The notes under the pieces are model-generated. The model saw only the letters and a list, made by a program, of their open reading frames with translations, did no database searches and was not told the origin of the DNA. A program made the translations under genes and the position numbers. Of a stretch of DNA of 64,000 bases, positions 1 through 64,000 are shown one piece after another. How positions within the stretch are numbered: the first letter of the stretch is position 1; each line of letters begins with the position of its first letter. The DNA is from Onthophagus taurus (taxonomy: Eukaryota; Arthropoda; Insecta; Coleoptera; Scarabaeidae): positions 13,833,501 through 13,897,500 of the forward strand of contig NC_091966.1 of the NCBI RefSeq assembly GCF_036711975.1, written 5' to 3'.

Positions 1-423
1 TAAATTTTCTGTTCTAATGTTAACATAATGCAAGAGTAATTGAAATGTGAGCTAAAACTGAGGAATAATACATTTTTTATATCATTTTTCATTGTTGTTT
101 GTCTTCACTCTGATGTAATCTAAAATATGGTGGTTTAATCAAAGTAGGTAGATCTTTCTGAAATTTTGCATAGTCTCATAATTTCTCATTCTGAACAACT
201 TTTCTTAATGCAATTTTGCCGTATCATAAACAAAAAGCTTACTTTACCTGAACTAAAAATAGTTGTCGCATCACTGTGAAGGTCGAGTTGCTTTTCAAAA
301 TATGAAAATATACTTAAAATTCTCTCCACACGAAGCAGAGCTTTATTTCCCATCCTTAACATAAAATTCAAAAATTGTTAGGTCATTATACCTATTGTAA
401 CATCTATCCTGGGACACACTGTA
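1..423. mobile_element. Right end of a Tc1/mariner-type element (other end outside window)
   Basis: The stretch ends in GGGACACACTG followed by TA at 422-423. The next base onward (GTTAACTGG) matches the start of the duplicated gene block seen again at 12,450 and 24,162. The terminal motif matches the end of the complete element at 13,097-14,570 (CAGTGTGTCC). I infer that a TA-flanked DNA transposon abuts the block here and that its other end lies left of the window. No transposase reading frame is visible inside it. Confidence 0.5.
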
Positions 424-596
424 TGTTAACTGGATTTGTGCGTCTATATCTCTGGTTAATCTTTAGCTTATCTATGCGAATAACTTTTATAATATAATTC
501 TTAATGCATCTGCAATATTTTCAGTTGTATGAAGGACATTGATATTAAATTACAAGATTAATACCACCTTTATTAAAATCATTTATAGTTACAGTG

Positions 597-2950
597 TTAA
601 AAATGCATTTTAGGTCTACATGTGCACATACTTTCATGAATAACTCTACAATCAAAATTATCCAACATAAAATTTTGTACTCCTTCAGCTGTCACTTTGG
701 TGCCAGTAACATCCAACAAGGATAAACTTAAATGTTTCACATAATCCAATGCTTTATCAGTTACTCCATAACATCCTCTCAACGACAACTTCTTTAAACT
801 AATGTCGTTGTATTTTTCAAAAAACATATTGTCATACATTCCTGAAAAATAATTCATTATGATTAAGATTATTCTAAAAATACCTAACAATTAAACGTAA
901 TAAAGAAAAACATACATTTTATAATTAGAAAAAAAGATTGCAATAGAAGAAACTGAAAAATTTGTTGAGAGCGCAGTTTTCGCTTTGTTGGAAGCAAGAT
1001 AATAGGTAATTTGTTGTGACAACTAATAACTGTCGATTGTTCTTACACTAGCTGGGCAGGTAGAGGCCTAGTATATACTACAAGTAAATAGAAATGCTGT
1101 CTTATTGATTTCCAAAGCGTAAACTATGATATATCAAAAGGATTCCGCTTAGAGATATAGGTATTTATATGATGTATATAGATATGATATAGATATGTAT
1201 TGCACTCATCCTAACCTCTTTGTGCAGTAGAAACACTTATCTACACTTCAAATTTTTTTAATACTGGAAACCTTACTTAATTTACAATTTAGATGACTTT
1301 GCTACTGAGAGCTTCATTGTCAAAAAAGTAAAACTTATCCTTTTTGACATATGCCTAAGTAGTTTCCAAACAAAAGCTTAAATTTAAATGAAGTAGCACT
1401 AATTACTTAGAGACCTCTGCAAAATTTTTTTGATGGATATGTTAACCATGTTTTTAATACATAACCGTTATATAATATATACATACTTGCATTTCCACAT
1501 ACGCCCCTACGACGCTTTCGTTGCTCTCCTGGTACTTCTTTGATTGAAAGGCTGTTTATTAATAACAAACAACATAAAGTATTTTCCATCACAGCAATGT
1601 CTTTTTCACATTGATTTGGGTTTTCTAAAGCATTCGGAGAATTAGATTTACTTGTTCCCATCACATTAGAATTATCAGCAGGTTTAAGAGTGTAAATGTT
1701 ACCTCCCTTACAAACTTTTCGTACCTTGTCCTCATCAGAAACTGTTAATGTTTTTCTATCACTAGAAATCCTTGTAGCTGTGTTAGGATTATTTTGACAG
1801 GTACATTCATTGTAAGGCCTCTTGTATAAAATACTTTGAAAACTATAACTGTCTTGAATTGGTTTGGCTGAAGAATACAAATGAATACCACTGTCAGAAA
1901 GATGTCCATAAGGAGCCTTCTCAATTGTTGCTATGGGTCCAACAAAACTATGTAAGATGTCTTCATTCCAAAGTGCGATATCATCTAAATCAGAAACATA
2001 TGAATTTTTCAACCTTTTGCAGCCGTGAGCTATTTCTAATTCCCGTTCATCCCTCTCTAAGAAGTAAGTGGTGTGGTAGTCTTGGAAATAAATTTCTTGT
2101 ATCTTCGGCTTCTTAGAAAGATACTTTAAAAACATATCTCCCAGACCAGAAAAACGACAATCCACAATTCGCAAGTTTTGCATTGTCGAAATATTTAAAT
2201 CAACATCACACAATCCTTTACACTTATACAATGATACAATTTCTAGTGAATTTAACCATTGTAACACACTTAATATCCATTGGTTAACCCAGAAACACTG
2301 ATCCAATATTAACACCTACAAATATTTGAGTAACAAAAAAGTTTAAACGTTATATTTAAAAATTATACTTTTAAATATTTTAGTTTAACAAGACAGTTTA
2401 TTATCCCGGAAATATCAGTTATATATGTTTTTTTTAAACTCAGTTCTATTAAACTCTCAGGAAAATCGTTTAGTTTTAGCTAAAAATAATACCAAACCTT
2501 AGAACGATAAATGCTAAATACATAGAAACGACGAATATACCATATTTCCACAAATTTTTTGATTTTCCAATGCTAAAACCGTTAAGTTTAAAGTAGATAT
2601 ATTTAAGAAAAAGTAATCCGGAATTATTTTAAGGTGTCTGCCATCCGCACATATTCTAATATCCTTGGTGGAACCGGTAATGTTTTCAATGCAAAAATCG
2701 ATTTTTTCTCTGTTGTTTGAAACATCTCTAGCATCAATTTCATACCACAAACATTCAGTTTTAACCAAGTCGTGTAGTCGTTGACAAGTTCTTACGATAA
2801 AATAAGAAAAATAACAATATGGAAAATTAGATAACTAATAACTTACTGGCTCACTAACCATAAATCAGTTTTATTTAAATATCGAAATATATCTAACAAT
2901 GTATAATCGTTTAAATTCAAAATATTCAGTGAGGATGTGTTACAAGACAT
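597..2950 (-). CDS. Gene 1: F-box/LRR protein, form A (5 exons, 512 aa)
   Basis: Exons, in transcription order, are 2950-2847, 2790-2541, 2479-2369, 2315-1487 and 841-597. All have GT-AG borders and matching phases. Exon 1 plus the start of exon 2 gives an F-box (LNDYTLLDIFRYLN, continuing into TCQRLHDLVKTE). LRR strands follow across exons 2-4 (LTVLALENQKI, LIELSL, LEIVSLYKCKGL). A long insert with RPYNECTCQNNPN comes next, and the last exon holds LSLRGCYGVTDKALDYV and the CTCRPKMHF end. By family the role is an SCF ubiquitin-ligase adaptor; the substrate is unknown. Compared with gene 3, exon 3 lacks one codon and exon 4 lacks three, all in frame. The exon 4/5 junction reads Arg where gene 3 has Gly. 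A polyA signal (AATAAA) lies at 569-574, so the 3' UTR is very short. Confidence 0.82.
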
Positions 2951-3048
2951 TTTAAATACCACAATTTTTTAATTATTGTCAACACATGTTACTGCAAATA
3001 CAAAAATAACTGTGTAGAACAACTAATAACCATAAAGCATGAATAAGT

Positions 3049-3057
3049 GATAAGATA
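3049..3057 (-). promoter_or_regulatory. GATAAGATA motif upstream of gene 1
   Basis: The sequence GATAAGATA (plus strand) lies about 100 bp upstream of the gene 1 start codon at 2950. The motif recurs at nearly the same distance before genes 3, 4, 5 and 6, with variants before 2 and 7. It fits a binding site for GATA-family zinc-finger activators; this is inferred from motif and position only. Confidence 0.45.
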
Positions 3058-3224
3058 AAGATTATTTGATAAATCCATTTTAAGTCGATTCACATATTTC
3101 CATGTTGTCCGCATCGAATTCCTTCCGTTCAGTCACTGAACTCTCACGAATTTTTGCGAATGAAGCGCAAAGTACTAGCAAATCTGACTTAAAACATTCT
3201 TTAACTAAATTAAATAAATAGTTA

Positions 3225-4305
3225 TTTTTGATACAAGATAGCGAAATGACACGTTTTTTTTGCGAGCTTTAGCGAGCAAAAAAAATCGTTCGAGAATTCA
3301 AAAGAATTTTGCTGTCGTGTATCAAACAACATTTTTTCGAAAACTGCGTATACTAAAGTTATAAATTAATAAAAAGACCAAATTCTGTATAATGACATTT
3401 AGAATTCATTTAATGTTATGTCAAAAACTTAATGTCACATCGATTTAACCTCACTTATTGAACAAATGTACTATTATAAATTTGCATTTAAACGTGAAAT
3501 GAAATGATAAAACAATTAAATGTGGATTATTTTGTGTTTATAATTTGTTCATAACAATAAATTAACAATTAATAGTATCAAATTCTTTGATTGTCGTAGC
3601 TGGACGTAAAAGTCTTTTGCGTCCTGGACGTAATAGTATATTAAAAAACAAGTTTCGTAAGACATGCTTGAAATGCACGAATTCAAGTTGAAAAACGAGT
3701 GGCGAAGCCACGAGTTTTTTAATGAATGAGTGCTTTAAGTCTTATGAAACGTGTTTTTTATGCTATTTTTTGTAATTCGCGTTTTTATCCTTTTTTTTTC
3801 AAAAATAAAATAAATTTTGACAATGTAGGGAAATAGGTATGTACCAGTTGGTAATACCGTAACACTTGAAGATAGAAATTTGAATTGACAATTAGAAACT
3901 GTCAAAACACAAAATTTATTCACCTCACAAAAATGTTTCATGTACACCCACCCAAAATAAGAGAAATTGTTCAGTGTTCAATGTCCTCATCATTGTGGAC
4001 CTTGTATTCGATGCTAAGAACGTATTTAAACATCCATAGACAAAAATTGTCACATTGACAACTAGAAAAATTAATGAAGCAATGTCACCAACTTGAACTG
4101 GCTCCATAAAATGTTACTAAAATCTCATTACAGCATCGGATGCTGTAAGTAGTCTCATTACAGCACCCATTTGAGTACTGTTACAGCTTTCATTACCGTC
4201 GCGAATTACAAAAAAGACTTTTACGTCCTGTTGACAAAAAACTATCGTTTTGACGGTCGCTAAGTACTACGCAAAAGTCAACTTTTAATAGCTGTTTTCG
4301 AAAAA
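3225..4305. repeat. Insertion specific to unit 1, with foldback segments
   Basis: At the paralogous spot in unit 2 (about 17,910) the sequence runs straight through, so about 1.08 kb was inserted here or lost there. Inside are inverted segments: AAGTTTCGTAAGAC near 3,650 pairs with GTCTTATGAAACG near 3,738, around a small palindrome (GAGTGGCGAAGCCACGAGT) near 3,697. The motif GACTTTTACGTCC near 4,214 matches, inverted, GGACGTAAAAGTC near 3,602. No coding sequence is seen. It looks like a non-autonomous or composite repeat; the family was not recognised. Confidence 0.5.
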
Positions 4306-5881
4306 AGTATTTATTTGAATCAGTTCTCTACTATGATTAAAATGTATATTTATTTATAGATTTAACGCCCACAGTTGTGACGTTACTCTTGGAAATGAAA
4401 GAAGCATCATGGCTAGAACTATCAGTTGACTACGGCTAAATCCCTTTTTCATACATTAAGTTTTGAATTAAAGTAGTTGCACCTTAATTGTCGCTTACTA
4501 TAATTGGACAACCTCCTGTACAGATACTCGTTATAAATTGTTTTGGTTTATAAATATCGTGATACCCAATTTCCACTATGGTCGCCATCGCGGTTTGGAT
4601 TTGTATTCAATTTGCTTAAATGCGTTTTGATACTTCTCTATCCACAGTACAAAATGAATTTTTTATTTACATAAAAATCAACTCTATGATTTACTTTCTT
4701 TGCAAAATAGAAATTTTCAAAAATGTGCTATTTAAAGAAACAATTAATATTTCAACACCTTGTGTCTTTGTTGGAATAACGTTTAAAAGTCTGAAACTTT
4801 TAGTTAAATTCTTTACCATGCAACATACTGCTATAGCAATCCCACGTTTGAGATTTATCTGCACGCATAGCAGCAAGATTACAAATACACAAAGAAATGC
4901 ATTTTATTGACAAAAAAACAAAATACCTTTTTAATTAAAATAACAATTTTGCAGGAATTAATAACTAACACAAATAAAGGTACAGAGCCAATGTGGAACC
5001 ATTTCTTGCAAAAATTTGAGCACCGAGGAACAACAACGCCTATCATAATTATAAGTAGTGTCACCTCGCTTAGATTTAATCAGCTAATGCCGGTAATTCC
5101 ATCAAAACACATGAAGCTGGTCTTCAGGACTTCGAATTGAAGAACATCTCATCGAATTGGATACCTTGGAATCGAAGTTGAGTTCTATCCAGTATTAATA
5201 AAGTGTTTTGTGGATCCGCTGGAATTACCTGTCGTGTTGGGGTCATGTATTTATTCATGATATCAGTTCGTATTATGTGTTGTAGATGCGTTGATTCAGT
5301 GTCGATGAGAGCTTCATGAAGACTAACCAGAGGGATGACGTCAGTGATAGCTTTCATAAAGTTCCTCGGTAACATCCTAGTAGTATCTTTTCATTTTCCT
5401 ATTAGGCTTTGGGATCTTGTCATTGTAGGCTGGATTGAATGTCGGCAATATATCGAGCAAAAATTTAAATATAAAAAATTCTATTCGTGGTAACAATTAT
5501 TTACACTTGATATGTTAATTATAGATAAGTTATATTTAACACAGTTTTTTGTCCCCATGTATGGAGAACCATCTCACATAACCAGGAAATTTTGAAGCTT
5601 AAACTTTACCAAAAATATATCTTGTATAAATATGTTTTCAATATGGCTTTCTTCAGTGTTAAACGTATAAGAAACTAATTTCTAAAACTACCTTATTACA
5701 AATTTTAACGAGATGTGTGCGCGCAGACTGAACATGCCGAATAACTTCGTAAGTATCGTCACATATCAGCTATTATAAGTGCACAACCAAAGTATTTTTT
5801 TTCTTTCGGGTTCATTTTTATTACCAAGGATATTAATATTAGATTAAGATTTATTAAAATCCTCTAATTATAGTTACACTG

Positions 5882-8800
5882 CTAAAAATGCATGTTTGGT
5901 CTACATATGCACATAGTTTCGTGAATAACTCTACAATCAACATTTTCCAAAACAAAATTTTTAACTCCTTCAGCAGTTACTCTGGTACCAGTAACATCCA
6001 ACAGCGATAAATTTAAATGTTTCAAATGATCCAATGCTTTATCAGTTACCCCGTAACAGCCTCTCAGGGACAATTTTTTTAAACTGACGTCGTTGTATTG
6101 CCCTAAATAACGTCTCTCAGCCATTCCTGAAAATTAATTGATTATGATTAATAACATACTAAAAATACATAATAATTATTGATATTATGTTTGATTGTTT
6201 TTAATAAAAAAATGAGATAATATTTATAATATAATAGTTATTTATATTACAAGTGGGCTAGAAACATAATTACAGTACGAGTGTGGAGAATTGCACGACG
6301 AGGTCGTAGACCGAGTCGTATAATCACACGAGTACTGTAATTATGCTCTAGCCCACGTGTGATATACAGCATTTTATCTACGACTGCTAAAAATTACTAA
6401 AAAATCAATTTCTTTAGAAAAGTCTATTTGACATTAATTATAAAAATATTTTGAAATGATTGTTGACAATTTTGAATTGTCAGTTTAAACAACATGTTTA
6501 CTCATCTGGAATAAGTGTTTTGAAATCTAAAAACATAATAATTAATGTTTACAATAAATAGTATTGTTTCTCTGTAAGTAGATAGCACTTTTCTTTTGTA
6601 TTGTTACTCGTTTCAATAAATTAAGTCTGTTCTGATTAGGCTAAAAATGCGTTATTATTATTATTATTGCTGCCGGGCTGAGGAGGGCGGCCCCTCTCGT
6701 TACCGCGACCTATAAGATCTATTGTAACTTTAGCCCTCCAAAGGTTTAGGGCAAATGTAGGTCCTTAATGAACCTTAGTATTGTCCTGAGGTCTTGAACC
6801 TTTATGTCGGTAGGTAACAAGGGAGTTTTACCGAAGACGTTGTGCCTTAGACGTCCTCTGGCGACGCAATTGCACAGTATATGTTCAGCAGTTTCTGACT
6901 CGTCGTTGCATAGTCGACAAGTTTGATCCTCAGCTTGTCCAATGTGGAAGAGGTGGTATTTTAGGGGCACATGGCCGGTTAGGTAGCCTGAGAGCGTTCT
7001 TAGATCCCCTTTGCTGAGGCATAAAACCTCTTTGGTTTTGTTTTGCGACGGAGTTATCATACTCTTCGCTTGTCTGTGACCTGGAAGTTCTTTCCAGCGT
7101 AAGGCTATCTTTGAAGCCTCCCAGTTGTTGATTATTTCTTTTAGGTGGCTTTTTTGTAGTCCACATCCAGGTTGGGGTCCAATGAAGGGCGTGTTTGCTG
7201 CCTCTTTGGTAAAAAAAAAATGCGTTACGTAATGAAACCAGTGCGGTAATGAACTTCATTACGTAACTCAAATCACCTCAAATGAGTGCGGTAACGATGA
7301 CTTATCCAAGCAGTCGTAGATAAAAAAAAAATAAAAAAAAATAAAGTACATTTCTTATTATAAATACTATTAAAGCCAGAATTTATTCTTATCACTACAC
7401 GATTGCGAAAAGTCGGCAATCCCAGCATTCTGTCCGCTGGAAGACCAATAGGTGTGTGAAATGGCTTGTCAAACCATAAAAACTCTAACAAAAAATTGCC
7501 GGTTGCTCAAAGTCTATAGAACATAAGGTTACTCAATGCCGATTCTCCTCCTCTGAGAGGCAAGGTGGGTCGACGGGGTGACGTAGCTGGTTCTATGAAC
7601 AAACAACACGAGGCGAGGTTCAAATATTTTATATAGACTGTACCACAGTATAGGCTATCTTTTACTCAACTTTTTACTCTGACTGGATCGAACCAGTGAC
7701 GTCAATTTGCGGGGTAATAATCGATACTACAGAGGCATAGGGAATTAGGTAACCTTATGTTCTATAGACCTTGCCGGTTGTTAACCAGCTTTTAAGACAA
7801 CCTTTAATATATAAACCTTGCGTTGTAGACACTCTTACAAGTGTCTACAACAGACACTTACGACGAAAGCTATTGAAATTATTACGGGAATACTTTCTTT
7901 GGACCTTGTAACTAGAAAAAGAAGCGAGATGTACTAGAAAGAAATAATGAAGAATTGATAGGCAATGATATCCCGTCTTGGGGGTGAGTCACTGATAGAG
8001 AAGCATGCTGTGTTAGAGCACTGAGAATTTGATACTCAGAAGAATCGTGAAAGGAAGTGACGAGTCCACATCTTCTTCTACTTTTATTAAGACAAAACTT
8101 GTGTTTTCTGTTATCAATTATTAAGCTTCCTGAGAAGTTGTGATCTGCCGATCTGGGTATCCTTTACTCACATCGCTCATCTGCCGTTCCCTATTTTATC
8201 GACATATATATGTCTCTCCAGAACCTTCGTCTTGATTTTGTGAATATTAACATACGTAGATATCCGGTTATTCTCGTGTTATAGCACTCCTAATCTGGCC
8301 ACCTAGCGTTACTCCTTAAATCGATCGCAATTTCTATCCTTCTAACCATACTGTTTGTTTTAGAAGTCTCTGCCTAAGTTTCCAATGCGTATGGTCCTAT
8401 AATACACTTGTAGATTCGGCCTTTACTTCTGTTGACATGTAATTATTTTTCTAGATAAAGTCTTTTAAGGTACAATATATATTTTGTGTGATTGGTTTAT
8501 CACTAGGGCACGGAACTTTTGTAACGGAACGATACGATTTACCCCCACCACTTGTTATCTAGAAAACAAGTCGGTGGCGTCAAGTCAACTCGCCTCATCG
8601 GTTGTTGTTGACGACCGACAATCGGTTTATTACACGTCAGTGTCAACTGTCAGTACGATTTGAAAATATTAAAAAAATATATATTTTATAACTTTAATTC
8701 AAAAAAACATGATCCGATTTGTAATATCAATCACAAATCGGATACGGATATAAAAAAATTGCTGTTAACGCATATTGAAACAACCATCCCTAAATTTTCT

Positions 8801-11362
8801 TCTGTAAATGACGTTCTAGTTGACGTTAAAATGAGTTTGTACCTAGAAAATAATCTTTCAACATCACAACTTGTAAATGGAGCATAAATAAAATACTGAG
8901 CTATTGAACCATATTTTTCCTTAAGAGTTAAAGGTATATTGTTTTCGGCAATTTGTTGAACAATTCTCAAATCCGAACAACAATTTTACCACAAAGGGAA
9001 ACTAAAAACAATTCTTAAAAAAACAATAATACGAACTCAAACAGAACTCCAACTTCCAATTAAAGGTAACTAAAGAAAGATAAATAGCAAATTTGACGAA
9101 ATTATGCGGATGAAAAGCGTCGAATACTGCACATTTGGACAACAGTGAAATCGTACTGACAGTTGACAATGTTGACATTGATGCAATAAAAAACCGATCG
9201 TCGGTCGTCAATAACAACCGATCATTTTCTAGGAGAACAAGTGGAGGGGGTAAATCGTATCGTACCGTTACAAAAGTTCCGGGCCCTATTTATCACATAG
9301 CGTCATCTTGGAGAAATGTTCCTCCCTTGTTCTTATTTGTTAGCCAATTTTATTGTTATTTTATAAACTGTTTGCATCGCTTTTTGCACCTGTCCCGTCT
9401 ATCTGTCCCATCTTCTCTTATCTCTTCGCGCTGATTGCTTCACTTGTTTATTCATATTATATAGTTGTAGGACTAATTGTCTTTTAGCTTCGTTTCCGAC
9501 GGCTGCGTTTAGTCTAAGTTTAATGTTCTTTCTCTGATTGATGGTCTCCTCTCCTTTCTCAGCAACAATTCCTCTGTCTCATGCAGTCTCCTCTTGTATT
9601 GCGGCCATCTTTCTACTTGAAATTCATTTCTGGCTTCATTCCAATGGTCGGAGTTTTCTTTGATCCTTCTCTTGAATACTCGGAGTACAGATACTACGTA
9701 TACGTATACGTACACAACATATACGTACCTGCATTTCCACATATGTGTATCTTATGAGGCTCTTGATATTCTAACAATCACAAATTAAAAATTTTAAGTA
9801 AAAATGAAGAGAACAAGCAATGATGAAAATATGACTTACCGTTGCTTTCTATTGGAGAGTACCGCCTCCAAAGAAAAGATCCAGGCACGTCCATTATATA
9901 AAAATCTCTCGGAGGTGCCCACCACCCTGAAATAGTTTTCTATTAACATTTACGATAAAAATATAGTTTAAAATAGCAAACAATGTGAACTATGTTCTAA
10001 CAGAGCGATGTCTTTTTCATTTTGATTTGGGTTTTCTGAAATATCTGCAGAATTTAGTCTACTTATTCCCATCATTTTAGAACTCTCAGTAGGTTTAAGT
10101 GTGTAAATAAATCCTCCTTTACAAACTTTTCGTTCGATATCGTCATCAGAAACAGTTAATTTTTTTCTTTCAACAACAATCCTTGCAGCTATGTTAGGAT
10201 TATTTTGACAAGTACATTCATCATATGGCCTCTTATATAAAGTGCTTTGAAAAGTATAACTGCCTTGAATTGGTTTGGCTGAAGAATACTCCTTGATGCT
10301 AGTTTCAGATAGATGTCCATACGGAATTTTCTCAATTGTAGAAGTAGGCCCAACAAAACTGTGTAAAATATCTTCATTCCAAAGAGCGATATCGTCAAGA
10401 TCAGAAACATAACTATTATTTAATTTTTGGGAACCATCAGCTACTTCTACTTCGCGTGCGTCCTTTTCCATGAAATATGTAGTGAGATAGTCTTGGAAAT
10501 AAATTTCTTGTACCTTTGGCTTTTTAGCGAGGGATTTTAAAAATATATTCCCAAGGCCAGAAAAGCGACAATCCACAATTCGCAACGAATCGAATTCGTT
10601 CCTTACACTTAACTCAACATCATATAATCCTTTGCACTTATATAGTGATAAAATTTCTAGTGATTTTAACCATTGTAATCTATCTAGTATAGAAAGGTTA
10701 ACCCAGAAACACTGATCCAATATAAATACCTAAAAATATTTTAATTATTGAATAATTGAGTAAAATGAGTAAAATTATAATACTTTTAAATTTTTTAATT
10801 GCTCGGGATAGTATTTTTGCAATTCGAACGTATTTGTTACATAAGTCTTTTTTAAACTCAATTCGATTAAAGTTTCTGGAAAATCTCTTAATTTCAACTA
10901 AAAAACAGTAAATCAAAAAAGATAAATGTAAAAATGTAAGATAATACCATATTTCCGTCAATTTTCATATTTTCCAAAGCTAAAACCACCAGATTTAAAG
11001 TAGATATATTTAAGAAAAAGTTATCCGGAATTAGTTTAATGTGTCTCCCATCCGCACTTATTCTAACATCTTTGGTAATATTGGTTATTTTGTCAATGCA
11101 AAAGTCAATTTTCTCATTATTGTTCGTAAGATCTCTAGCGTCAATTTCATACCATAAATATTTAGTTTGAACGAAGTCGTGTAATCGTTGGCATGTCCTT
11201 ATATGAAAACACGAAAGGTGTATGTATCGCAAAAAACAACTAAAATCAAATAACTTACTTGCTTATTAACCATAAATCATTGAAATTTAAATATCGAAAT
11301 ATATTTAATAGTGTGTAGTCATTTAAATCTAAAATATTCAGTTTGTGTGTATTAGATGACAT
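5882..11362 (-). CDS. Gene 2: F-box/LRR protein, form B (7 exons, 529 aa)
   Basis: Exons are 11362-11259, 11197-10948, 10897-10784, 10729-9982, 9926-9840, 9770-9729 and 6126-5882. Exon 1 starts MSSNTHKLNILDLNDYT and forms the F-box with exon 2. Exon 4 contains RPYDECTCQNNPN and VCKGGFIYTLKP. Exon 5 (87 nt) encodes a Trp/Pro-rich WWAPPRDFY segment, exon 6 encodes EYQEPHKIHICGNAG, and exon 7 the C-terminal LRR and CICRPNMHF. All phases agree, but the exon 4 donor is weak (GTTTGC). Reading past it would stop within four codons and drop the C-terminal LRR. Intron 6 is about 3.6 kb and filled with transposon insertions. The polyA signal is at 5850-5855. The protein is almost identical to gene 4. 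Its likely role is an SCF substrate adaptor, inferred from the F-box. Confidence 0.8.
6253..6356. repeat. Long hairpin, about 100 bp
   Basis: Arms beginning TGGGCTAGAAACATAATTAC and ending in the inverted GTAATTATGCTCTAGCCCA face each other around a GC-richer core with CGAGGTCGTAGACCGAG. The hairpin lies at the left of a block (about 6,226-7,340) absent from unit 2. The motifs CGACTGCT at about 6,382 and AGCAGTCG at about 7,309 may be the inverted ends of a larger element enclosing the retrotransposon fragment. The family was not recognised. Confidence 0.5.
6645..7215 (-). mobile_element. 5'-truncated non-LTR retrotransposon, RNase H/zinc-knuckle end
   Basis: On the minus strand a reading frame of about 150 codons ends at 6746. 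It contains INNWEASKIALRWKELPGHR, TKEVLCLSKGDLRTLSGYL and the Cys/His cluster CRLCNDESETAEHILCNC. That order is typical of the RNase H-like C terminus of jockey/R1-type insect non-LTR elements. A run of AAT triplets at 6,651-6,666, downstream of the stop, fits the 3' tail. Only the 3' end is present, as expected of an incomplete reverse-transcription copy. It sits in intron 6 of gene 2 and is absent from gene 4. Confidence 0.75.
7509..7769. mobile_element. Short inverted-repeat element (hAT-like MITE)
   Basis: The ends are inverted copies of GTCTATAGAACATAAGGT (near 7,511 and 7,746). TTGCCGGTTG occurs on both sides, a target duplication of about 8-10 bp. Unit 2 has a single copy of the corresponding site at about 20,100. 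No coding capacity is seen. TSD length and the CAA(A/G)G-like ends suggest the hAT superfamily; the exact borders are uncertain by a few bases. Confidence 0.6.
8504..9288. mobile_element. Non-autonomous hAT element, 785 bp
   Basis: The 8-bp target duplication TTTATCAC lies at 8496-8503 and 9289-9296. Unit 2 has the empty site TTTATCACATAGCG at about 20,836. The termini TAGGGCACGGAAC and its inverted match (TAGGGCCCGGAAC) extend into inverted repeats of about 170 bp. Inside, minus-strand 8970-8731 encodes a fragment with SCDVERLFSRYK and SFTEENL, the hAT transposase C-terminal dimerisation region. This is a deletion derivative that inserted in intron 6 of gene 2 after the block duplicated. Confidence 0.88.
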
Positions 11363-11455
11363 TTTAAATAATATGTTTCTTTAATTGTTGTCGTCAGGTA
11401 TTACTACAGATATAAAAATAGCTGTATAAGTAGTAATCATAAAACACGAATAAGC

Positions 11456-11464
11456 AATAAGATA
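11456..11464 (-). promoter_or_regulatory. Variant GATA motif upstream of gene 2
   Basis: AATAAGATA stands where the other copies have GATAAGATA, about 94 bp upstream of the start at 11362. The first GATA is lost by one base change; the second (11,461-11,464) remains. Confidence 0.3.
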
Positions 11465-11839
11465 TAGATTTTATCACACACCCGTTTTAGATCGAGATTT
11501 CTTATAATTAATTAATCCACTCCATAAGACAATGCGGTGATTTATTAACATTACAATGTCAACAACATATTTTTATGGCTTTGTCTACGGAAGGCTCTCA
11601 GTTTCTTATGCAAGGTGACATATGCATATAGAGCATCAATTTGTTCAATATTTGACGATTTAGCTTTTTTAGCCATCCAAATTTGACAGTTTCTAGAAAA
11701 TATATAAACTGAGAAAGCGCTTCAGTTCACATAACACATTTTATTTATGTAATATTATTCTCTTTTGGAACACTTTTCCTGCGAAACATTCAGCGTGTTA
11801 TGGATGTTGTACTTCTATGATCAATCAATTTTATTTTAT

Positions 11840-12125
11840 CACAAACAATTTAAGTCACCCCTCGTTTTTTTGGTTTGGCTTTTTTCTTGTCCAATTTTCC
11901 AATTTAACATAACGTCTTTTAAGTCCTTCCCTCTTGTTGCTCTTTTTGGTGCCGTTTCCAATCCACGTAGTGTTTCATAATTTTCATCTTCCACATTTTC
12001 AGTTTCTGGAATAGCATCATCACTTATCCAATTCCAGTCATCATTATCAGATTCTGTGTTAACTTCATTTCTGTCCTCATACGTTTGTTCTTCGTTTTGA
12101 ATGTTATCTTCATTTCTGCTTCAAT
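11840..12125 (-). pseudogene. Degenerate acidic open frame, unidentified
   Basis: The minus strand encodes an acidic stretch (NTESDNDDWNWISDDAIPE) followed by a basic one (TAPKRATRGKDLKDVMLNW), ending at a stop near 11,842. An in-frame TGA interrupts it upstream, near 12,120. The paralogous copy at about 23,580-23,870 lacks that stop but is frameshifted after DDWNWI. The different lesions in the two copies show that neither is intact. The parent gene was not recognised; a transposase or a host nuclear protein are both possible. Confidence 0.4.
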
Positions 12126-12613
12126 AATTTACGTTTCCAGGATGTCATTTTTAATGGAGGTATTGCAATCAAAGCCTAAATAGAAAAACTAATCGGTATT
12201 ACAATATATGCTCCGCTTGAAGCTTAGAATAAATTTTGTTTTTTATACAAAGTGGGTATGTATAACTTAACGTATGAATAAACTCGTTCTCAGAAATGTT
12301 TTTACTATTAATGATTTGATTAAGAATCAAGCATCTCTCCAAAACATACTTTGTACGCCTATTGATCTCAACCCAACCCAACCCAACAATAATTTGTTTT
12401 CCAAAGCCAAATGTGCAAAAAATTATTCCCAAAACCACCTCACAATATATGTTAACTGGATATGTGCGTGTATATCTCTGGTTAATCTCTAGCTTATGTA
12501 TGCGCATAACTTTTATAAGATTTATAATGCATCTGCAATATTTTCAGTTGTATGAAGGACATTGATATTAAATTACAAGATTAATACCTTTATTGAAATC
12601 ATTAGTTACAGTG

Positions 12614-15600
12614 TTAAAAATGCATTTTTGGTCTACATGTGCACATACTTTCATGAATAACTCTACAATCAAAATTATTCAACATAAAATTTCGTACTCC
12701 TTCAGCAGTCACTTTGGTGCCAGTAACATCCAACAAGGATAAATTTAAATGTTTCACATAATCCAATGCTTTATCAGTTACTCCATAACATCCTCTCAAG
12801 GACAACTTTTTTAAACTAACGTCGTTGTATTTTCCAAAATACATCATTTCATACATTCCTGAAAAATAATTCATTAGGATTAAGAATTTTCTAAAAATGC
12901 GTAATAATTAAACGTACCAAAGAAAATACATACATTTTATGATTAGAAAAAAGATTCCAACATAAAAAGCTGAAAAATTTGTTGATCTTTTTAAGACCAC
13001 AGTTTTCGCTTTTTGAAAGCTAAATAATGGGCAATTGGTCGTTACAAAAAATTGTCGATTGTTTTTTACACTAGCTGAGCAAATAGAGGCATAGTATACA
13101 GTGTGTCCCCGGATTGTGTCCCCGTAAGGTATAATTGACGATAAATTTTTGAATTCAAATTCCATCTTTTGCAATTAAAGTCTGGATGTCATAAAACGAA
13201 ATATAACCAAGTTTTACGTCAAATATCCTCAAAGTACCAAAGTTAACGCAAGAAGTTTGTTAACCGTTGCCGGTAAAGTGGTCTTTCTAAGCAATGTACA
13301 ACAAAAGTTGATTAAAATAAAATGTTTGTTATGTTAAATTATAGCGATATGCCGAATTTTATTAATTTAGCATATAAAAGAAAAAATGAGTTTTTTCTTG
13401 AAAATTTTTTTCTAATATTCCGTTTTACAATAAAAACAAATGACCTGAGTGAACTAACAATTATCATTTGATAGCTTAGCTTTAGCCTATTTTCAAATAT
13501 TAATTGATCATGTTTACATTACAATATAAAATATGTATTTATAGTGAAGTGCTATGGATTGGGGAACATTAGTTACAATGCAGTTTTAAGGCAATTTGAG
13601 GAAAAATTTTGATTTTTAGTAGATAAAAAAACAATTAAGAGAGTTGTTAAAAAATTTTCGGAAACGGGCAATGTGGAAAATAAAAGGAAGGAAAAAAAGC
13701 TTTTAGATGAACATGATGCGGGGTCGATTGTTGCAGTAACGAACGCAATGGATTATGGTAAGGTGTCGTATTATAAACTAAAATTTAACCACACTATCGA
13801 ATTAGGTGATGAAGCAAAACGTTTAGATAATTGTTTGTGGCTTGGGTACAAAATTTTAAAAGACAGAACTTTTTTAAAAAACATAAAAACATTGCGGCCC
13901 ACATTCGACCATTTTAATTAAAAATTATTTAAATACGTTATTTCGAAAAAAAATGGATTGGTAGATATGATCCGCAACTATAGTTGCCAAGAAGTCCGGA
14001 TTTATTTATTATGGATTTTTATTTTTGAGGTTATCTAAAACAAAAAGTGTACACTGAAAATTGTAATAACAATTTAGACCGTTTAAAACAAAAAAATTGA
14101 AACGTTTTGAAAAAAGTTATTAGAGAAATTCCGTTGGACCATATTAGAAAAAGTTATAAACAATGTCGGAAAAGGGCTGAATTATGTGTTAGTGTTGGTG
14201 GTGGTATCATTGAATAAGCTTTTATGTTAATTTAGTTTAGATCGAAAATGTTTTGTTAATCTTATGATTTAAAAATCTGCATTTTGCTTTTATATCCTAC
14301 ATTAATAAAATTCAGCATATCGCTATAATTTAACTTAACAAACATTTTATATTAATCAACTTTTGTTGTACATTGCTTAAAAAGGCCACTTTACCTGCAA
14401 CAGTTAACAAACTTCTTGCGTTAACTTTGGTACTTTGAGGACATTTGACGTAAAACTTGGTTATATTTCGTTTTATGTCATCCAGACTTTAATTGCAAAA
14501 GACGGAATTTGAATTCCAAAATTTATCGTCAATTATACCATACGGGGACACAATCCGGGGACACACTGTATACAAGTAAATAAAAATGCCGTCTTATTGA
14601 TTTCCAAAACCTAAATAACGTTATATCAAAAGAATTCGGCTTAGAGATATAGGTATACAGGTGTATCTGAATGACTGCAACAAACTTCAAGGGGTGATTC
14701 TTTAGTGAATTTTAAGGGTACTTTGATATATGAACCATGGGCGACTTCGGCCCCCCTAAGGAGCTACACCCCTCCAAAAATGGCGGAAAATTTTGGTTTA
14801 ATTCTTTTTTCTCAAAAACCATAAACGTTAGAAAAATGAAATTTGGGGAATATGTTTAACTGATAATAGGGCACGTTTTGACCCTATTTGTACTTTCAAC
14901 CTACCCTTCTAAACTACTAAACGTAACCACCCCCTTTACATTTTTGCTAAAATTTGTTGTATGCAGATGATAAATACATTAAAAAAAATTTACATAGGTA
15001 GATGAAAGTATCCTAAACTTTTTTGTCTCTCTAAATTTTTTCGAAAAACGACTAATTTTTGAGAAAAAGAATAAAGCAAACGCTGACCGTTAAACAACGG
15101 GGTTGTCAATCAAAAGGTGGAATGAATTTATTAATGAAAAAATCTTCGTAGGCTTTACAATCTTTGTCAGAAATATTTTTGACGTTTAAATGTCAGTGTT
15201 TTTCTTACTATTATTATTGTTTTTCAAATTAATTTTTAAATCAAGTTCTATCGCATTTTCGTTTCTCGACGTTTCAAAATTTTAAATGAAACAGTAATAA
15301 TAGCAAGAAAACCACTGACATTTAAACGTCAAAAATATTTATGTCAGATTGCAAAGCCTACTAAGATTTTTTCAATAAAAATTCATTCCAACTTTCGATT
15401 AACAACCCTACAACTTAACAGTTAGTGTTTGCTTAATTATTTTTTTTCTCAGAAATTATTAAATTTTAGAAAAACATCAGAAAGACAAAAAAGTTTTAGA
15501 ATAATTTTATCTATCTAACTGAAATTTTGCCGATGTATTCATCATCTTCATAAAAAAAATCTAGGCATAAATTGAACATCCCCGTTGCGTTTAGTAGTTT

Positions 15601-17634
15601 AGAAGGGTAGGTTGAAAGTACAAATAGGGCCAAAACGTGCCCTATTATGAGTTAAACATATTCCCCAAATTTCATTTTCCTAGCGTCTATGGTTTTTGAG
15701 AAAAAAAATTATACCAAAATTTTCCGAAATTTTTGAAGGGATGTAGCTCCTTAGGGGAGCCGAAGGCGCCCATGGTTCATATATCAAAGTACCCTTAAAA
15801 TTCACTAAAGAATGACCCCTTGAAGTTTGTTGCAGTCATTCAGATACACCCTGTATATAGGTATGATATATATAGATATGACATAGATATGTATTGCACT
15901 CATCCTAATCTGTCCTTGTACAATAGAAATACTTAGATCTTACTTAATATACAATTTCAAAGTCAAAATTTCAATGTCATAGAAGTAAAACTTGTCTTTT
16001 TTGACATATGTCAAAGTAATTTTCCAAACAAGAGCTTAAATTTAAATGATGTGCCATTAGTTACTTAGAGGGCTCTACTCATTCTTTAATGGATATGTTG
16101 TTAATATGGTTCAATTAGTTGTTAATACTTAACCGTTACATAATATATACATACCTGCAGTTCCACATATGACCCTACGAGGCTTTCTTTGCTCTTCTGG
16201 TACTTTTTTGATTGAATAGCTGTTTATTAATAACACACAACGTAAAGTATTTTCCATCACAGCGATGTCCTTTTCACAATGATTTTGGTTTTCTAAAGTA
16301 TTCGGAGAATTAGATTTACTTGTTCCCATCACATTAGAACTATCAGTAGGTTTAAGAGTGTAAATGTAACCTCCCTCGCAAACTTTTCGTGCCATATCCT
16401 CATCAGAAACTGTTAATGTTTTTTTATCACTAGAAATCCTTGTAGCTATGTTAGGATTATTTTGACAAGTACATTCATTATAAGGCCTCTGGTATAAAAT
16501 ACTTTGAAAACTATAACTGTCTTGAATTGGTTTGGCTGAAGTATAGAAATGAATACTTCTGTCAGAAAGATATCCATAAGGAGCCTTCTCAATTGTTGCT
16601 GTGGGTCCAACAAAACTATGTAAGATGTCTTCATTCCAAAGTGCGATATCATCTAAATCAGAAACATATGAATTTTTCAAGATTTTGCAGCCGTGAGCTA
16701 TTTCTAATTCCCGTTCATCCCTCTCTAAGAAGTAAGTAGTAAGGTAGTTTTGGAAATAAATTTCTTGTATCTTCGGCTTTTTAGCAAGACATTTTAAAAA
16801 CATATTTCCCAGACCAGAAAAACGGCAATCCACAATTCTTAATGCATTAAATTCTTGCATTGTTGAAATATTTAAATCAACATCATACAATCCTTTACAC
16901 TTATACAGTGATAAAATTTCTAGTGAACTTAACCATTGAAACACACTTAATATCGATTGGCTAACCCAGAAACAGTGATCCAATATTAACACCTACAAAT
17001 ATTTCAGTAACAGAAAAGTTTTAATATGTTATATTTAAAAATTATACTTTTAAATTTTTTAGTTGAACAGGACAATAGTTGTGTATCCCGGAAGTATCTG
17101 TTATATATGTTTTTTTAAAACTTAATTCTATTAAACTCTCTGGAAAATCTTTTAGTTTCAGCTAAAAAAATAATACCAAACCTTAAAACGATAAATGCTA
17201 AATACATAGAAACGATGAATATACCATATTTCCACAAATTTTTTGATTTTCCAATGCTAAAACCGTTAAGTTTAAAGTAGATAGATTTAAGAAAAAATCA
17301 TCCGGAATTATTTTAATGTGTCTCCCATCCGCACATATTCTAATATCCTTGGTGGAATTGGTAATTTTTTCAATGCAAAAGTCGATTTTTTCTCTCTTGT
17401 TTGAAACATCTCGCGCATCAATTTCATACCACAAATATTCAGTTTTAACCAAGTCGTGTAGTCGTTGACAAGTTCTTATGATGAAATAAGGAAAATAACA
17501 ATATGGAGAATTAGATAACAATTAACTTACTGGCTCACTAACCACAAATCAGTTTTGTTTAAATATCGAAATATATCCAACAATGTATAATCGTTTAAAT
17601 TCAAAATATTCAGTGAGGATGTGTTACAAGACAT
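12614..17634 (-). CDS. Gene 3: F-box/LRR protein, form A (5 exons, 516 aa)
   Basis: Exons are 17634-17531, 17474-17225, 17161-17048, 16992-16155 and 12858-12614. The first joins in phase 2 to give WLVSQTCQRLHDLV, completing the F-box. Exon 3 encodes LRR strand LIELSFKKTYIT and exon 4 begins VLILDHCFWV. Exon 4 then carries LEILSLYKCKGLYDVDLN, the Cys insert (RPYNECTCQNNPN, VCEGGYIYTLKP) and, without further splicing, EEQRKPRRVICGTAG. Exon 5 gives LSLRGCYGVTDKALDYV and CTCRPKMHF. Intron 4 is about 3.3 kb because two transposons (13,097-14,570 and 14,656-15,855) inserted there. AATAAA lies at 12,589-12,594. The Gly at the last junction is kept, unlike genes 1 and 5. Adaptor function is inferred from the F-box/LRR architecture. 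Confidence 0.83.
13097..14570. mobile_element. Decayed mariner-like element with about 270-bp inverted repeats
   Basis: CAGTGTGTCCCCGGATTGTG begins the element just inside a TA, and its inverse ends it at 14,568. The inverted repeats run about 270 bp inward, to the TATAGCGATATGC region. The paralogous sites near 24,800 and 1,070 are empty (AGTATATACAAG). A damaged plus-strand transposase remains: an HTH-like piece (VVKKFSETGNVENKRK, about 13,637-13,690) and a C-terminal tail (IREIPLDHIRKSYKQCRKRA, about 14,119-14,178). The catalytic core is missing, so it can move only in trans, if at all. Confidence 0.8.
14656..15855. mobile_element. Foldback element, about 1.2 kb, almost wholly palindromic
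   Basis: The element starts CAGGTGTATCTGAATGACTG after a TA and ends in the inverse followed by TA. The arms are nearly 600 bp each and meet near 15,255; for example GACGTTTAAATGTCAGTG at 15,180 faces its inverse near 15,320. Gene 5's intron has the empty site GGTATATATAGG at about 24,890. No coding sequence is seen. The TA duplication and CAGG ends point to the Tc1/mariner superfamily. A transcript of intron 4 of gene 3 would form a very long hairpin here. Confidence 0.8.
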
Positions 17635-17732
17635 TTTAAATATTACAATTTTTTAATTATTGTCAACAGATGCTACTGCAAATAGAAAAATAACTGTATA
17701 CAACAATTAATAACCATAAAACATGAACAAGT

Positions 17733-17741
17733 GATAAGATA
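17733..17741 (-). promoter_or_regulatory. GATAAGATA motif upstream of gene 3
   Basis: The motif lies 99 bp upstream of the start at 17634. Between it and the start is another conserved string, read on the coding strand as TACAGTTATTTTTCTATTTG. That string recurs with small changes before genes 1, 2, 4 and 5 and could include the transcription start. Confidence 0.45.
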
Positions 17742-19434
17742 AAGGTTATTTGATAAGTACGTTTTAAGCCCATTCGCATATTTCCATGTTGCGTCCGTAT
17801 CGAATTCTTTCCGTCCTGAACTCTCACAAATATTTCCTAATGAAGAGCAAAAAACCTGCACATCTGACTTAAAACATTCTTTAACTAAATTAAATAAAAA
17901 GTATTCATTTGAACCAGTTCAAAAATGTATATTTATTTATAAATTTAACGCTCACAGTTGTGACGTGACTCTTGGAAATGAAAGAAGCATCATGGCTAGA
18001 ACTATCAGTTGACTAGCGGCTAAATCCCTTTTTCATACATTGAGTTTTGAATTAAAGTAGTTGCACCTTAACTATCGCTTACTATAATTGGACAACCTCC
18101 TGTACAGATACTCGTTATAAATTGTTTTGGTTTATAAATATCGTGATACCCAATTTCCACTATGGTCACTAAATGCGTTTTGATACTTCTCTATCCACAG
18201 TACAAAATGAATTTTTCATTTACATAAAAATCAACTCTATGATTTACTTTCTTTGCAAAATAGAAATTTTCAAAAATGTGCAATTTAAACAAAAAATTAA
18301 TATTTCAACACCTTGTGTCTTTGTTGGAATAACGTTTAAAAGTCTGAAACTATTAGTTAAATTCTTTACCATGCAACATACTGCTATGGCAATCCCACGT
18401 TTGAGATTTATCTACACGCATAGCAGCAAGATTACAAATACACAAAGAAATGCATTTTATTGACAAAAAAACAAAATACCTTTTTAATTAAAACAACAAT
18501 TTTGCAGTAATTAATAACTAACACAAGTAAAGGTACAGAGCCAATATGGAACCATTTCTTGCAAAAACTTGAGCACCGAGCAACAACAACGCCTATCATA
18601 ATTATAAGTAGTGTCACCTCGCTTAGATTTAATCAGCTAATGCCGGTAATTCCATCAAAACACATGAAGCTGGTCTTCAGGACTTCGAATTGAAGAACAT
18701 CTCATCGAATTGGATACCTTGGAATCGAAGTTGAGTTCTATCCAGTATTAATAAAGTGTTTTGTGGATGTGCTGGAATTACCTGTCGTATTGGGGTCATG
18801 TATTTATTCATGATATCAGTTCGTATTATGTGTTGTAGATGCGTTGATTCAGTGTCGATGAGAGCTTCATGAAGACTAACCAGAGGGATGACGTAAGTGA
18901 TAGCTTTCATAAAGTTCCTAGGTAACATCCTAGTAGTATCTTTTCATTTTCCTGTTAGGCTTTGGGATCTTGTCATTGTAGGCTGGATTGAATGTCGGCA
19001 ATATATCGAGCAAAAATTTAAATATAAAAAATTCTATTCGTGGTAACAATTATTTACACTTGATATGTTAATTATAGATAAGTTATATTTAACACAGTTT
19101 TTTGTCCCCATGTATGAAGAACCATCTCACATAACCAGGAAAGTTTGAAGCATAAACTTTACAAAAAATATATCTTGTATAAAAATGTTTTCAATATGGC
19201 TTTCTTCAGTGTTAAACGTATAAGAAACTGATTTCTAAAACTACCTTATTACAAATTTTAACGAGATGTGTGCGCGCAGACTGAACATGCCGAATAACTT
19301 CGTAAGTATCGTCACATATCAGCTATTATAAGTGCACAACCAAAGTATTTTTTTTCTTTCGGGTTCATTTTTATTACCAAGGATATTAATATTAGATTAA
19401 GATTTATTAAAATCCTCTAATTATAGTTACACTG

Positions 19435-22400
19435 CTAAAAATGCATGTTTGGTCTACATATGCACATAGTTTCGTGAATAACTCTACAATCAACATTTTC
19501 CAAAACAAAATTTTTAACTCCTTCAGCAGTTACTCTGGTACCAGTAACATCCAACAGCGATAAATTTAAATGTTTCAAATGATCCAATGCTTTATCAGTT
19601 ACCCCGTAACAGCCTCTCAGGGACAATTTTTTTAAACTGACGTCGTTGTATTGCCCTAAATAACGTCTCTCAGCCATTCCTGAAAATTAATTGATTATGA
19701 TTAATAACATACTAAAAATACATAATAATTATTGATATTATGTTTGATCGTTTTTAATAAAAAAATGAGATAATATTTATCAAACACATTTATGGAGGAT
19801 TCATGTACGTTGAATTAGTAGTGGAAACAATATTCAAATAAATCTAGTTTTATCTAAAAACTCTAAGAAGAAAACTAGATTTTTGAAGATTTTTAAAAAG
19901 ATATGAATTAATTTTAAAAGTGTATTTCAAGAAGAATGAAAAAAATTAAAGTACATTTCTTATTATAAACACCATTAAAGCCAGAATTTATTCTTATCAC
20001 TACACGATTGCGAAAAGTCGGCAGTCCCAGCATTCTGTCCGCTGGAAGACCAATATGTGTGTGAAATGGCTTGTCAAACCATAAAAACTCTAACAAAAAA
20101 TTGTCGATTGCTAACCAGCTAAGATAACGTTTTTAGATTAGGCAACCCAATATTTTGCAAAGTAAGACAAAAATGCCCAACGCATTGTTACAGAACTCGA
20201 AATACAAGTGTCTACAACTTCTTTGGACCTTGTAACTAGAAAAAGAAGCGAGATGTACCAGAAAGAAATAATGAAGAATTGATAGGCAATGATATCCTGT
20301 CTCGGGGGTGAGTCACTGATAAAGAAGCATGCTGTGTTAGAGCACTGAAAATTTGATACTCAAAAGAATCGTGAAAGGAAGTGACGAGTCCACATCTTCT
20401 TCTACTTTTATTTAGACAAAAACTTGTGTTTTCTGTTATAAATTATTAAGCTTCTTGAGAAGTTGTGATCTGCCACGAAGTCTCTTCGATCTGGGTATCC
20501 TTTACCCACATCGCCCATCTGCCGTTCCCTATTTTATCGACGTATATATGTCTCTCCAGAACCTTCGTCTTGATTTTGTGAATATTAACATACGTAGATA
20601 TCCGGTTCTTCTCGTGTTATAGCACTCCTAATCTGGCCACCTAGCGTTACTCCTTAAATCGATCGCAATTTCTATCCTTCTAACCATACTGTTTGTTTTA
20701 GAAGTGTCTGCCTAAGTTTCCAATGCGTATGGTCCTATAATACACTTGTAGATTCGGCCTTTACTTCTGTTGACATGTAATTATTTTTTAGATAAAGTCT
20801 TTTAAGGTACAATATATATTTTGTGTGATTGGTTTATCACATAGCGTCATCTTGGAGAAATGTTCCTCCCTTGTTCTTATTTGTTAGCCAATTTTATTGT
20901 TATTTTATAAACTGTTTGCATCGCTTTTTGCACCTGTCCCGTCTATCTGTCCCATCTTCTCTTATCTCTTCGCGCTGATTGCTTCACTTGTTTATTGATA
21001 TTATATAGTTGTAGGACTAATTGTCTTTTAGCTTCGTTTCCAACGGCTGCGTTTAGTCTAAGTTTAATGTTCTTTCTCTGATTGATGGTCTCCTCTCCTT
21101 TCTCAGCAACAATTCCTCTGTCTCATGCAGTCTCCTCTTGTATTCCGGCCATCTTTCTACTTGAAATTTATTTCTGGCTTCATTCCAATGGTCGGAGTTT
21201 TCTTTGATCCTTCTCTTGAATACTCGGAGTACAGATACTACGTATACGTATACGTACACAACATATACGTACCTGCATTTCCACATTTGTGTATCTTATG
21301 AGGCTCTTGATATTCTAACAATCACAAATTAAAAATTTTAAGTAAAAATGAAGAGAACAAGCGATGATGAAAATATGACTTACCGTTGCTTTCTATTGGA
21401 GAGTACCGCCTCCAAAGAAAAGATCCAGGCACGTCCATTATATAAAAATCTCTCGGAGGTGCCCACCACCCTGAAATAGTTTTCTATTAACATTTACGAT
21501 AAAAATATAGTTTAAAATAGCAAACAATGTGAACTATGTTCTAACAGAGCGATGTCTTTTTCATTTTGATTTGGGTTTTCTGAAATATCTGCAGAATTTA
21601 GTCTACTTATTCCCATCATTTTAGAACTCTCAGTAGGTTTAAGTGTGTAAATAAATCCTCCCTTACAAACTTTTCGTTCGATATCGTCATCAGAAACAGT
21701 TAATTTTGTTCTTTCAACAACAATCCTTGCAGCTATGTTAGGATTATTTTGACAAGTACATTCATCATATGGCCTCTTATATAAAGTGCTTTGAAAAGTA
21801 TAACTGCCTTGAATTGGTTTGGCTGAAGAATACTCCTTGATGCTAGTTTCAGATAGATGTCCATACGGAATTTTCTCAATTGTAGAAGTAGGCCCAACAA
21901 AACTGTGTAAAATATCTTCATTCCAAAGAGCGATATCGTCAAGATCAGAAACATAACTATTATTTAATTTTTGGGAACCATCAGCTACTTCTACTTCGCG
22001 TGCGTCCTTTTCCATGAAATATGTAGTGAGATAGTCTTGGAAATAAATTTCTTGTACCTTTGGCTTTTTAGCGAGGGATTTTAAAAATATATTCCCAAGG
22101 CCAGAAAAGCGACAATCCACAATTCGCAACGAATCGAATTCGTTCCTTACACTTAACTCAACATCATATAATCCTTTGCACTTATATAATGATAAAATTT
22201 CTAGTGATTTTAACCATTGTAATCTATCTAGTATAGAAAGGTTAACCCAGAAACACTGATCCAATATAAATACCTAAAAATATTTTAATTATTGAATAAT
22301 TGAGTAAAATGAGTAAAATTATAATACTTTTAAATTTTTTAATTGCTCGGGATAGTATTTTTGCAATTCGAACGTATTTGTTACATAAGTCTTCTTTAAA

Positions 22401-22907
22401 CTCAATTCGATTAAAGTTTCTGGAAAATCTCTTAATTTCAACTAAAAAACAGTAAATCAAAAAAAGATAAATGTAAAAATATAAAATAATACCATATTTC
22501 CATCAATTTTCATATTTTCTAAGGCTAAAACCGACAGATTTAAAGCAGATATATTTAAGAAAAAATTATCTGGAATTAGTTTAATGTGTCTCCCATCCGC
22601 ACTTATTCTAACATCTTTGGTGGTATTGGTTATTTTATCAATGCAAAAGTCAATTTTCTCATTATTGTTTGTAAGATCTCTAGCGTCAATTTTATACCAT
22701 AAATATTTAGTTTGAACGAAGTCGTGTAATCGTTGGCATGTCCTTATATGAAAACACGAAAGGTGTATGTATCGCAAAAAACAACTAAAATCGAATAACT
22801 TACTTGCTTATTAACCATAAATCAGTGAAATTTAAATATCGAAATATATTTAATAGTGTGTAGTCGTTTAAATCTATAATATTCAATTTGTGTGTATTAG
22901 ATGACAT
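19435..22907 (-). CDS. Gene 4: F-box/LRR protein, form B (7 exons, 529 aa)
   Basis: Exons are 22907-22804, 22742-22493, 22441-22328, 22273-21526, 21470-21384, 21314-21273 and 19679-19435. This is a near-identical copy of gene 2. The differences seen include LWYKIDARD for LWYEIDARD, NTTKD for NITKD, SALNLSVL for STLNLVVL and ERTKL for ERKKL; exon 7 encodes an identical peptide. The same weak exon 4 donor (GTTTGC) is present. Intron 6 is about 1.6 kb, the compact state before the insertions seen in gene 2. AATAAA is at 19,403-19,408. F-box, LRR, Cys insert (RPYDECTCQNNPN) and CICRPNMHF tail are all intact. Both copies keep open frames, so both may be functional. Confidence 0.82.
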
Positions 22908-23000
22908 TTTAAATAATATGTTTTTTTAATTGTTGTCGTCAGGTATTACTGCAGATATAAAAATAACTGTATAAGTAGTAATCATAAAACACGAATAAGC

Positions 23001-23009
23001 GATAAGATA
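23001..23009 (-). promoter_or_regulatory. GATAAGATA motif upstream of gene 4
   Basis: The motif lies 94 bp upstream of the start at 22907, at the position equivalent to those before genes 1, 3, 5 and 6. Confidence 0.45.
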
Positions 23010-23094
23010 TAGATTTTATCACACACCCGTTTTAGATCGAGATTTCTTATAATTAATTAATCCACTCCATAAGACAATGCGATGATTTATTAAC

Positions 23095-23325
23095 ATTAAT
23101 AATAATAATAATGTTTATTGCCTCAAAAACAAATATTTACATAAATATATACATTCAAACAAATATAAACATCAAGACAAATGGATCAATTTATCGCAAT
23201 AAGCGATATCTTCCAAGAGACCCAACTGGTAACAGTGTATATGTAATTTTAACTAAATAATTATGGCTACCGAGAAGAATATGCTAATAAAACTGAGCGA
23301 ATGAGCATACTTGAATTATGTTACG
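23095..23325 (-). mobile_element. Short non-LTR retrotransposon 3' tail
   Basis: Unit 1 runs directly from the homologue of 23,094 (TTATTAACATT, about 11,551) into the GGAAGGCTCTC region, whereas unit 2 has about 230 extra bases. They begin with AATAATAATAATAATG, the complement of a triplet-repeat tail. This suggests a minus-strand, heavily 5'-truncated non-LTR copy. No coding sequence is recognisable. Confidence 0.5.
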
Positions 23326-23579
23326 GATCGACTACGGAAGGCTCTCAGTTTCTTGTGCAAGGTAACATATGCATACAGAGCATCAATTTGTTCAATATTA
23401 GACGATTTAGCTTTTTTAGCCTTCCACATTTGACAGTTCCTAGAAAACATATAAAGCTGAGAAAGCGCTTCAGTTCACATAACACATTTTATTTATGTAA
23501 TATTATTCTCTTTTGGAACACTTTTCCTTCGAAACTTTCAGCGTGTTATGGATGTTGTACTTCTATGAACAATCAATTT

Positions 23580-23870
23580 TATTTCATCACAAACAATTTA
23601 AGTTACCCCTCGTTTTTGGTTTGGTTTTTTTCTTGCCCAATTTTCCTATTTAACATAACGTCTTTTAAGTCCTTCGCTCTTGTTGCTCTTTTTGGTGCCG
23701 TTTCCAATCCACGAAGTGTTTTATCTTCCTCGTTTTCAGTTTCTGAAATAGCAGCATCTTATCCAATTCCAGTCATCATTATCAGATTCTGTATTAACTT
23801 CATTACTGTCCACGTACGTTTCTTCTTCTTTTTGAATATTATCTTCATTTCTGCTCCAATTATTTAAGTT
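23580..23870 (-). pseudogene. Second copy of the acidic open frame
   Basis: This is the paralogue of 11,840-12,125. The minus strand reads LNNWSRNEDNIQKEEE and then TESDNDDWNWIR, after which a short deletion shifts the frame. It is not intact and not identified. Confidence 0.4.
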
Positions 23871-24326
23871 TCCAGGTTGTCATTTCTAATGGCGGTATTG
23901 CAATATATGCTCCCCTTGAAGCTTAGAATAAGTTTTGTTTTTATACAAAGTGGGTATGTATAACTTAACGTATGAATAAACTCGTTCTGAGAAATGTTTT
24001 TACTATTAATGATTTGATTAAGAAACGCTATGGAGACATGATGCATCTTTCCAAAACATACTTTGTACGCCCATTGACCTCAACCCAACCCAACCCAACA
24101 ACAATTTGTTTTCCAAAGCCAAACATGCAAAAAATTATGCCCAAAACCACCTCACAATATATGTTAACTGGATATGTGCGTGTATATCTCTGATTAATCT
24201 CTAGCTTATGTATGCGAATAACTTTTATTAGATTCATAATGCATCTGCAATATGTTCAGTTGTATGAAGGACATTGATATTAAATTACAAGATTAATACC
24301 TTTATTAAAATCATTTAGTTACAGTG

Positions 24327-26672
24327 TTAAAAATGCATTTTTGGTCTACATGTGCACATACTTTCATGAATAACTCTACAATCAAAATTATTCAACATAA
24401 AATTTCGTACTCCTTCAGCAGTCACATTGGTGCCAGTAACATCCAACAAGGATAAATTTAAATGTTTCACATAATCCAATGCTTTATCAGTTACTCCATA
24501 ACATCCTCTCAAGGACAACTTTTTTAAACTAACGTCGTTGTATTTTCCAAAAAACATTCTTTTATACAATACTGAAAAATAATTCATTAGGATTAAGAAT
24601 TTTCTAAAAATGCGTAATAATTAAGCGTATCAAAACATACATTTTATAATTAGAAAAAAGATTGCAACATAAAAAACTGAAAAATTTGTTGATCTTTGGA
24701 AGACCACAGTTTTCGCTTTTTTGGAAGCTAAATAATGGGAAATTGGTGGTGACAAAAAATTGTCGATTGTTTTTTACACTAGCTGAGCAAATAGAGGCAT
24801 AGTATATACAAGTAAATAGAAATGCCGTCTTATTGATTTTCAAAACGTAAATAACGTTATATCAAAAGAATTCGGCTTAGAGATATAGGTATATATAGGT
24901 ATGATATATATAGATATGACATAGATATGTATTGCACTCATCCTAATCTGTCCTTGTACAATAGAAATACTTAGATCTTACTTAATATACAATTTCAAAG
25001 TCAAAATTTCAATGTCATAGAAGTAAAACTTGTCTTTTTTGACATATGTCATAGTAATTTTCCAAACAAGAGCTTAAATTTAAATGATGTGCCACTAGTT
25101 ACTTAGAGGGTTCTACTCATTCTTTAATGGATATGTTGTTAATATGGTTTAATTAGTTGTTAATACTTAACCGTTACATAATATATACATACTTGCATTT
25201 CCACATATGCCCCTACGAGGCTTTCTTTGCTCTTCTGGTACTTTTTTGATTGAATAGCTGTTTATTAATAACACACAACGTAAAGTATTTTCCATCACAG
25301 CGATGTCCTTTTCACAATGATTTTGGTTTTCTAAAGTATTCGGAGAATTAGATTTACTTGTTCCCATCACATTAGAACTATCAGTAGGTTTAAGAGTGTA
25401 AATGTAACCTCCCTTACAAACTTTTCGTGCCATATCCTCATCAGAAACTGTTAATGTTTTTTTATCACTAGAAATCCTTGTAACTATGTTAGGATTATTT
25501 TGACAAGTACATTCATTATAAGGCCTCTGGTATAAAATACTTTGAAAACTATAACTGTCTTGAATTGGTTTGGCTGAAGAATACAAATGAATACTACTGT
25601 CAGAAAGATATCCATAAGGAGCCTTCTCAATTGTTGCTGTGGGTCCAACAAAACTATGTAAGATGTCTTCATTCCAAAGTGCGATATCATCTAAATCAGA
25701 AACATATGAATTTTTCAAGTTTTTGCAGCCGTGAGCTATTTCTAATTCCCGTTCATCCCTCTCTAAGAAGTAAGTAGTAAGGTAGTCTTGGAAATAAATT
25801 TCTTGTATCTTCGGCTTTTTAGCAAGACATTTTAAAAACGTATCTCCCAGACCAGAAAAACGGCAATCCACAATTCTTAATGCATTAAATTCTTGCATTG
25901 TTGAAATATCTAAATCAACATCATACAATCCTTTACACTTATACAATGATAAAATTTCTAGTGAACTTAACCATTGTAATACACTTAATATCCGTCGGCT
26001 AACCCAGAAACAGTGATCCAATATTAACACCTACAAATATTTGAGTAACAGAAAAGTTTTAATATGTTATATTTAAAAATTATACTTTTAAATTTTTTAG
26101 TTGAACAGGACAATAGCTGTGTATCCCGGAAGTATCTGTTATATATGTTTTTTTAAAACTTAATTCTATTAAACTCTCTGGAAAATCTTTTAGTTTCAGC
26201 TAAAAAAATAATACCAAACCTTAAAACAGTAAATGCTAAATACATAGAAACGATAAATATACCATATTTCCACAAATTTTTTGATTTTCCAATGCTAAAA
26301 CCGTTAAGTTTAAAGTAGATAGATTTAAGAAAAAATAATCCGGAATTATTTTAATGTGTCTCCCATCCGCACACATTCTAATATCCTTGGTGGAATTGGT
26401 AATTTTTTCAATGCAAAAATCGATTTTTTCTCTGTTGTTTGAAACATCTCGCGCATCAATTTCATACCACAAATATTCAGTTTTAACCAAGTCGTGTAGT
26501 CGTTGACAAGTTCTTATGATGAAATAAGAAAAATAACAATATGGAAAATTAGATAACAATTAACTTACTGGCTCACTAACCACAAATCAGTTTTGTTTAA
26601 ATATCGAAATATATCCAACAATGTATAATCGTTTAAATTCAAAATATTCAGTGAGGATGTGTTGCAAGACAT
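24327..26672 (-). CDS. Gene 5: F-box/LRR protein, form A (5 exons, 516 aa)
   Basis: Exons are 26672-26569, 26512-26263, 26199-26086, 26030-25193 and 24571-24327. The F-box begins LNDYTLLDIFRYLN; LRR strands and the Cys insert (RPYNECTCQNNPN, VCKGGYIYTLKP) follow as in gene 3. The fused exon 4 ends in RRGICGNA. The last exon begins TATTGTATAAAAGAATG instead of GAATGTATG, so the junction codon becomes ATA (Ile) and the exon lacks the usual Met. The frame stays open to CTCRPKMHF. Intron 4 is only about 620 nt and holds the empty target sites of the two elements found in gene 3. AATAAA is at 24,301-24,306. Expected role: SCF substrate adaptor, partner unknown. Confidence 0.82.
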
Positions 26673-26771
26673 TTTAAATATTACAAAGTTTTTAATTATT
26701 GTCAACAGATGTTACTGCAAATACAAAAATAACTGTATAAAACAATTAATAACCATAAAACATGAATAAGT

Positions 26772-26780
26772 GATAAGATA
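26772..26780 (-). promoter_or_regulatory. GATAAGATA motif upstream of gene 5
   Basis: The motif lies 100 bp upstream of the start at 26672, equivalent to genes 1 and 3. Confidence 0.45.
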
Positions 26781-28242
26781 AAATTATTTGATAAATCCAT
26801 TTTAAGCCGATTCGCATATTTCCATGTTGCGTCCGCATCGAATTCGTACCGTTCGTTACTGAACTCTCACGAATTTTTCCGAATGAAGAGCAAAAAACGT
26901 GAACATCTGACTTAAAACATTTCTTGAAGTAAATTAAATAAAAACTATTTATTTGAGCCAGTTCTCTACTATGATTAAAATTCATATTTATTGATTTATC
27001 GCCCATAGTTGTGACATCACTCTTGAAGATGAACCCCTTTCATCTCCAAGAGTGAGTGATCATGACTTTTTGTATCATGGCTAAATCCCTTTTCCATACA
27101 TTAACGTTTGAATTAAAGTAGTTGTACTTTAATTATCGCATACCATCACCGGACAACCTCCTTTACAGATACTCGTTATCAATTGATAAAACAAATAAAA
27201 CAATTATTGTTTTGGTTGATAAATATACTGGTACCCAATTTCCACTATGGTCTCCATCGCGGTTTGTATTTGTATTCAATTTGCTTAAATGCGTTTTGAT
27301 ATTTCTCTATCCATAGTACAAAATGAATTTTTCATTTAGATAAAAATCAACTCTGATTGAAACAGAAATTTCCAAAATTGTAAAATTTAACTAAAAAATT
27401 AACATTTCAACAACTTGTGTCTTTCTTGTGTGAAATTTTCAGGTAAAATCTTTTCCATGCAACATACTGCTATGGCAATACCACATTTAAGATTTATCTG
27501 CACGTATAGCAGCAAGATTACAAAATACACACTGAAACGCATTTCATTGACAAAAACCAAATATCTTTTTAAGTAAAATAACAATTTTGCACGAATTAAT
27601 AACTAACACAAATAAAGGTGCAGAGCTATTGTGGAACCATTTCTTACAAAACTGTGCACCGCACAACAACAACGCCTAATATAATTAGAAGTAGTGTTAC
27701 CAGTGGAGACCATCGTAAACGACGCAGTTCTTCAATACTAGTTTTGAATATCAACCCAGATGCGAATAAGATTTTGGGCATAATGGTTTTTTCCCATTAT
27801 GCGCCACAACTATTTAAAGAGTTAAGTTTAATAACGCGATGCTTTTCCAGTTCTTCTTAAAGCACCATCGTAATTACGCTTTGTTTGAATCCATATACAT
27901 ACAATAAAAACAGTTTCTCCACGCGGTGTTAATAAAAGGCTTTGTCAAATTCATCCCCGTTTATTGCTTGAGCAACGGTTCTTTAGCGCTTTCTATTTAG
28001 GTGATTCTCTCGTCTGCCCCGAAATACGTCGAGGACTGACCCCGCTTCATACAGGATGACAGAGGAAGTAAAGGAATACCTCTTTGAATTGGTTACCTTG
28101 GGATCGAAGTTGAGTTCTATCCAGAATTAACGATATCCAGGATATTTTTTTTCTTTTGAGATTAATTTTATGACCAAGGATATTAATATTAAATTATAAA
28201 GTATATAAGATTTATTAAAATCCTGTAATTATAGTTACAGTG

Positions 28243-31200
28243 CTAAAAGTGCATTTTTGGTTTACATGTACACATAGTTTCATGAATAACTCTACAATCA
28301 ACATTCTCCAACATAAAATTTTGAACTCCTTCAGCTGTTACTCTGGTACTAGTAACATCCAACAAGGATAAATTTAAATGTTTCAGGTGGTCCAATACTT
28401 TATCAGTCACTCCGTAACATCCTCTTAGGGACAACTTTTGTAAACTGACATCGTTGTATTGTCGAAAATAATTTCGTTCATACTTTCCTAAAAATAATTC
28501 ATTATGATTAATAACAAGTTAGAAATATATGGTAATTAACTACTGATTAAGAAATATTGATTTAATATGATTAATGTAGTATGTATTACAATGATAGATA
28601 TTGGACAAATTGTTGAATCATTGCTTCGAGAAAAAGCTAAAAGCAAAGATAAGCAGAATGAAAAAAGAAAATATGGAAACGGAATGAGAAGTGAAGATAC
28701 CAAGATAATAAGATGTCGAACAGAAGCCAATATAAAAAATACTTTGCTAACTAAATTTCGTATCTAAAAGTACAACCCCCAGAAAGTTTATATGCTGATG
28801 TATTATTTTTCTTGTGTTTTATGTAAAAGGTTTTTATTTTATTTCCGTTTGACCAGTTTACGTCGAACCATTTTCTTGGTTTAACGATCGTTTTATTTGT
28901 TTTGTGCAGCTATACCAAGTTTTATGCTAATAAAATAATTGTCGTCTTCATATAAGCATCTTGAATTTGTTAGTATGTTTTTAATTGAGCTTCTTCGTCT
29001 TTCAGTCTACTTGCTGCTATTTATATTAAAGATATGATACAATTAGTAGCTGTGTATTTTCATTTACACTGTAAGTTATCACTTTCTTTTAATATATTTG
29101 GTGACTGACTTCTTATCTGGTTTGTAATCACGTTGGTATTGGCTATATTTTGTTCAACTATATGTTATAGGGTTTTACTCTTTCTTGCAACTTTACAGAT
29201 ATTAGATATTGTCGTCAAGACGGTAATTGATTTCTATATTATATAGTTATTCGGGTCTCCTAGTGTTAAATTACGGCGGATTTTGCATATAAGGTTATGT
29301 AGTTGTTAGCTTTTTGTCAATTCCATTTTTTATTTTAGCAATGGTAGAATCCAGGTTCATCGGAAGTTTCATAATGTAAATAAAAATCTTAAATACGATG
29401 AAAATGTTTGATTCTATTTACATATCGGTGCTACAAATTGTTTCAGAAACCGACAGTTTCCTTCTTCAGGCACGACGTCAAGTGTTTATGAGCCATTTTT
29501 TATTGTTTCTGTAAGTACTTAACTTCTAGGTCGGTTTTGATTTTAATTTCTGCTAATGATGCTGGGTCAACATTGTTTTCTTATCAATTGCAAACTAGAC
29601 GATTTTATTGCCGTAGCTGTTGACATTAATATACATATATTACTTTGATATGATGTTAAGCTGTTCATTCTTTTGCGCAATAGATGCCGAATCCAATAAT
29701 TGACATAAGTAACTTGGTTGAGTTGATAAAATATCTGTTCGATTTACTTCATCTATTCAGTTGTTGTTGATTGCGGAAGGAACATCTGTATCTAGAGGAT
29801 TTAACGCCATAATGTAATCAGGATTGCCGAAAATTTTGACAAAGGTAATCAATTTCTTTCCAATTGATTTGTTAAATTCATTGACGACTGTGTCAATAAT
29901 GAAGTCGTAGTAACTTCTGAACCATCAACTCTCCAGAAGTTACTAATCACAGAGTAATTAGATATTATTGAGGCAATTGCATTATCAATAAGGATACTAA
30001 TCAATTCATGCAAGAAATAAAGGGTATATAATATATAAAGAAAAGTTATAAGAAAACGTTATCAACTTTCAAACATTTTGCAACTGGCTACTAGTTCTAG
30101 TTAAATAACGTTAGATTATCCATACATACAAAACATATAAATACCTGCATTTCCACATCTAAATACGCTATAAGGTTCTTCATACTCTAAAAATCATAAA
30201 ATAAAAAAGGTTTAAGTGCTAATGATGACAATAAACCAAGATGAAGATATAACACACCGTTTCTTACTGCCATCCTATAGTAATATTCCGGGGATTGAAG
30301 CGTACCTGAAAAAATGCTCTCCTTTATTTTTTTTAAAACAAAAATTATTTAACAATAACAAACGATGTGATTTATGATCCAAAACAACGATATCTTTTTC
30401 ATTTTGGTTTAGATGTTGTAAAATATTATCAGCAGAATTAGATTTACTTGTTTCCATCACGTTACACGTATCGGTAGGTTTAAGAGTGTAAATATAACCT
30501 CCCTTACAAACTTTTCGTTCCATATCTTCATCAGTAACAGTTAATGTTTTTATATTTGAAGGAATCTTAGCAGTTAGGTTACGATTGTTTTGACAACTAC
30601 ATTCATTGTAAGGTCTCTGGTATAAAACGCTTTGGAAGGTATAATTTTCTCGAATTGGTTTGGCCGAAGAATACAATGTTATACTACTTTCTGAAAGATG
30701 TCCATACGGTATTTTCTCAATTGTAGAAGTAGGCCCACCAAAGCTACGTAAAATATCTTCATTCCAAAGGGCGATATCGTCAAGATCGCAAACATAACTA
30801 TTTTTTAATTTTTGGGAACCGTCAGCTACTTCTAGTTCACGTGCACTCTTTTCCAAGAAATATGTAGTAAGATAATCTTGGAAATAAATTTCTTGTATTT
30901 TCGGCATTTTGCTAAGGCACTTTAAAAACATATTTCCAAGACCAGAAAATCGACAATCCACAATTCGTAATGAATGGAAGTCTTTCATTATGTCTAATTC
31001 AACATCATATAATCCTTTACACTTATACAGTGATAAAATTTCTAGGGATTTTAGACATTCTAATCTGTACAATATATATCGGTTAACCCAGAAACATTGA
31101 TCCAATATTAGCACCTAAAAGTAGTTGAGTAAATGAAAAATGTTAATAAGCCATTAATCAAACCATAATACTTTTAAATTTTTTAATTGATCAGGGTAAT

Positions 31201-31774
31201 ATTTCTGCATCTCTGCCGTATTTGTTACATATGTTTTTTTCAAACTCAATTCTATTAAAGTGTCAGGAAAATCTTTGAATTTCATCTAACAAATAAAAAG
31301 AAACCTCAAAAAAATAAATGTAAAATATACAAAAATATAAGAAAATACCATGTTTCCAGAAATTTTCTGATTTTCCAAAGCTAAAACCGTTAACTTTAAA
31401 GTGGATATATTTAAGAAAAAATGATCCGGAATTATTTTAATGTGTCTCCCATCCGCACTTATTCTAAAATCTTTGGTGGTATCGGTAATTTTTTCAATGC
31501 AAAAATCGATTTTTTCACTGATATTGGAAACACCCCTAACATCAATTTCATACCACAAACATTTAGTTTCAACGAAATCGTGTAGTCGTTGACAAGTTCT
31601 TACGTTAAAAAAAAGAAAAGTTATAATATGTTGCAATAAAATAATAAAAAAAACTTACTTGCTTACTAACCATATATCAGTAAAGTTTAAATATCGAAAG
31701 ATATTTAATAGTGTATTTTGGATTTGAACGATTATCAAATCCAAAATATTCAATTCGATTGAATTAAAAGCCAT
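28243..31774 (-). CDS. Gene 6: F-box/LRR protein, form B (7 exons, about 521 aa)
   Basis: Exons are 31774-31659, 31598-31349, 31285-31172, 31114-30364, 30305-30258, 30186-30145 and 28487-28243. Exon 1 is 12 nt longer than in its paralogues because a small inverted segment replaced part of the F-box start; the frame is kept and NTLLNIFRYLN survives. Exon 4 holds RPYNECSCQNN and VCKGGYIYTLKP. Exon 5 is 48 nt instead of 87 but in the same phase and encodes SPEYYYRMAVRN. Exon 6 encodes YEEPYSVFRCGNAG. The last exon starts KYERNYFRQYNDVSLQKL and ends CTCKPKMHF. The proposed exon 4 and exon 5 donors (GTTTGT, GTGTGT) are weak, so those two junctions are the least certain. AATAAA is at 28,211-28,216. 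Confidence 0.72.
28490..30140. other. Intron 6 of gene 6: nothing identified
   Basis: This is about 1.65 kb of AT-rich intron. Short open frames occur on both strands, but none has recognisable domains. Near 29,430-29,480 a string with TTTCAGAAACCGACAG and TTCCTTCTTCAGGC resembles dispersed-repeat ends, but no borders could be set. Confidence 0.4.
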
Positions 31775-31882
31775 TTTAAACAGCGAATATCAAATCTTTT
31801 TGATTATCCTTACAGGTATTAGGTACAGTAGATACAAATATAACCGAATATAACCAAATATAATCATAAAGCATGAGTAAGT

Positions 31883-31891
31883 GATAAGATA
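31883..31891 (-). promoter_or_regulatory. GATAAGATA motif upstream of gene 6
   Basis: The motif lies about 109 bp upstream of the start at 31774. Most of the extra distance equals the divergence of the 5' flank; the motif itself is unchanged. Confidence 0.45.
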
Positions 31892-32338
31892 CAGATTATA
31901 TCCCAAATCGATGAAGGTCATTGGTTGCTTATTACGTTTTTCACAAAATCCCCGTTGTACTTTCCTTAGCTCTATCGGAATAAAATACCGTTTACTATGT
32001 TCTTAGAAATGATTTTACTTTTTATCTCCTCTACAAGTAATTATTCGCTAAATGTGGATAAATGTGGTGTATTGCTTTTCTCTAATTAACTGTGTCCAGA
32101 GAAATATGAGCCATTTCTTATTCTGACCTAGCTTATCTGAATATTTCGAAATCTTCAAAATCAGATTTATTATTTTTCAACTTTTTTATTAAAATGGAGA
32201 TAAGGTAAGGCAACCCTACTTAGTACATTCATAAACATCCAGACTAAAACTACTACTTCCCCACACTCCGGCAGTAAAAGCTAGTAGCTTAGCACCATAC
32301 TTAGGTATGGTATTTTATTATCTTTATTTACACTGTTT

Positions 32339-34431
32339 TCAAAAATGCAATTTAGGTCGACATCTGCACATAGTCTCATGTATTATTCTACAGTCAACAT
32401 TTTCCAAGGCAAACTTTTGAATCCCTTCCTCAGTTACTTTAGTACCAGTAATATCAAGCAACAATAAATTTAAATGCTTTAAGAACTCCAATGTTTTATT
32501 GGTCACACCATCACAACCTCTAAGTGACAACTTTTTTAAACTCACATCGTTTTGTTTTTTTAAATAACGCATATCATCCCAACCTGAAAAATAAAGACTG
32601 TAGTTTCGAAAAAGTTGAAATCCGGTTGCGCAAAAACTATATTGTATACCTGCACGTCCACATCGATATACTCTACAAGGCTCGTAGTAATCTAAAAGTC
32701 AAAATAATGAGAAATGATTTATAATTGTAAATTCCATGTATAAATTTTAATTATAAGATGTATTTAATGGAACCGATCTATGAAAAGGGTTAACACATTC
32801 GCTGCCACGAGGGTCCCATAGGACCAACACAAAAGTTGCACTACTATTGTTCCACATCACCATAGAAGTAGTAATTATAATACTACCTCATTGAGATGAT
32901 GAAGTCAGCGAATGTGTTAAGTAGTAAGTTTCAATTAAAGAAAATTTTGTTACCTTTACATAGTCCTTCTCTATGATAAGTAGGTAGGAGTCCTCCAGGC
33001 CTTATCATCCTGAACCATAGTCTAGGAAGCTTAATCCAAGCTAAAACAGTATTCGATTTAAATCTTTTATATAAAAATTAATTTAACAGTAACATACAAG
33101 GTGAGGTATGTTCTAGTATAGCGATGTCTTTTTCACTTTGATTAAATTCACTTATTTCCGTGTTATTAGCTTGCTTAAGAGTGCAAATATATCCCCCATT
33201 ACAAGTCATTTTTTCAATGTCTTGATCAGACACAATTAATTTTTGTTCGTTAAAAGGAGGTGTTGTTACTAAATCAGGATTATTTTGGCAAGTGCATTTT
33301 TCATAAGGTCGCTGATATAAAAGGCTGTGGAAATTATAATTTTCATCAATTGGATTAGCGGTGGCGTATAACTCTGTACTAGTTTCGGTTAGATGTCCAT
33401 ACGGAACTTTTTCTGTTGTAGAAGTAGATCCAACAAATTTATGTAAAGCGGTTTCATTCCATAAAGGGATATCGTCATTTTCGGTTATATAAGAATATTT
33501 AAAATTTTTGGATTTACTATTTTTAATTTCCATGTCGCGTGCGTTCTTTTCCACAAAATATGTAGTGAGGTAGTTTTGAAAATAAATTTCTTGGACTTTT
33601 GGTTTTCTAGCAAGGCTTTGTAAAAAGAAGTTTCCTAGGCCAGAAAATCGACAATCCGCAATTCGTAACTGATTAAAGGTCTGTATCATTCCCAATTCAA
33701 CATCGTACAATCCTTTACATTTGTACAATGATATAATTTCTAAGGATTTTAAATCTCCGAATCTGTGTAAAATTTTTCCGTTAACCCAACAACACTGATC
33801 TAATATTAACACCTAAAAATATATAAATATAATACTAAACACTGATTGTGAGTTCAAATTGTAAAAGTACTTTTAAATTTTTAAATATGTCAGGATTATG
33901 TTTTGAAAATTCAGACGTATCTGCAATATATGTCTTTTTCCAACTCAATTCTATTAAACTTTGGGGAAAATCTTTTAGTTTGATCTAAAAAATAAAAGTT
34001 AACATTAAAAATATAAAATTTCTATACACAAATACTTGGCTTCCATAGATTTTCTGGTTTTCCAAGGCTAAAACTGTTAAGTTTAAAGTAGAGAATTTTT
34101 CGAAAAAATAATTAGGAATGATGTTAGAATGTCTTCCATCAGCACATATTCGTACATCTTTGGTAGAACTTATTATTTTTTCTATACTAAACACAATTTT
34201 GTTATCTATTTCAATTTGGTTCCATATTTGTTTAGTTTTAATAAAATTATGAAGTTGCTGGCAAGTCCTTTGGCGAAAATAGAAAGATATATTGCATAAA
34301 TAATTAAGATTTAAAATAATTACTTACATGCTTAATAACCATAAATCAGTTGAATTTAAATATCGAAATATATCCAATAATGTATAATCGTTTAAATTCA
34401 AAATATTCATTGTGGATATATTACTAGACAT
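32339..34431 (-). CDS. Gene 7: F-box/LRR protein, form B (7 exons, 512 aa)
   Basis: Exons are 34431-34328, 34267-34036, 33984-33871, 33812-33098, 33040-32954, 32691-32650 and 32583-32339. The F-box reads LNDYTLLDIFRYLN, and exon 2 continues TCQQLHNFIKT. Exon 2 is 18 nt shorter than in the others, in frame. Exon 4 carries RPYEKCTCQNNPD and MTCNGGYICTLK and ends at a good donor (GTATGT). The 87-nt exon 5 (SWIKLPRLWFRMIRPGG) matches gene 2's WWAPPRDFY exon in length and phase, which fixes the acceptor at 33,041. Exon 6 gives YYEPCRVYRCGRAG and the end is CRCRPKLHF. Intron 5 contains a 123-bp TTAA-flanked element. AATAAA occurs at 32,314-32,319 and 32,323-32,328. The gene is compact and more diverged than genes 1-6. 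Confidence 0.8.
32794..32916. mobile_element. 123-bp TTAA-flanked MITE (piggyBac type)
   Basis: TTAA lies at 32,790-32,793 and 32,917-32,920. The termini are CACATTCGCTG and its exact inverse CAGCGAATGTG. The TTAA duplication is the hallmark of piggyBac superfamily insertion. It lies in intron 5 of gene 7 and has no coding capacity. Confidence 0.75.
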
Positions 34432-34544
34432 TTTACATAATGTAAAAGATTATAATTAATAAATAATCGTTATTCGCAGATATCTATATTTATATAGAGA
34501 ATTTTTAGTCAAGATAACAAAATACACTCGAATATTAAAAAATT

Positions 34545-34553
34545 GATAAGATT
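34545..34553 (-). promoter_or_regulatory. GATAAG motif upstream of gene 7
   Basis: GATAAGATT lies about 114 bp upstream of the start at 34431. The first GATA is kept and the second is altered. Confidence 0.35.
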
Positions 34554-35149
34554 ATTATAATGATAATTATTTATTTTTTAATCATGTATATTTACTCTAA
34601 CACCCTAGCTTATTTGCTTACAAATTAATTAATCAAGGAAACGAAATTATTATGATTTCCGCATTTTAATTAAACTTATTTATCCATAATCTTCGTTAAT
34701 GGACGCGAAAGGACTTTTAAAGTTACCGCAATTTTGTTATTGCCGTCGAAGCAGTCGAAAGAAGACGAAATCCATGCGTAATCAGTTTTTTTTCTTTAAC
34801 GGTGTGGTTTTTATAACACTTCGGTCTTCGGTCCTTTAATTACATCCTTAATTGCTACGCGATGTCTTCAAGATGTGCCTTCAAGATGTGTCTTTCAATG
34901 GTCGTTCACGCATAAATTTTTCGTTGTTTTATTTTAGTGTCGTTTAAGTAAAGAATATATATGCGAATTTATAAGATGTCGCCTTATTTTAAGCGGTGAC
35001 ATTTCCTTAGTAGATACGTATCATAAATGTTAAAGCATTATACTTTTTTGACTACAATGCTTTAATATTACGCAATTTATTGAATAATCTTAAATATCTT
35101 GAGAACAATTTAAGGTTTTCACATCTATTTTAGTGTTAAATTTATTTCT

Positions 35150-36115
35150 TAAGAAGATAAGTCGGCATCTTAAATGGAAAAATCTCACTCACTCAACATA
35201 ATCAAACAAACATAATTTCTAAAGAGGACTGGGCAGACCATTTTCAAATTGTTAGGAAATCAGGAAATAACGGAAATCATGAATTATCAAGACAATACTG
35301 AAATGAAAATAGATATTATTCAAGACGATATAATCACCACATGCGCTTACGAAGTGGCAAACAAGATGATTGAATGACGTGGCCCATAACTTACAAAAGA
35401 AATAGTAAGATATAGGTAGAGGCCGAAAATATACTAAACCAGTGGAGGACGTGTATAATGATACCTATATTCAAAGAAGGACAGAAGCCTTTTGAGTAAT
35501 ATTCTAAATTTGTTCACAAAGATTATAGCCCAGAAAATAACACAAACAAGAATAAGTGCAGAACAGCGAAAATTTCGATTCAACAGATCCACTATAGATG
35601 CAATATCCATGGTACGTCAATAAACAGAGTAATTCCATAGAGTTCAATAAGCCCCTCTACCTCTGCTTCGTCGATTTCAACCAAGCATTCGATAGAATAC
35701 AGCTTTCTGATGTATTAATAGTACGACAAGAGATTAACAGACATAATAAAGGAACTGAATACAGAAAACAGACCAAGAATCAAAACCCGGGATGGAATGA
35801 CGGAGTATAAACCGGCATTAGACTGGGGGATAGCCTGAGCCCTACACTCTTTAATATCGTTATGAACCAAATTATAAGTAGCGTCAAGAGCGCTACTAAT
35901 ATACTAGGTTACTTTTTTAGAAACAAGTTCGAACTTTTTCCTAAATTTAGTTAGTAAAGCAATCGCCAAACCAATAATTAGCGATGTAACAATAGATGTC
36001 TACATAAATATAGAGCTTCTTCGTGACAACGAGGAAAATTTCACCATTCAGAAAGTGATAAACTAGATAACTATCGCAATAGAAAACCTAGAAACGATGA
36101 TGAAATGTCATAAAA
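35150..36115 (+). mobile_element. Non-LTR retrotransposon reverse transcriptase fragment
   Basis: Plus-strand pieces in several frames include KEDWADHFQIVRK, MIPIFKEGQKPFE, FVDFNQAFDRIQLSDVL (35,664-35,714) and GDSLSPTLFNIVMNQIIS (about 35,827-35,880). These are the palm motifs of a non-LTR reverse transcriptase. Frameshifts and stops throughout make it a pseudogene. It fills the spacer between gene 7's promoter and the 3' end of gene 8. Confidence 0.75.
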
Positions 36116-36293
36116 AATGAACGAGTTCAAATTTAGTATTTATACTTTATTAGGATATTCAGTTTTTACAAGATTGTTTAATAAATCTTTTATCTAACTC
36201 TAATACTTGTTATTATGCTGCTAATTACTTTTATTTTTTTATTAACAAAATTATTATAAAATATGCAATTAATTATAACATTATTTTTTATTT

Positions 36294-39200
36294 TTAAAAA
36301 TGAAGGGTTGGTAGGCATGTGCACATAGTTTCGTGTATAATCCTGCACTGAACATTGTCAATAGCAAATTTGATAAGACCTTCAGTAGTTACATTGGTTC
36401 CTGTTACGTCCAGCAACAATAAATGTAAATGGGTTAAATGTTGTAATGTTGCATCGGTTATACTATTACATCCTCTAAGCGAAATTTTTGTTAAACTCAC
36501 ATTATTGTAGTTACTAAAATATTCATCTTCGCGTATACTTGTTGCCATATGTTTCCTCACTTCTGTAAGTATACAAATGTAACATTGAAGTACAAATATA
36601 CCAATCAAAATATCTTATATTCCATACTTGCGTATCCACACCAAGCTTGAACCCTGCGTCGTGTACGTCTACAATAACTTGCTGCATAAAACATAAAAGT
36701 GAGAGTATGATACATGATGTTACGTACAACAGTAAATATCTCAAAAATTAAGCTTTCTTTAAATGTATAACTAAACCATTGTTTAAACATTTTTGTAAAA
36801 CAATTCTGTACATTTATACACGTATTTCTGTTGTATTTTAAGCTGTGTTAATGCTTCTACTAGATATCTTAATATGGCTGACTTTGTAATTGGAGAACTT
36901 CGCTTTACTTATTTACGTCAAAATACAATTGTTCTGATATAAATATATTATTGCAAAAATGATTGAACAGATTTCAAAGCTGTTTCTTTTTTCAGAAAGG
37001 ATGAATTATACGATATAGGCATAATTGTGTTGGGTGCCATATTAATTAACGTAAAGAAAACGGAAACTGGCCCATCTACCTCCAACTTGTTTATGGCTAT
37101 AGCCTTGGCATTTAACCTATAGGTTGAATATATATAGGTTAACCTGAGGTTGAAAGCGTTGAAGGAGGAACCAAGTTTTTGATTATTGAGAAATAATTTC
37201 CAATGGCAGCTTCTCCATTGGATTTGCTATTTTAGTATTTCCACTGGGAATTTGTCCAATTACAAGATCTAGTTTAAATTTCCAATAAAGGTACTCCAAT
37301 AGATCTTTAATCGCAGTATCTCAAACGATAGTATCCCCATCAGATTTCGAACAAATTTTCAATATTAAACTAAAATTAGAACTAAAACTAGAACTAACAC
37401 TAGAAACTTTCACACCGGCCGTGAAAGCCTTCGTACTTAAATTTTCAATAATTGTATTCTAGTGGACCTGAAATTACAGTATTTACAATGGATGTCCAAT
37501 ACTACTATTTCCAATGAATGTTTTGTGTTAGTAACTCCAATGTATTTTCCATGGAGATTGTTGAATGAAATTCCAATGATAATATGCACAACAATAGTTC
37601 TCCATTGAGATAAGGATGACCCATGCCAGAATAGTCTGTGACAAGATCTCCAGTTACAACGAATCTTTACGAAGGTCTAATGGATGTCTAATACACAATA
37701 TTGGCTCTCCAAGGAACTCAAATGGCAGCAAATCCAATGGGTATTCTATTCAAATATTTGCAGTTACAAAATCTCTAATGCAAAAATTTCCAATAATGAT
37801 TACCTACTGGACGACATGCTGCTGATTGTCGTCCATTGTCGTCCATGATAAATTGTCATAAAAGGTGAACGAGTTCAAATTTTAATATTTAATTTTTAGT
37901 TAATACCAAATTTAATAAGACCTTCAGTAGTTACATTGGTTCCTGTTACGTCCAGCAATAATAAATGTAAATGGGTTAAATGTTCTAATGTTGCATCGGT
38001 TATTCTATTACATCCTCTAAGCGAGATTGTTAATAAACTCACATCATTGCATTTACTAAAATATTCACAATAATGTTCCCATTGCCTTTCTCTCTCGCTA
38101 TATCGTAACACTGCGAGCATACAAATGTATTATTGAAGTATAAATGTATCATCGAATTGAAATATCTTACAATTGAAATATCTTTTCATACTTGTACGTA
38201 TCGACCCCCTATGAGGTGAACGAAAATAACTTCATGTATCAAATATAAAAAAGAGGTTATTATACATTATGTTAGCTACAGCAGTAAATATCTATCTCAA
38301 AAATTAAGGATTCTTTGAATATATATAACTGAAGCATAGCTTAAACATTTTTGTAAAACAATTCTATATAATTATATACGAATTTCTGTTTGTCTTTTAA
38401 GCTGTGTTAATACTTCTATTACTTGTCTTCTTCTCAGTCAGAATCTCCTATTCGACAATCGTGCTGTTATGAATAATTTTTTGTGTTATGTAATATTTTT
38501 TAACGTATACCATCCATTTTGATATTTTTGCATCATTTCTAGAATATGGTGATACCTACACTCGAACTGATCAGAGAGTATACTTTTTGGTGTTTGAATA
38601 ATACCAGATTTATTAATGTTAAATCAATATAGATTGTACTTTTTTGGTTTATTTTGATCGAAACGAGGAAGGTGCAAGTACTGGCGTATGCCGACGACTT
38701 AGTAGTGACCGCGAAGGAGGTGGATGAGATGAGGACAATGATGCGATCTCTGGAAAGGTATTTTAGGGGGAAGGATTTGTAGACAACGAAGACAAAACGA
38801 AACTGATGAAGTTCTATAAAGGGGGTCGAAGGAAGACTGACGACTGGAGATGGAAGGAGAGGGTGACCGAGGAAGTGAGGGAGTACACATACTTGGGGTA
38901 CAGATTTAAAGAGAACAACAAGGAAAGCGGACATATTAAAATGTTGGCAGCGAATAAGGTTATAGGACAGAGAAAGATGTGGGAAATGGGAAAATAATGT
39001 TTGTTAACTTGATAAAAAGCGTTATGATGTATGAGGTGGAATTATAGAGATTTAAGGAGCAAGGGCACTTAGAGGATGTGCAAACCAGGTACTAGAGGTG
39101 GGTGTTCGGGTTGGCTAGGAAGACACCGGAATATATAGTTAGAGAAGAAATGAAGGTAGATAAGATGAATGTGGAGGTGGGTAACCGTGGGGTGCGTTTT

Positions 39201-41230
39201 GAGAAGTGGAAGGAAGGGTGCATTGTAAAATCTTGGCGAAGTGCTGCAGAGAGATTGAGGCAGGAAAGGATCGTTATGGGCAGCGAGAAATGGAGGAATA
39301 AGAAAGGAGGGGATTGAGATGTGGAAACAACTGGAGAGCAGGAACAGGGATATGGAAATGCAAAAGAGAGGGACGCGGAGGTAAGGGAAAGTAGGTATAA
39401 TCTAAAATATGGCGAATGGGGGAGGTGGTGGTAGCGAGGAGACAGGTAGAGGCCATGGAAAGGGATATGAATTACATTAGCTATTGATATTGTAGTTTTT
39501 AAATTATAACTTATGGGAAACAATAAATTATTATTAACTATTTTACTACAATCAATTGTCAAAATTTGTCAATGGGTTAAAAAAGATTATGGTTTAAGAC
39601 TTTAGAATTAATTATAAATATTTTTTCTCATTTCACAAAGTAACACTAAACCTCCAACAAGTTAAATATTAACAACGTGTTGTTCGCCTACAAGTCAATT
39701 AAGTGAGAATACTAGCTGGATTACAATACTTTTAAAAACCTTATAATTTTCTCAACATTTCTAGTGTGATATCTTCAAAACCATTGTTTTTGAGATATCC
39801 AGTTTAAAGGGATCTATTCTATTAAAAATAAACATTATAATGATTATTATACTTACGATCTATAAGTTCTTCTATAGCGATATCTTTTTCACTTTTATTA
39901 GCATTTTCTAATTCATGTGTAAAACATGCTGGATCGAGTGTATACAAAATATCATCTTTACAAACATATTGATCCATTCTATCGTCATGGTTGATTTCAG
40001 ATTTTACATTGGCAACTGCAAGTCCAGTCGTTGAATTATATTCACAGGTACATTCATTATACGGTCTCTTGTACAGTACACTCTCAAAATGATAATTATC
40101 TTCAATATAGTTGGAATGTGTATAACGTTCCGTACTTCTATCAAAAAGACTATTACAATGGTTATACATTTCATTAGTATTCACGTTACTTCCAAAATAA
40201 GAACGTAAGACGTTTTCATTCCAAAGAGGAATGTCGTCATGGTCCTTAATGTAGGAATGTTTTAACCTTCTCGATCCAGATGATATTTCTAGTTCACGAC
40301 GATGTTTTTCAGGAAAATATGTGGTGAGATAGTGTTGGAAATAAATTTCTCTAATTTTAGGCTTCTTTGATAAATTTTTCAAAAACATATTCCCTAAACT
40401 AGAGAATCGACAGTCCATAATTCGTAATTCGTGGAAACCTTTTATTATAGACATGTCTACTTCGTTAAGTGCTTTACATTTGTATAGAGATAGAATTTCT
40501 AACGAGTAAATATACGCAATTCTATTTGTCAATATATTACTAGTAATCCAACAACACTGATCTAATATTAATACCTAAATAACACAGATAAGTTACTATA
40601 TTAATTACTCTTATACAAGTAAATACTTAACTTTTAACTTCTTCAATTGGTGATCATAATATGTTAAAAATTCGTTTATTTCTGTAATATAGGTTTTCTT
40701 AAGACTTAATTCCATTAGATTTTCGGGAAAATGTTTCAGCTGTATCTAAAACACGCAACAAAATTTAAATGCACTAAACAAAGTGATTTAATCGACATTA
40801 AAAATTACGTCGTTGCCACATATTTTCTGATTTTCCAAAGCCAAAATTGTAATACTGGCACGATTTAAATATCGAAAAAATGTACTTGAAATTATTACAA
40901 GATGTCTTCCATCAGCACATATTCGAACGTCTCTTGTAGCCTGATTACATTTTTGCGCACAATATTCAATTTTCTCAACAGTATTTGGTGAGTCGCGTGC
41001 ATCAATATAACGCCAGAAACATTCTTTTTCTATAAGATCGTTTAAACGTCCACAAGTTCTTATAGTAACGTAACCGGTAATGAAAATACAAAGTTACATA
41101 AAATTAAAAATATTAAGAATATATCTTACTTGCTTAACAACCACAAATCAGTTGCGTTTAGAAATCCAAGTATTTCTAGTAATATGTAATTGTTTAAATC
41201 TAGAATATTGAATGTAGATGAATTAGACAT
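36294..41230 (-). CDS. Gene 8: divergent F-box/LRR protein (6 exons found, about 501 aa)
   Basis: Exons are 41230-41130, 41058-40809, 40745-40632, 40574-39857, 36681-36628 and 36562-36294. The F-box (LDLNNYILLEILGFLN) continues into TCGRLNDLIEKECFWRYIDA. Exon 4 begins VLILDQCCWI and has LEILSLYKCKALNEVDMS and RPYNECTCEYN. It ends at a strong donor, GTAAGTAT. No counterpart of the 87-nt exon 5 was found, but exons 4 and 6 join in phase without it. Exon 6 (ASYCRRTRRRVQAWCGYA) keeps the CG-x-A motif and is basic. The last exon gives LRGCNSITDATLQHL and CTCLPTLHF. The 3.2-kb intron 4 contains a retrotransposon fragment and a duplicated copy of the last exon. It has no GATA motif upstream. It is probably the oldest branch of the array. 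Confidence 0.68.
36870..37850. other. Intron 4 of gene 8: CCAAT-rich degenerate repeats
   Basis: Dozens of short variants of TCCAATGGA or its inverse occur (for example near 37,199, 37,217, 37,540 and 37,736), too diverged for a clear period. A small tandem stretch of CTAGAACTAAAA-like units lies at about 37,370-37,405. No coding signal is seen. Confidence 0.4.
37896..38110 (-). pseudogene. Duplicated, truncated copy of gene 8's last exon
   Basis: The acceptor GCTCGCAG at 38,111 is followed by an in-phase frame: LRYSERERQWEHYCEYFS, then LRGCNRITDATLEHL and LLLLDVTGTNVTTEGLIKF, ending GIN-stop. The conserved Cys tail of the family is deleted. The flanks (36,110 with 37,855; 36,750-36,870 with 38,300-38,420) show that a whole 3' segment of gene 8 was duplicated in tandem. 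The matching exon 6 copy near 38,190-38,240 is damaged. Splicing exon 4 directly to this exon would keep the frame. No AATAAA follows closely, so use as a real terminal exon is doubtful. Confidence 0.65.
38640..39480 (+). mobile_element. Non-LTR retrotransposon fragment (RT C-terminal part)
   Basis: The plus strand reads VLAYADDLVVTAKEVDEM at about 38,676-38,729, the YADD catalytic motif of a reverse transcriptase. It continues as EVREYTYLGYRFKENN (38,872-38,919) and, in other frames, a tail with KEGCIVKSWRSAAERLRQER. The region is noticeably less AT-rich than its surroundings. Frame breaks make it a pseudogene. It sits in intron 4 of gene 8. Confidence 0.75.
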
Positions 41231-41335
41231 TCTAGATACCTGAAACAAATAATATTTTTTAATTGTTGTAACGCCTTGTTTACTAATGTATACTATTAGT
41301 AATGTAAAAAAAATTAATATGAAATCAATAAAAAC

Positions 41336-41640
41336 ACATGTTGAGTAAGGTTGGCTTAGTTTACAGCTAAGGATTGTCTTGTAAGGTTAGTTATATTTGC
41401 ACATGCCAATCATCCCGGGAAATAATGCTTGGTTAAGGTTGGGTCTCTTAAAATGCCAATCATCCCAATTATCCCCAATCAAGGTTTGCTTAGAAATATT
41501 AATCACCTCGAGAAAGAATTTTGGGTTAAGTTAGTATTGTTAAGAAATACCAATCATCTCGAGAAAAAATGTTGGGTAAGTTTTCTTTTAAAATGCCAAT
41601 AATCCCGGGAAAGAATGTTAGGTAAGGATAGTTTTGTTTA
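41336..41640. repeat. Degenerate 55-65 bp tandem repeat upstream of gene 8
   Basis: About five units are built on GCCAATCATCCCGGGAAA, then a variable stretch with GGTTAAGG or GGTAAG. Copies of the core occur near 41,405, 41,453, 41,500, 41,549 and 41,593. The array starts about 105 bp upstream of the gene 8 start codon, where the other genes have their GATA motif. Confidence 0.55.
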
Positions 41641-42529
41641 CCAATTTCAAGTTGAGTTCAACGTATGGTTTGGATCTGTACGTTCGATCGACATGGTTAA
41701 TAAGATATTATTGACAACACATATAGCACATATATGCCTTAGCCGAAAGAAACATCGGCTTAATTATAATGAAAAAGTAAGATTTCCCACCACAATTGAT
41801 ACTAAGCCGCAATAGGTATTAGTCCACGTTGCAGCTCAATTGTCAGAAATCATACATTCTTTCTGATAATTGACAAATGAATAATGTTGAGAAAAACGGC
41901 ATATTCGTTTTCATCTCTCTAAAAATATAAGACTTCTCAGAATAGACAGGCTCAAACTATTGAAAATTGTTTGGTGCCTGTCCATTTTTATCCCAGAACA
42001 CTGATCACAGCTATCACAAACACAGAGGGCACACAGGGTGTTTCTGTAAGTCGTGGCATAAATTTAATCACTAAAACTAGAGACAAAATAATGACGATTC
42101 GTGTAAGTTTGATTTTGTACTTTGAAACTGGTTTTTATTTTATATAGGATTTAAGTCTAACCAGTTTCGGCCCTTGGCTATCTTCAGAGACACTATAAAT
42201 AGATTAACATCTCTCATCTTATCCATTTTACAAACAAGTTTCTTAATATTTCTTTTTGTTTTGTTAAAAAAGATCACATATCAAAGTTGAAATCAGATTA
42301 TTAGTTACTAATTTAAAAAATTAAAGTTTAAAGTTAACAATTTAACAAAAGAAATATTAAGAAGCTTAGGAAAAATTCAAGAATCATCATGTGGCTTAAA
42401 AATCGACGATTTTTTTTAATCAATGTGAAATTACCCAAAAACACGTTAAAAATAAAAAGAAAGTGCGGAAAAGTGACTAACATTAAATTAACTTCAGTTA
42501 TAAAACTTCTATTATATGATAACTAACTT

Positions 42530-43240
42530 CAAGTGTAAAATGTCAACCTCAATTTTGACATATTTGTAATCTTCATTAAAAATCCTTTAAAATGAGTATA
42601 AACACGACATATTTATCTTCAAAATTAATGAAGTTATGGTCAACTTCCGGTTAAGAATGTGAACGTCAATTTTGCTATATTTGTAATCATCGTGAAAGAT
42701 CCTTTAAAATGAGTGCAAACATGATACGTTTTATTCCAATATTACTCGAGATATAAGCTATTTCCGGTTTGAAATGTCAATGTCGTTTTGACATATTCTT
42801 AATTTTTATAAAATGTGTTAAAATTTGTCACAAAAACGGAAATATAATAAAAAAAATCAAAAATTAAGGTTGGTATTAATATTTAAAAATTAAATTGCTA
42901 TCTTCACTGTTGCTAACTTCAGGTTTAATATTTTTTATTCAAACTTTTTTGTTTTTTGACAAATATGTCTAAATTGACGTTGATGTTTCGAACCGGAAGT
43001 GATTGTATTTCCATTAATATTAACGTTAAATATGTCGAGTTTGAACTCATTTTAAAGGATTTTTTATGAAGTTGACAAATATGTATGTCAAAATTAAAAG
43101 CTGAAAGTTTGAACTTTTTGGTTTTTTGAGATAAATGCGTCAAGTTTGGACTAACTTTAAAGGTTATTTTATGAAGATTACAAATATAACAGTAAAATTA
43201 AAGTTAACATTGACAACTGAAAGTTTTTTTTACGACTAAA
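42530..43240. repeat. Inverted array of about 115-bp tandem units
   Basis: Left half: units with TGTCAACCTCAATTTTGACA, ATCCTTTAAAATGAG and a CTTCCGGTT end repeat at about 42,537, 42,655 and 42,773. Right half (about 42,950-43,240): the same motifs appear inverted, for example CTCATTTTAAAGGAT near 43,048 and AACCGGAAGT near 42,991. The two halves face each other around an AT-rich centre near 42,860. No coding sequence and no recognised family. Confidence 0.6.
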
Positions 43241-44239
43241 CCCGAATGTTTTTAGTTCTCGTTCTAGTTTTAGTTCAATAAAGATATACAACATAGTAAT
43301 ATCTTATGATAACCAGCGCTACCTACCAGTGCCACTAGAACTAATTTTAAACCGAGAACTACCTGTACGGATTACCGAAAAAATAAAGTGTATTCCCCTT
43401 CAGGGTATCATCTGTTCAAAATTGATATTTTTTGTCAAATTTTGCAACAAAACTACCGTGATCACCAAACAATTAAGGCTGGTCAGAAACTGAATACAGC
43501 AGCAATGTACTAAGCTTTTAGTACATTTTCCAGATCAAACAAAAACAAAAATTCAAAAAGGTCCCTCACACTCAAACTAATAAACCAATCAAGACTCAAT
43601 TCCGTCCAATTTAATGTTAGTGAAGTCCAAGTGCGCGTTCTGGACACTCCATTTCGATATCCAGAGAATATATTCAAGTTGCGTTAAAAATGACCCCACA
43701 TTTTACTCACATTTGATGGGAACAAGATTCAGTTACACAGACTTTTGGCATGTTATGATACTGTATCTGCTCAACTGCAATCAGAATTAATTAGTGTAAA
43801 TTAATTTCTTTCCGAAGTAGTACAAGGCTACGCAAATCACGTACACAGTTGCATGTTCAAAATACACGCTACAACAACAAACCGAGTCTTCTAATTATGT
43901 GAATTACTACATAACACCACCTTTGCGTCATCTAAAACAGAAAGATGTATGGATCTTTATTCTCCACTCGCATGTACAACATCTATTAAATCACCATTGC
44001 CCATGTTCCGCAATGACTCCTAGAATTTTCTAAATCTAAAATGTTTATACCGTAGGTGGTTCAAATTCTAAATCCTATTATGTAAACCTTCCTTTACAAT
44101 TATCCGAATCCTGGGTCAGCAACTCTATTACTTGATACGGCATCAGATCAGACATAAACAAATTAAATAGATCACGCAGATGAAAAAGCCGATGCATATA
44201 CAGACATCAAATGAAATTTAAAACGAAATTGTAAGTTCA
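43241..44239. other. No gene seen; AT-rich, repeat-derived
   Basis: A short TTAGTTCTCGTTCTAGTTTTAG string at 43,250-43,274 is the inverse of the CTAGAACTAAAA units at about 37,380. The rest shows neither an open frame with recognisable domains nor clear repeat borders. It could be the untranslated or gag part of the gypsy remnant that follows. Confidence 0.3.
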
Positions 44240-45466
44240 TTAGATATTTGCGATGGAAGTATTATATCAGAACATAAAGTCGTTGTAATATATCCAGTCC
44301 ACCTTGTTTCAGATGATTATCTCTTAATGTATTATCTATTAGTATCATTTCGTATTTTTCGTTACCCAAAATACTTATTCCAGAATTTCAGAAATCAATA
44401 ATGATCATCAAATGCTGTTCCAAATTCGATGATATATTTCATTTAAAGGGAGACAAGCTATCTCATACTGAAGCATACTATTCCTCTTCTTAGTACTCTT
44501 CCAGTATTCTTAAAACCTTATCTCTTACTAGAATCCCAAAAATTGAGGTTTAAGATCAAATACAGAAAACGTTGGATGAAAATGTCATCGAGCCGAATAA
44601 AACTCCATATAATCCATATTAATCGAGCCATCGGATTACAAGGAGTGAGCTGTTTCGTCTACTTGGATGATATAGTTGTAAGTGGAATTTCTTGAGGAAG
44701 GAAATTGCCGATTGTTCTAGAGAATATCTTACACCACAACCCAGTCAATTTGTAATAGGCGCCGGTTTATTTCAGGGTCCAATTGGAGCAGATTTACCTA
44801 CCGCTTATGCTATAAGGACTTTGGGGAAGGCGGATCATAATTATTGCACAATTCAACGAGAGTCCTCTGTATTCTGCAATCCTCTGGGCTACTCAGCATT
44901 TCCGATCATCGTTATGATCATCGCCCTTTAGCCTATCTATTTTCAATGTCAAATCTGTCATCTCCTTCAATGAAGTTTAGACTTAAGCTTAATAAGTAGA
45001 AGTACGAAATACATTATAAACCGGGTAAAACCAATTTAAATGCTGATGGTTTATCTGGAATTGTTATAATAAACGAAGTTAAGCCTATATCTGAATATAA
45101 TAGGTATCTTCATCAAATAGAAAGTCATCTTTGTGTAAATATTAATATTGTCCATATACTAATGAAGATCCTGAAATAACAAATATATCAAAATTTTGCT
45201 CGCTAAAATCAGATGTAACCACCAAAAGTTCTATTCTATCAGGAATCCAAACGGTTAATGAAGATATTCAATATCTTTCTTACATCTTTATGATGCGCTT
45301 ATCAACCAATAAACCAGAATTTTGTAATGTTTTTTGCGCCTTTTAAACTTTAAAGTAGCATTGTTTGCAAAATTTTATTGAAGCTTTCACGATCTCAAGT
45401 CTAGAGATAACTACTCAAAGGTTGAAGTTAGACGCATTTCAAACCATGTTAAGGTATATATATATA
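44240..45466 (+). pseudogene. Ty3/gypsy retrotransposon remnant, pol part 1 (RT, RNase H)
   Basis: Plus-strand fragments appear in the expected order. QKTLDENVIEPNKTPYNP (about 44,560) is the start of RT. CFVYLDDIVVSG (about 44,653) carries the YLDD catalytic site. ADHNYCTIQRESS (about 44,830) and YEIHYKPGKTNLNADGLS (about 45,004) are RNase H. Large internal deletions, stops and frame changes show it is long dead. A mariner-type element interrupts it at 45,467, and integrase pieces resume beyond. Confidence 0.82.
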
Positions 45467-47991
45467 TACAGGCTGGTCCGTTACTAATGGGACACAGAGC
45501 AACAGTGAATTCCTTACATTAAATTATTACGATTTAACCCAATTTATGTTAGTCCAATTGTTAATAACAACGAAGATACAGATGGTTAAAGTTAATACTT
45601 TATTTTCGTTTTTCTTTAATAATTTCGTTGTCTCTTACATTATGAACATGAAAATTGGTACATTATCATTTTTTAATACAATAAATAATAATTTGGTGTT
45701 AGTTTTGATTTATCTTTCAGATGGCGCTGTCTACCTTAAAAAACCACCCTTAAAGTAGTCATATCTTTTTCATCGTTAAAATTTTTACAACTCACATAAC
45801 ATAAAACAGTTTCTCAGACATTTTTACATAAATTTGGTATACCTATCAATATTCTCTAAAGTTCTCCGTTCCCGAGATAATCACTGTTTAAGGGCACTTT
45901 GCAAAATTTAATATCTCAGTAACATCAGTTGGCGTTGACAAAGTTTTTATTTAGTCAAACACTAGACAATCAGTTTGACATTCAGTTTCATTTTACGCTC
46001 AGTATTATTGTAATCAATGTATTTGTTACTTTGAAATAATGCCCCGGCATAATTTTTTTTCTAACACGGAAATGCGTGATATGGTGTGCATATACGATCA
46101 AGAAAAGTTTAATGGAAGGGAAGCGTGCAGAAGATATTTATTAAAATACCCCAACAGAAGACAACCAAATCACAAGTTATTTAAAAATTTGTATGACCGC
46201 TTAGGTGAGACTGGTTCATTTCGTCCTAAACGAAATACAGGTCGTCCAAAAAAGATTTCCGTTGATGAAGAAGATGAAGTTTTAGTACGAGTTAGTAACA
46301 ACCCAAAAGTTAGCTCTAGACGTTTGTCAGCTGCAACCGGGTTAAGCAAGTCGTCAATTCTACGAATATTAAAAAAAGAAAGACTGTATCCATACCATTT
46401 TGTACCTGTACACGCCTTACTGCCTACTGATTTAAGAGTTCGGTTAGAATTTGCTAATTTTATCAAAAATCGGCAAAATTCTGACCCATCGTTTATTGCC
46501 AACATTTTATTTACTGACGAGGCGACATTCACTCGTAGTGGGGTTTTTAATTTTAAAAATTATCATTTTTGGGAAACTGAAAACCCACACATGACACGGC
46601 AACGGCATTTTCAACATGAATTTAAAATAAATGTTTGGTGTGGAATAATTGGAAATTATGTGTTGGGTCCGCGGGAATTACCAAATAATTTGAACGGCCA
46701 CAATTATTTACAATTTTTGCAAAACCAAGTAGACGATATGTTGGCTGAGTTACCATTAAATATTTGGACTGTCATGTGGTTTATGCAAGATGGAGCACCA
46801 CCCCATTTTTCCAGGCAAGTGCGAGATTATCTCGATATGAATTTTCCACGAAGATGGATTGGCCGAGGTAGTCATTACACTTGGCCACCACGAAGTCCCG
46901 ATTGTAATCCTATGGATTTTTGCGTATGGGGATTTGTAAAATCCCTTGTTTACAAAGACAATCCTGAAACTCGTGAGGAACTGTGGCAAAAAATTGTAAA
47001 GGCAGTGGATATCATTAGGAATGAACAAATATTATTTAACATAAGAAGATCATTTTCTAAACGGATTGGAAAATGCATTGAAGCTAACGGTGGTCACTTT
47101 GAACACTTACTCTAATGCAGTTCATTTTAATTGTTATTATTGTTTCCTCTTTTTGTTCGATGTTATTATTATTAAAATGTTTAAATAAATTATAGTCGTT
47201 ATTAAAATCGATTTTTAATTATGTTAATATTTTTGTAACATCAACTTATGTTTGTGGATAGTTAAATTATATCTGAAAGATAGATCAGAACTATACTAAT
47301 TTATCATTTATCATCTTAAAAAGTAATAATATAAAAATTTTAATGTTCATAATTTAAGAAAAAGCGAAATTATTAAAAAAACAACGAAATTAAAGTATTA
47401 ACTTTAACCAACTCTATCTTCGTTATTATTAACAATTGGACTAAGATAAATTGAATTAAATCGTAATAATTTTACGATTTAACCCAATTTATCTTAGTCC
47501 AATTGTAAATAAAGACTTTTTCACCGCCAACTAATGTTGAGCATAGTGAAATTTTGCAATGTGCGCTTAAACAGTGATTATCTCGGGAACGGAGAACTTT
47601 AGAGAATATTGATAGGTATACCAAATTTATGTAAAAATGTCTGAGAAACTGTTTTATGTTATGTGAGTTGTAAAAATTTTAACGATGAAAAAGATATGAC
47701 TGCTTTAAGGGTGGTTTTTTAAGGTAGACAGCGCCATCTGAAAAAGAAATCAAAACTAATACCAATTTATTATTTATCGTCTAAAAAAATACTAATGTAC
47801 CAATTTTCATGTTCATAATGTAAGAGACAACGAAATTATTAAAGAAAAACGAAAATAAAGTATTAACTTTAACCATCTGTATCTTCGTTATTATTAACAA
47901 TTGGACTAAGATAAATTGGGTTAAATCGTAATAATTATATGTAAGGAATTCACTGTTGCTCTGTGTCCCATTAGTAACGGACCACCCTGTA
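45467..47991. mobile_element. Complete DD41D mariner-type element, about 2.5 kb
   Basis: TA flanks and the termini CAGGCTGGTCCGTTACTAAT and, inverted at the far end, CAGGGTGGTCCGTTACTAAT. The inverted repeats are long, about 440 bp (45,467-45,910 against 47,550-47,991), with high similarity. Between them is one intact transposase gene (46,039-47,115). A further partial copy of the right repeat lies at about 47,270-47,510. The element inserted in a TA microsatellite within the older gypsy remnant. Confidence 0.88.
46039..47115 (+). CDS. Mariner-family transposase, intact, 358 aa
   Basis: The single uninterrupted frame starts MPRHNFFSNTEMRDM, the first ATG after the left inverted repeat. An N-terminal helix-turn-helix (residues about 8-55) is followed by a GRPKK hinge (68-72) and a second helix-turn-helix (about 83-115). 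The catalytic triad is D160 (FTDEATF), D251 (QDGAPPHF) and D293 (SPDCNPMDF). There are 41 residues between the second and third Asp, hence DD41D. The WVP-type linker position reads YPYHFVPVHAL. The tail IGKCIEANGGHFEHLL is typical of this branch. By family it cuts and pastes the element at TA sites. With an intact frame, complete triad and both ends present, the copy could be active or very recent. Confidence 0.93.
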   Translation: MPRHNFFSNTEMRDMVCIYDQEKFNGREACRRYLLKYPNRRQPNHKLFKNLYDRLGETGSFRPKRNTGRPKKISVDEEDEVLVRVSNNPKVSSRRLSAATGLSKSSILRILKKERLYPYHFVPVHALLPTDLRVRLEFANFIKNRQNSDPSFIANILFTDEATFTRSGVFNFKNYHFWETENPHMTRQRHFQHEFKINVWCGIIGNYVLGPRELPNNLNGHNYLQFLQNQVDDMLAELPLNIWTVMWFMQDGAPPHFSRQVRDYLDMNFPRRWIGRGSHYTWPPRSPDCNPMDFCVWGFVKSLVYKDNPETREELWQKIVKAVDIIRNEQILFNIRRSFSKRIGKCIEANGGHFEHLL

Positions 47992-49030
47992 TATATATAT
48001 ATATTCAACAAAACTAACATTACATTTTATACTTTACATATCCAAAAACCTGTGGGTGGAAAACCTATCACGATGTGATATAGATAAAATTTTAAAAGAG
48101 TTTCACGTCACTCCGTTTGGACATCATGGTAAAAACCCTTACCTATAACTGAATCAAATCTTACCATCGTTAGCATAAGATGACATAAAGCAACATATCA
48201 AGTCAGGTGAGTTTTTCCAGAAAACAAAGTATCCAGGCGAACTCAAATTCCAATGGGAATCACACCACCTCTTCTTATCCTTTCCTTAGCTGATAACTGT
48301 TATAGGTATTTGTTAATTTTAAGTCTATCTTTATTAAAAGAACCGATTTGTTTAATTTTTCTTTTATGTTTTGTAATTCATATTCAGTTTTCTTGTATTG
48401 TGTTCCCTCTCTAGACGAGTTTCTTTTTTGTGTACAAGTTCAAGAATTTTCGGGTTTTGTTAAAAAGAAAAAGATGAACATTGTATTGTAAAACTGAGCC
48501 GTGTTAAACTTCGTTCGTAATGTTCTTCTCTAGTATTATTTCTCAAATGTTATTAATTAACTCCAAATAGTAAAATAAAGTTCAGTTTAATTCAAGTGAG
48601 TGTTTATCATTCAGTTCGATAAGTTCTTCATTCTCAAGTAAGTTTATTTCGGTATAAAACAGTATTTGCTAACCGTGTAAGACGATTCATCCATATTTTC
48701 AGTTTCCATAGAAAATCAGGAAGTACAAAACATTTGTAACGTATATCTTTTGCTAATACGGCATCCGTAAATTTGTTACGACAGATCAGGCTACAAATTT
48801 CTTAAGCCAGATGTACTAGGAATACAAAAACTAGAAACGTCAGCCTTATTACAAAGCAATAGAAGTGTGGTGCAATGCCATAGAATATTAATTGAATATC
48901 TAAGATATTATATTAACAAAGACGCCACAAACTGGGATACATTCATGTCTTACGCTACTTTTATGTTCAACAACACCTCCGATCTTGAACTAATATAAAA
49001 TTTCGAAAAAACGAACCCAAGTCACAGTTA
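47992..49030 (+). pseudogene. Ty3/gypsy remnant, pol part 2 (integrase)
   Basis: ILKEFHVTPFGHHG (about 48,090) and HIKSGEFFQKTKYPGEL (about 48,196) correspond to the H2C2 zinc-binding domain of gypsy integrase. The two Cys positions of the second half read Gly and Phe, so the finger is broken. Core pieces follow at about 48,770-48,990: FVTTDQATNF, then in other frames HRILIEYLRYYINKDATNWD. About 450 bp between them (48,330-48,770) has no integrase match and may be an insertion or LTR piece. Confidence 0.75.
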
Positions 49031-50030
49031 CAACACACACAAAATAGCGAGAGAAACCTTAATCCGCAATAAAGAGCGAGTTACCTGGAAAAATTTTAAA
49101 AAAATTCTAATCAAGTTGATTCTGAGCCAAATTGTTGTACTGAGACAAATTTTAATTGTGAAGTTTTAATCGTAACAACAATCGCCACCATTTTCAAAAT
49201 TAAGAAGGAGGTTTATTTATTTATTATTTAAGCCCTATTTTACAGCCTATTATTTTTCAATATGTTCCTACTTCCAAGTGTTTTTTTTCCATTTTGTTTG
49301 GCTAAGAGAAGTCACACCATTTTTTTACCACTAGTTAAAGAACTAGCACTCGTCGATCAAAAAGATAGTTGATAAATAACTGACGAGAAGGTAGAAACGT
49401 GGTAAATATCAGTAATTCAATGTTCAATCTAGTTTTCAAACAAGTTAATAAATTAAATGCTGGTTAGAGTCTACATCTAACCTTCTCCTCATAATAATAA
49501 TGTTCAAATTTCTAAGAGAGAATTTTAAATTTTAATGCAACTACTTACTTGTTAGTGGGTAAATGTCCTTTTAATGATCAAGTTTTTTGTTGTGGTAATT
49601 TGAAAGGGATTTTAGGGTAAAATATATTTTGAAAATCGAAAAAGTACCTGTTGCTACCGGATATTAATAATGATATATTTTATTTTAGGTGAATGTAGTT
49701 TTAAAACCCCAACCTTTTTTTTTTCATGTTCACGTAAATATAGCTATTTGGAGGATGAGAAAAAATATTGATGTGATATTCTTGACAAAAATAAATTCTT
49801 ACTTCATTATAAGTTTTTAAAAAGAAATAAAGTCAGAAGCAAAAAAGAAAATGATTCCTCTTTTTCAACTTTGAAACTTATTTTTTGTAATCTTTCACAA
49901 AATGTGTTTAATTCAGAAAAGTACAATAACCTCGGACTTCCATTTTAATAAAAATTGGAGAAAATGTGAAAGTCACTAAAAGTTCAAATACATGCCCACG
50001 TCTCGTCACAGTCACTCTCCACGAGTTGTA
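49031..50030. other. No gene seen
   Basis: AT-rich sequence. No frame with recognisable domains, no inverted ends and no tandem repeats were found. Confidence 0.4.
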
Positions 50031-51060
50031 AAAACCGTGATCGGATAGCGGAACATTTGATTATCAAGCAAAAAGCGTGTCCGTATTTACTTGAAATTCG
50101 TCGTGGGGTTTTTATTCAATCGGTCTTTCGGGAAGCGCTTACCACAAAGCTCGTGTCTCCAGGCGCTATTGATTAAACGCTGTAAACCTTTTTGTTCGAT
50201 TCTTTGTTTGGAAACGCAGCCACCGTCAAAGCCGTACCAATTAATATTTCGACACAATAGGGTCACATCGTGCTCCAACGGATTTTCCTTTGAAGAGTAA
50301 AGAAATTGGAGACAACTAAAAGTGTTACTTATAGTAGGAGAAAGTTTCGAAAAATGAGTATTATTTTTATTTGAGAAGATTGTAATGAAAAATTTAAATT
50401 AATCCTCGGTTGAGTAAGTGGCTTTATTATTCGATCTTAAATATACCATCGACCGTTAACACAGGAAAATATATTGCCTTAAGTTAATTAGTAAACCGAC
50501 GTTCGGATTAACGATAACGCGCCTTCGAAAAAAAAACGCTCTCACCGTTTAAATTTATCGTCGAAATCGTAATGATCACTATCAAGACACGTGTTTGATC
50601 GAAGTCTTATTTTATTTTAACATTATTTAAAGTTCCGTATATAATATTTTTCGTTAACTTTAAACTTTTTTTTTCAACTTAGGTAATCAAAATTATTATT
50701 CATCAGGTTTATTATTCAAAGAATCCCAACTTCAAATTTTATACAATAGGTTGTTTTGCCATTCGGGGCTCCTACTAAAAGTGTGACGTCCTTTTCCATT
50801 AATTTATTAGGGCCGCTCCAAGTGAAACGGCCCTTTTTAGCCGCCCGCGTTTGTACCGGTCAAAATTTGAATTGTTCGTATATTTCTCGTCCCGAGCACG
50901 GTCACTGTCTTCGTTATGAATTTATTCATGGGCCCGGGCGCAGTAGGTCCGATGTAAATATTAAATCATCGTAATTTAAAAGGTCGCTATAACGTTGTTT
51001 GGCTGCGCACGGTGGATACCGACACCGGTTCCCTATTGTGTTGCTATCGTTTATTATGGT
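50030..51060. other. Non-coding islands of higher GC content
   Basis: Two stretches (50,030-50,290 and 50,750-51,060) are markedly richer in GC and CpG than the flanks. The second has GGGCCGCTCCAAGTGAAACG and CATGGGCCCGGGCGC. Open frames in them are short, without domain signature or good splice context. A third, smaller patch with AACGATAACGCGCC lies at about 50,500. These look like constrained or regulatory DNA rather than transposon, but only on composition. Confidence 0.35.
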
Positions 51061-51330
51061 GTCTGCAAAGATAAATTATAAACCTTGTCTAAATACATCG
51101 TTACGTAACTATAACGGATTAGTTAATGTATTCTTGCATACTTTTCTATTTGTTATCTATATTTTATTTGTTTTTTGAAAATTATACATCATAAATAGTG
51201 CACTAATAAAACTGTCAATTGCCCCAGGAAGTTGATATTTGCTCCTCTACATCGATGATCCAATTAAGTATTGTCCCAATTCTTTTTAGAACGAGCAATC
51301 ATAGACTACATATTTCAACATTTCATTTAA

Positions 51331-52947
51331 CCCTTTGTGTCCCAAGAAGTCAAAAATGTTGAAACTTTGTGACAGAATGAGATAGAATTAAAACGCTATC
51401 AAAATACACTCAGTAAAGGCCTTTGGAATCAATTTTAGCAAAATATGCAATCCCCTATTTTCGCATAATCTAAGTGTCAAAAAAGAAGCTTTATTGAAAT
51501 TTAGAAATGAAACTTATTTTAAATTGAAGCTTAAAGCTTTCTGTTTAAATCGATGTATAATAATCGTTGAGTTGAATTAGAAAAATATTGAGAATAAGAG
51601 TATTGAGTTAAAACTAACATTTTCGTATAACCTAAAAGTGTCAAAAAAGATGCTAATTTAAAAATTCCTGGAAGCCGTATTTATTAAAATTAAGGAATAA
51701 AACTTATTTTAAATTAAAGCTCAAAGCTTTCTCTTTAAAATGCTGTACAATAATTGCTGGGTTGGATTGAAGAAATATTTAAAAAGAAGAGTTGAAATAA
51801 AGCTTACATTTTCGTATAACCTAAAAGTGTCAAAAAAGATGCTAATTTAAAAATTCCTGGAAGCCGTATTTATTGAAATTAAGGAATGAGACTTATTCTA
51901 AATTAAAGCTCAAAGCTTTCTCTTTAAAGTGATGTATACTAATTGTTGGATTGGATTGGAAAAATATAAAAAAAAAAAGAGTTGAAATAAAGCTTACATT
52001 TTCGTATAACCTAAAAATGTCAAAAAAGATGCTAATTTAAAAATTCCTGGAAGCCGTATTTATTGAAATTAAGGTATAAAACTTATTTTAAATTAAAGCT
52101 CAAAGCTTTCTCTTTAAAATGATGTATAATAATTGGTGATTTGGATTGGAAAAATATAGAGAAAAAAAATTTTGAAACAAAACTTACATTTTCGTATAAC
52201 CTAAAAGTGTCAAAAAAAATGCTAATTTAAAAATTCCTGGAAGCCGTATTTATTGAAATTAAGGAATAAAACTTATTTTAAATTAAAGCTCAAAGCTTTC
52301 TCTTTAAAATGATGTATAATAATTGATGGGTTGGATTGGAAAAATATTAAGAAAAAAAAAATGCTGAAACAACACTTACATTTAAAAAAGTCAAAAAAGA
52401 TGCTAATTTAAAAATACCTGGAAGCCGTATTTATTGAAATTAAGGAATGAGACTTATTCTAAATTAAAGCTCAAAGCTTTCTCTTTAAAATGATGTATAA
52501 TAATTGATGGCTTGAATTGGAAAAATATTAAGAAAAAAAAAAGCTGAAGCGACACTTACATTTAAAAAAGTCAAAAAAGATGCTAATTTAAAAATTCCCG
52601 GAAGCCGTGTTTATTGAAATTAAGGAATAAGACTTATTTTAAATTAAAGCTCAATGCTTTCTTTTTAAAATGATAATAATCACACCTAATAACCATTTAT
52701 CAAAGAGATTTTTGAACAACAAAATTCAACAACACCACTTTTCACTAAACTTCTAACCTCACATCTGGATGAATAAGTTTAAATATACCTAAAAACCCTA
52801 CAGTGCGGATTGCATCGTTTTTTATACAAATTCTTTCTTGTATAGTAGAAAGTACCGACAGCTCTAAATGCGCCGAATAGATGACTACAGTTTAAAATGA
52901 ATGTTTAAAACTACCGGTACTTTAAAGTACCGTCGGGACACAAAGGG
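51331..52947. mobile_element. PiggyBac-type non-autonomous element with internal satellite
   Basis: TTAA at 51,327-51,330 and 52,948-52,951 flanks the inverted termini CCCTTTGTGTCCC and GGGACACAAAGGG. TTAA and CCCTTTG ends are the signature of the piggyBac superfamily. No transposase remains; nearly all the interior is a tandem repeat. Confidence 0.88.
51475..52672. repeat. 180-190 bp tandem repeat, about 6-7 units
   Basis: The core CCTGGAAGCCGTATTTATT begins at 51,667, 51,856, 52,046, 52,236, 52,417 and 52,597 (last two with one or two changes), giving periods of 189, 190, 190, 181 and 180. A more diverged first unit lies at about 51,475. Other landmarks in each unit are GCTCAAAGCTTTCTCTTTA and ACATTTTCGTATAACC; the latter is lost in the two 180-bp units. 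The array lies wholly inside the TTAA element. Confidence 0.9.
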
Positions 52948-53039
52948 TTAAACTTAATGAGATGACAGCTTGTTTGCCTAAGTACAACATACCTAAGCTG
53001 TACCCAAGAAAGCAAAATTAAATATAGCTTTTAGGTTCT

Positions 53040-53350
53040 CATAAGCTGCCATATTAATAAACTGTGATGAAGAATATTATTGCTTGGTCTGCTTAGAAAG
53101 ACTAGTCCCATTCGTCGTGTCTTTCCTACAACTGCAAATATAGGCGCAATGACCACTTTATAAAGCCTTGCCTTGGCCTTCCGGCATACTTCATCATTAC
53201 CAATCACACACAGACTGAGAGCATAGTAAGCTTTGTTGGTAGCCTTGTTTCTGATCTCTTTAGTAAGCTTGAACGTCTGGTGGATCGTCGTGCTCAGATA
53301 TTGACAGCTACTGACCTGGTTGGGAAGTTGTATAGTTCTCTACCATTTCC
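53040..53350 (-). mobile_element. RTE-like non-LTR fragment
   Basis: The minus strand reads YLSTTIHQTFKLTKEIRN, then KATNKAYYALSLCVIGNDE and KARLYKVVIAPIFAVVG. That corresponds to the C-terminal region after the reverse transcriptase palm in RTE/BovB-like elements, where YLG and a KxxLYKxxI pattern recur. Only this piece is present. Confidence 0.65.
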
Positions 53351-54789
53351 TGTACTTGAATATTTTATATTGTGAATGTGTCTCCGGGTTGTTCTTTTGA
53401 CCGATGCTGTATACATACTTTTAGAAGTATCCGTATCCCACGAGAAATTGCGTTATGCAATTTCGTTAATATCAGCTACAAATATTTGAGATCACTATAG
53501 TGGCTTAGGATGGGTGGTTACTTTTCCAGCTTTAGAACTGGCTTATCTGAGCTGTTCACAAAACGAAATTTTTCTATTCAACGTCATGCATATATATTTA
53601 TTAGCTCTTCTTGAAGGATCTCCTTCCGGTAAGGAGAATTGTGATTTATGCGTGACGCCTAGATCTTCCATGTTGAGCCATACTGCATGTCAGACAACTT
53701 GTCCGGATACATCCGTAAGGAGACATCTGTACTTTAGACAGATTCAATATTATACACTGAAAGACAATGTAACGGCATCAATTGTCGGTGTCGAGACATG
53801 AGGTTCACTCCGACAAGTGTAGACCAGTTGTGAAAACACTAAAATCGGTGATTCACCAGAACGTTGCTGTTTTTGAGACTTTGGCTTATATTTTTTAGAC
53901 ATAGAGTATTCGCGAGTTCTTTTTATAGCCATAGGTAATCTTCTTTCGGTTCGTATTTGTAAAGATGTGTATGTTGGAAGTTTGAAATCCAGATGGCATT
54001 TATTTTAAGGTTGTCCACTAGTTTATATTTATACTTCTCACTATGATGATACTATGATGTCGACCCTTTTCCCGATAGTATTAGGAAAGAGATCTTCTGC
54101 TACTCTGCTTCGGTGCATGTTTGTTGATATCATTGCATTGAGGCGTTGTATGTCGGATCTTTCGCAATATCACATATGCTTGCCTTCGTTGATAATAACT
54201 TTTCACAACTGCAGAGTGTTCTTCGTCATTACTCTAACTTTCATGTCGATTACTAACACAGAAAATATTTTATTAATTGCCGACTTAACCTTTAGTGCCA
54301 TAGCCATGGAATCAGACATGGAAATTCACAGTTCGCATAGGTTCCACTGCAGTAACTGTGAGATTCTACCTGTTTTCCATTCTTGATGTCTTACCCGTCA
54401 GTCAGACATTGTATAACAAACAAATCTATTAACCAATCCTCCACTGTTTAACTAAATCCCCGGATAACGGATATAATTTAAATAAATAGAAAAAAGTTTC
54501 TGTGTGTGAATACTCACACACAGGAAATACTTGTGGCAAACACTTTTAATGTAATGAGGAACATGGACACTTCATCTCATTAACCATTCGATGAGTTCAC
54601 TCACTCACTCTTGAAGTCAACATACTCGATAGCTGTAAAGACGATTAATGTTACCAAATGTATTTTCCTCCTGTTTCGGAACCCATACATTTTGTTTCTC
54701 CTTTGCAAGAAATCATGCACATTGCAAATATAACATCAAAATTATAACACGGAGCTATAGTAATGCGGTTTCATTCCTTGGCCATATTC
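53351..54789. other. No gene supported; unassigned open frames
   Basis: Several plus-strand frames of 95-110 codons occur (53,514-53,801 and 54,054-54,386), but I see no domain, signal or splice pattern supporting them. Composition resembles the neighbouring retroelement pieces. Probably further decayed mobile DNA. Confidence 0.35.
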
Positions 54790-55710
54790 CTTGTCATTGA
54801 CCCAATTGATTGATTGTTCGACCAGAACAACCGCATTGTCCGCTACACTCTTAGGTCTTATTATATCATTTAATACGTCTTTAGGTCTCTCTTCGGGTGT
54901 TGTTGATTGTGCCTTTTCTGACCACGATGTCGTCTTCTACGAGCTTGCTGTGCGTGCGACTCGTGTCGTGCCAACTGTCCGTTACCTTCGTAGCATTGCT
55001 AATATTAATTTAAAGAGATTTACTAGTGACTTGAATCTTATTCCTTCTGATTCCAAATTGAGAATAAATTCTGTTAATGAAAAGGTGAATTATTTTAATA
55101 GTAGATCCGATCTCTGTTTGACCAACATGCACCCATAAAAAAGTACTTTCTCTAAAATTAATTCTCCTTGGTTAACTGAAAATTTAAAATTAATGATGAG
55201 ATTTCGAGACGCTGCTAACTAAGAAAAGATTCAAACAAACTGGTAGTAGCGGTACCCGCACGGTAACAGCCAAAAAACGAGCACACTTTGAATTTGTAAC
55301 TAATAATGTTAACAATAAAAACGTTTGACGTCGTCTCTAGTCCTTAAACGTGAAACGGAGGAAGCACATGGACTTGCCTTGCTGCCTGAAGCAGGTTGCT
55401 GAGCTTAACAACTTTTTCGTTTCGGCGAACAGATTTCGTAATGTTGGGTATCGTGGGGACACGTATGATTGTTCTCCTTTTCCAGAGAGAAACTATGAAT
55501 TTATATTAATAATAATATAATTTAATACTTAATTTAATATTGATATTGCAATACGCGATTTGCGTATTGCAATACCAATACTGTGATATTGGTTGCATAC
55601 TTGCACCGATGACATCGGGTACGATAATTAATTAACACACTGTATGTATTGTAAACTGCTATAATATCTTTTTGTAGCTTTGCATAATAAACGATTATTT
55701 ATTTATTTAT
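54790..55710 (+). mobile_element. Non-LTR retrotransposon: endonuclease end plus 3' tail
   Basis: The plus strand reads VVDCAFSDHDVVFYELAVRA (about 54,902), then YLRSIANINLKRFTSDLN, and in another frame SKINSPWLTENLKLMMRFRD (about 55,152). This is the SDH motif and downstream linker of the apurinic-type endonuclease of jockey-like elements. The reverse transcriptase is missing. The sequence ends in AATAAACG and repeated TTTA (about 55,687-55,713), a typical 3' tail, so the copy has an internal deletion. Confidence 0.7.
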
Positions 55711-55713
55711 TAA

Positions 55714-58300
55714 GGAAAATATCTGACTACAAAGTCGTGTAATTTCTTAAAGGTAAGTTTCAGTTAATTGAACTTTTCAAAGACCATATAAAAATGCGAT
55801 ACTTAAAGAATTCTTTAATATATTCATTAGGATCACCATGAATTCCCACTTTCTGTTACGTAAAGACTGTATAAAAGTTGTAGGAATGTCAACTTTAATA
55901 AATAAAGCAAAGGAAGCGCCCACGCACATAAAAAAATCTGTTCTAGTGTTTTTGTAATATGTATCTTTTGATTTATCTTCAATCTATAACATTTTGACTA
56001 CTTGGATTATCCACTACAATGAAATGAGAAATATATGTGCAAAATCATTATTGCGCATTTGAAGAAGACTAACAATAAGTATGAGAAGAAAAGATTATCT
56101 TATAATAATAAATTATCTTACAATAACGTAATACAATGGAATTATATCAAAACAAATTGTATTTGTTCTAATATAGACTTCTTGTGAAATTATAAGAAAC
56201 CAACTACCTTTGTATTTAAATCGATTTAAATTGTTAATATTCAATATGTAAACAGGAAATATCATATTACTTCTCCAGGAATTACTTCTTACTTCTAAAC
56301 GATATGAGTACTTCAGAAATAACTATAAGCTCTTGTTATTTATTATCAACGAATACGAACCTCAAGGGTACTCGTGTGTTCTCTCATGGGAGAGTTAAGA
56401 GCTTAAAATTAATTTGTCGGCAGTTCTCTCTAAATCGCCCCGAAGCTCTCTTTGCCATTTAAATATTTGTATATTATCTTTTTGTAATATACAAACTCAA
56501 CAGCTTCCGGCTGCGGAGAACGTTAACAAGGATTAGCTCGTGCGGTTTAAATAAAATCTGAACTGGTTCGGGGCATGTTCTAATGGATTTCGAATGCCTT
56601 TCGTCGTCATCTCAAAAATTGTACCGGGGTTAATTAAGCAGAATGACAGCCGTTCTTTTTTCGCGACGTGTAGTTTATTAAATCTGGCAACGAGTTTTTT
56701 TTAACCGCTTCGAGGTTTTGACAGTATCAATCGATCTCTTTTACTTTCAAATTAAAATTTATAATTAAGATAATTTTTTTGTGGGTTTTGAATTAGATGA
56801 TTAAAAAAATCATCTTTAAAACATTTTATTTTAAAAATCTTTAAATCATTTTTTAATACATTAATTTCATCTCAGAACTTTACACCCAGCCTTTAAGTCA
56901 CTAAATTACATCATTTATGTTTTACTAACGAACCGAACAGTATAATTTCGTTTATAATTTTTCTCCATCGAAATTCTTGTTGTTTACGAGTTTGTAAATG
57001 AGATACTTTTGGTGGCTTAATTTGCGAATAAGAACCCGTGTACCCGAAGCTTGTTCTGAACCTTTTCGAAACACCTACCATCTGCCTTTTATTTATGGAC
57101 GTTAAACGATACACTGGTATAATTAACACCCTTAAATCAGGGATGACCAAGAACCTCAGCTACTGAATGATGCCGACAAAAGCAAAACCGCTATATACAT
57201 ATTCGCTCGGTTTAAATGATCCAAAAATATTTTAACAATTAAAATGCGACTAAAAAATAATTAGTAGAGAATATCTTAAAACAAGGAATGTTGCGATTAT
57301 ATTAGTTTTTGTTTGATTAAAATTTAAATTTAAAACCGTTTCCTTTTCAATATCCAAATAGGAAATGAAAGCACGTATTATATTTAATATACGAATAAAT
57401 CATCTACTTATGTGCTCCAATTAACAAAAACTCCCGATGTCAAATCGTGATCACGTGTTTAATTAGTTATAAAAAAACTTCTTAAAACAAGATACCTATA
57501 TCGAAATAAAGTCTATAAAATAAGGTATCGAGAATAAAGACGCGAACGAAACGACTCGACTTTAACGACTTCGGTCACATTTAACGCGATCGTTAACGTC
57601 CGTTAATTTTCTTCGGCTGCCATTTAAATTTATAGAAAATTTCCAAGCAGCGTGCGCAATTACATCAGCTTCATTTACATCGGTTCATTTTAATTTCTTT
57701 TTTTGGTCGATTTTGAGAGTGGACGCAATTTCATTGACGAGCGGCACACCCGTGCTTAAGCATTAAAATAAATCACTTGCGATTATTACAGGGAGGTCAG
57801 TAAACGAACGTCGAATTTCGGTACGGATAAAAAAGTTTGACGTGAAATTTCCGCCGATGAGGTACAACCGGTGGTATTCGTATGTACGAATAAGGTCCGA
57901 GTAACAGGAAGGAGTAAAAAACTGAAGGAGATGCCATAAATCTTTAATCGTTAAATTAAACCGAACCGAAGTGACCACCGTGTTTGAGTTCAGAGCCAAT
58001 TTTTTGAGGAAAGTGGTCGTCGCGATACACCTGGACCAGAGGAAACTCGAAGTAAACGTATCAATTGTTAATAAGTTGTAACTGCGTATCTGTTCTGGTT
58101 TAACCAGATAAATACCATTATATCCAATGATATAATAAAGTAGAATACCACTAAATTACAATTAAATAATAATAGTACAACTTGATTCAACTTGTGTCAG
58201 TAAGTTGTCACGCTTTCGACTAGTTTAACTCCTCCCCAGTTAATATGAACCATTGGGCCTAACTGCACTAAACACCAAAGATATAAACGAAACAACATGC
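55714..58300. other. No gene seen; two GC-richer non-coding islands
   Basis: The island at 56,390-56,720 contains CAGCTTCCGGCTGCGGAGAA and GGTTCGGGGCATG. The one at 57,540-58,030 contains ACGAAACGACTCGAC and TTAACGTCCGTTAATTTTC. Both are CpG-containing and lack a convincing open frame. The rest is AT-rich with nothing recognisable. Confidence 0.35.
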
Positions 58301-59260
58301 AAGATAACTAATGACATAATAACAATCACAAAATCTGTAGCAGAGTTAAAAACATAAAAGAGCCGGAAACTGTACAACTAATGCAAAAACGAAGGATCAC
58401 ACGAAGTGTACAACAGAATACAAAGGTATTAACCGCATTATCAAAAAGAAAATACGTGCGAACCTAAAAGTATGCCAAACAAAACAAATTCTAGAAACAA
58501 TTGACATAGCAAGAATATGAAAATACTAAGATCAAATTTAGCCAAAGGAAAACCAAAGGTAACGAAAATAAAGGATGAAAATGGGAATATAACCAGAGAA
58601 AGAATACGAATTCTAAAAGAAATCCAAACATTCTATGAAAAGCTATACATGTCTGCCTTACCAAAACCGAAAATTGCAGTTAGAAAGGTTTTAAACGTCG
58701 GTTTGGAGGACCTTCCCGAAAGATCCATATCCGAGATTCAACAACTGAACAATAAAGCTCCCGGTGAAGATTCTCTAACTTCGGAAATGCTAAAAATTTG
58801 AGGTAGTACCCTTGAGGAAGACCTAAAACTGCTTTTAAACGAATGCCTGCTGGAAGGGAAGATACCCAAAGCATGCAAGAACACCGAAATCATACTAATA
58901 CACAAGATGGGCGACAACACAAATATTGAAAATTATAGACCTATAAGTTTATTATCCTACCTCTATAAATTGCTGACTATAATTATAGCGAATCGTCTTA
59001 TAGTAAAGCTAGCTTATATCAACCAGTGGTGCAGGCCGGTTTCCGGAAAGGTTTCAGTAGTATCGACCACTTGCAAGCTATTAGAACACTAATAGAAAAA
59101 AACATGGAATATAACGCCCTTTTACACTTGGCATTTATCGCCTATCACAAAGCCTTTGACAGCATGGAGGCCTGGCCACTGCACTCGAGACTTGAGTCGT
59201 TAGGTTTTGATCGCTTGAGGTTTTCTTTTTCTTTTTATAACAAAGTAAAATAAGTATGAT
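58300..59260 (+). mobile_element. RTE-like reverse transcriptase pseudogene
   Basis: The plus strand has NNKAPGEDSLTSEMLKI (about 58,750), LLLNECLLEGKIPKAC, IILIHKMGDN, then NIENYRPISLLSYLYKLL (58,922-58,975). After a frame change come VQAGFRKGFSSIDHLQAIRT and FIAYHKAFDSMEAW. These are the fingers and palm of an RTE-clade reverse transcriptase. A stop at 58,799 and at least one frameshift near 59,025 break it. The YADD part is missing. Confidence 0.85.
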
Positions 59261-60318
59261 TATAAAAATTATTACGATTGTACAAGGAAAGATAATTGAA
59301 CTCCCCAAGCTTATGTAATAGCTGTTTCTAAATATGCGAAGTTATTTGTCTTAATCCGTGAAATTTGTTTTATGGTCATGACTGTATTCTAACTGGAGAT
59401 GCTTCAGGCAGGCGTTTCCAATTGTCAATATAATCATCAAATCCGAAGAACTTCTTTTTTAACTAGACGCTGCAATCGAGACAAATCTGAATCAATAGCT
59501 TGTTCTATAATAGATGGACTTCTTATTGATCTTTACAGATGCTTTCCCAAGTCATGTTTGCTTAAAACAGAACCCATTCTAATCTGGTAGAATGAAAGGC
59601 TCATTAATTCATAGGTACAAGAAAAACTCTCCCCATTGGAATTCACCACATTTGGTGGCAGCAGCGAAGCATTCAGAATGTGATGGGAAAGGTTATGGGA
59701 CGCTTAGAGTAAGAAAATCTTCAAAACAATCATCGATCACATGAGTTTTAAGTTGTTCATAAACTTATCTTCTATATTTATGTTGTGCTCAGTTACAAAA
59801 TTTTTTAATTTACGAAGTGATTGCAAGTTTTCTTTTCAAATGGTGCAGAACATCATTTCACATTTGCATGAATTTCAACATTTATGCAAAACAGATTTAT
59901 TGTTTTTGCTTGTAAGATTAAATTCACGATATTAAGACGACTACAAATGTCGGCCACTGTTAATAGCCACAACTTATCGATCAGGTAGATCAAAATTAGG
60001 TTCCATCAGAAACATTTGTCCACAGATTTTAATTGAAATAATACATTTAATATTTTTAATCGTAAAACCCATCTTACCTCTATATGAAGTAACAGCTGAC
60101 GACACCTCTATACTTTCTAGTCATAGTTGCTCATGTTGCTCATAGCTCGAGCAACATCATCATATTTGTTTCAATCTATGCGATTTTTCTCGACAAACAC
60201 ATCCAAATTCTTAAATATTTCATAGGTAAATAGTAGCCGCATTGATAATATCGTACAAAATACATAACCCTTTTTAATATCATATTGAAGTCGATACGAT
60301 ATATTCACATCCGTCGGT
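59261..60318. other. No gene seen
   Basis: AT-rich sequence. Short frames near 59,399-59,590 and 59,741-59,935 show no domain. No repeat structure was found. Confidence 0.4.
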
Positions 60319-60925
60319 ATACAGGGTGTAAGATGAAAAACGCCCCAAGCTGTAACTCTGTCATTTACATTCCGATTTTCATGAGCGAGGTATCAAATGA
60401 AATGGTTTGATGAATACTATGATTCATGCTACAAATACATTGTTTCCAAGGCCATCTTCAATTTTAAGCGATTATTAGCTTTTGTTTTTCAAATTGCTCC
60501 ATATATTTTTCTTCACCTCATTGAATAGAGATTGTTTTTCTGAATACATTGCTTTGCAATACGTTAACGTTAATTGTAATTTTAGCAGAGAAAAACAATT
60601 AAAACATTTTTCGAACATTGTCTTAGTCACTTCTGTAATACTGTAGGTAGTGTGCCATAGAAAAAAATAACGCGCAAAACTGATAACAGTCATTAAATGA
60701 TATTTCAATGCCTGAAGGAGTTGTAAATGATTACTTTTTTCCATGGCACACAACAGTATAACACAAGTGACTTTGAGAGAATGTTCGGAAACTATTTTAA
60801 TGTTTTTCTCTACTATAATTACAATTAATGTTGATGTTAATGGATTCAGAAAAAAAATCTCTATCCAATAACGGAAAGAAAAACATACTGAACAATTTGA
60901 AAAACAAAAGTTAATAATCGCTTGA
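60319..60925. repeat. Foldback repeat with Tc1/mariner-like left end
   Basis: The left part begins ATACAGGGTGTAAGATG at 60,319. AAGCGATTATTAGCTTTTG at about 60,464 is answered by its inverse CAAAAGTTAATAATCGCTT at about 60,907. The arms of about 200 bp continue to the centre near 60,710 (GTGTGCCAT near 60,650 against ATGGCACAC near 60,743). The arms have diverged and no matching right terminus was found, so the element is incomplete. Confidence 0.6.
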
Positions 60926-61604
60926 AATCTCTGAAATTTATTAATTCATCATCATTTCTTTTGCTGCAGGCAACAGCAATTCTTTATCTATTGTATAGGC
61001 TTTTCCACGCTGTCATATTTTTAAGCTGGTTAAAAAGAATACCTCCACTCCTTTTGAATGATGTCAGTAAAAATAAATATTATTTATTTGGGACCTTCAA
61101 ATTCGGTGATAAAGAGTGTATTCTAAAATTAAACAATACAATCTGCGAGCACTCTAGGTTCCGTGTAATGGCCACTCTCTCAATATTATTGTTAATGATA
61201 TTGCAAAAGTATCCTCGGAACCCGCCAATTTTTTTAACATGGTCCAATACAATATATTTAACCTTTGTGTCTACAGCTAAAAAATCATACATAAACATAC
61301 ACCCATCATACCTAGGTTTGCCATCCATTTAAGTTTGCTTTTACTTTTTTATGTTGGTATCAGCTTTTTTTAGATAACGACCGGCTTATTTATGTATACA
61401 AATTTTTTGGTCGTGTAGTTTGCTACTAAATTCGTTTGTTGTTTGGCGCTTGGATACAAAAATGTTCTTATCTTTCAGACAACGCATTTGAAAAAAATAT
61501 TTTCAAGAAGTAGTATTTAGAAATTACTACTTATTATTAAAAAAGTATTACTTTAGTACTTTTTTCATAATTATTTATCTCCCCCGGCAAGTGCAATTAC
61601 TTAG

Positions 61605-62565
61605 CTCAAAATGGAGGAGATTTTAGAAGCTGATAGTTAAGATGCATAAAATACTTATAAACGTTCGTTGGCAGATGAAGAGGGGGATGTTGAAGATAAT
61701 AATGTGAATATAGAAAATTCTGATGCTACCCAATTACAGTTACCAGAATGTGATCCTGCTGGAGAAAGTGATTCAGATAAAGAATTGGTATGTTCAATTG
61801 AATCTTCTGCAAATAATTACACAGCTAGAGATGGTGTAATTTAGGCAGATCACCACCACAACCTCGTAGATTTCTGTTGCATATTATTCTCTGATACTCT
61901 AAGGTTGAATTAGTACATACACATACGCATCAAAATTTTGATTTCAACAGAGATGTCTGACAAGGCAGGAATCATATTTGACGTTTTCCTTATATAGAAT
62001 AGAAACCTGCAGAACAATTATATAGCTGAAACCAACGTTATAGTTGATGTTTTAGTTTGATGATTTAGTTCCAAAACCGGCGAAGTATGGAATTAAGGTT
62101 ATGTGGGTATATGACGCTATTCCTATCCAATCAAAGGACAAATCCATACTGGTATAGCAACTTCTGAAGAGCTTGAACAGTTGTGCTTCTTTCCTCTTCC
62201 CAATATATCATTGAAATTGAATTTCGTTTAAAAAAAATTCCGTTAGGTTACCCAATTACAACACAGGCAAACAAAATAGAACATTATGGATGTGTGATAA
62301 TAATCCATACTTGAAGACAACAACCAACCCTAGAAGATTGTTCCTACATCAGTTGTGTCTAAAATGCACAAATCATGCAAAATTTTCTATGACGTAGTGG
62401 AATTGAAAGCATGTTGGGCAGCCCAGAAACACCTACTATTGAAAAACTAACATAACGCCCTCAAGAATAACGTGATAATTCTGGCAGAATGAAGCAAAAC
62501 GGAAATTGTTACCTATATGCCAGTAACAAATAACTGAAGATGCTATAATTCTATAGATTCTATAA
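61605..62565 (+). pseudogene. PiggyBac transposase pseudogene
   Basis: The start reads MEEILEADS, then an acidic stretch (LADEEGDVEDNNVNIEN; CDPAGESDSDKELVCS), typical of piggyBac N termini. VPKPAKYGIKVMWVYDA at about 62,068 matches the core region before the second catalytic Asp. Later pieces in mixed frames (near 62,400-62,540) have the GQP...RMKQKRK pattern preceding the C-terminal Cys-rich end. Most of the catalytic core is deleted and stops are frequent, so no active protein is possible. Confidence 0.72.
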
Positions 62566-62569
62566 GTTG

Positions 62570-63250
62570 AAATTCATAAATAAATGTACGTTTGACAATT
62601 AGTTAAATTTAATCACTTTTTAACAAAATCTAAACTTCTCTTGTACATGGTTATACCTTAATTTTAAATAACTTTTTATAAAGTAAGTTCTTTTTGTAAA
62701 TTTAAAGTAAATAATGTAAATATAAATAATACAGAGATAATCAAATAATTTATGATATTAACTAACCTTATAAAAATATTAATAAATTCTTTGTATGCTT
62801 GATATTTTCTGTAATAACATAGTAATTACACGATCACTTTACACATAAACGTGTACGTGATGGTATAGTGACACAACTATTATTATCCTTCATACTGATC
62901 GGATATGTTTTCATATCGCGAAAACCGGCAATTAATATACAAGACGCGACAGTGCAATTATATACATTAAGAGGAACTAATTACGGGTATTGCATATTGG
63001 GTATTCATTCTTTCAACAACTTCGCAGCCGTTCTAAATCCACGTAACGGTATAACACCTGAATCAGATGGTTGGAATGAATCAAAAAGCCCAACGGGTAC
63101 ATTGTCGAGAGTCTTGTGAATATAGTAACGACATCGCGCTATTTCTACAACCGCCACACGAGCGCTTGAGGTTATTTTAATGTACAGTGATATTCAATTT
63201 AATTGGAACAAACAAATATTAATTATGATAAAGGGGGATGGTTTGTGTAA
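62570..63250. other. No gene supported; one less AT-rich patch
   Basis: The patch at 62,850-63,180 contains ACGCGACAGTGCAATTATA and an 83-codon frame (62,868-63,119) without a recognisable domain. The rest is AT-rich. Confidence 0.3.
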
Positions 63251-63389
63251 AAGATATTAAGAGATTTTTTAGCGAATTTGTTAAAATTTGGTAATATCGA
63301 AAAAGTTTTGGGTTTTTTTAGGGATTATAAGAATAATGTTCAAATTGTTTTGCGAGGTAGTGTAATAGCATGGTCGTATAGCGTAACGC

Positions 63390-63610
63390 AGCACATGCCA
63401 ATTAAAGCAGCTAGACTATTCCCGCAATTATTGGACTCCCTCAGGACAAAGACAATGCCCACACTGTCTTCTCGCAGGCTTATCGGGCACAATACGAGGA
63501 ACTACTTTTACTTATTGTCGAGTTGGAAGAACTTGGAGAAAGAATAACACAAACAATAGACCTGATAATTTCGTTCCGTGATCTTGACATTGTTCACAAT
63601 TTATTTTGAA
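63390..63610 (+). other. Protein-like frame fragment, unidentified
   Basis: From about 63,418 a frame reads GLPQDKDNAHTVFSQAYRAQ, then YEELLLLIVELEELGERITQ and IISFRDLDIVHNLF before a stop at about 63,607. The composition (helical, Glu/Leu-rich) looks more protein-like than chance, but stops lie just upstream and no start or splice site is convincing. It may be a retroelement gag or a host exon fragment. Confidence 0.25.
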
Positions 63611-63739
63611 ATAAGTTCAGTCCAACAGTTAGCGATTATAAAAATGGGAACAATAGACTTCAAAACAAAAAATTCATTGCACTCAAATTTATAAATCAAA
63701 ATAAAAAAGAATCTCAGGGAAATCCTTAAAATTGTATCA

Positions 63740-64000
63740 ATCCTCCAAGATTGACATCATTCCATTTTAAAATTTACGGCAACGTAGAAAATACAGTCAT
63801 CTCCGTACGTTTTCGCATAACGAGATCGGGCGTACGGAGGTAATTGAATGTAAAACACGATATCCGATACCCGGACACACGTGCAAGAGAAGCTTTCGAT
63901 GCTGCAAAATCCCGTTTCAAAAAAATAAATTCGGCGACACCGCAAGCGGGCGGCTCGAAACGCAGAACGGGCCCAACTAATTGGCATCCATAAATCTTTA
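63740..64000. other. GC-richer non-coding island at the window edge
   Basis: Contains GATCGGGCGTACGGAGGTAA and AAGCGGGCGGCTCGAAACGC. No supported frame. It resembles the islands near 50 and 56-58 kb in composition. Confidence 0.3.

Follow-up and report, generated by a model that had tools for sequence, protein, structure and literature searches.

Eight paralogous genes (A-H) lie head to tail, all on the minus strand, between positions 597 and 41230 of the 64,000-nucleotide stretch of Onthophagus taurus DNA analysed here (the window). All eight gene models are open: each has 5-7 exons, GT-AG introns and AG/GT at the internal exon borders, is a multiple of 3 long with no stop inside it, and encodes a protein of 501-529 aa (Table 1). 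The claim of an earlier note that eight intact F-box/LRR paralogues share one orientation is borne out by these models, and the span it gave is exact, from the stop of A to the start of H. Gene pairs listed at E<=1e-20 share 64-98% DNA identity across 0.7-2.9 kb, which rules out chance likeness. A pseudogene array was considered and dropped, the models being without stops and omega about 0.2.

Table 1. Genes and related features of the array in the window. Genes run from the end of the stop codon (first coordinate) to the start codon (second coordinate); edges of the two-gene units were read off identity windows.
Feature	Type	Positions	Strand	Exons or basis	Protein (aa)
Gene A	1	597..2950	-	2950-2847, 2790-2541, 2479-2369, 2315-1487, 841-597	512
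Gene B	2	5882..11362	-	11362-11259, 11197-10948, 10897-10784, 10729-9982, 9926-9840, 9770-9729, 6126-5882	529
Gene C	1	12614..17634	-	17634-17531, 17474-17225, 17161-17048, 16992-16155, 12858-12614	516
Gene D	2	19435..22907	-	22907-22804, 22742-22493, 22441-22328, 22273-21526, 21470-21384, 21314-21273, 19679-19435	529
Gene E	1	24327..26672	-	26672-26569, 26512-26263, 26199-26086, 26030-25193, 24571-24327	516
Gene F		28243..31774	-	31774-31659, 31598-31349, 31285-31172, 31114-30364, 30305-30258, 30186-30145, 28487-28243	521
Gene G		32339..34431	-	34431-34328, 34267-34036, 33984-33871, 33812-33098, 33040-32954, 32691-32650, 32583-32339	512
Gene H		36294..41230	-	41230-41130, 41058-40809, 40745-40632, 40574-39857, 36681-36628, 36562-36294	501
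Orphan partial 3'-end copy		37899..38429	-	degenerate exon 5b + exon 6; 75.8% to 36357-36870	
Duplicated two-gene unit, copy 1 (B + C)		4302..17850	.	windowed identity; right edge approximate	
Duplicated two-gene unit, copy 2 (D + E)		17896..26900	.	windowed identity; right edge approximate	

Three more genes (I, J and K) adjoin the first base of the window on the left, which makes an array of 11 genes; with one locus on each of two other contigs (the diverged singletons M and N), the genome holds 13 loci of the family. Intact models were also obtained for I, J, K, M and N. Read from the left, the array consists of four alternating pairs, I-J, K-A, B-C and D-E, followed by F, G and H. The eight-gene array of the earlier note thus stands for the window, but the whole array is larger, and instead of eight equal repeats it has two gene types alternating in pairs, with three older genes besides. 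With 11 of the 13 loci in one array, the expansion may be specific to this lineage. Tree support is 72 for the clade C-E-J and 80 for C-E. Matches to PF12937 numbered at least 34 and included none of the 13 family loci, in which an intron interrupts the F-box. A pattern search for relatives in viral contigs matched 97 stretches, none of which was confirmed.

In A, C, E and J, exon 4 is continuous with exon 5b, and exon 5a was not identified in H, the most diverged gene of the array. The exon 4 donor is off consensus in B, D, I and K (GTTTGC) and in F (GTTTGT), so exons 4-5a of these genes may be mis-modelled. The last intron of B contains a retroelement remnant. In the orphan partial copy, a TAA cuts exon 6 ahead of the conserved Cys tail; H might use this copy as an alternative last exon, but it looks decayed.

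An F-box is present in the window genes, all eight of which match at E<=0.1 in Pfam (best 3.7e-9). The Pfam scans covered A-H, M and N, and the five members with printed scores exceed the cut-offs, which are 24.3 bits for F-box-like (PF12937) and 20.5 bits for F-box (PF00646): i) full-length A, with 34.6 bits for F-box-like and 24.7 bits for F-box; ii) the first 246 residues of F, with 28.7 and 22.6 bits, respectively; iii) the first 116 residues of H, with 31.5 bits for F-box; and iv) full-length M and N. The domain starts at residue 10 in A and has a 4-residue insertion in F. The usual F-box consensus starts with Leu-Pro; in this family the start is mostly I-L-D-L or I-L-N-L, without that pair.

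The LRR pattern is visible in the family alignment, in which about eight degenerate LRRs were counted by eye; in the array genes, an insert of 149-161 aa divides them. LRR_14, LRR_6, LRR_4 and other LRR models all scored below the Pfam cut-offs in the window genes, and M and N had no LRR match at E<=0.1. A PDB search with one exon gave no matches. The family profile matched FBXL2 (6.1e-5) and FBXL5 (8.5e-4), then weakly KDM2B, KDM2A and SKP2, and it aligns to the LRRs of FBXL2 and KDM2A/B. All 13 genome copies, the two diverged singletons included, keep the same five cysteines in the insert and tail: a CxC pair within the insert (residues 326 and 328 of A) and C496-x7-C504-x-C506 in the tail, which reads C-x7-C-x-C-x-P-x-x-H-F after the last LRR.

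The SCF adaptors FBXL2, FBXL5 and SKP2, the closest solved structures by profile, likewise have an N-terminal F-box followed by Cys-type LRRs; in the array genes the LRRs that can be recognised are degenerate and split by the insert, and the invariant CxC and the conserved Cys tail are further differences. The likeness is one of profile. The likeliest reading is that the array genes encode ordinary substrate adaptors of SCF. Their N-terminal F-box would dock on Skp1 of the SCF (Skp1-Cullin-F-box) ubiquitin ligase, and the LRRs, together with the CxC-bearing insert and the Cys-rich tail, would hold the substrate; Skp1 binding, ubiquitination and the substrate role are predicted here from established knowledge of the family.

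The close copies record how the array grew. B and D are 98.4% identical across 2.27 kb, I and K 97.3% across 2.5 kb, and the J-K stretch matches the C-D stretch at 96.1% across 4.2 kb. C and E are 96-99.5% identical per 200 bases in exons 1-4, and identity falls to 92, 81, 90, 87 and 87% further upstream. Starting at 17896, the sequence upstream of C is instead 95.5-99% identical to the stretch upstream of A that starts at 4302. Within the 200 bases closest to the C/A/E junction (17693-17902), identity is 87.5% to A and 92 and 81% to E; this segment is no nearer to A than to E, which leaves the position of the crossover approximate. Differences between B and D are unevenly spread, 10 in 1600 sites of one part versus 26 in 665 of the other (p 1e-7, with the split point picked after viewing the identity windows). 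In exon 6, A pairs with J (8 sites AJ|CE, 2 A-only), and in exons 1-4 there is no such pairing (4 and 61). A two-gene unit was duplicated and the copies later exchanged sequence, which confirms the tandem expansion claimed earlier and adds the pair structure. Serial tandem duplication, including that of a type 2 plus type 1 unit, would have grown the cluster, with exchange between copies after duplication; the simplest route would be unequal crossing-over between the homologous 5' flanks of type-1 genes. The array is a sound but not unusual case of local gene-family expansion, in large part through copying of the two-gene unit.

Selection on the array is mostly purifying. Codon models (GY94-type, F3x4) were fitted with an in-house script, not PAML, and excluded exons 5a/5b; the 11-gene models left out M and N and used the 480 codons that remained after removal of columns with over 3 gaps. 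M0 gives an omega of 0.20 with the eight genes of the window and 0.22 with all 11 of the array. The earlier note had called for dN/dS across the genes; family-wide it is not near 1, so the array is not decaying. By branch (11 genes), omega is 0.18 on old branches, 0.475 in type 1 and 0.30 in type 2, the latter two each below 1 (p 3e-4 and p 7e-7, respectively). Recent type-1 copies are relaxed relative to the old branches. The C/E pair carries 27.5 non-synonymous versus 5.5 synonymous changes (dN/dS 1.24), so constraint is not yet seen in the youngest pair, and the C and E tips have omega of about 1.0 in the 8-gene model; for B/D, dN/dS is 0.17. The cluster is probably a set of intracellular FBXL-type SCF substrate adaptors, grown by tandem duplication that included a two-gene unit, with later exchange, in which old copies are held by purifying selection and young type-1 copies are relaxed.

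The relaxed copies bear on a second account, near-neutral birth and death, in which unequal crossing-over makes redundant, dosage-variant copies without new roles and copies look intact because they are young. The C and E tips, the relaxed type-1 clade and the truncated exon copy that persists beside H all agree with it, but B/D and the type-2 branches are constrained, and F, G and H are old yet intact; as an account of the array it is doubtful.

Constraint was compared domain by domain. In a counting test on ten pairs, in which each lineage is represented once (by E, D, F, G or H), the point values of dN/dS are 0.14 for the LRRs, 0.24 for residues 53-118, 0.24 for the C-terminal exon, 0.28 for the F-box, 0.34 for the insert and 0.82 for exons 5a/5b, the last in part from non-homologous alignment caused by the fusion of exons 4 and 5b in A, C, E and J. 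The codon model gave 0.15 for the C-terminal part, 0.18 for the LRRs, 0.18 for residues 53-118, 0.22 for the insert and 0.28 for the F-box with 8 genes, and 0.12, 0.15, 0.18, 0.20 and 0.32, respectively, on the old branches with 11 genes. The last LRRs sit in the C-terminal exon, which has the lowest omega in the codon models, the F-box having the highest. The proposal that the LRRs diverge and the F-box is kept is therefore not supported over the old splits; it holds for the F-box of recent type-1 branches, where this is the most constrained part (0.12), but not of recent type-2 branches, where it is the least constrained (1.59, from few changes).

An arms-race role has been proposed for other expanded F-box/LRR sets. 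Applied to this array, the LRR surface would diversify to recognise changing foreign or rival proteins; a role in defence or self/non-self recognition is possible, and we consider an arms race unlikely as the explanation of the array. With 11 genes, M8 is preferred to both M8a (p 0.001) and M7 (p 6e-4), and it assigns an omega of 2.5 to 2.9% of sites. The posterior exceeds 0.8 at five codons, namely B residues 169, 172 and 197 in the LRRs and 453 and 454 at the start of exon 6; residues 172 and 197 each lie nine after the LRR cysteine (163 and 188) of adjacent repeats. M2a, however, gives no significant gain over M1a (p 1.0 for 8 genes, p 0.22 for 11), overall omega is low, and constraint over old splits is among the strongest in the LRR-bearing parts. 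The copies are also mosaic, which can inflate site tests, and these site tests come from the same in-house script rather than a standard package, with dS to H near saturation. The signal for fast evolution in defence, as suggested earlier, is therefore weak and mixed.

The one directly relevant paper found on insect F-box/LRR expansion, in the passages available, counts 232 F-box/LRR genes in the aphid parasitoid Aphidius ervi and 68 in Lysiphlebus fabarum, and its authors read the expansion as an arms race (PMC7257214). In both cases an insect genome poor in GC carries an F-box/LRR family whose copy number is biased by lineage; the present genome differs in having 13 loci, 11 of them in one array. 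The array is a clean case of F-box/LRR growth in which a two-gene unit was copied, copies are mosaic and LRR-bearing parts are constrained over old splits. Most change here fits purifying selection plus relaxed young copies, so arms-race claims need per-copy tests.

The invariant cysteines invite comparison with FBXL5, which likewise has an internal loop within its LRRs and cysteines after the last LRR, and which also has an N-terminal hemerythrin domain and a Cys-coordinated [2Fe2S] cluster at the LRR C-terminus, the Cys tail gating substrate capture. By analogy, the cysteines of the array might be ligands for Fe-S or zinc and control capture of the substrate without a hemerythrin domain, giving metal- or redox-sensing SCF adaptors later amplified and tuned in the insect array; this seems improbable. 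The profile match to FBXL5 is strongest on the F-box, the cysteine spacing differs, and Pfam scans of A-H, M and N at E<=0.1 gave matches to F-box and LRR families only and no hemerythrin domain. Passages of PMC7729025 place IRP2 binding at the distal end of the FBXL5 LRRs and name the [2Fe2S] cluster only in a reference title.

Secreted effectors that hijack host Skp1, like SSGP-71 of the Hessian fly, would match the array in tandem expansion within an insect and in the order of F-box and LRRs, and were dropped as very improbable: a reading by eye of 13 models showed no signal peptide, polar N-termini run straight into the F-box, there are 13 loci versus large numbers elsewhere, and most of the protein is constrained. 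SSGP-71 proteins, by comparison, carry an N-terminal signal peptide. Passages of PMC4617103 describe them as having an N-terminal F-box and C-terminal LRRs, typically 13, binding host Skp proteins and acting in the plant.

As a side observation, TTGGG repeats occur at 4 of 6 contig ends; one further end is all N and one is without repeats. Together with the transposase family and the gene structure, this telomere motif points to an insect. The motif is recorded, in passages of PMC12564400 and PMC8233369, from beetles (Apoderus coryli, Anoplotrupes stercorosus, Onthophagus taurus and others), a lacewing, a damselfly and a bee.

The minus strand of the window carries eight F-box/LRR genes (A-H, ordered left to right), transcribed from right to left. 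Models were built by hand from the alignment of the paralogues and the splice sites. In these, the F-box is encoded by exon 1 plus the first part of exon 2, the first LRRs by exons 2-4, and a long insert splitting the LRRs by the end of exon 4; two small exons, 5a and 5b, lead to exon 6, which carries the last LRRs and a Cys-rich tail. The full seven-exon set is found in B, D, F, and G, exon 4 is continuous with 5b in A, C, and E, and H has six exons, 5a not being identifiable there. The array is real and well kept: the eight intact, phase-consistent paralogues reported in the earlier note all have an open reading frame, in phase, with GT-AG introns, and its coordinates (597 to 41230) are exact by the hand-built models.

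Scores above the curated cut-offs of the Pfam F-box and F-box-like models were obtained for A, the N-terminal parts of F and H, and M and N, two single-copy relatives on other contigs; at E<=0.1, both models have matches in all eight window genes. Pfam LRR models gave sub-cut-off matches only. An eight-protein profile matched FBXL2 (6.1e-5) and FBXL5 (8.5e-4) in PDB, and weakly KDM2B (0.077), KDM2A (0.2), and SKP2 (0.41).

In the genome (290.8 Mb, 33 contigs; the window is G000:C1:13833501-13897500), searches with exons 2 and 4 each found at least 13 loci, and with exon 6 at least 14, the extra one being an orphan exon beside H. Eleven family loci lie within C1 13814574-13874730. An intron separates exons 3 and 4 in 11/11 array genes and is absent from M and N; in N, exons 3-6 are fused into a single exon containing a long polar insert. 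The F-box-like model gave at least 34 genome matches above cut-off, none from this family; they are scattered across many contigs, and just two pairs of them lie close together. TTGGG telomere-type repeats are seen at four of the six ends of contigs C1, C6, and C16; one other end is all N and one is without these repeats. Among the matching stretches listed in the window self-comparison, none is a counterpart in D of the retroelement remnant of B.

Array genes outside the window, single-copy relatives, and features within the window
Feature	Contig	Window positions	Description
Gene I	C1, left of window		intact, 529 aa
Gene J	C1, left of window		intact, 517 aa
Gene K	C1, left of window		intact, 529 aa
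Gene M	C6		intact single copy, 517 aa
Gene N	C16		intact single copy, 590 aa
B-C unit	C1	4302 to ~17850	matches D-E unit
D-E unit	C1	17896 to ~26900	matches B-C unit
Orphan exon	C1	37899-38429	beside H
Retroelement remnant	C1	6746-7255	last intron of B; zf-RVT, E 2.5e-5, just under cut-off
Inverted repeat pair	C1	13094-14573	last intron of C; ~300 bases, 93.7% alike, arms ~0.9 kb apart
Transposon-like element	C1	45455-48003	~500-base inverted repeats, 94.6% alike
Open frame within it	C1	45979-47115	378 aa; DUF4817 above cut-off, DDE_3 weak, below cut-off
Tandem array	C1	51490-52674	190-base unit, 6.3 copies, 89% matches

The array copies exchange sequence. Their order is I, J, K, A, B, C, D, E, F, G, H, type 2 (I, K, B, D) and type 1 (J, A, C, E) alternating up to the older F, G, and H. 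Long repeated stretches are 88-98% identical: J-K and C-D agree at 96.1% over 4.2 kb, I and K at 97.3% over 2.5 kb, and the A-B intergene together with B's last exon is 98.0% identical to its J-K and 95.9% to its C-D counterpart; A is 88% identical to C and E, gaps counted. C resembles E over its body (96-99.5% in 200-base steps) and A in its upstream sequence from 17896 on (95.5-99%, versus 81-90% to the E upstream); the intervening 200 bases resemble neither closely (87.5% to A, 92 and 81% to E). Such an E-like body with an A-like upstream is what unequal crossing-over between the 5' flanks of type-1 genes would produce. B and D differ at 10/1600 sites in one part and 26/665 in the other (p 1e-7, the division having been picked after the data were seen). 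In exon 6, eight sites group A with J against C and E; in exons 1-4, four sites do so and 61 set A apart from the others. Tree building gave (A,((C,E),J)), ((B,D),(I,K)), F, G, H, and beyond these M and N (support: C-E-J 72, C-E 80, others 87-100).

GY94-type codon models (our own script, exons 5a/5b excluded) gave a one-ratio omega (dN/dS) of 0.199 for the eight window genes and 0.219 for the 11 array genes. Branch values for the 11 were 0.181 (old), 0.475 (recent type 1), and 0.299 (recent type 2), the recent ones being below 1 (p 3e-4 and 7e-7, respectively); the C and E tips jointly gave ~1.0 with eight genes. Pairwise counting among E, D, F, G, and H (ten pairs) gave 0.14 for the LRRs, 0.24 for residues 53-118 and for the C-terminal exon, 0.28 for the F-box, 0.34 for the insert, and 0.82 for exons 5a/5b. 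The ranking is slightly method-dependent, the codon models putting the C-terminal exon lowest (0.15 with eight genes, 0.15 with 11), with LRRs at 0.18 and 0.20, residues 53-118 at 0.18 and 0.19, insert at 0.22 and 0.24, and F-box at 0.28 and 0.35. On recent type-1 and type-2 branches, omega was 0.12 and 1.59 (F-box), 0.53 and 0.23 (LRR), 0.71 and 0.35 (insert), and 0.49 and 0.28 (C-terminus). The proposal that the F-box is kept while the LRRs diverge thus holds for recent type-1 change only. Site tests for diversification disagree: M2a versus M1a gave p 1.0 (8 genes) and 0.22 (11 genes), M8 versus M7 p 6e-4 (11 genes), and M8 versus M8a p 0.001. Under the last test five codons exceed a posterior of 0.8, among them B residues 172 and 197, each nine past an LRR cysteine in adjacent repeats. 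Since the copies are mosaic, this signal is taken as a lead.

The array is mostly ordinary, a small intact case of a kind seen in Aphidius ervi, Lysiphlebus fabarum, and Hessian fly, the likeness being one of kind. One source counts 232 F-box/LRR genes in A. ervi and 68 in L. fabarum, and its authors offer an immunity hypothesis for the parasitoid expansion (PMC7257214); the SSGP-71 effectors of Hessian fly are another published insect F-box/LRR expansion (PMC4617103).

That the family might sense metal is a long shot, suggested by invariant cysteines of the insert and tail. Five are invariant in 13/13 genes (A residues 326, 328, 496, 504, and 506), a sixth (A 357) is present in 12/13, and a seventh (A 428) in 11/13. 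Among E, D, F, G, and H, the insert cysteine columns are 3/3 invariant versus 39/144 ungapped insert columns; cysteine is, however, well conserved in the proteins as a whole, with 12/17 cysteine columns invariant versus 181/475 for all residues.
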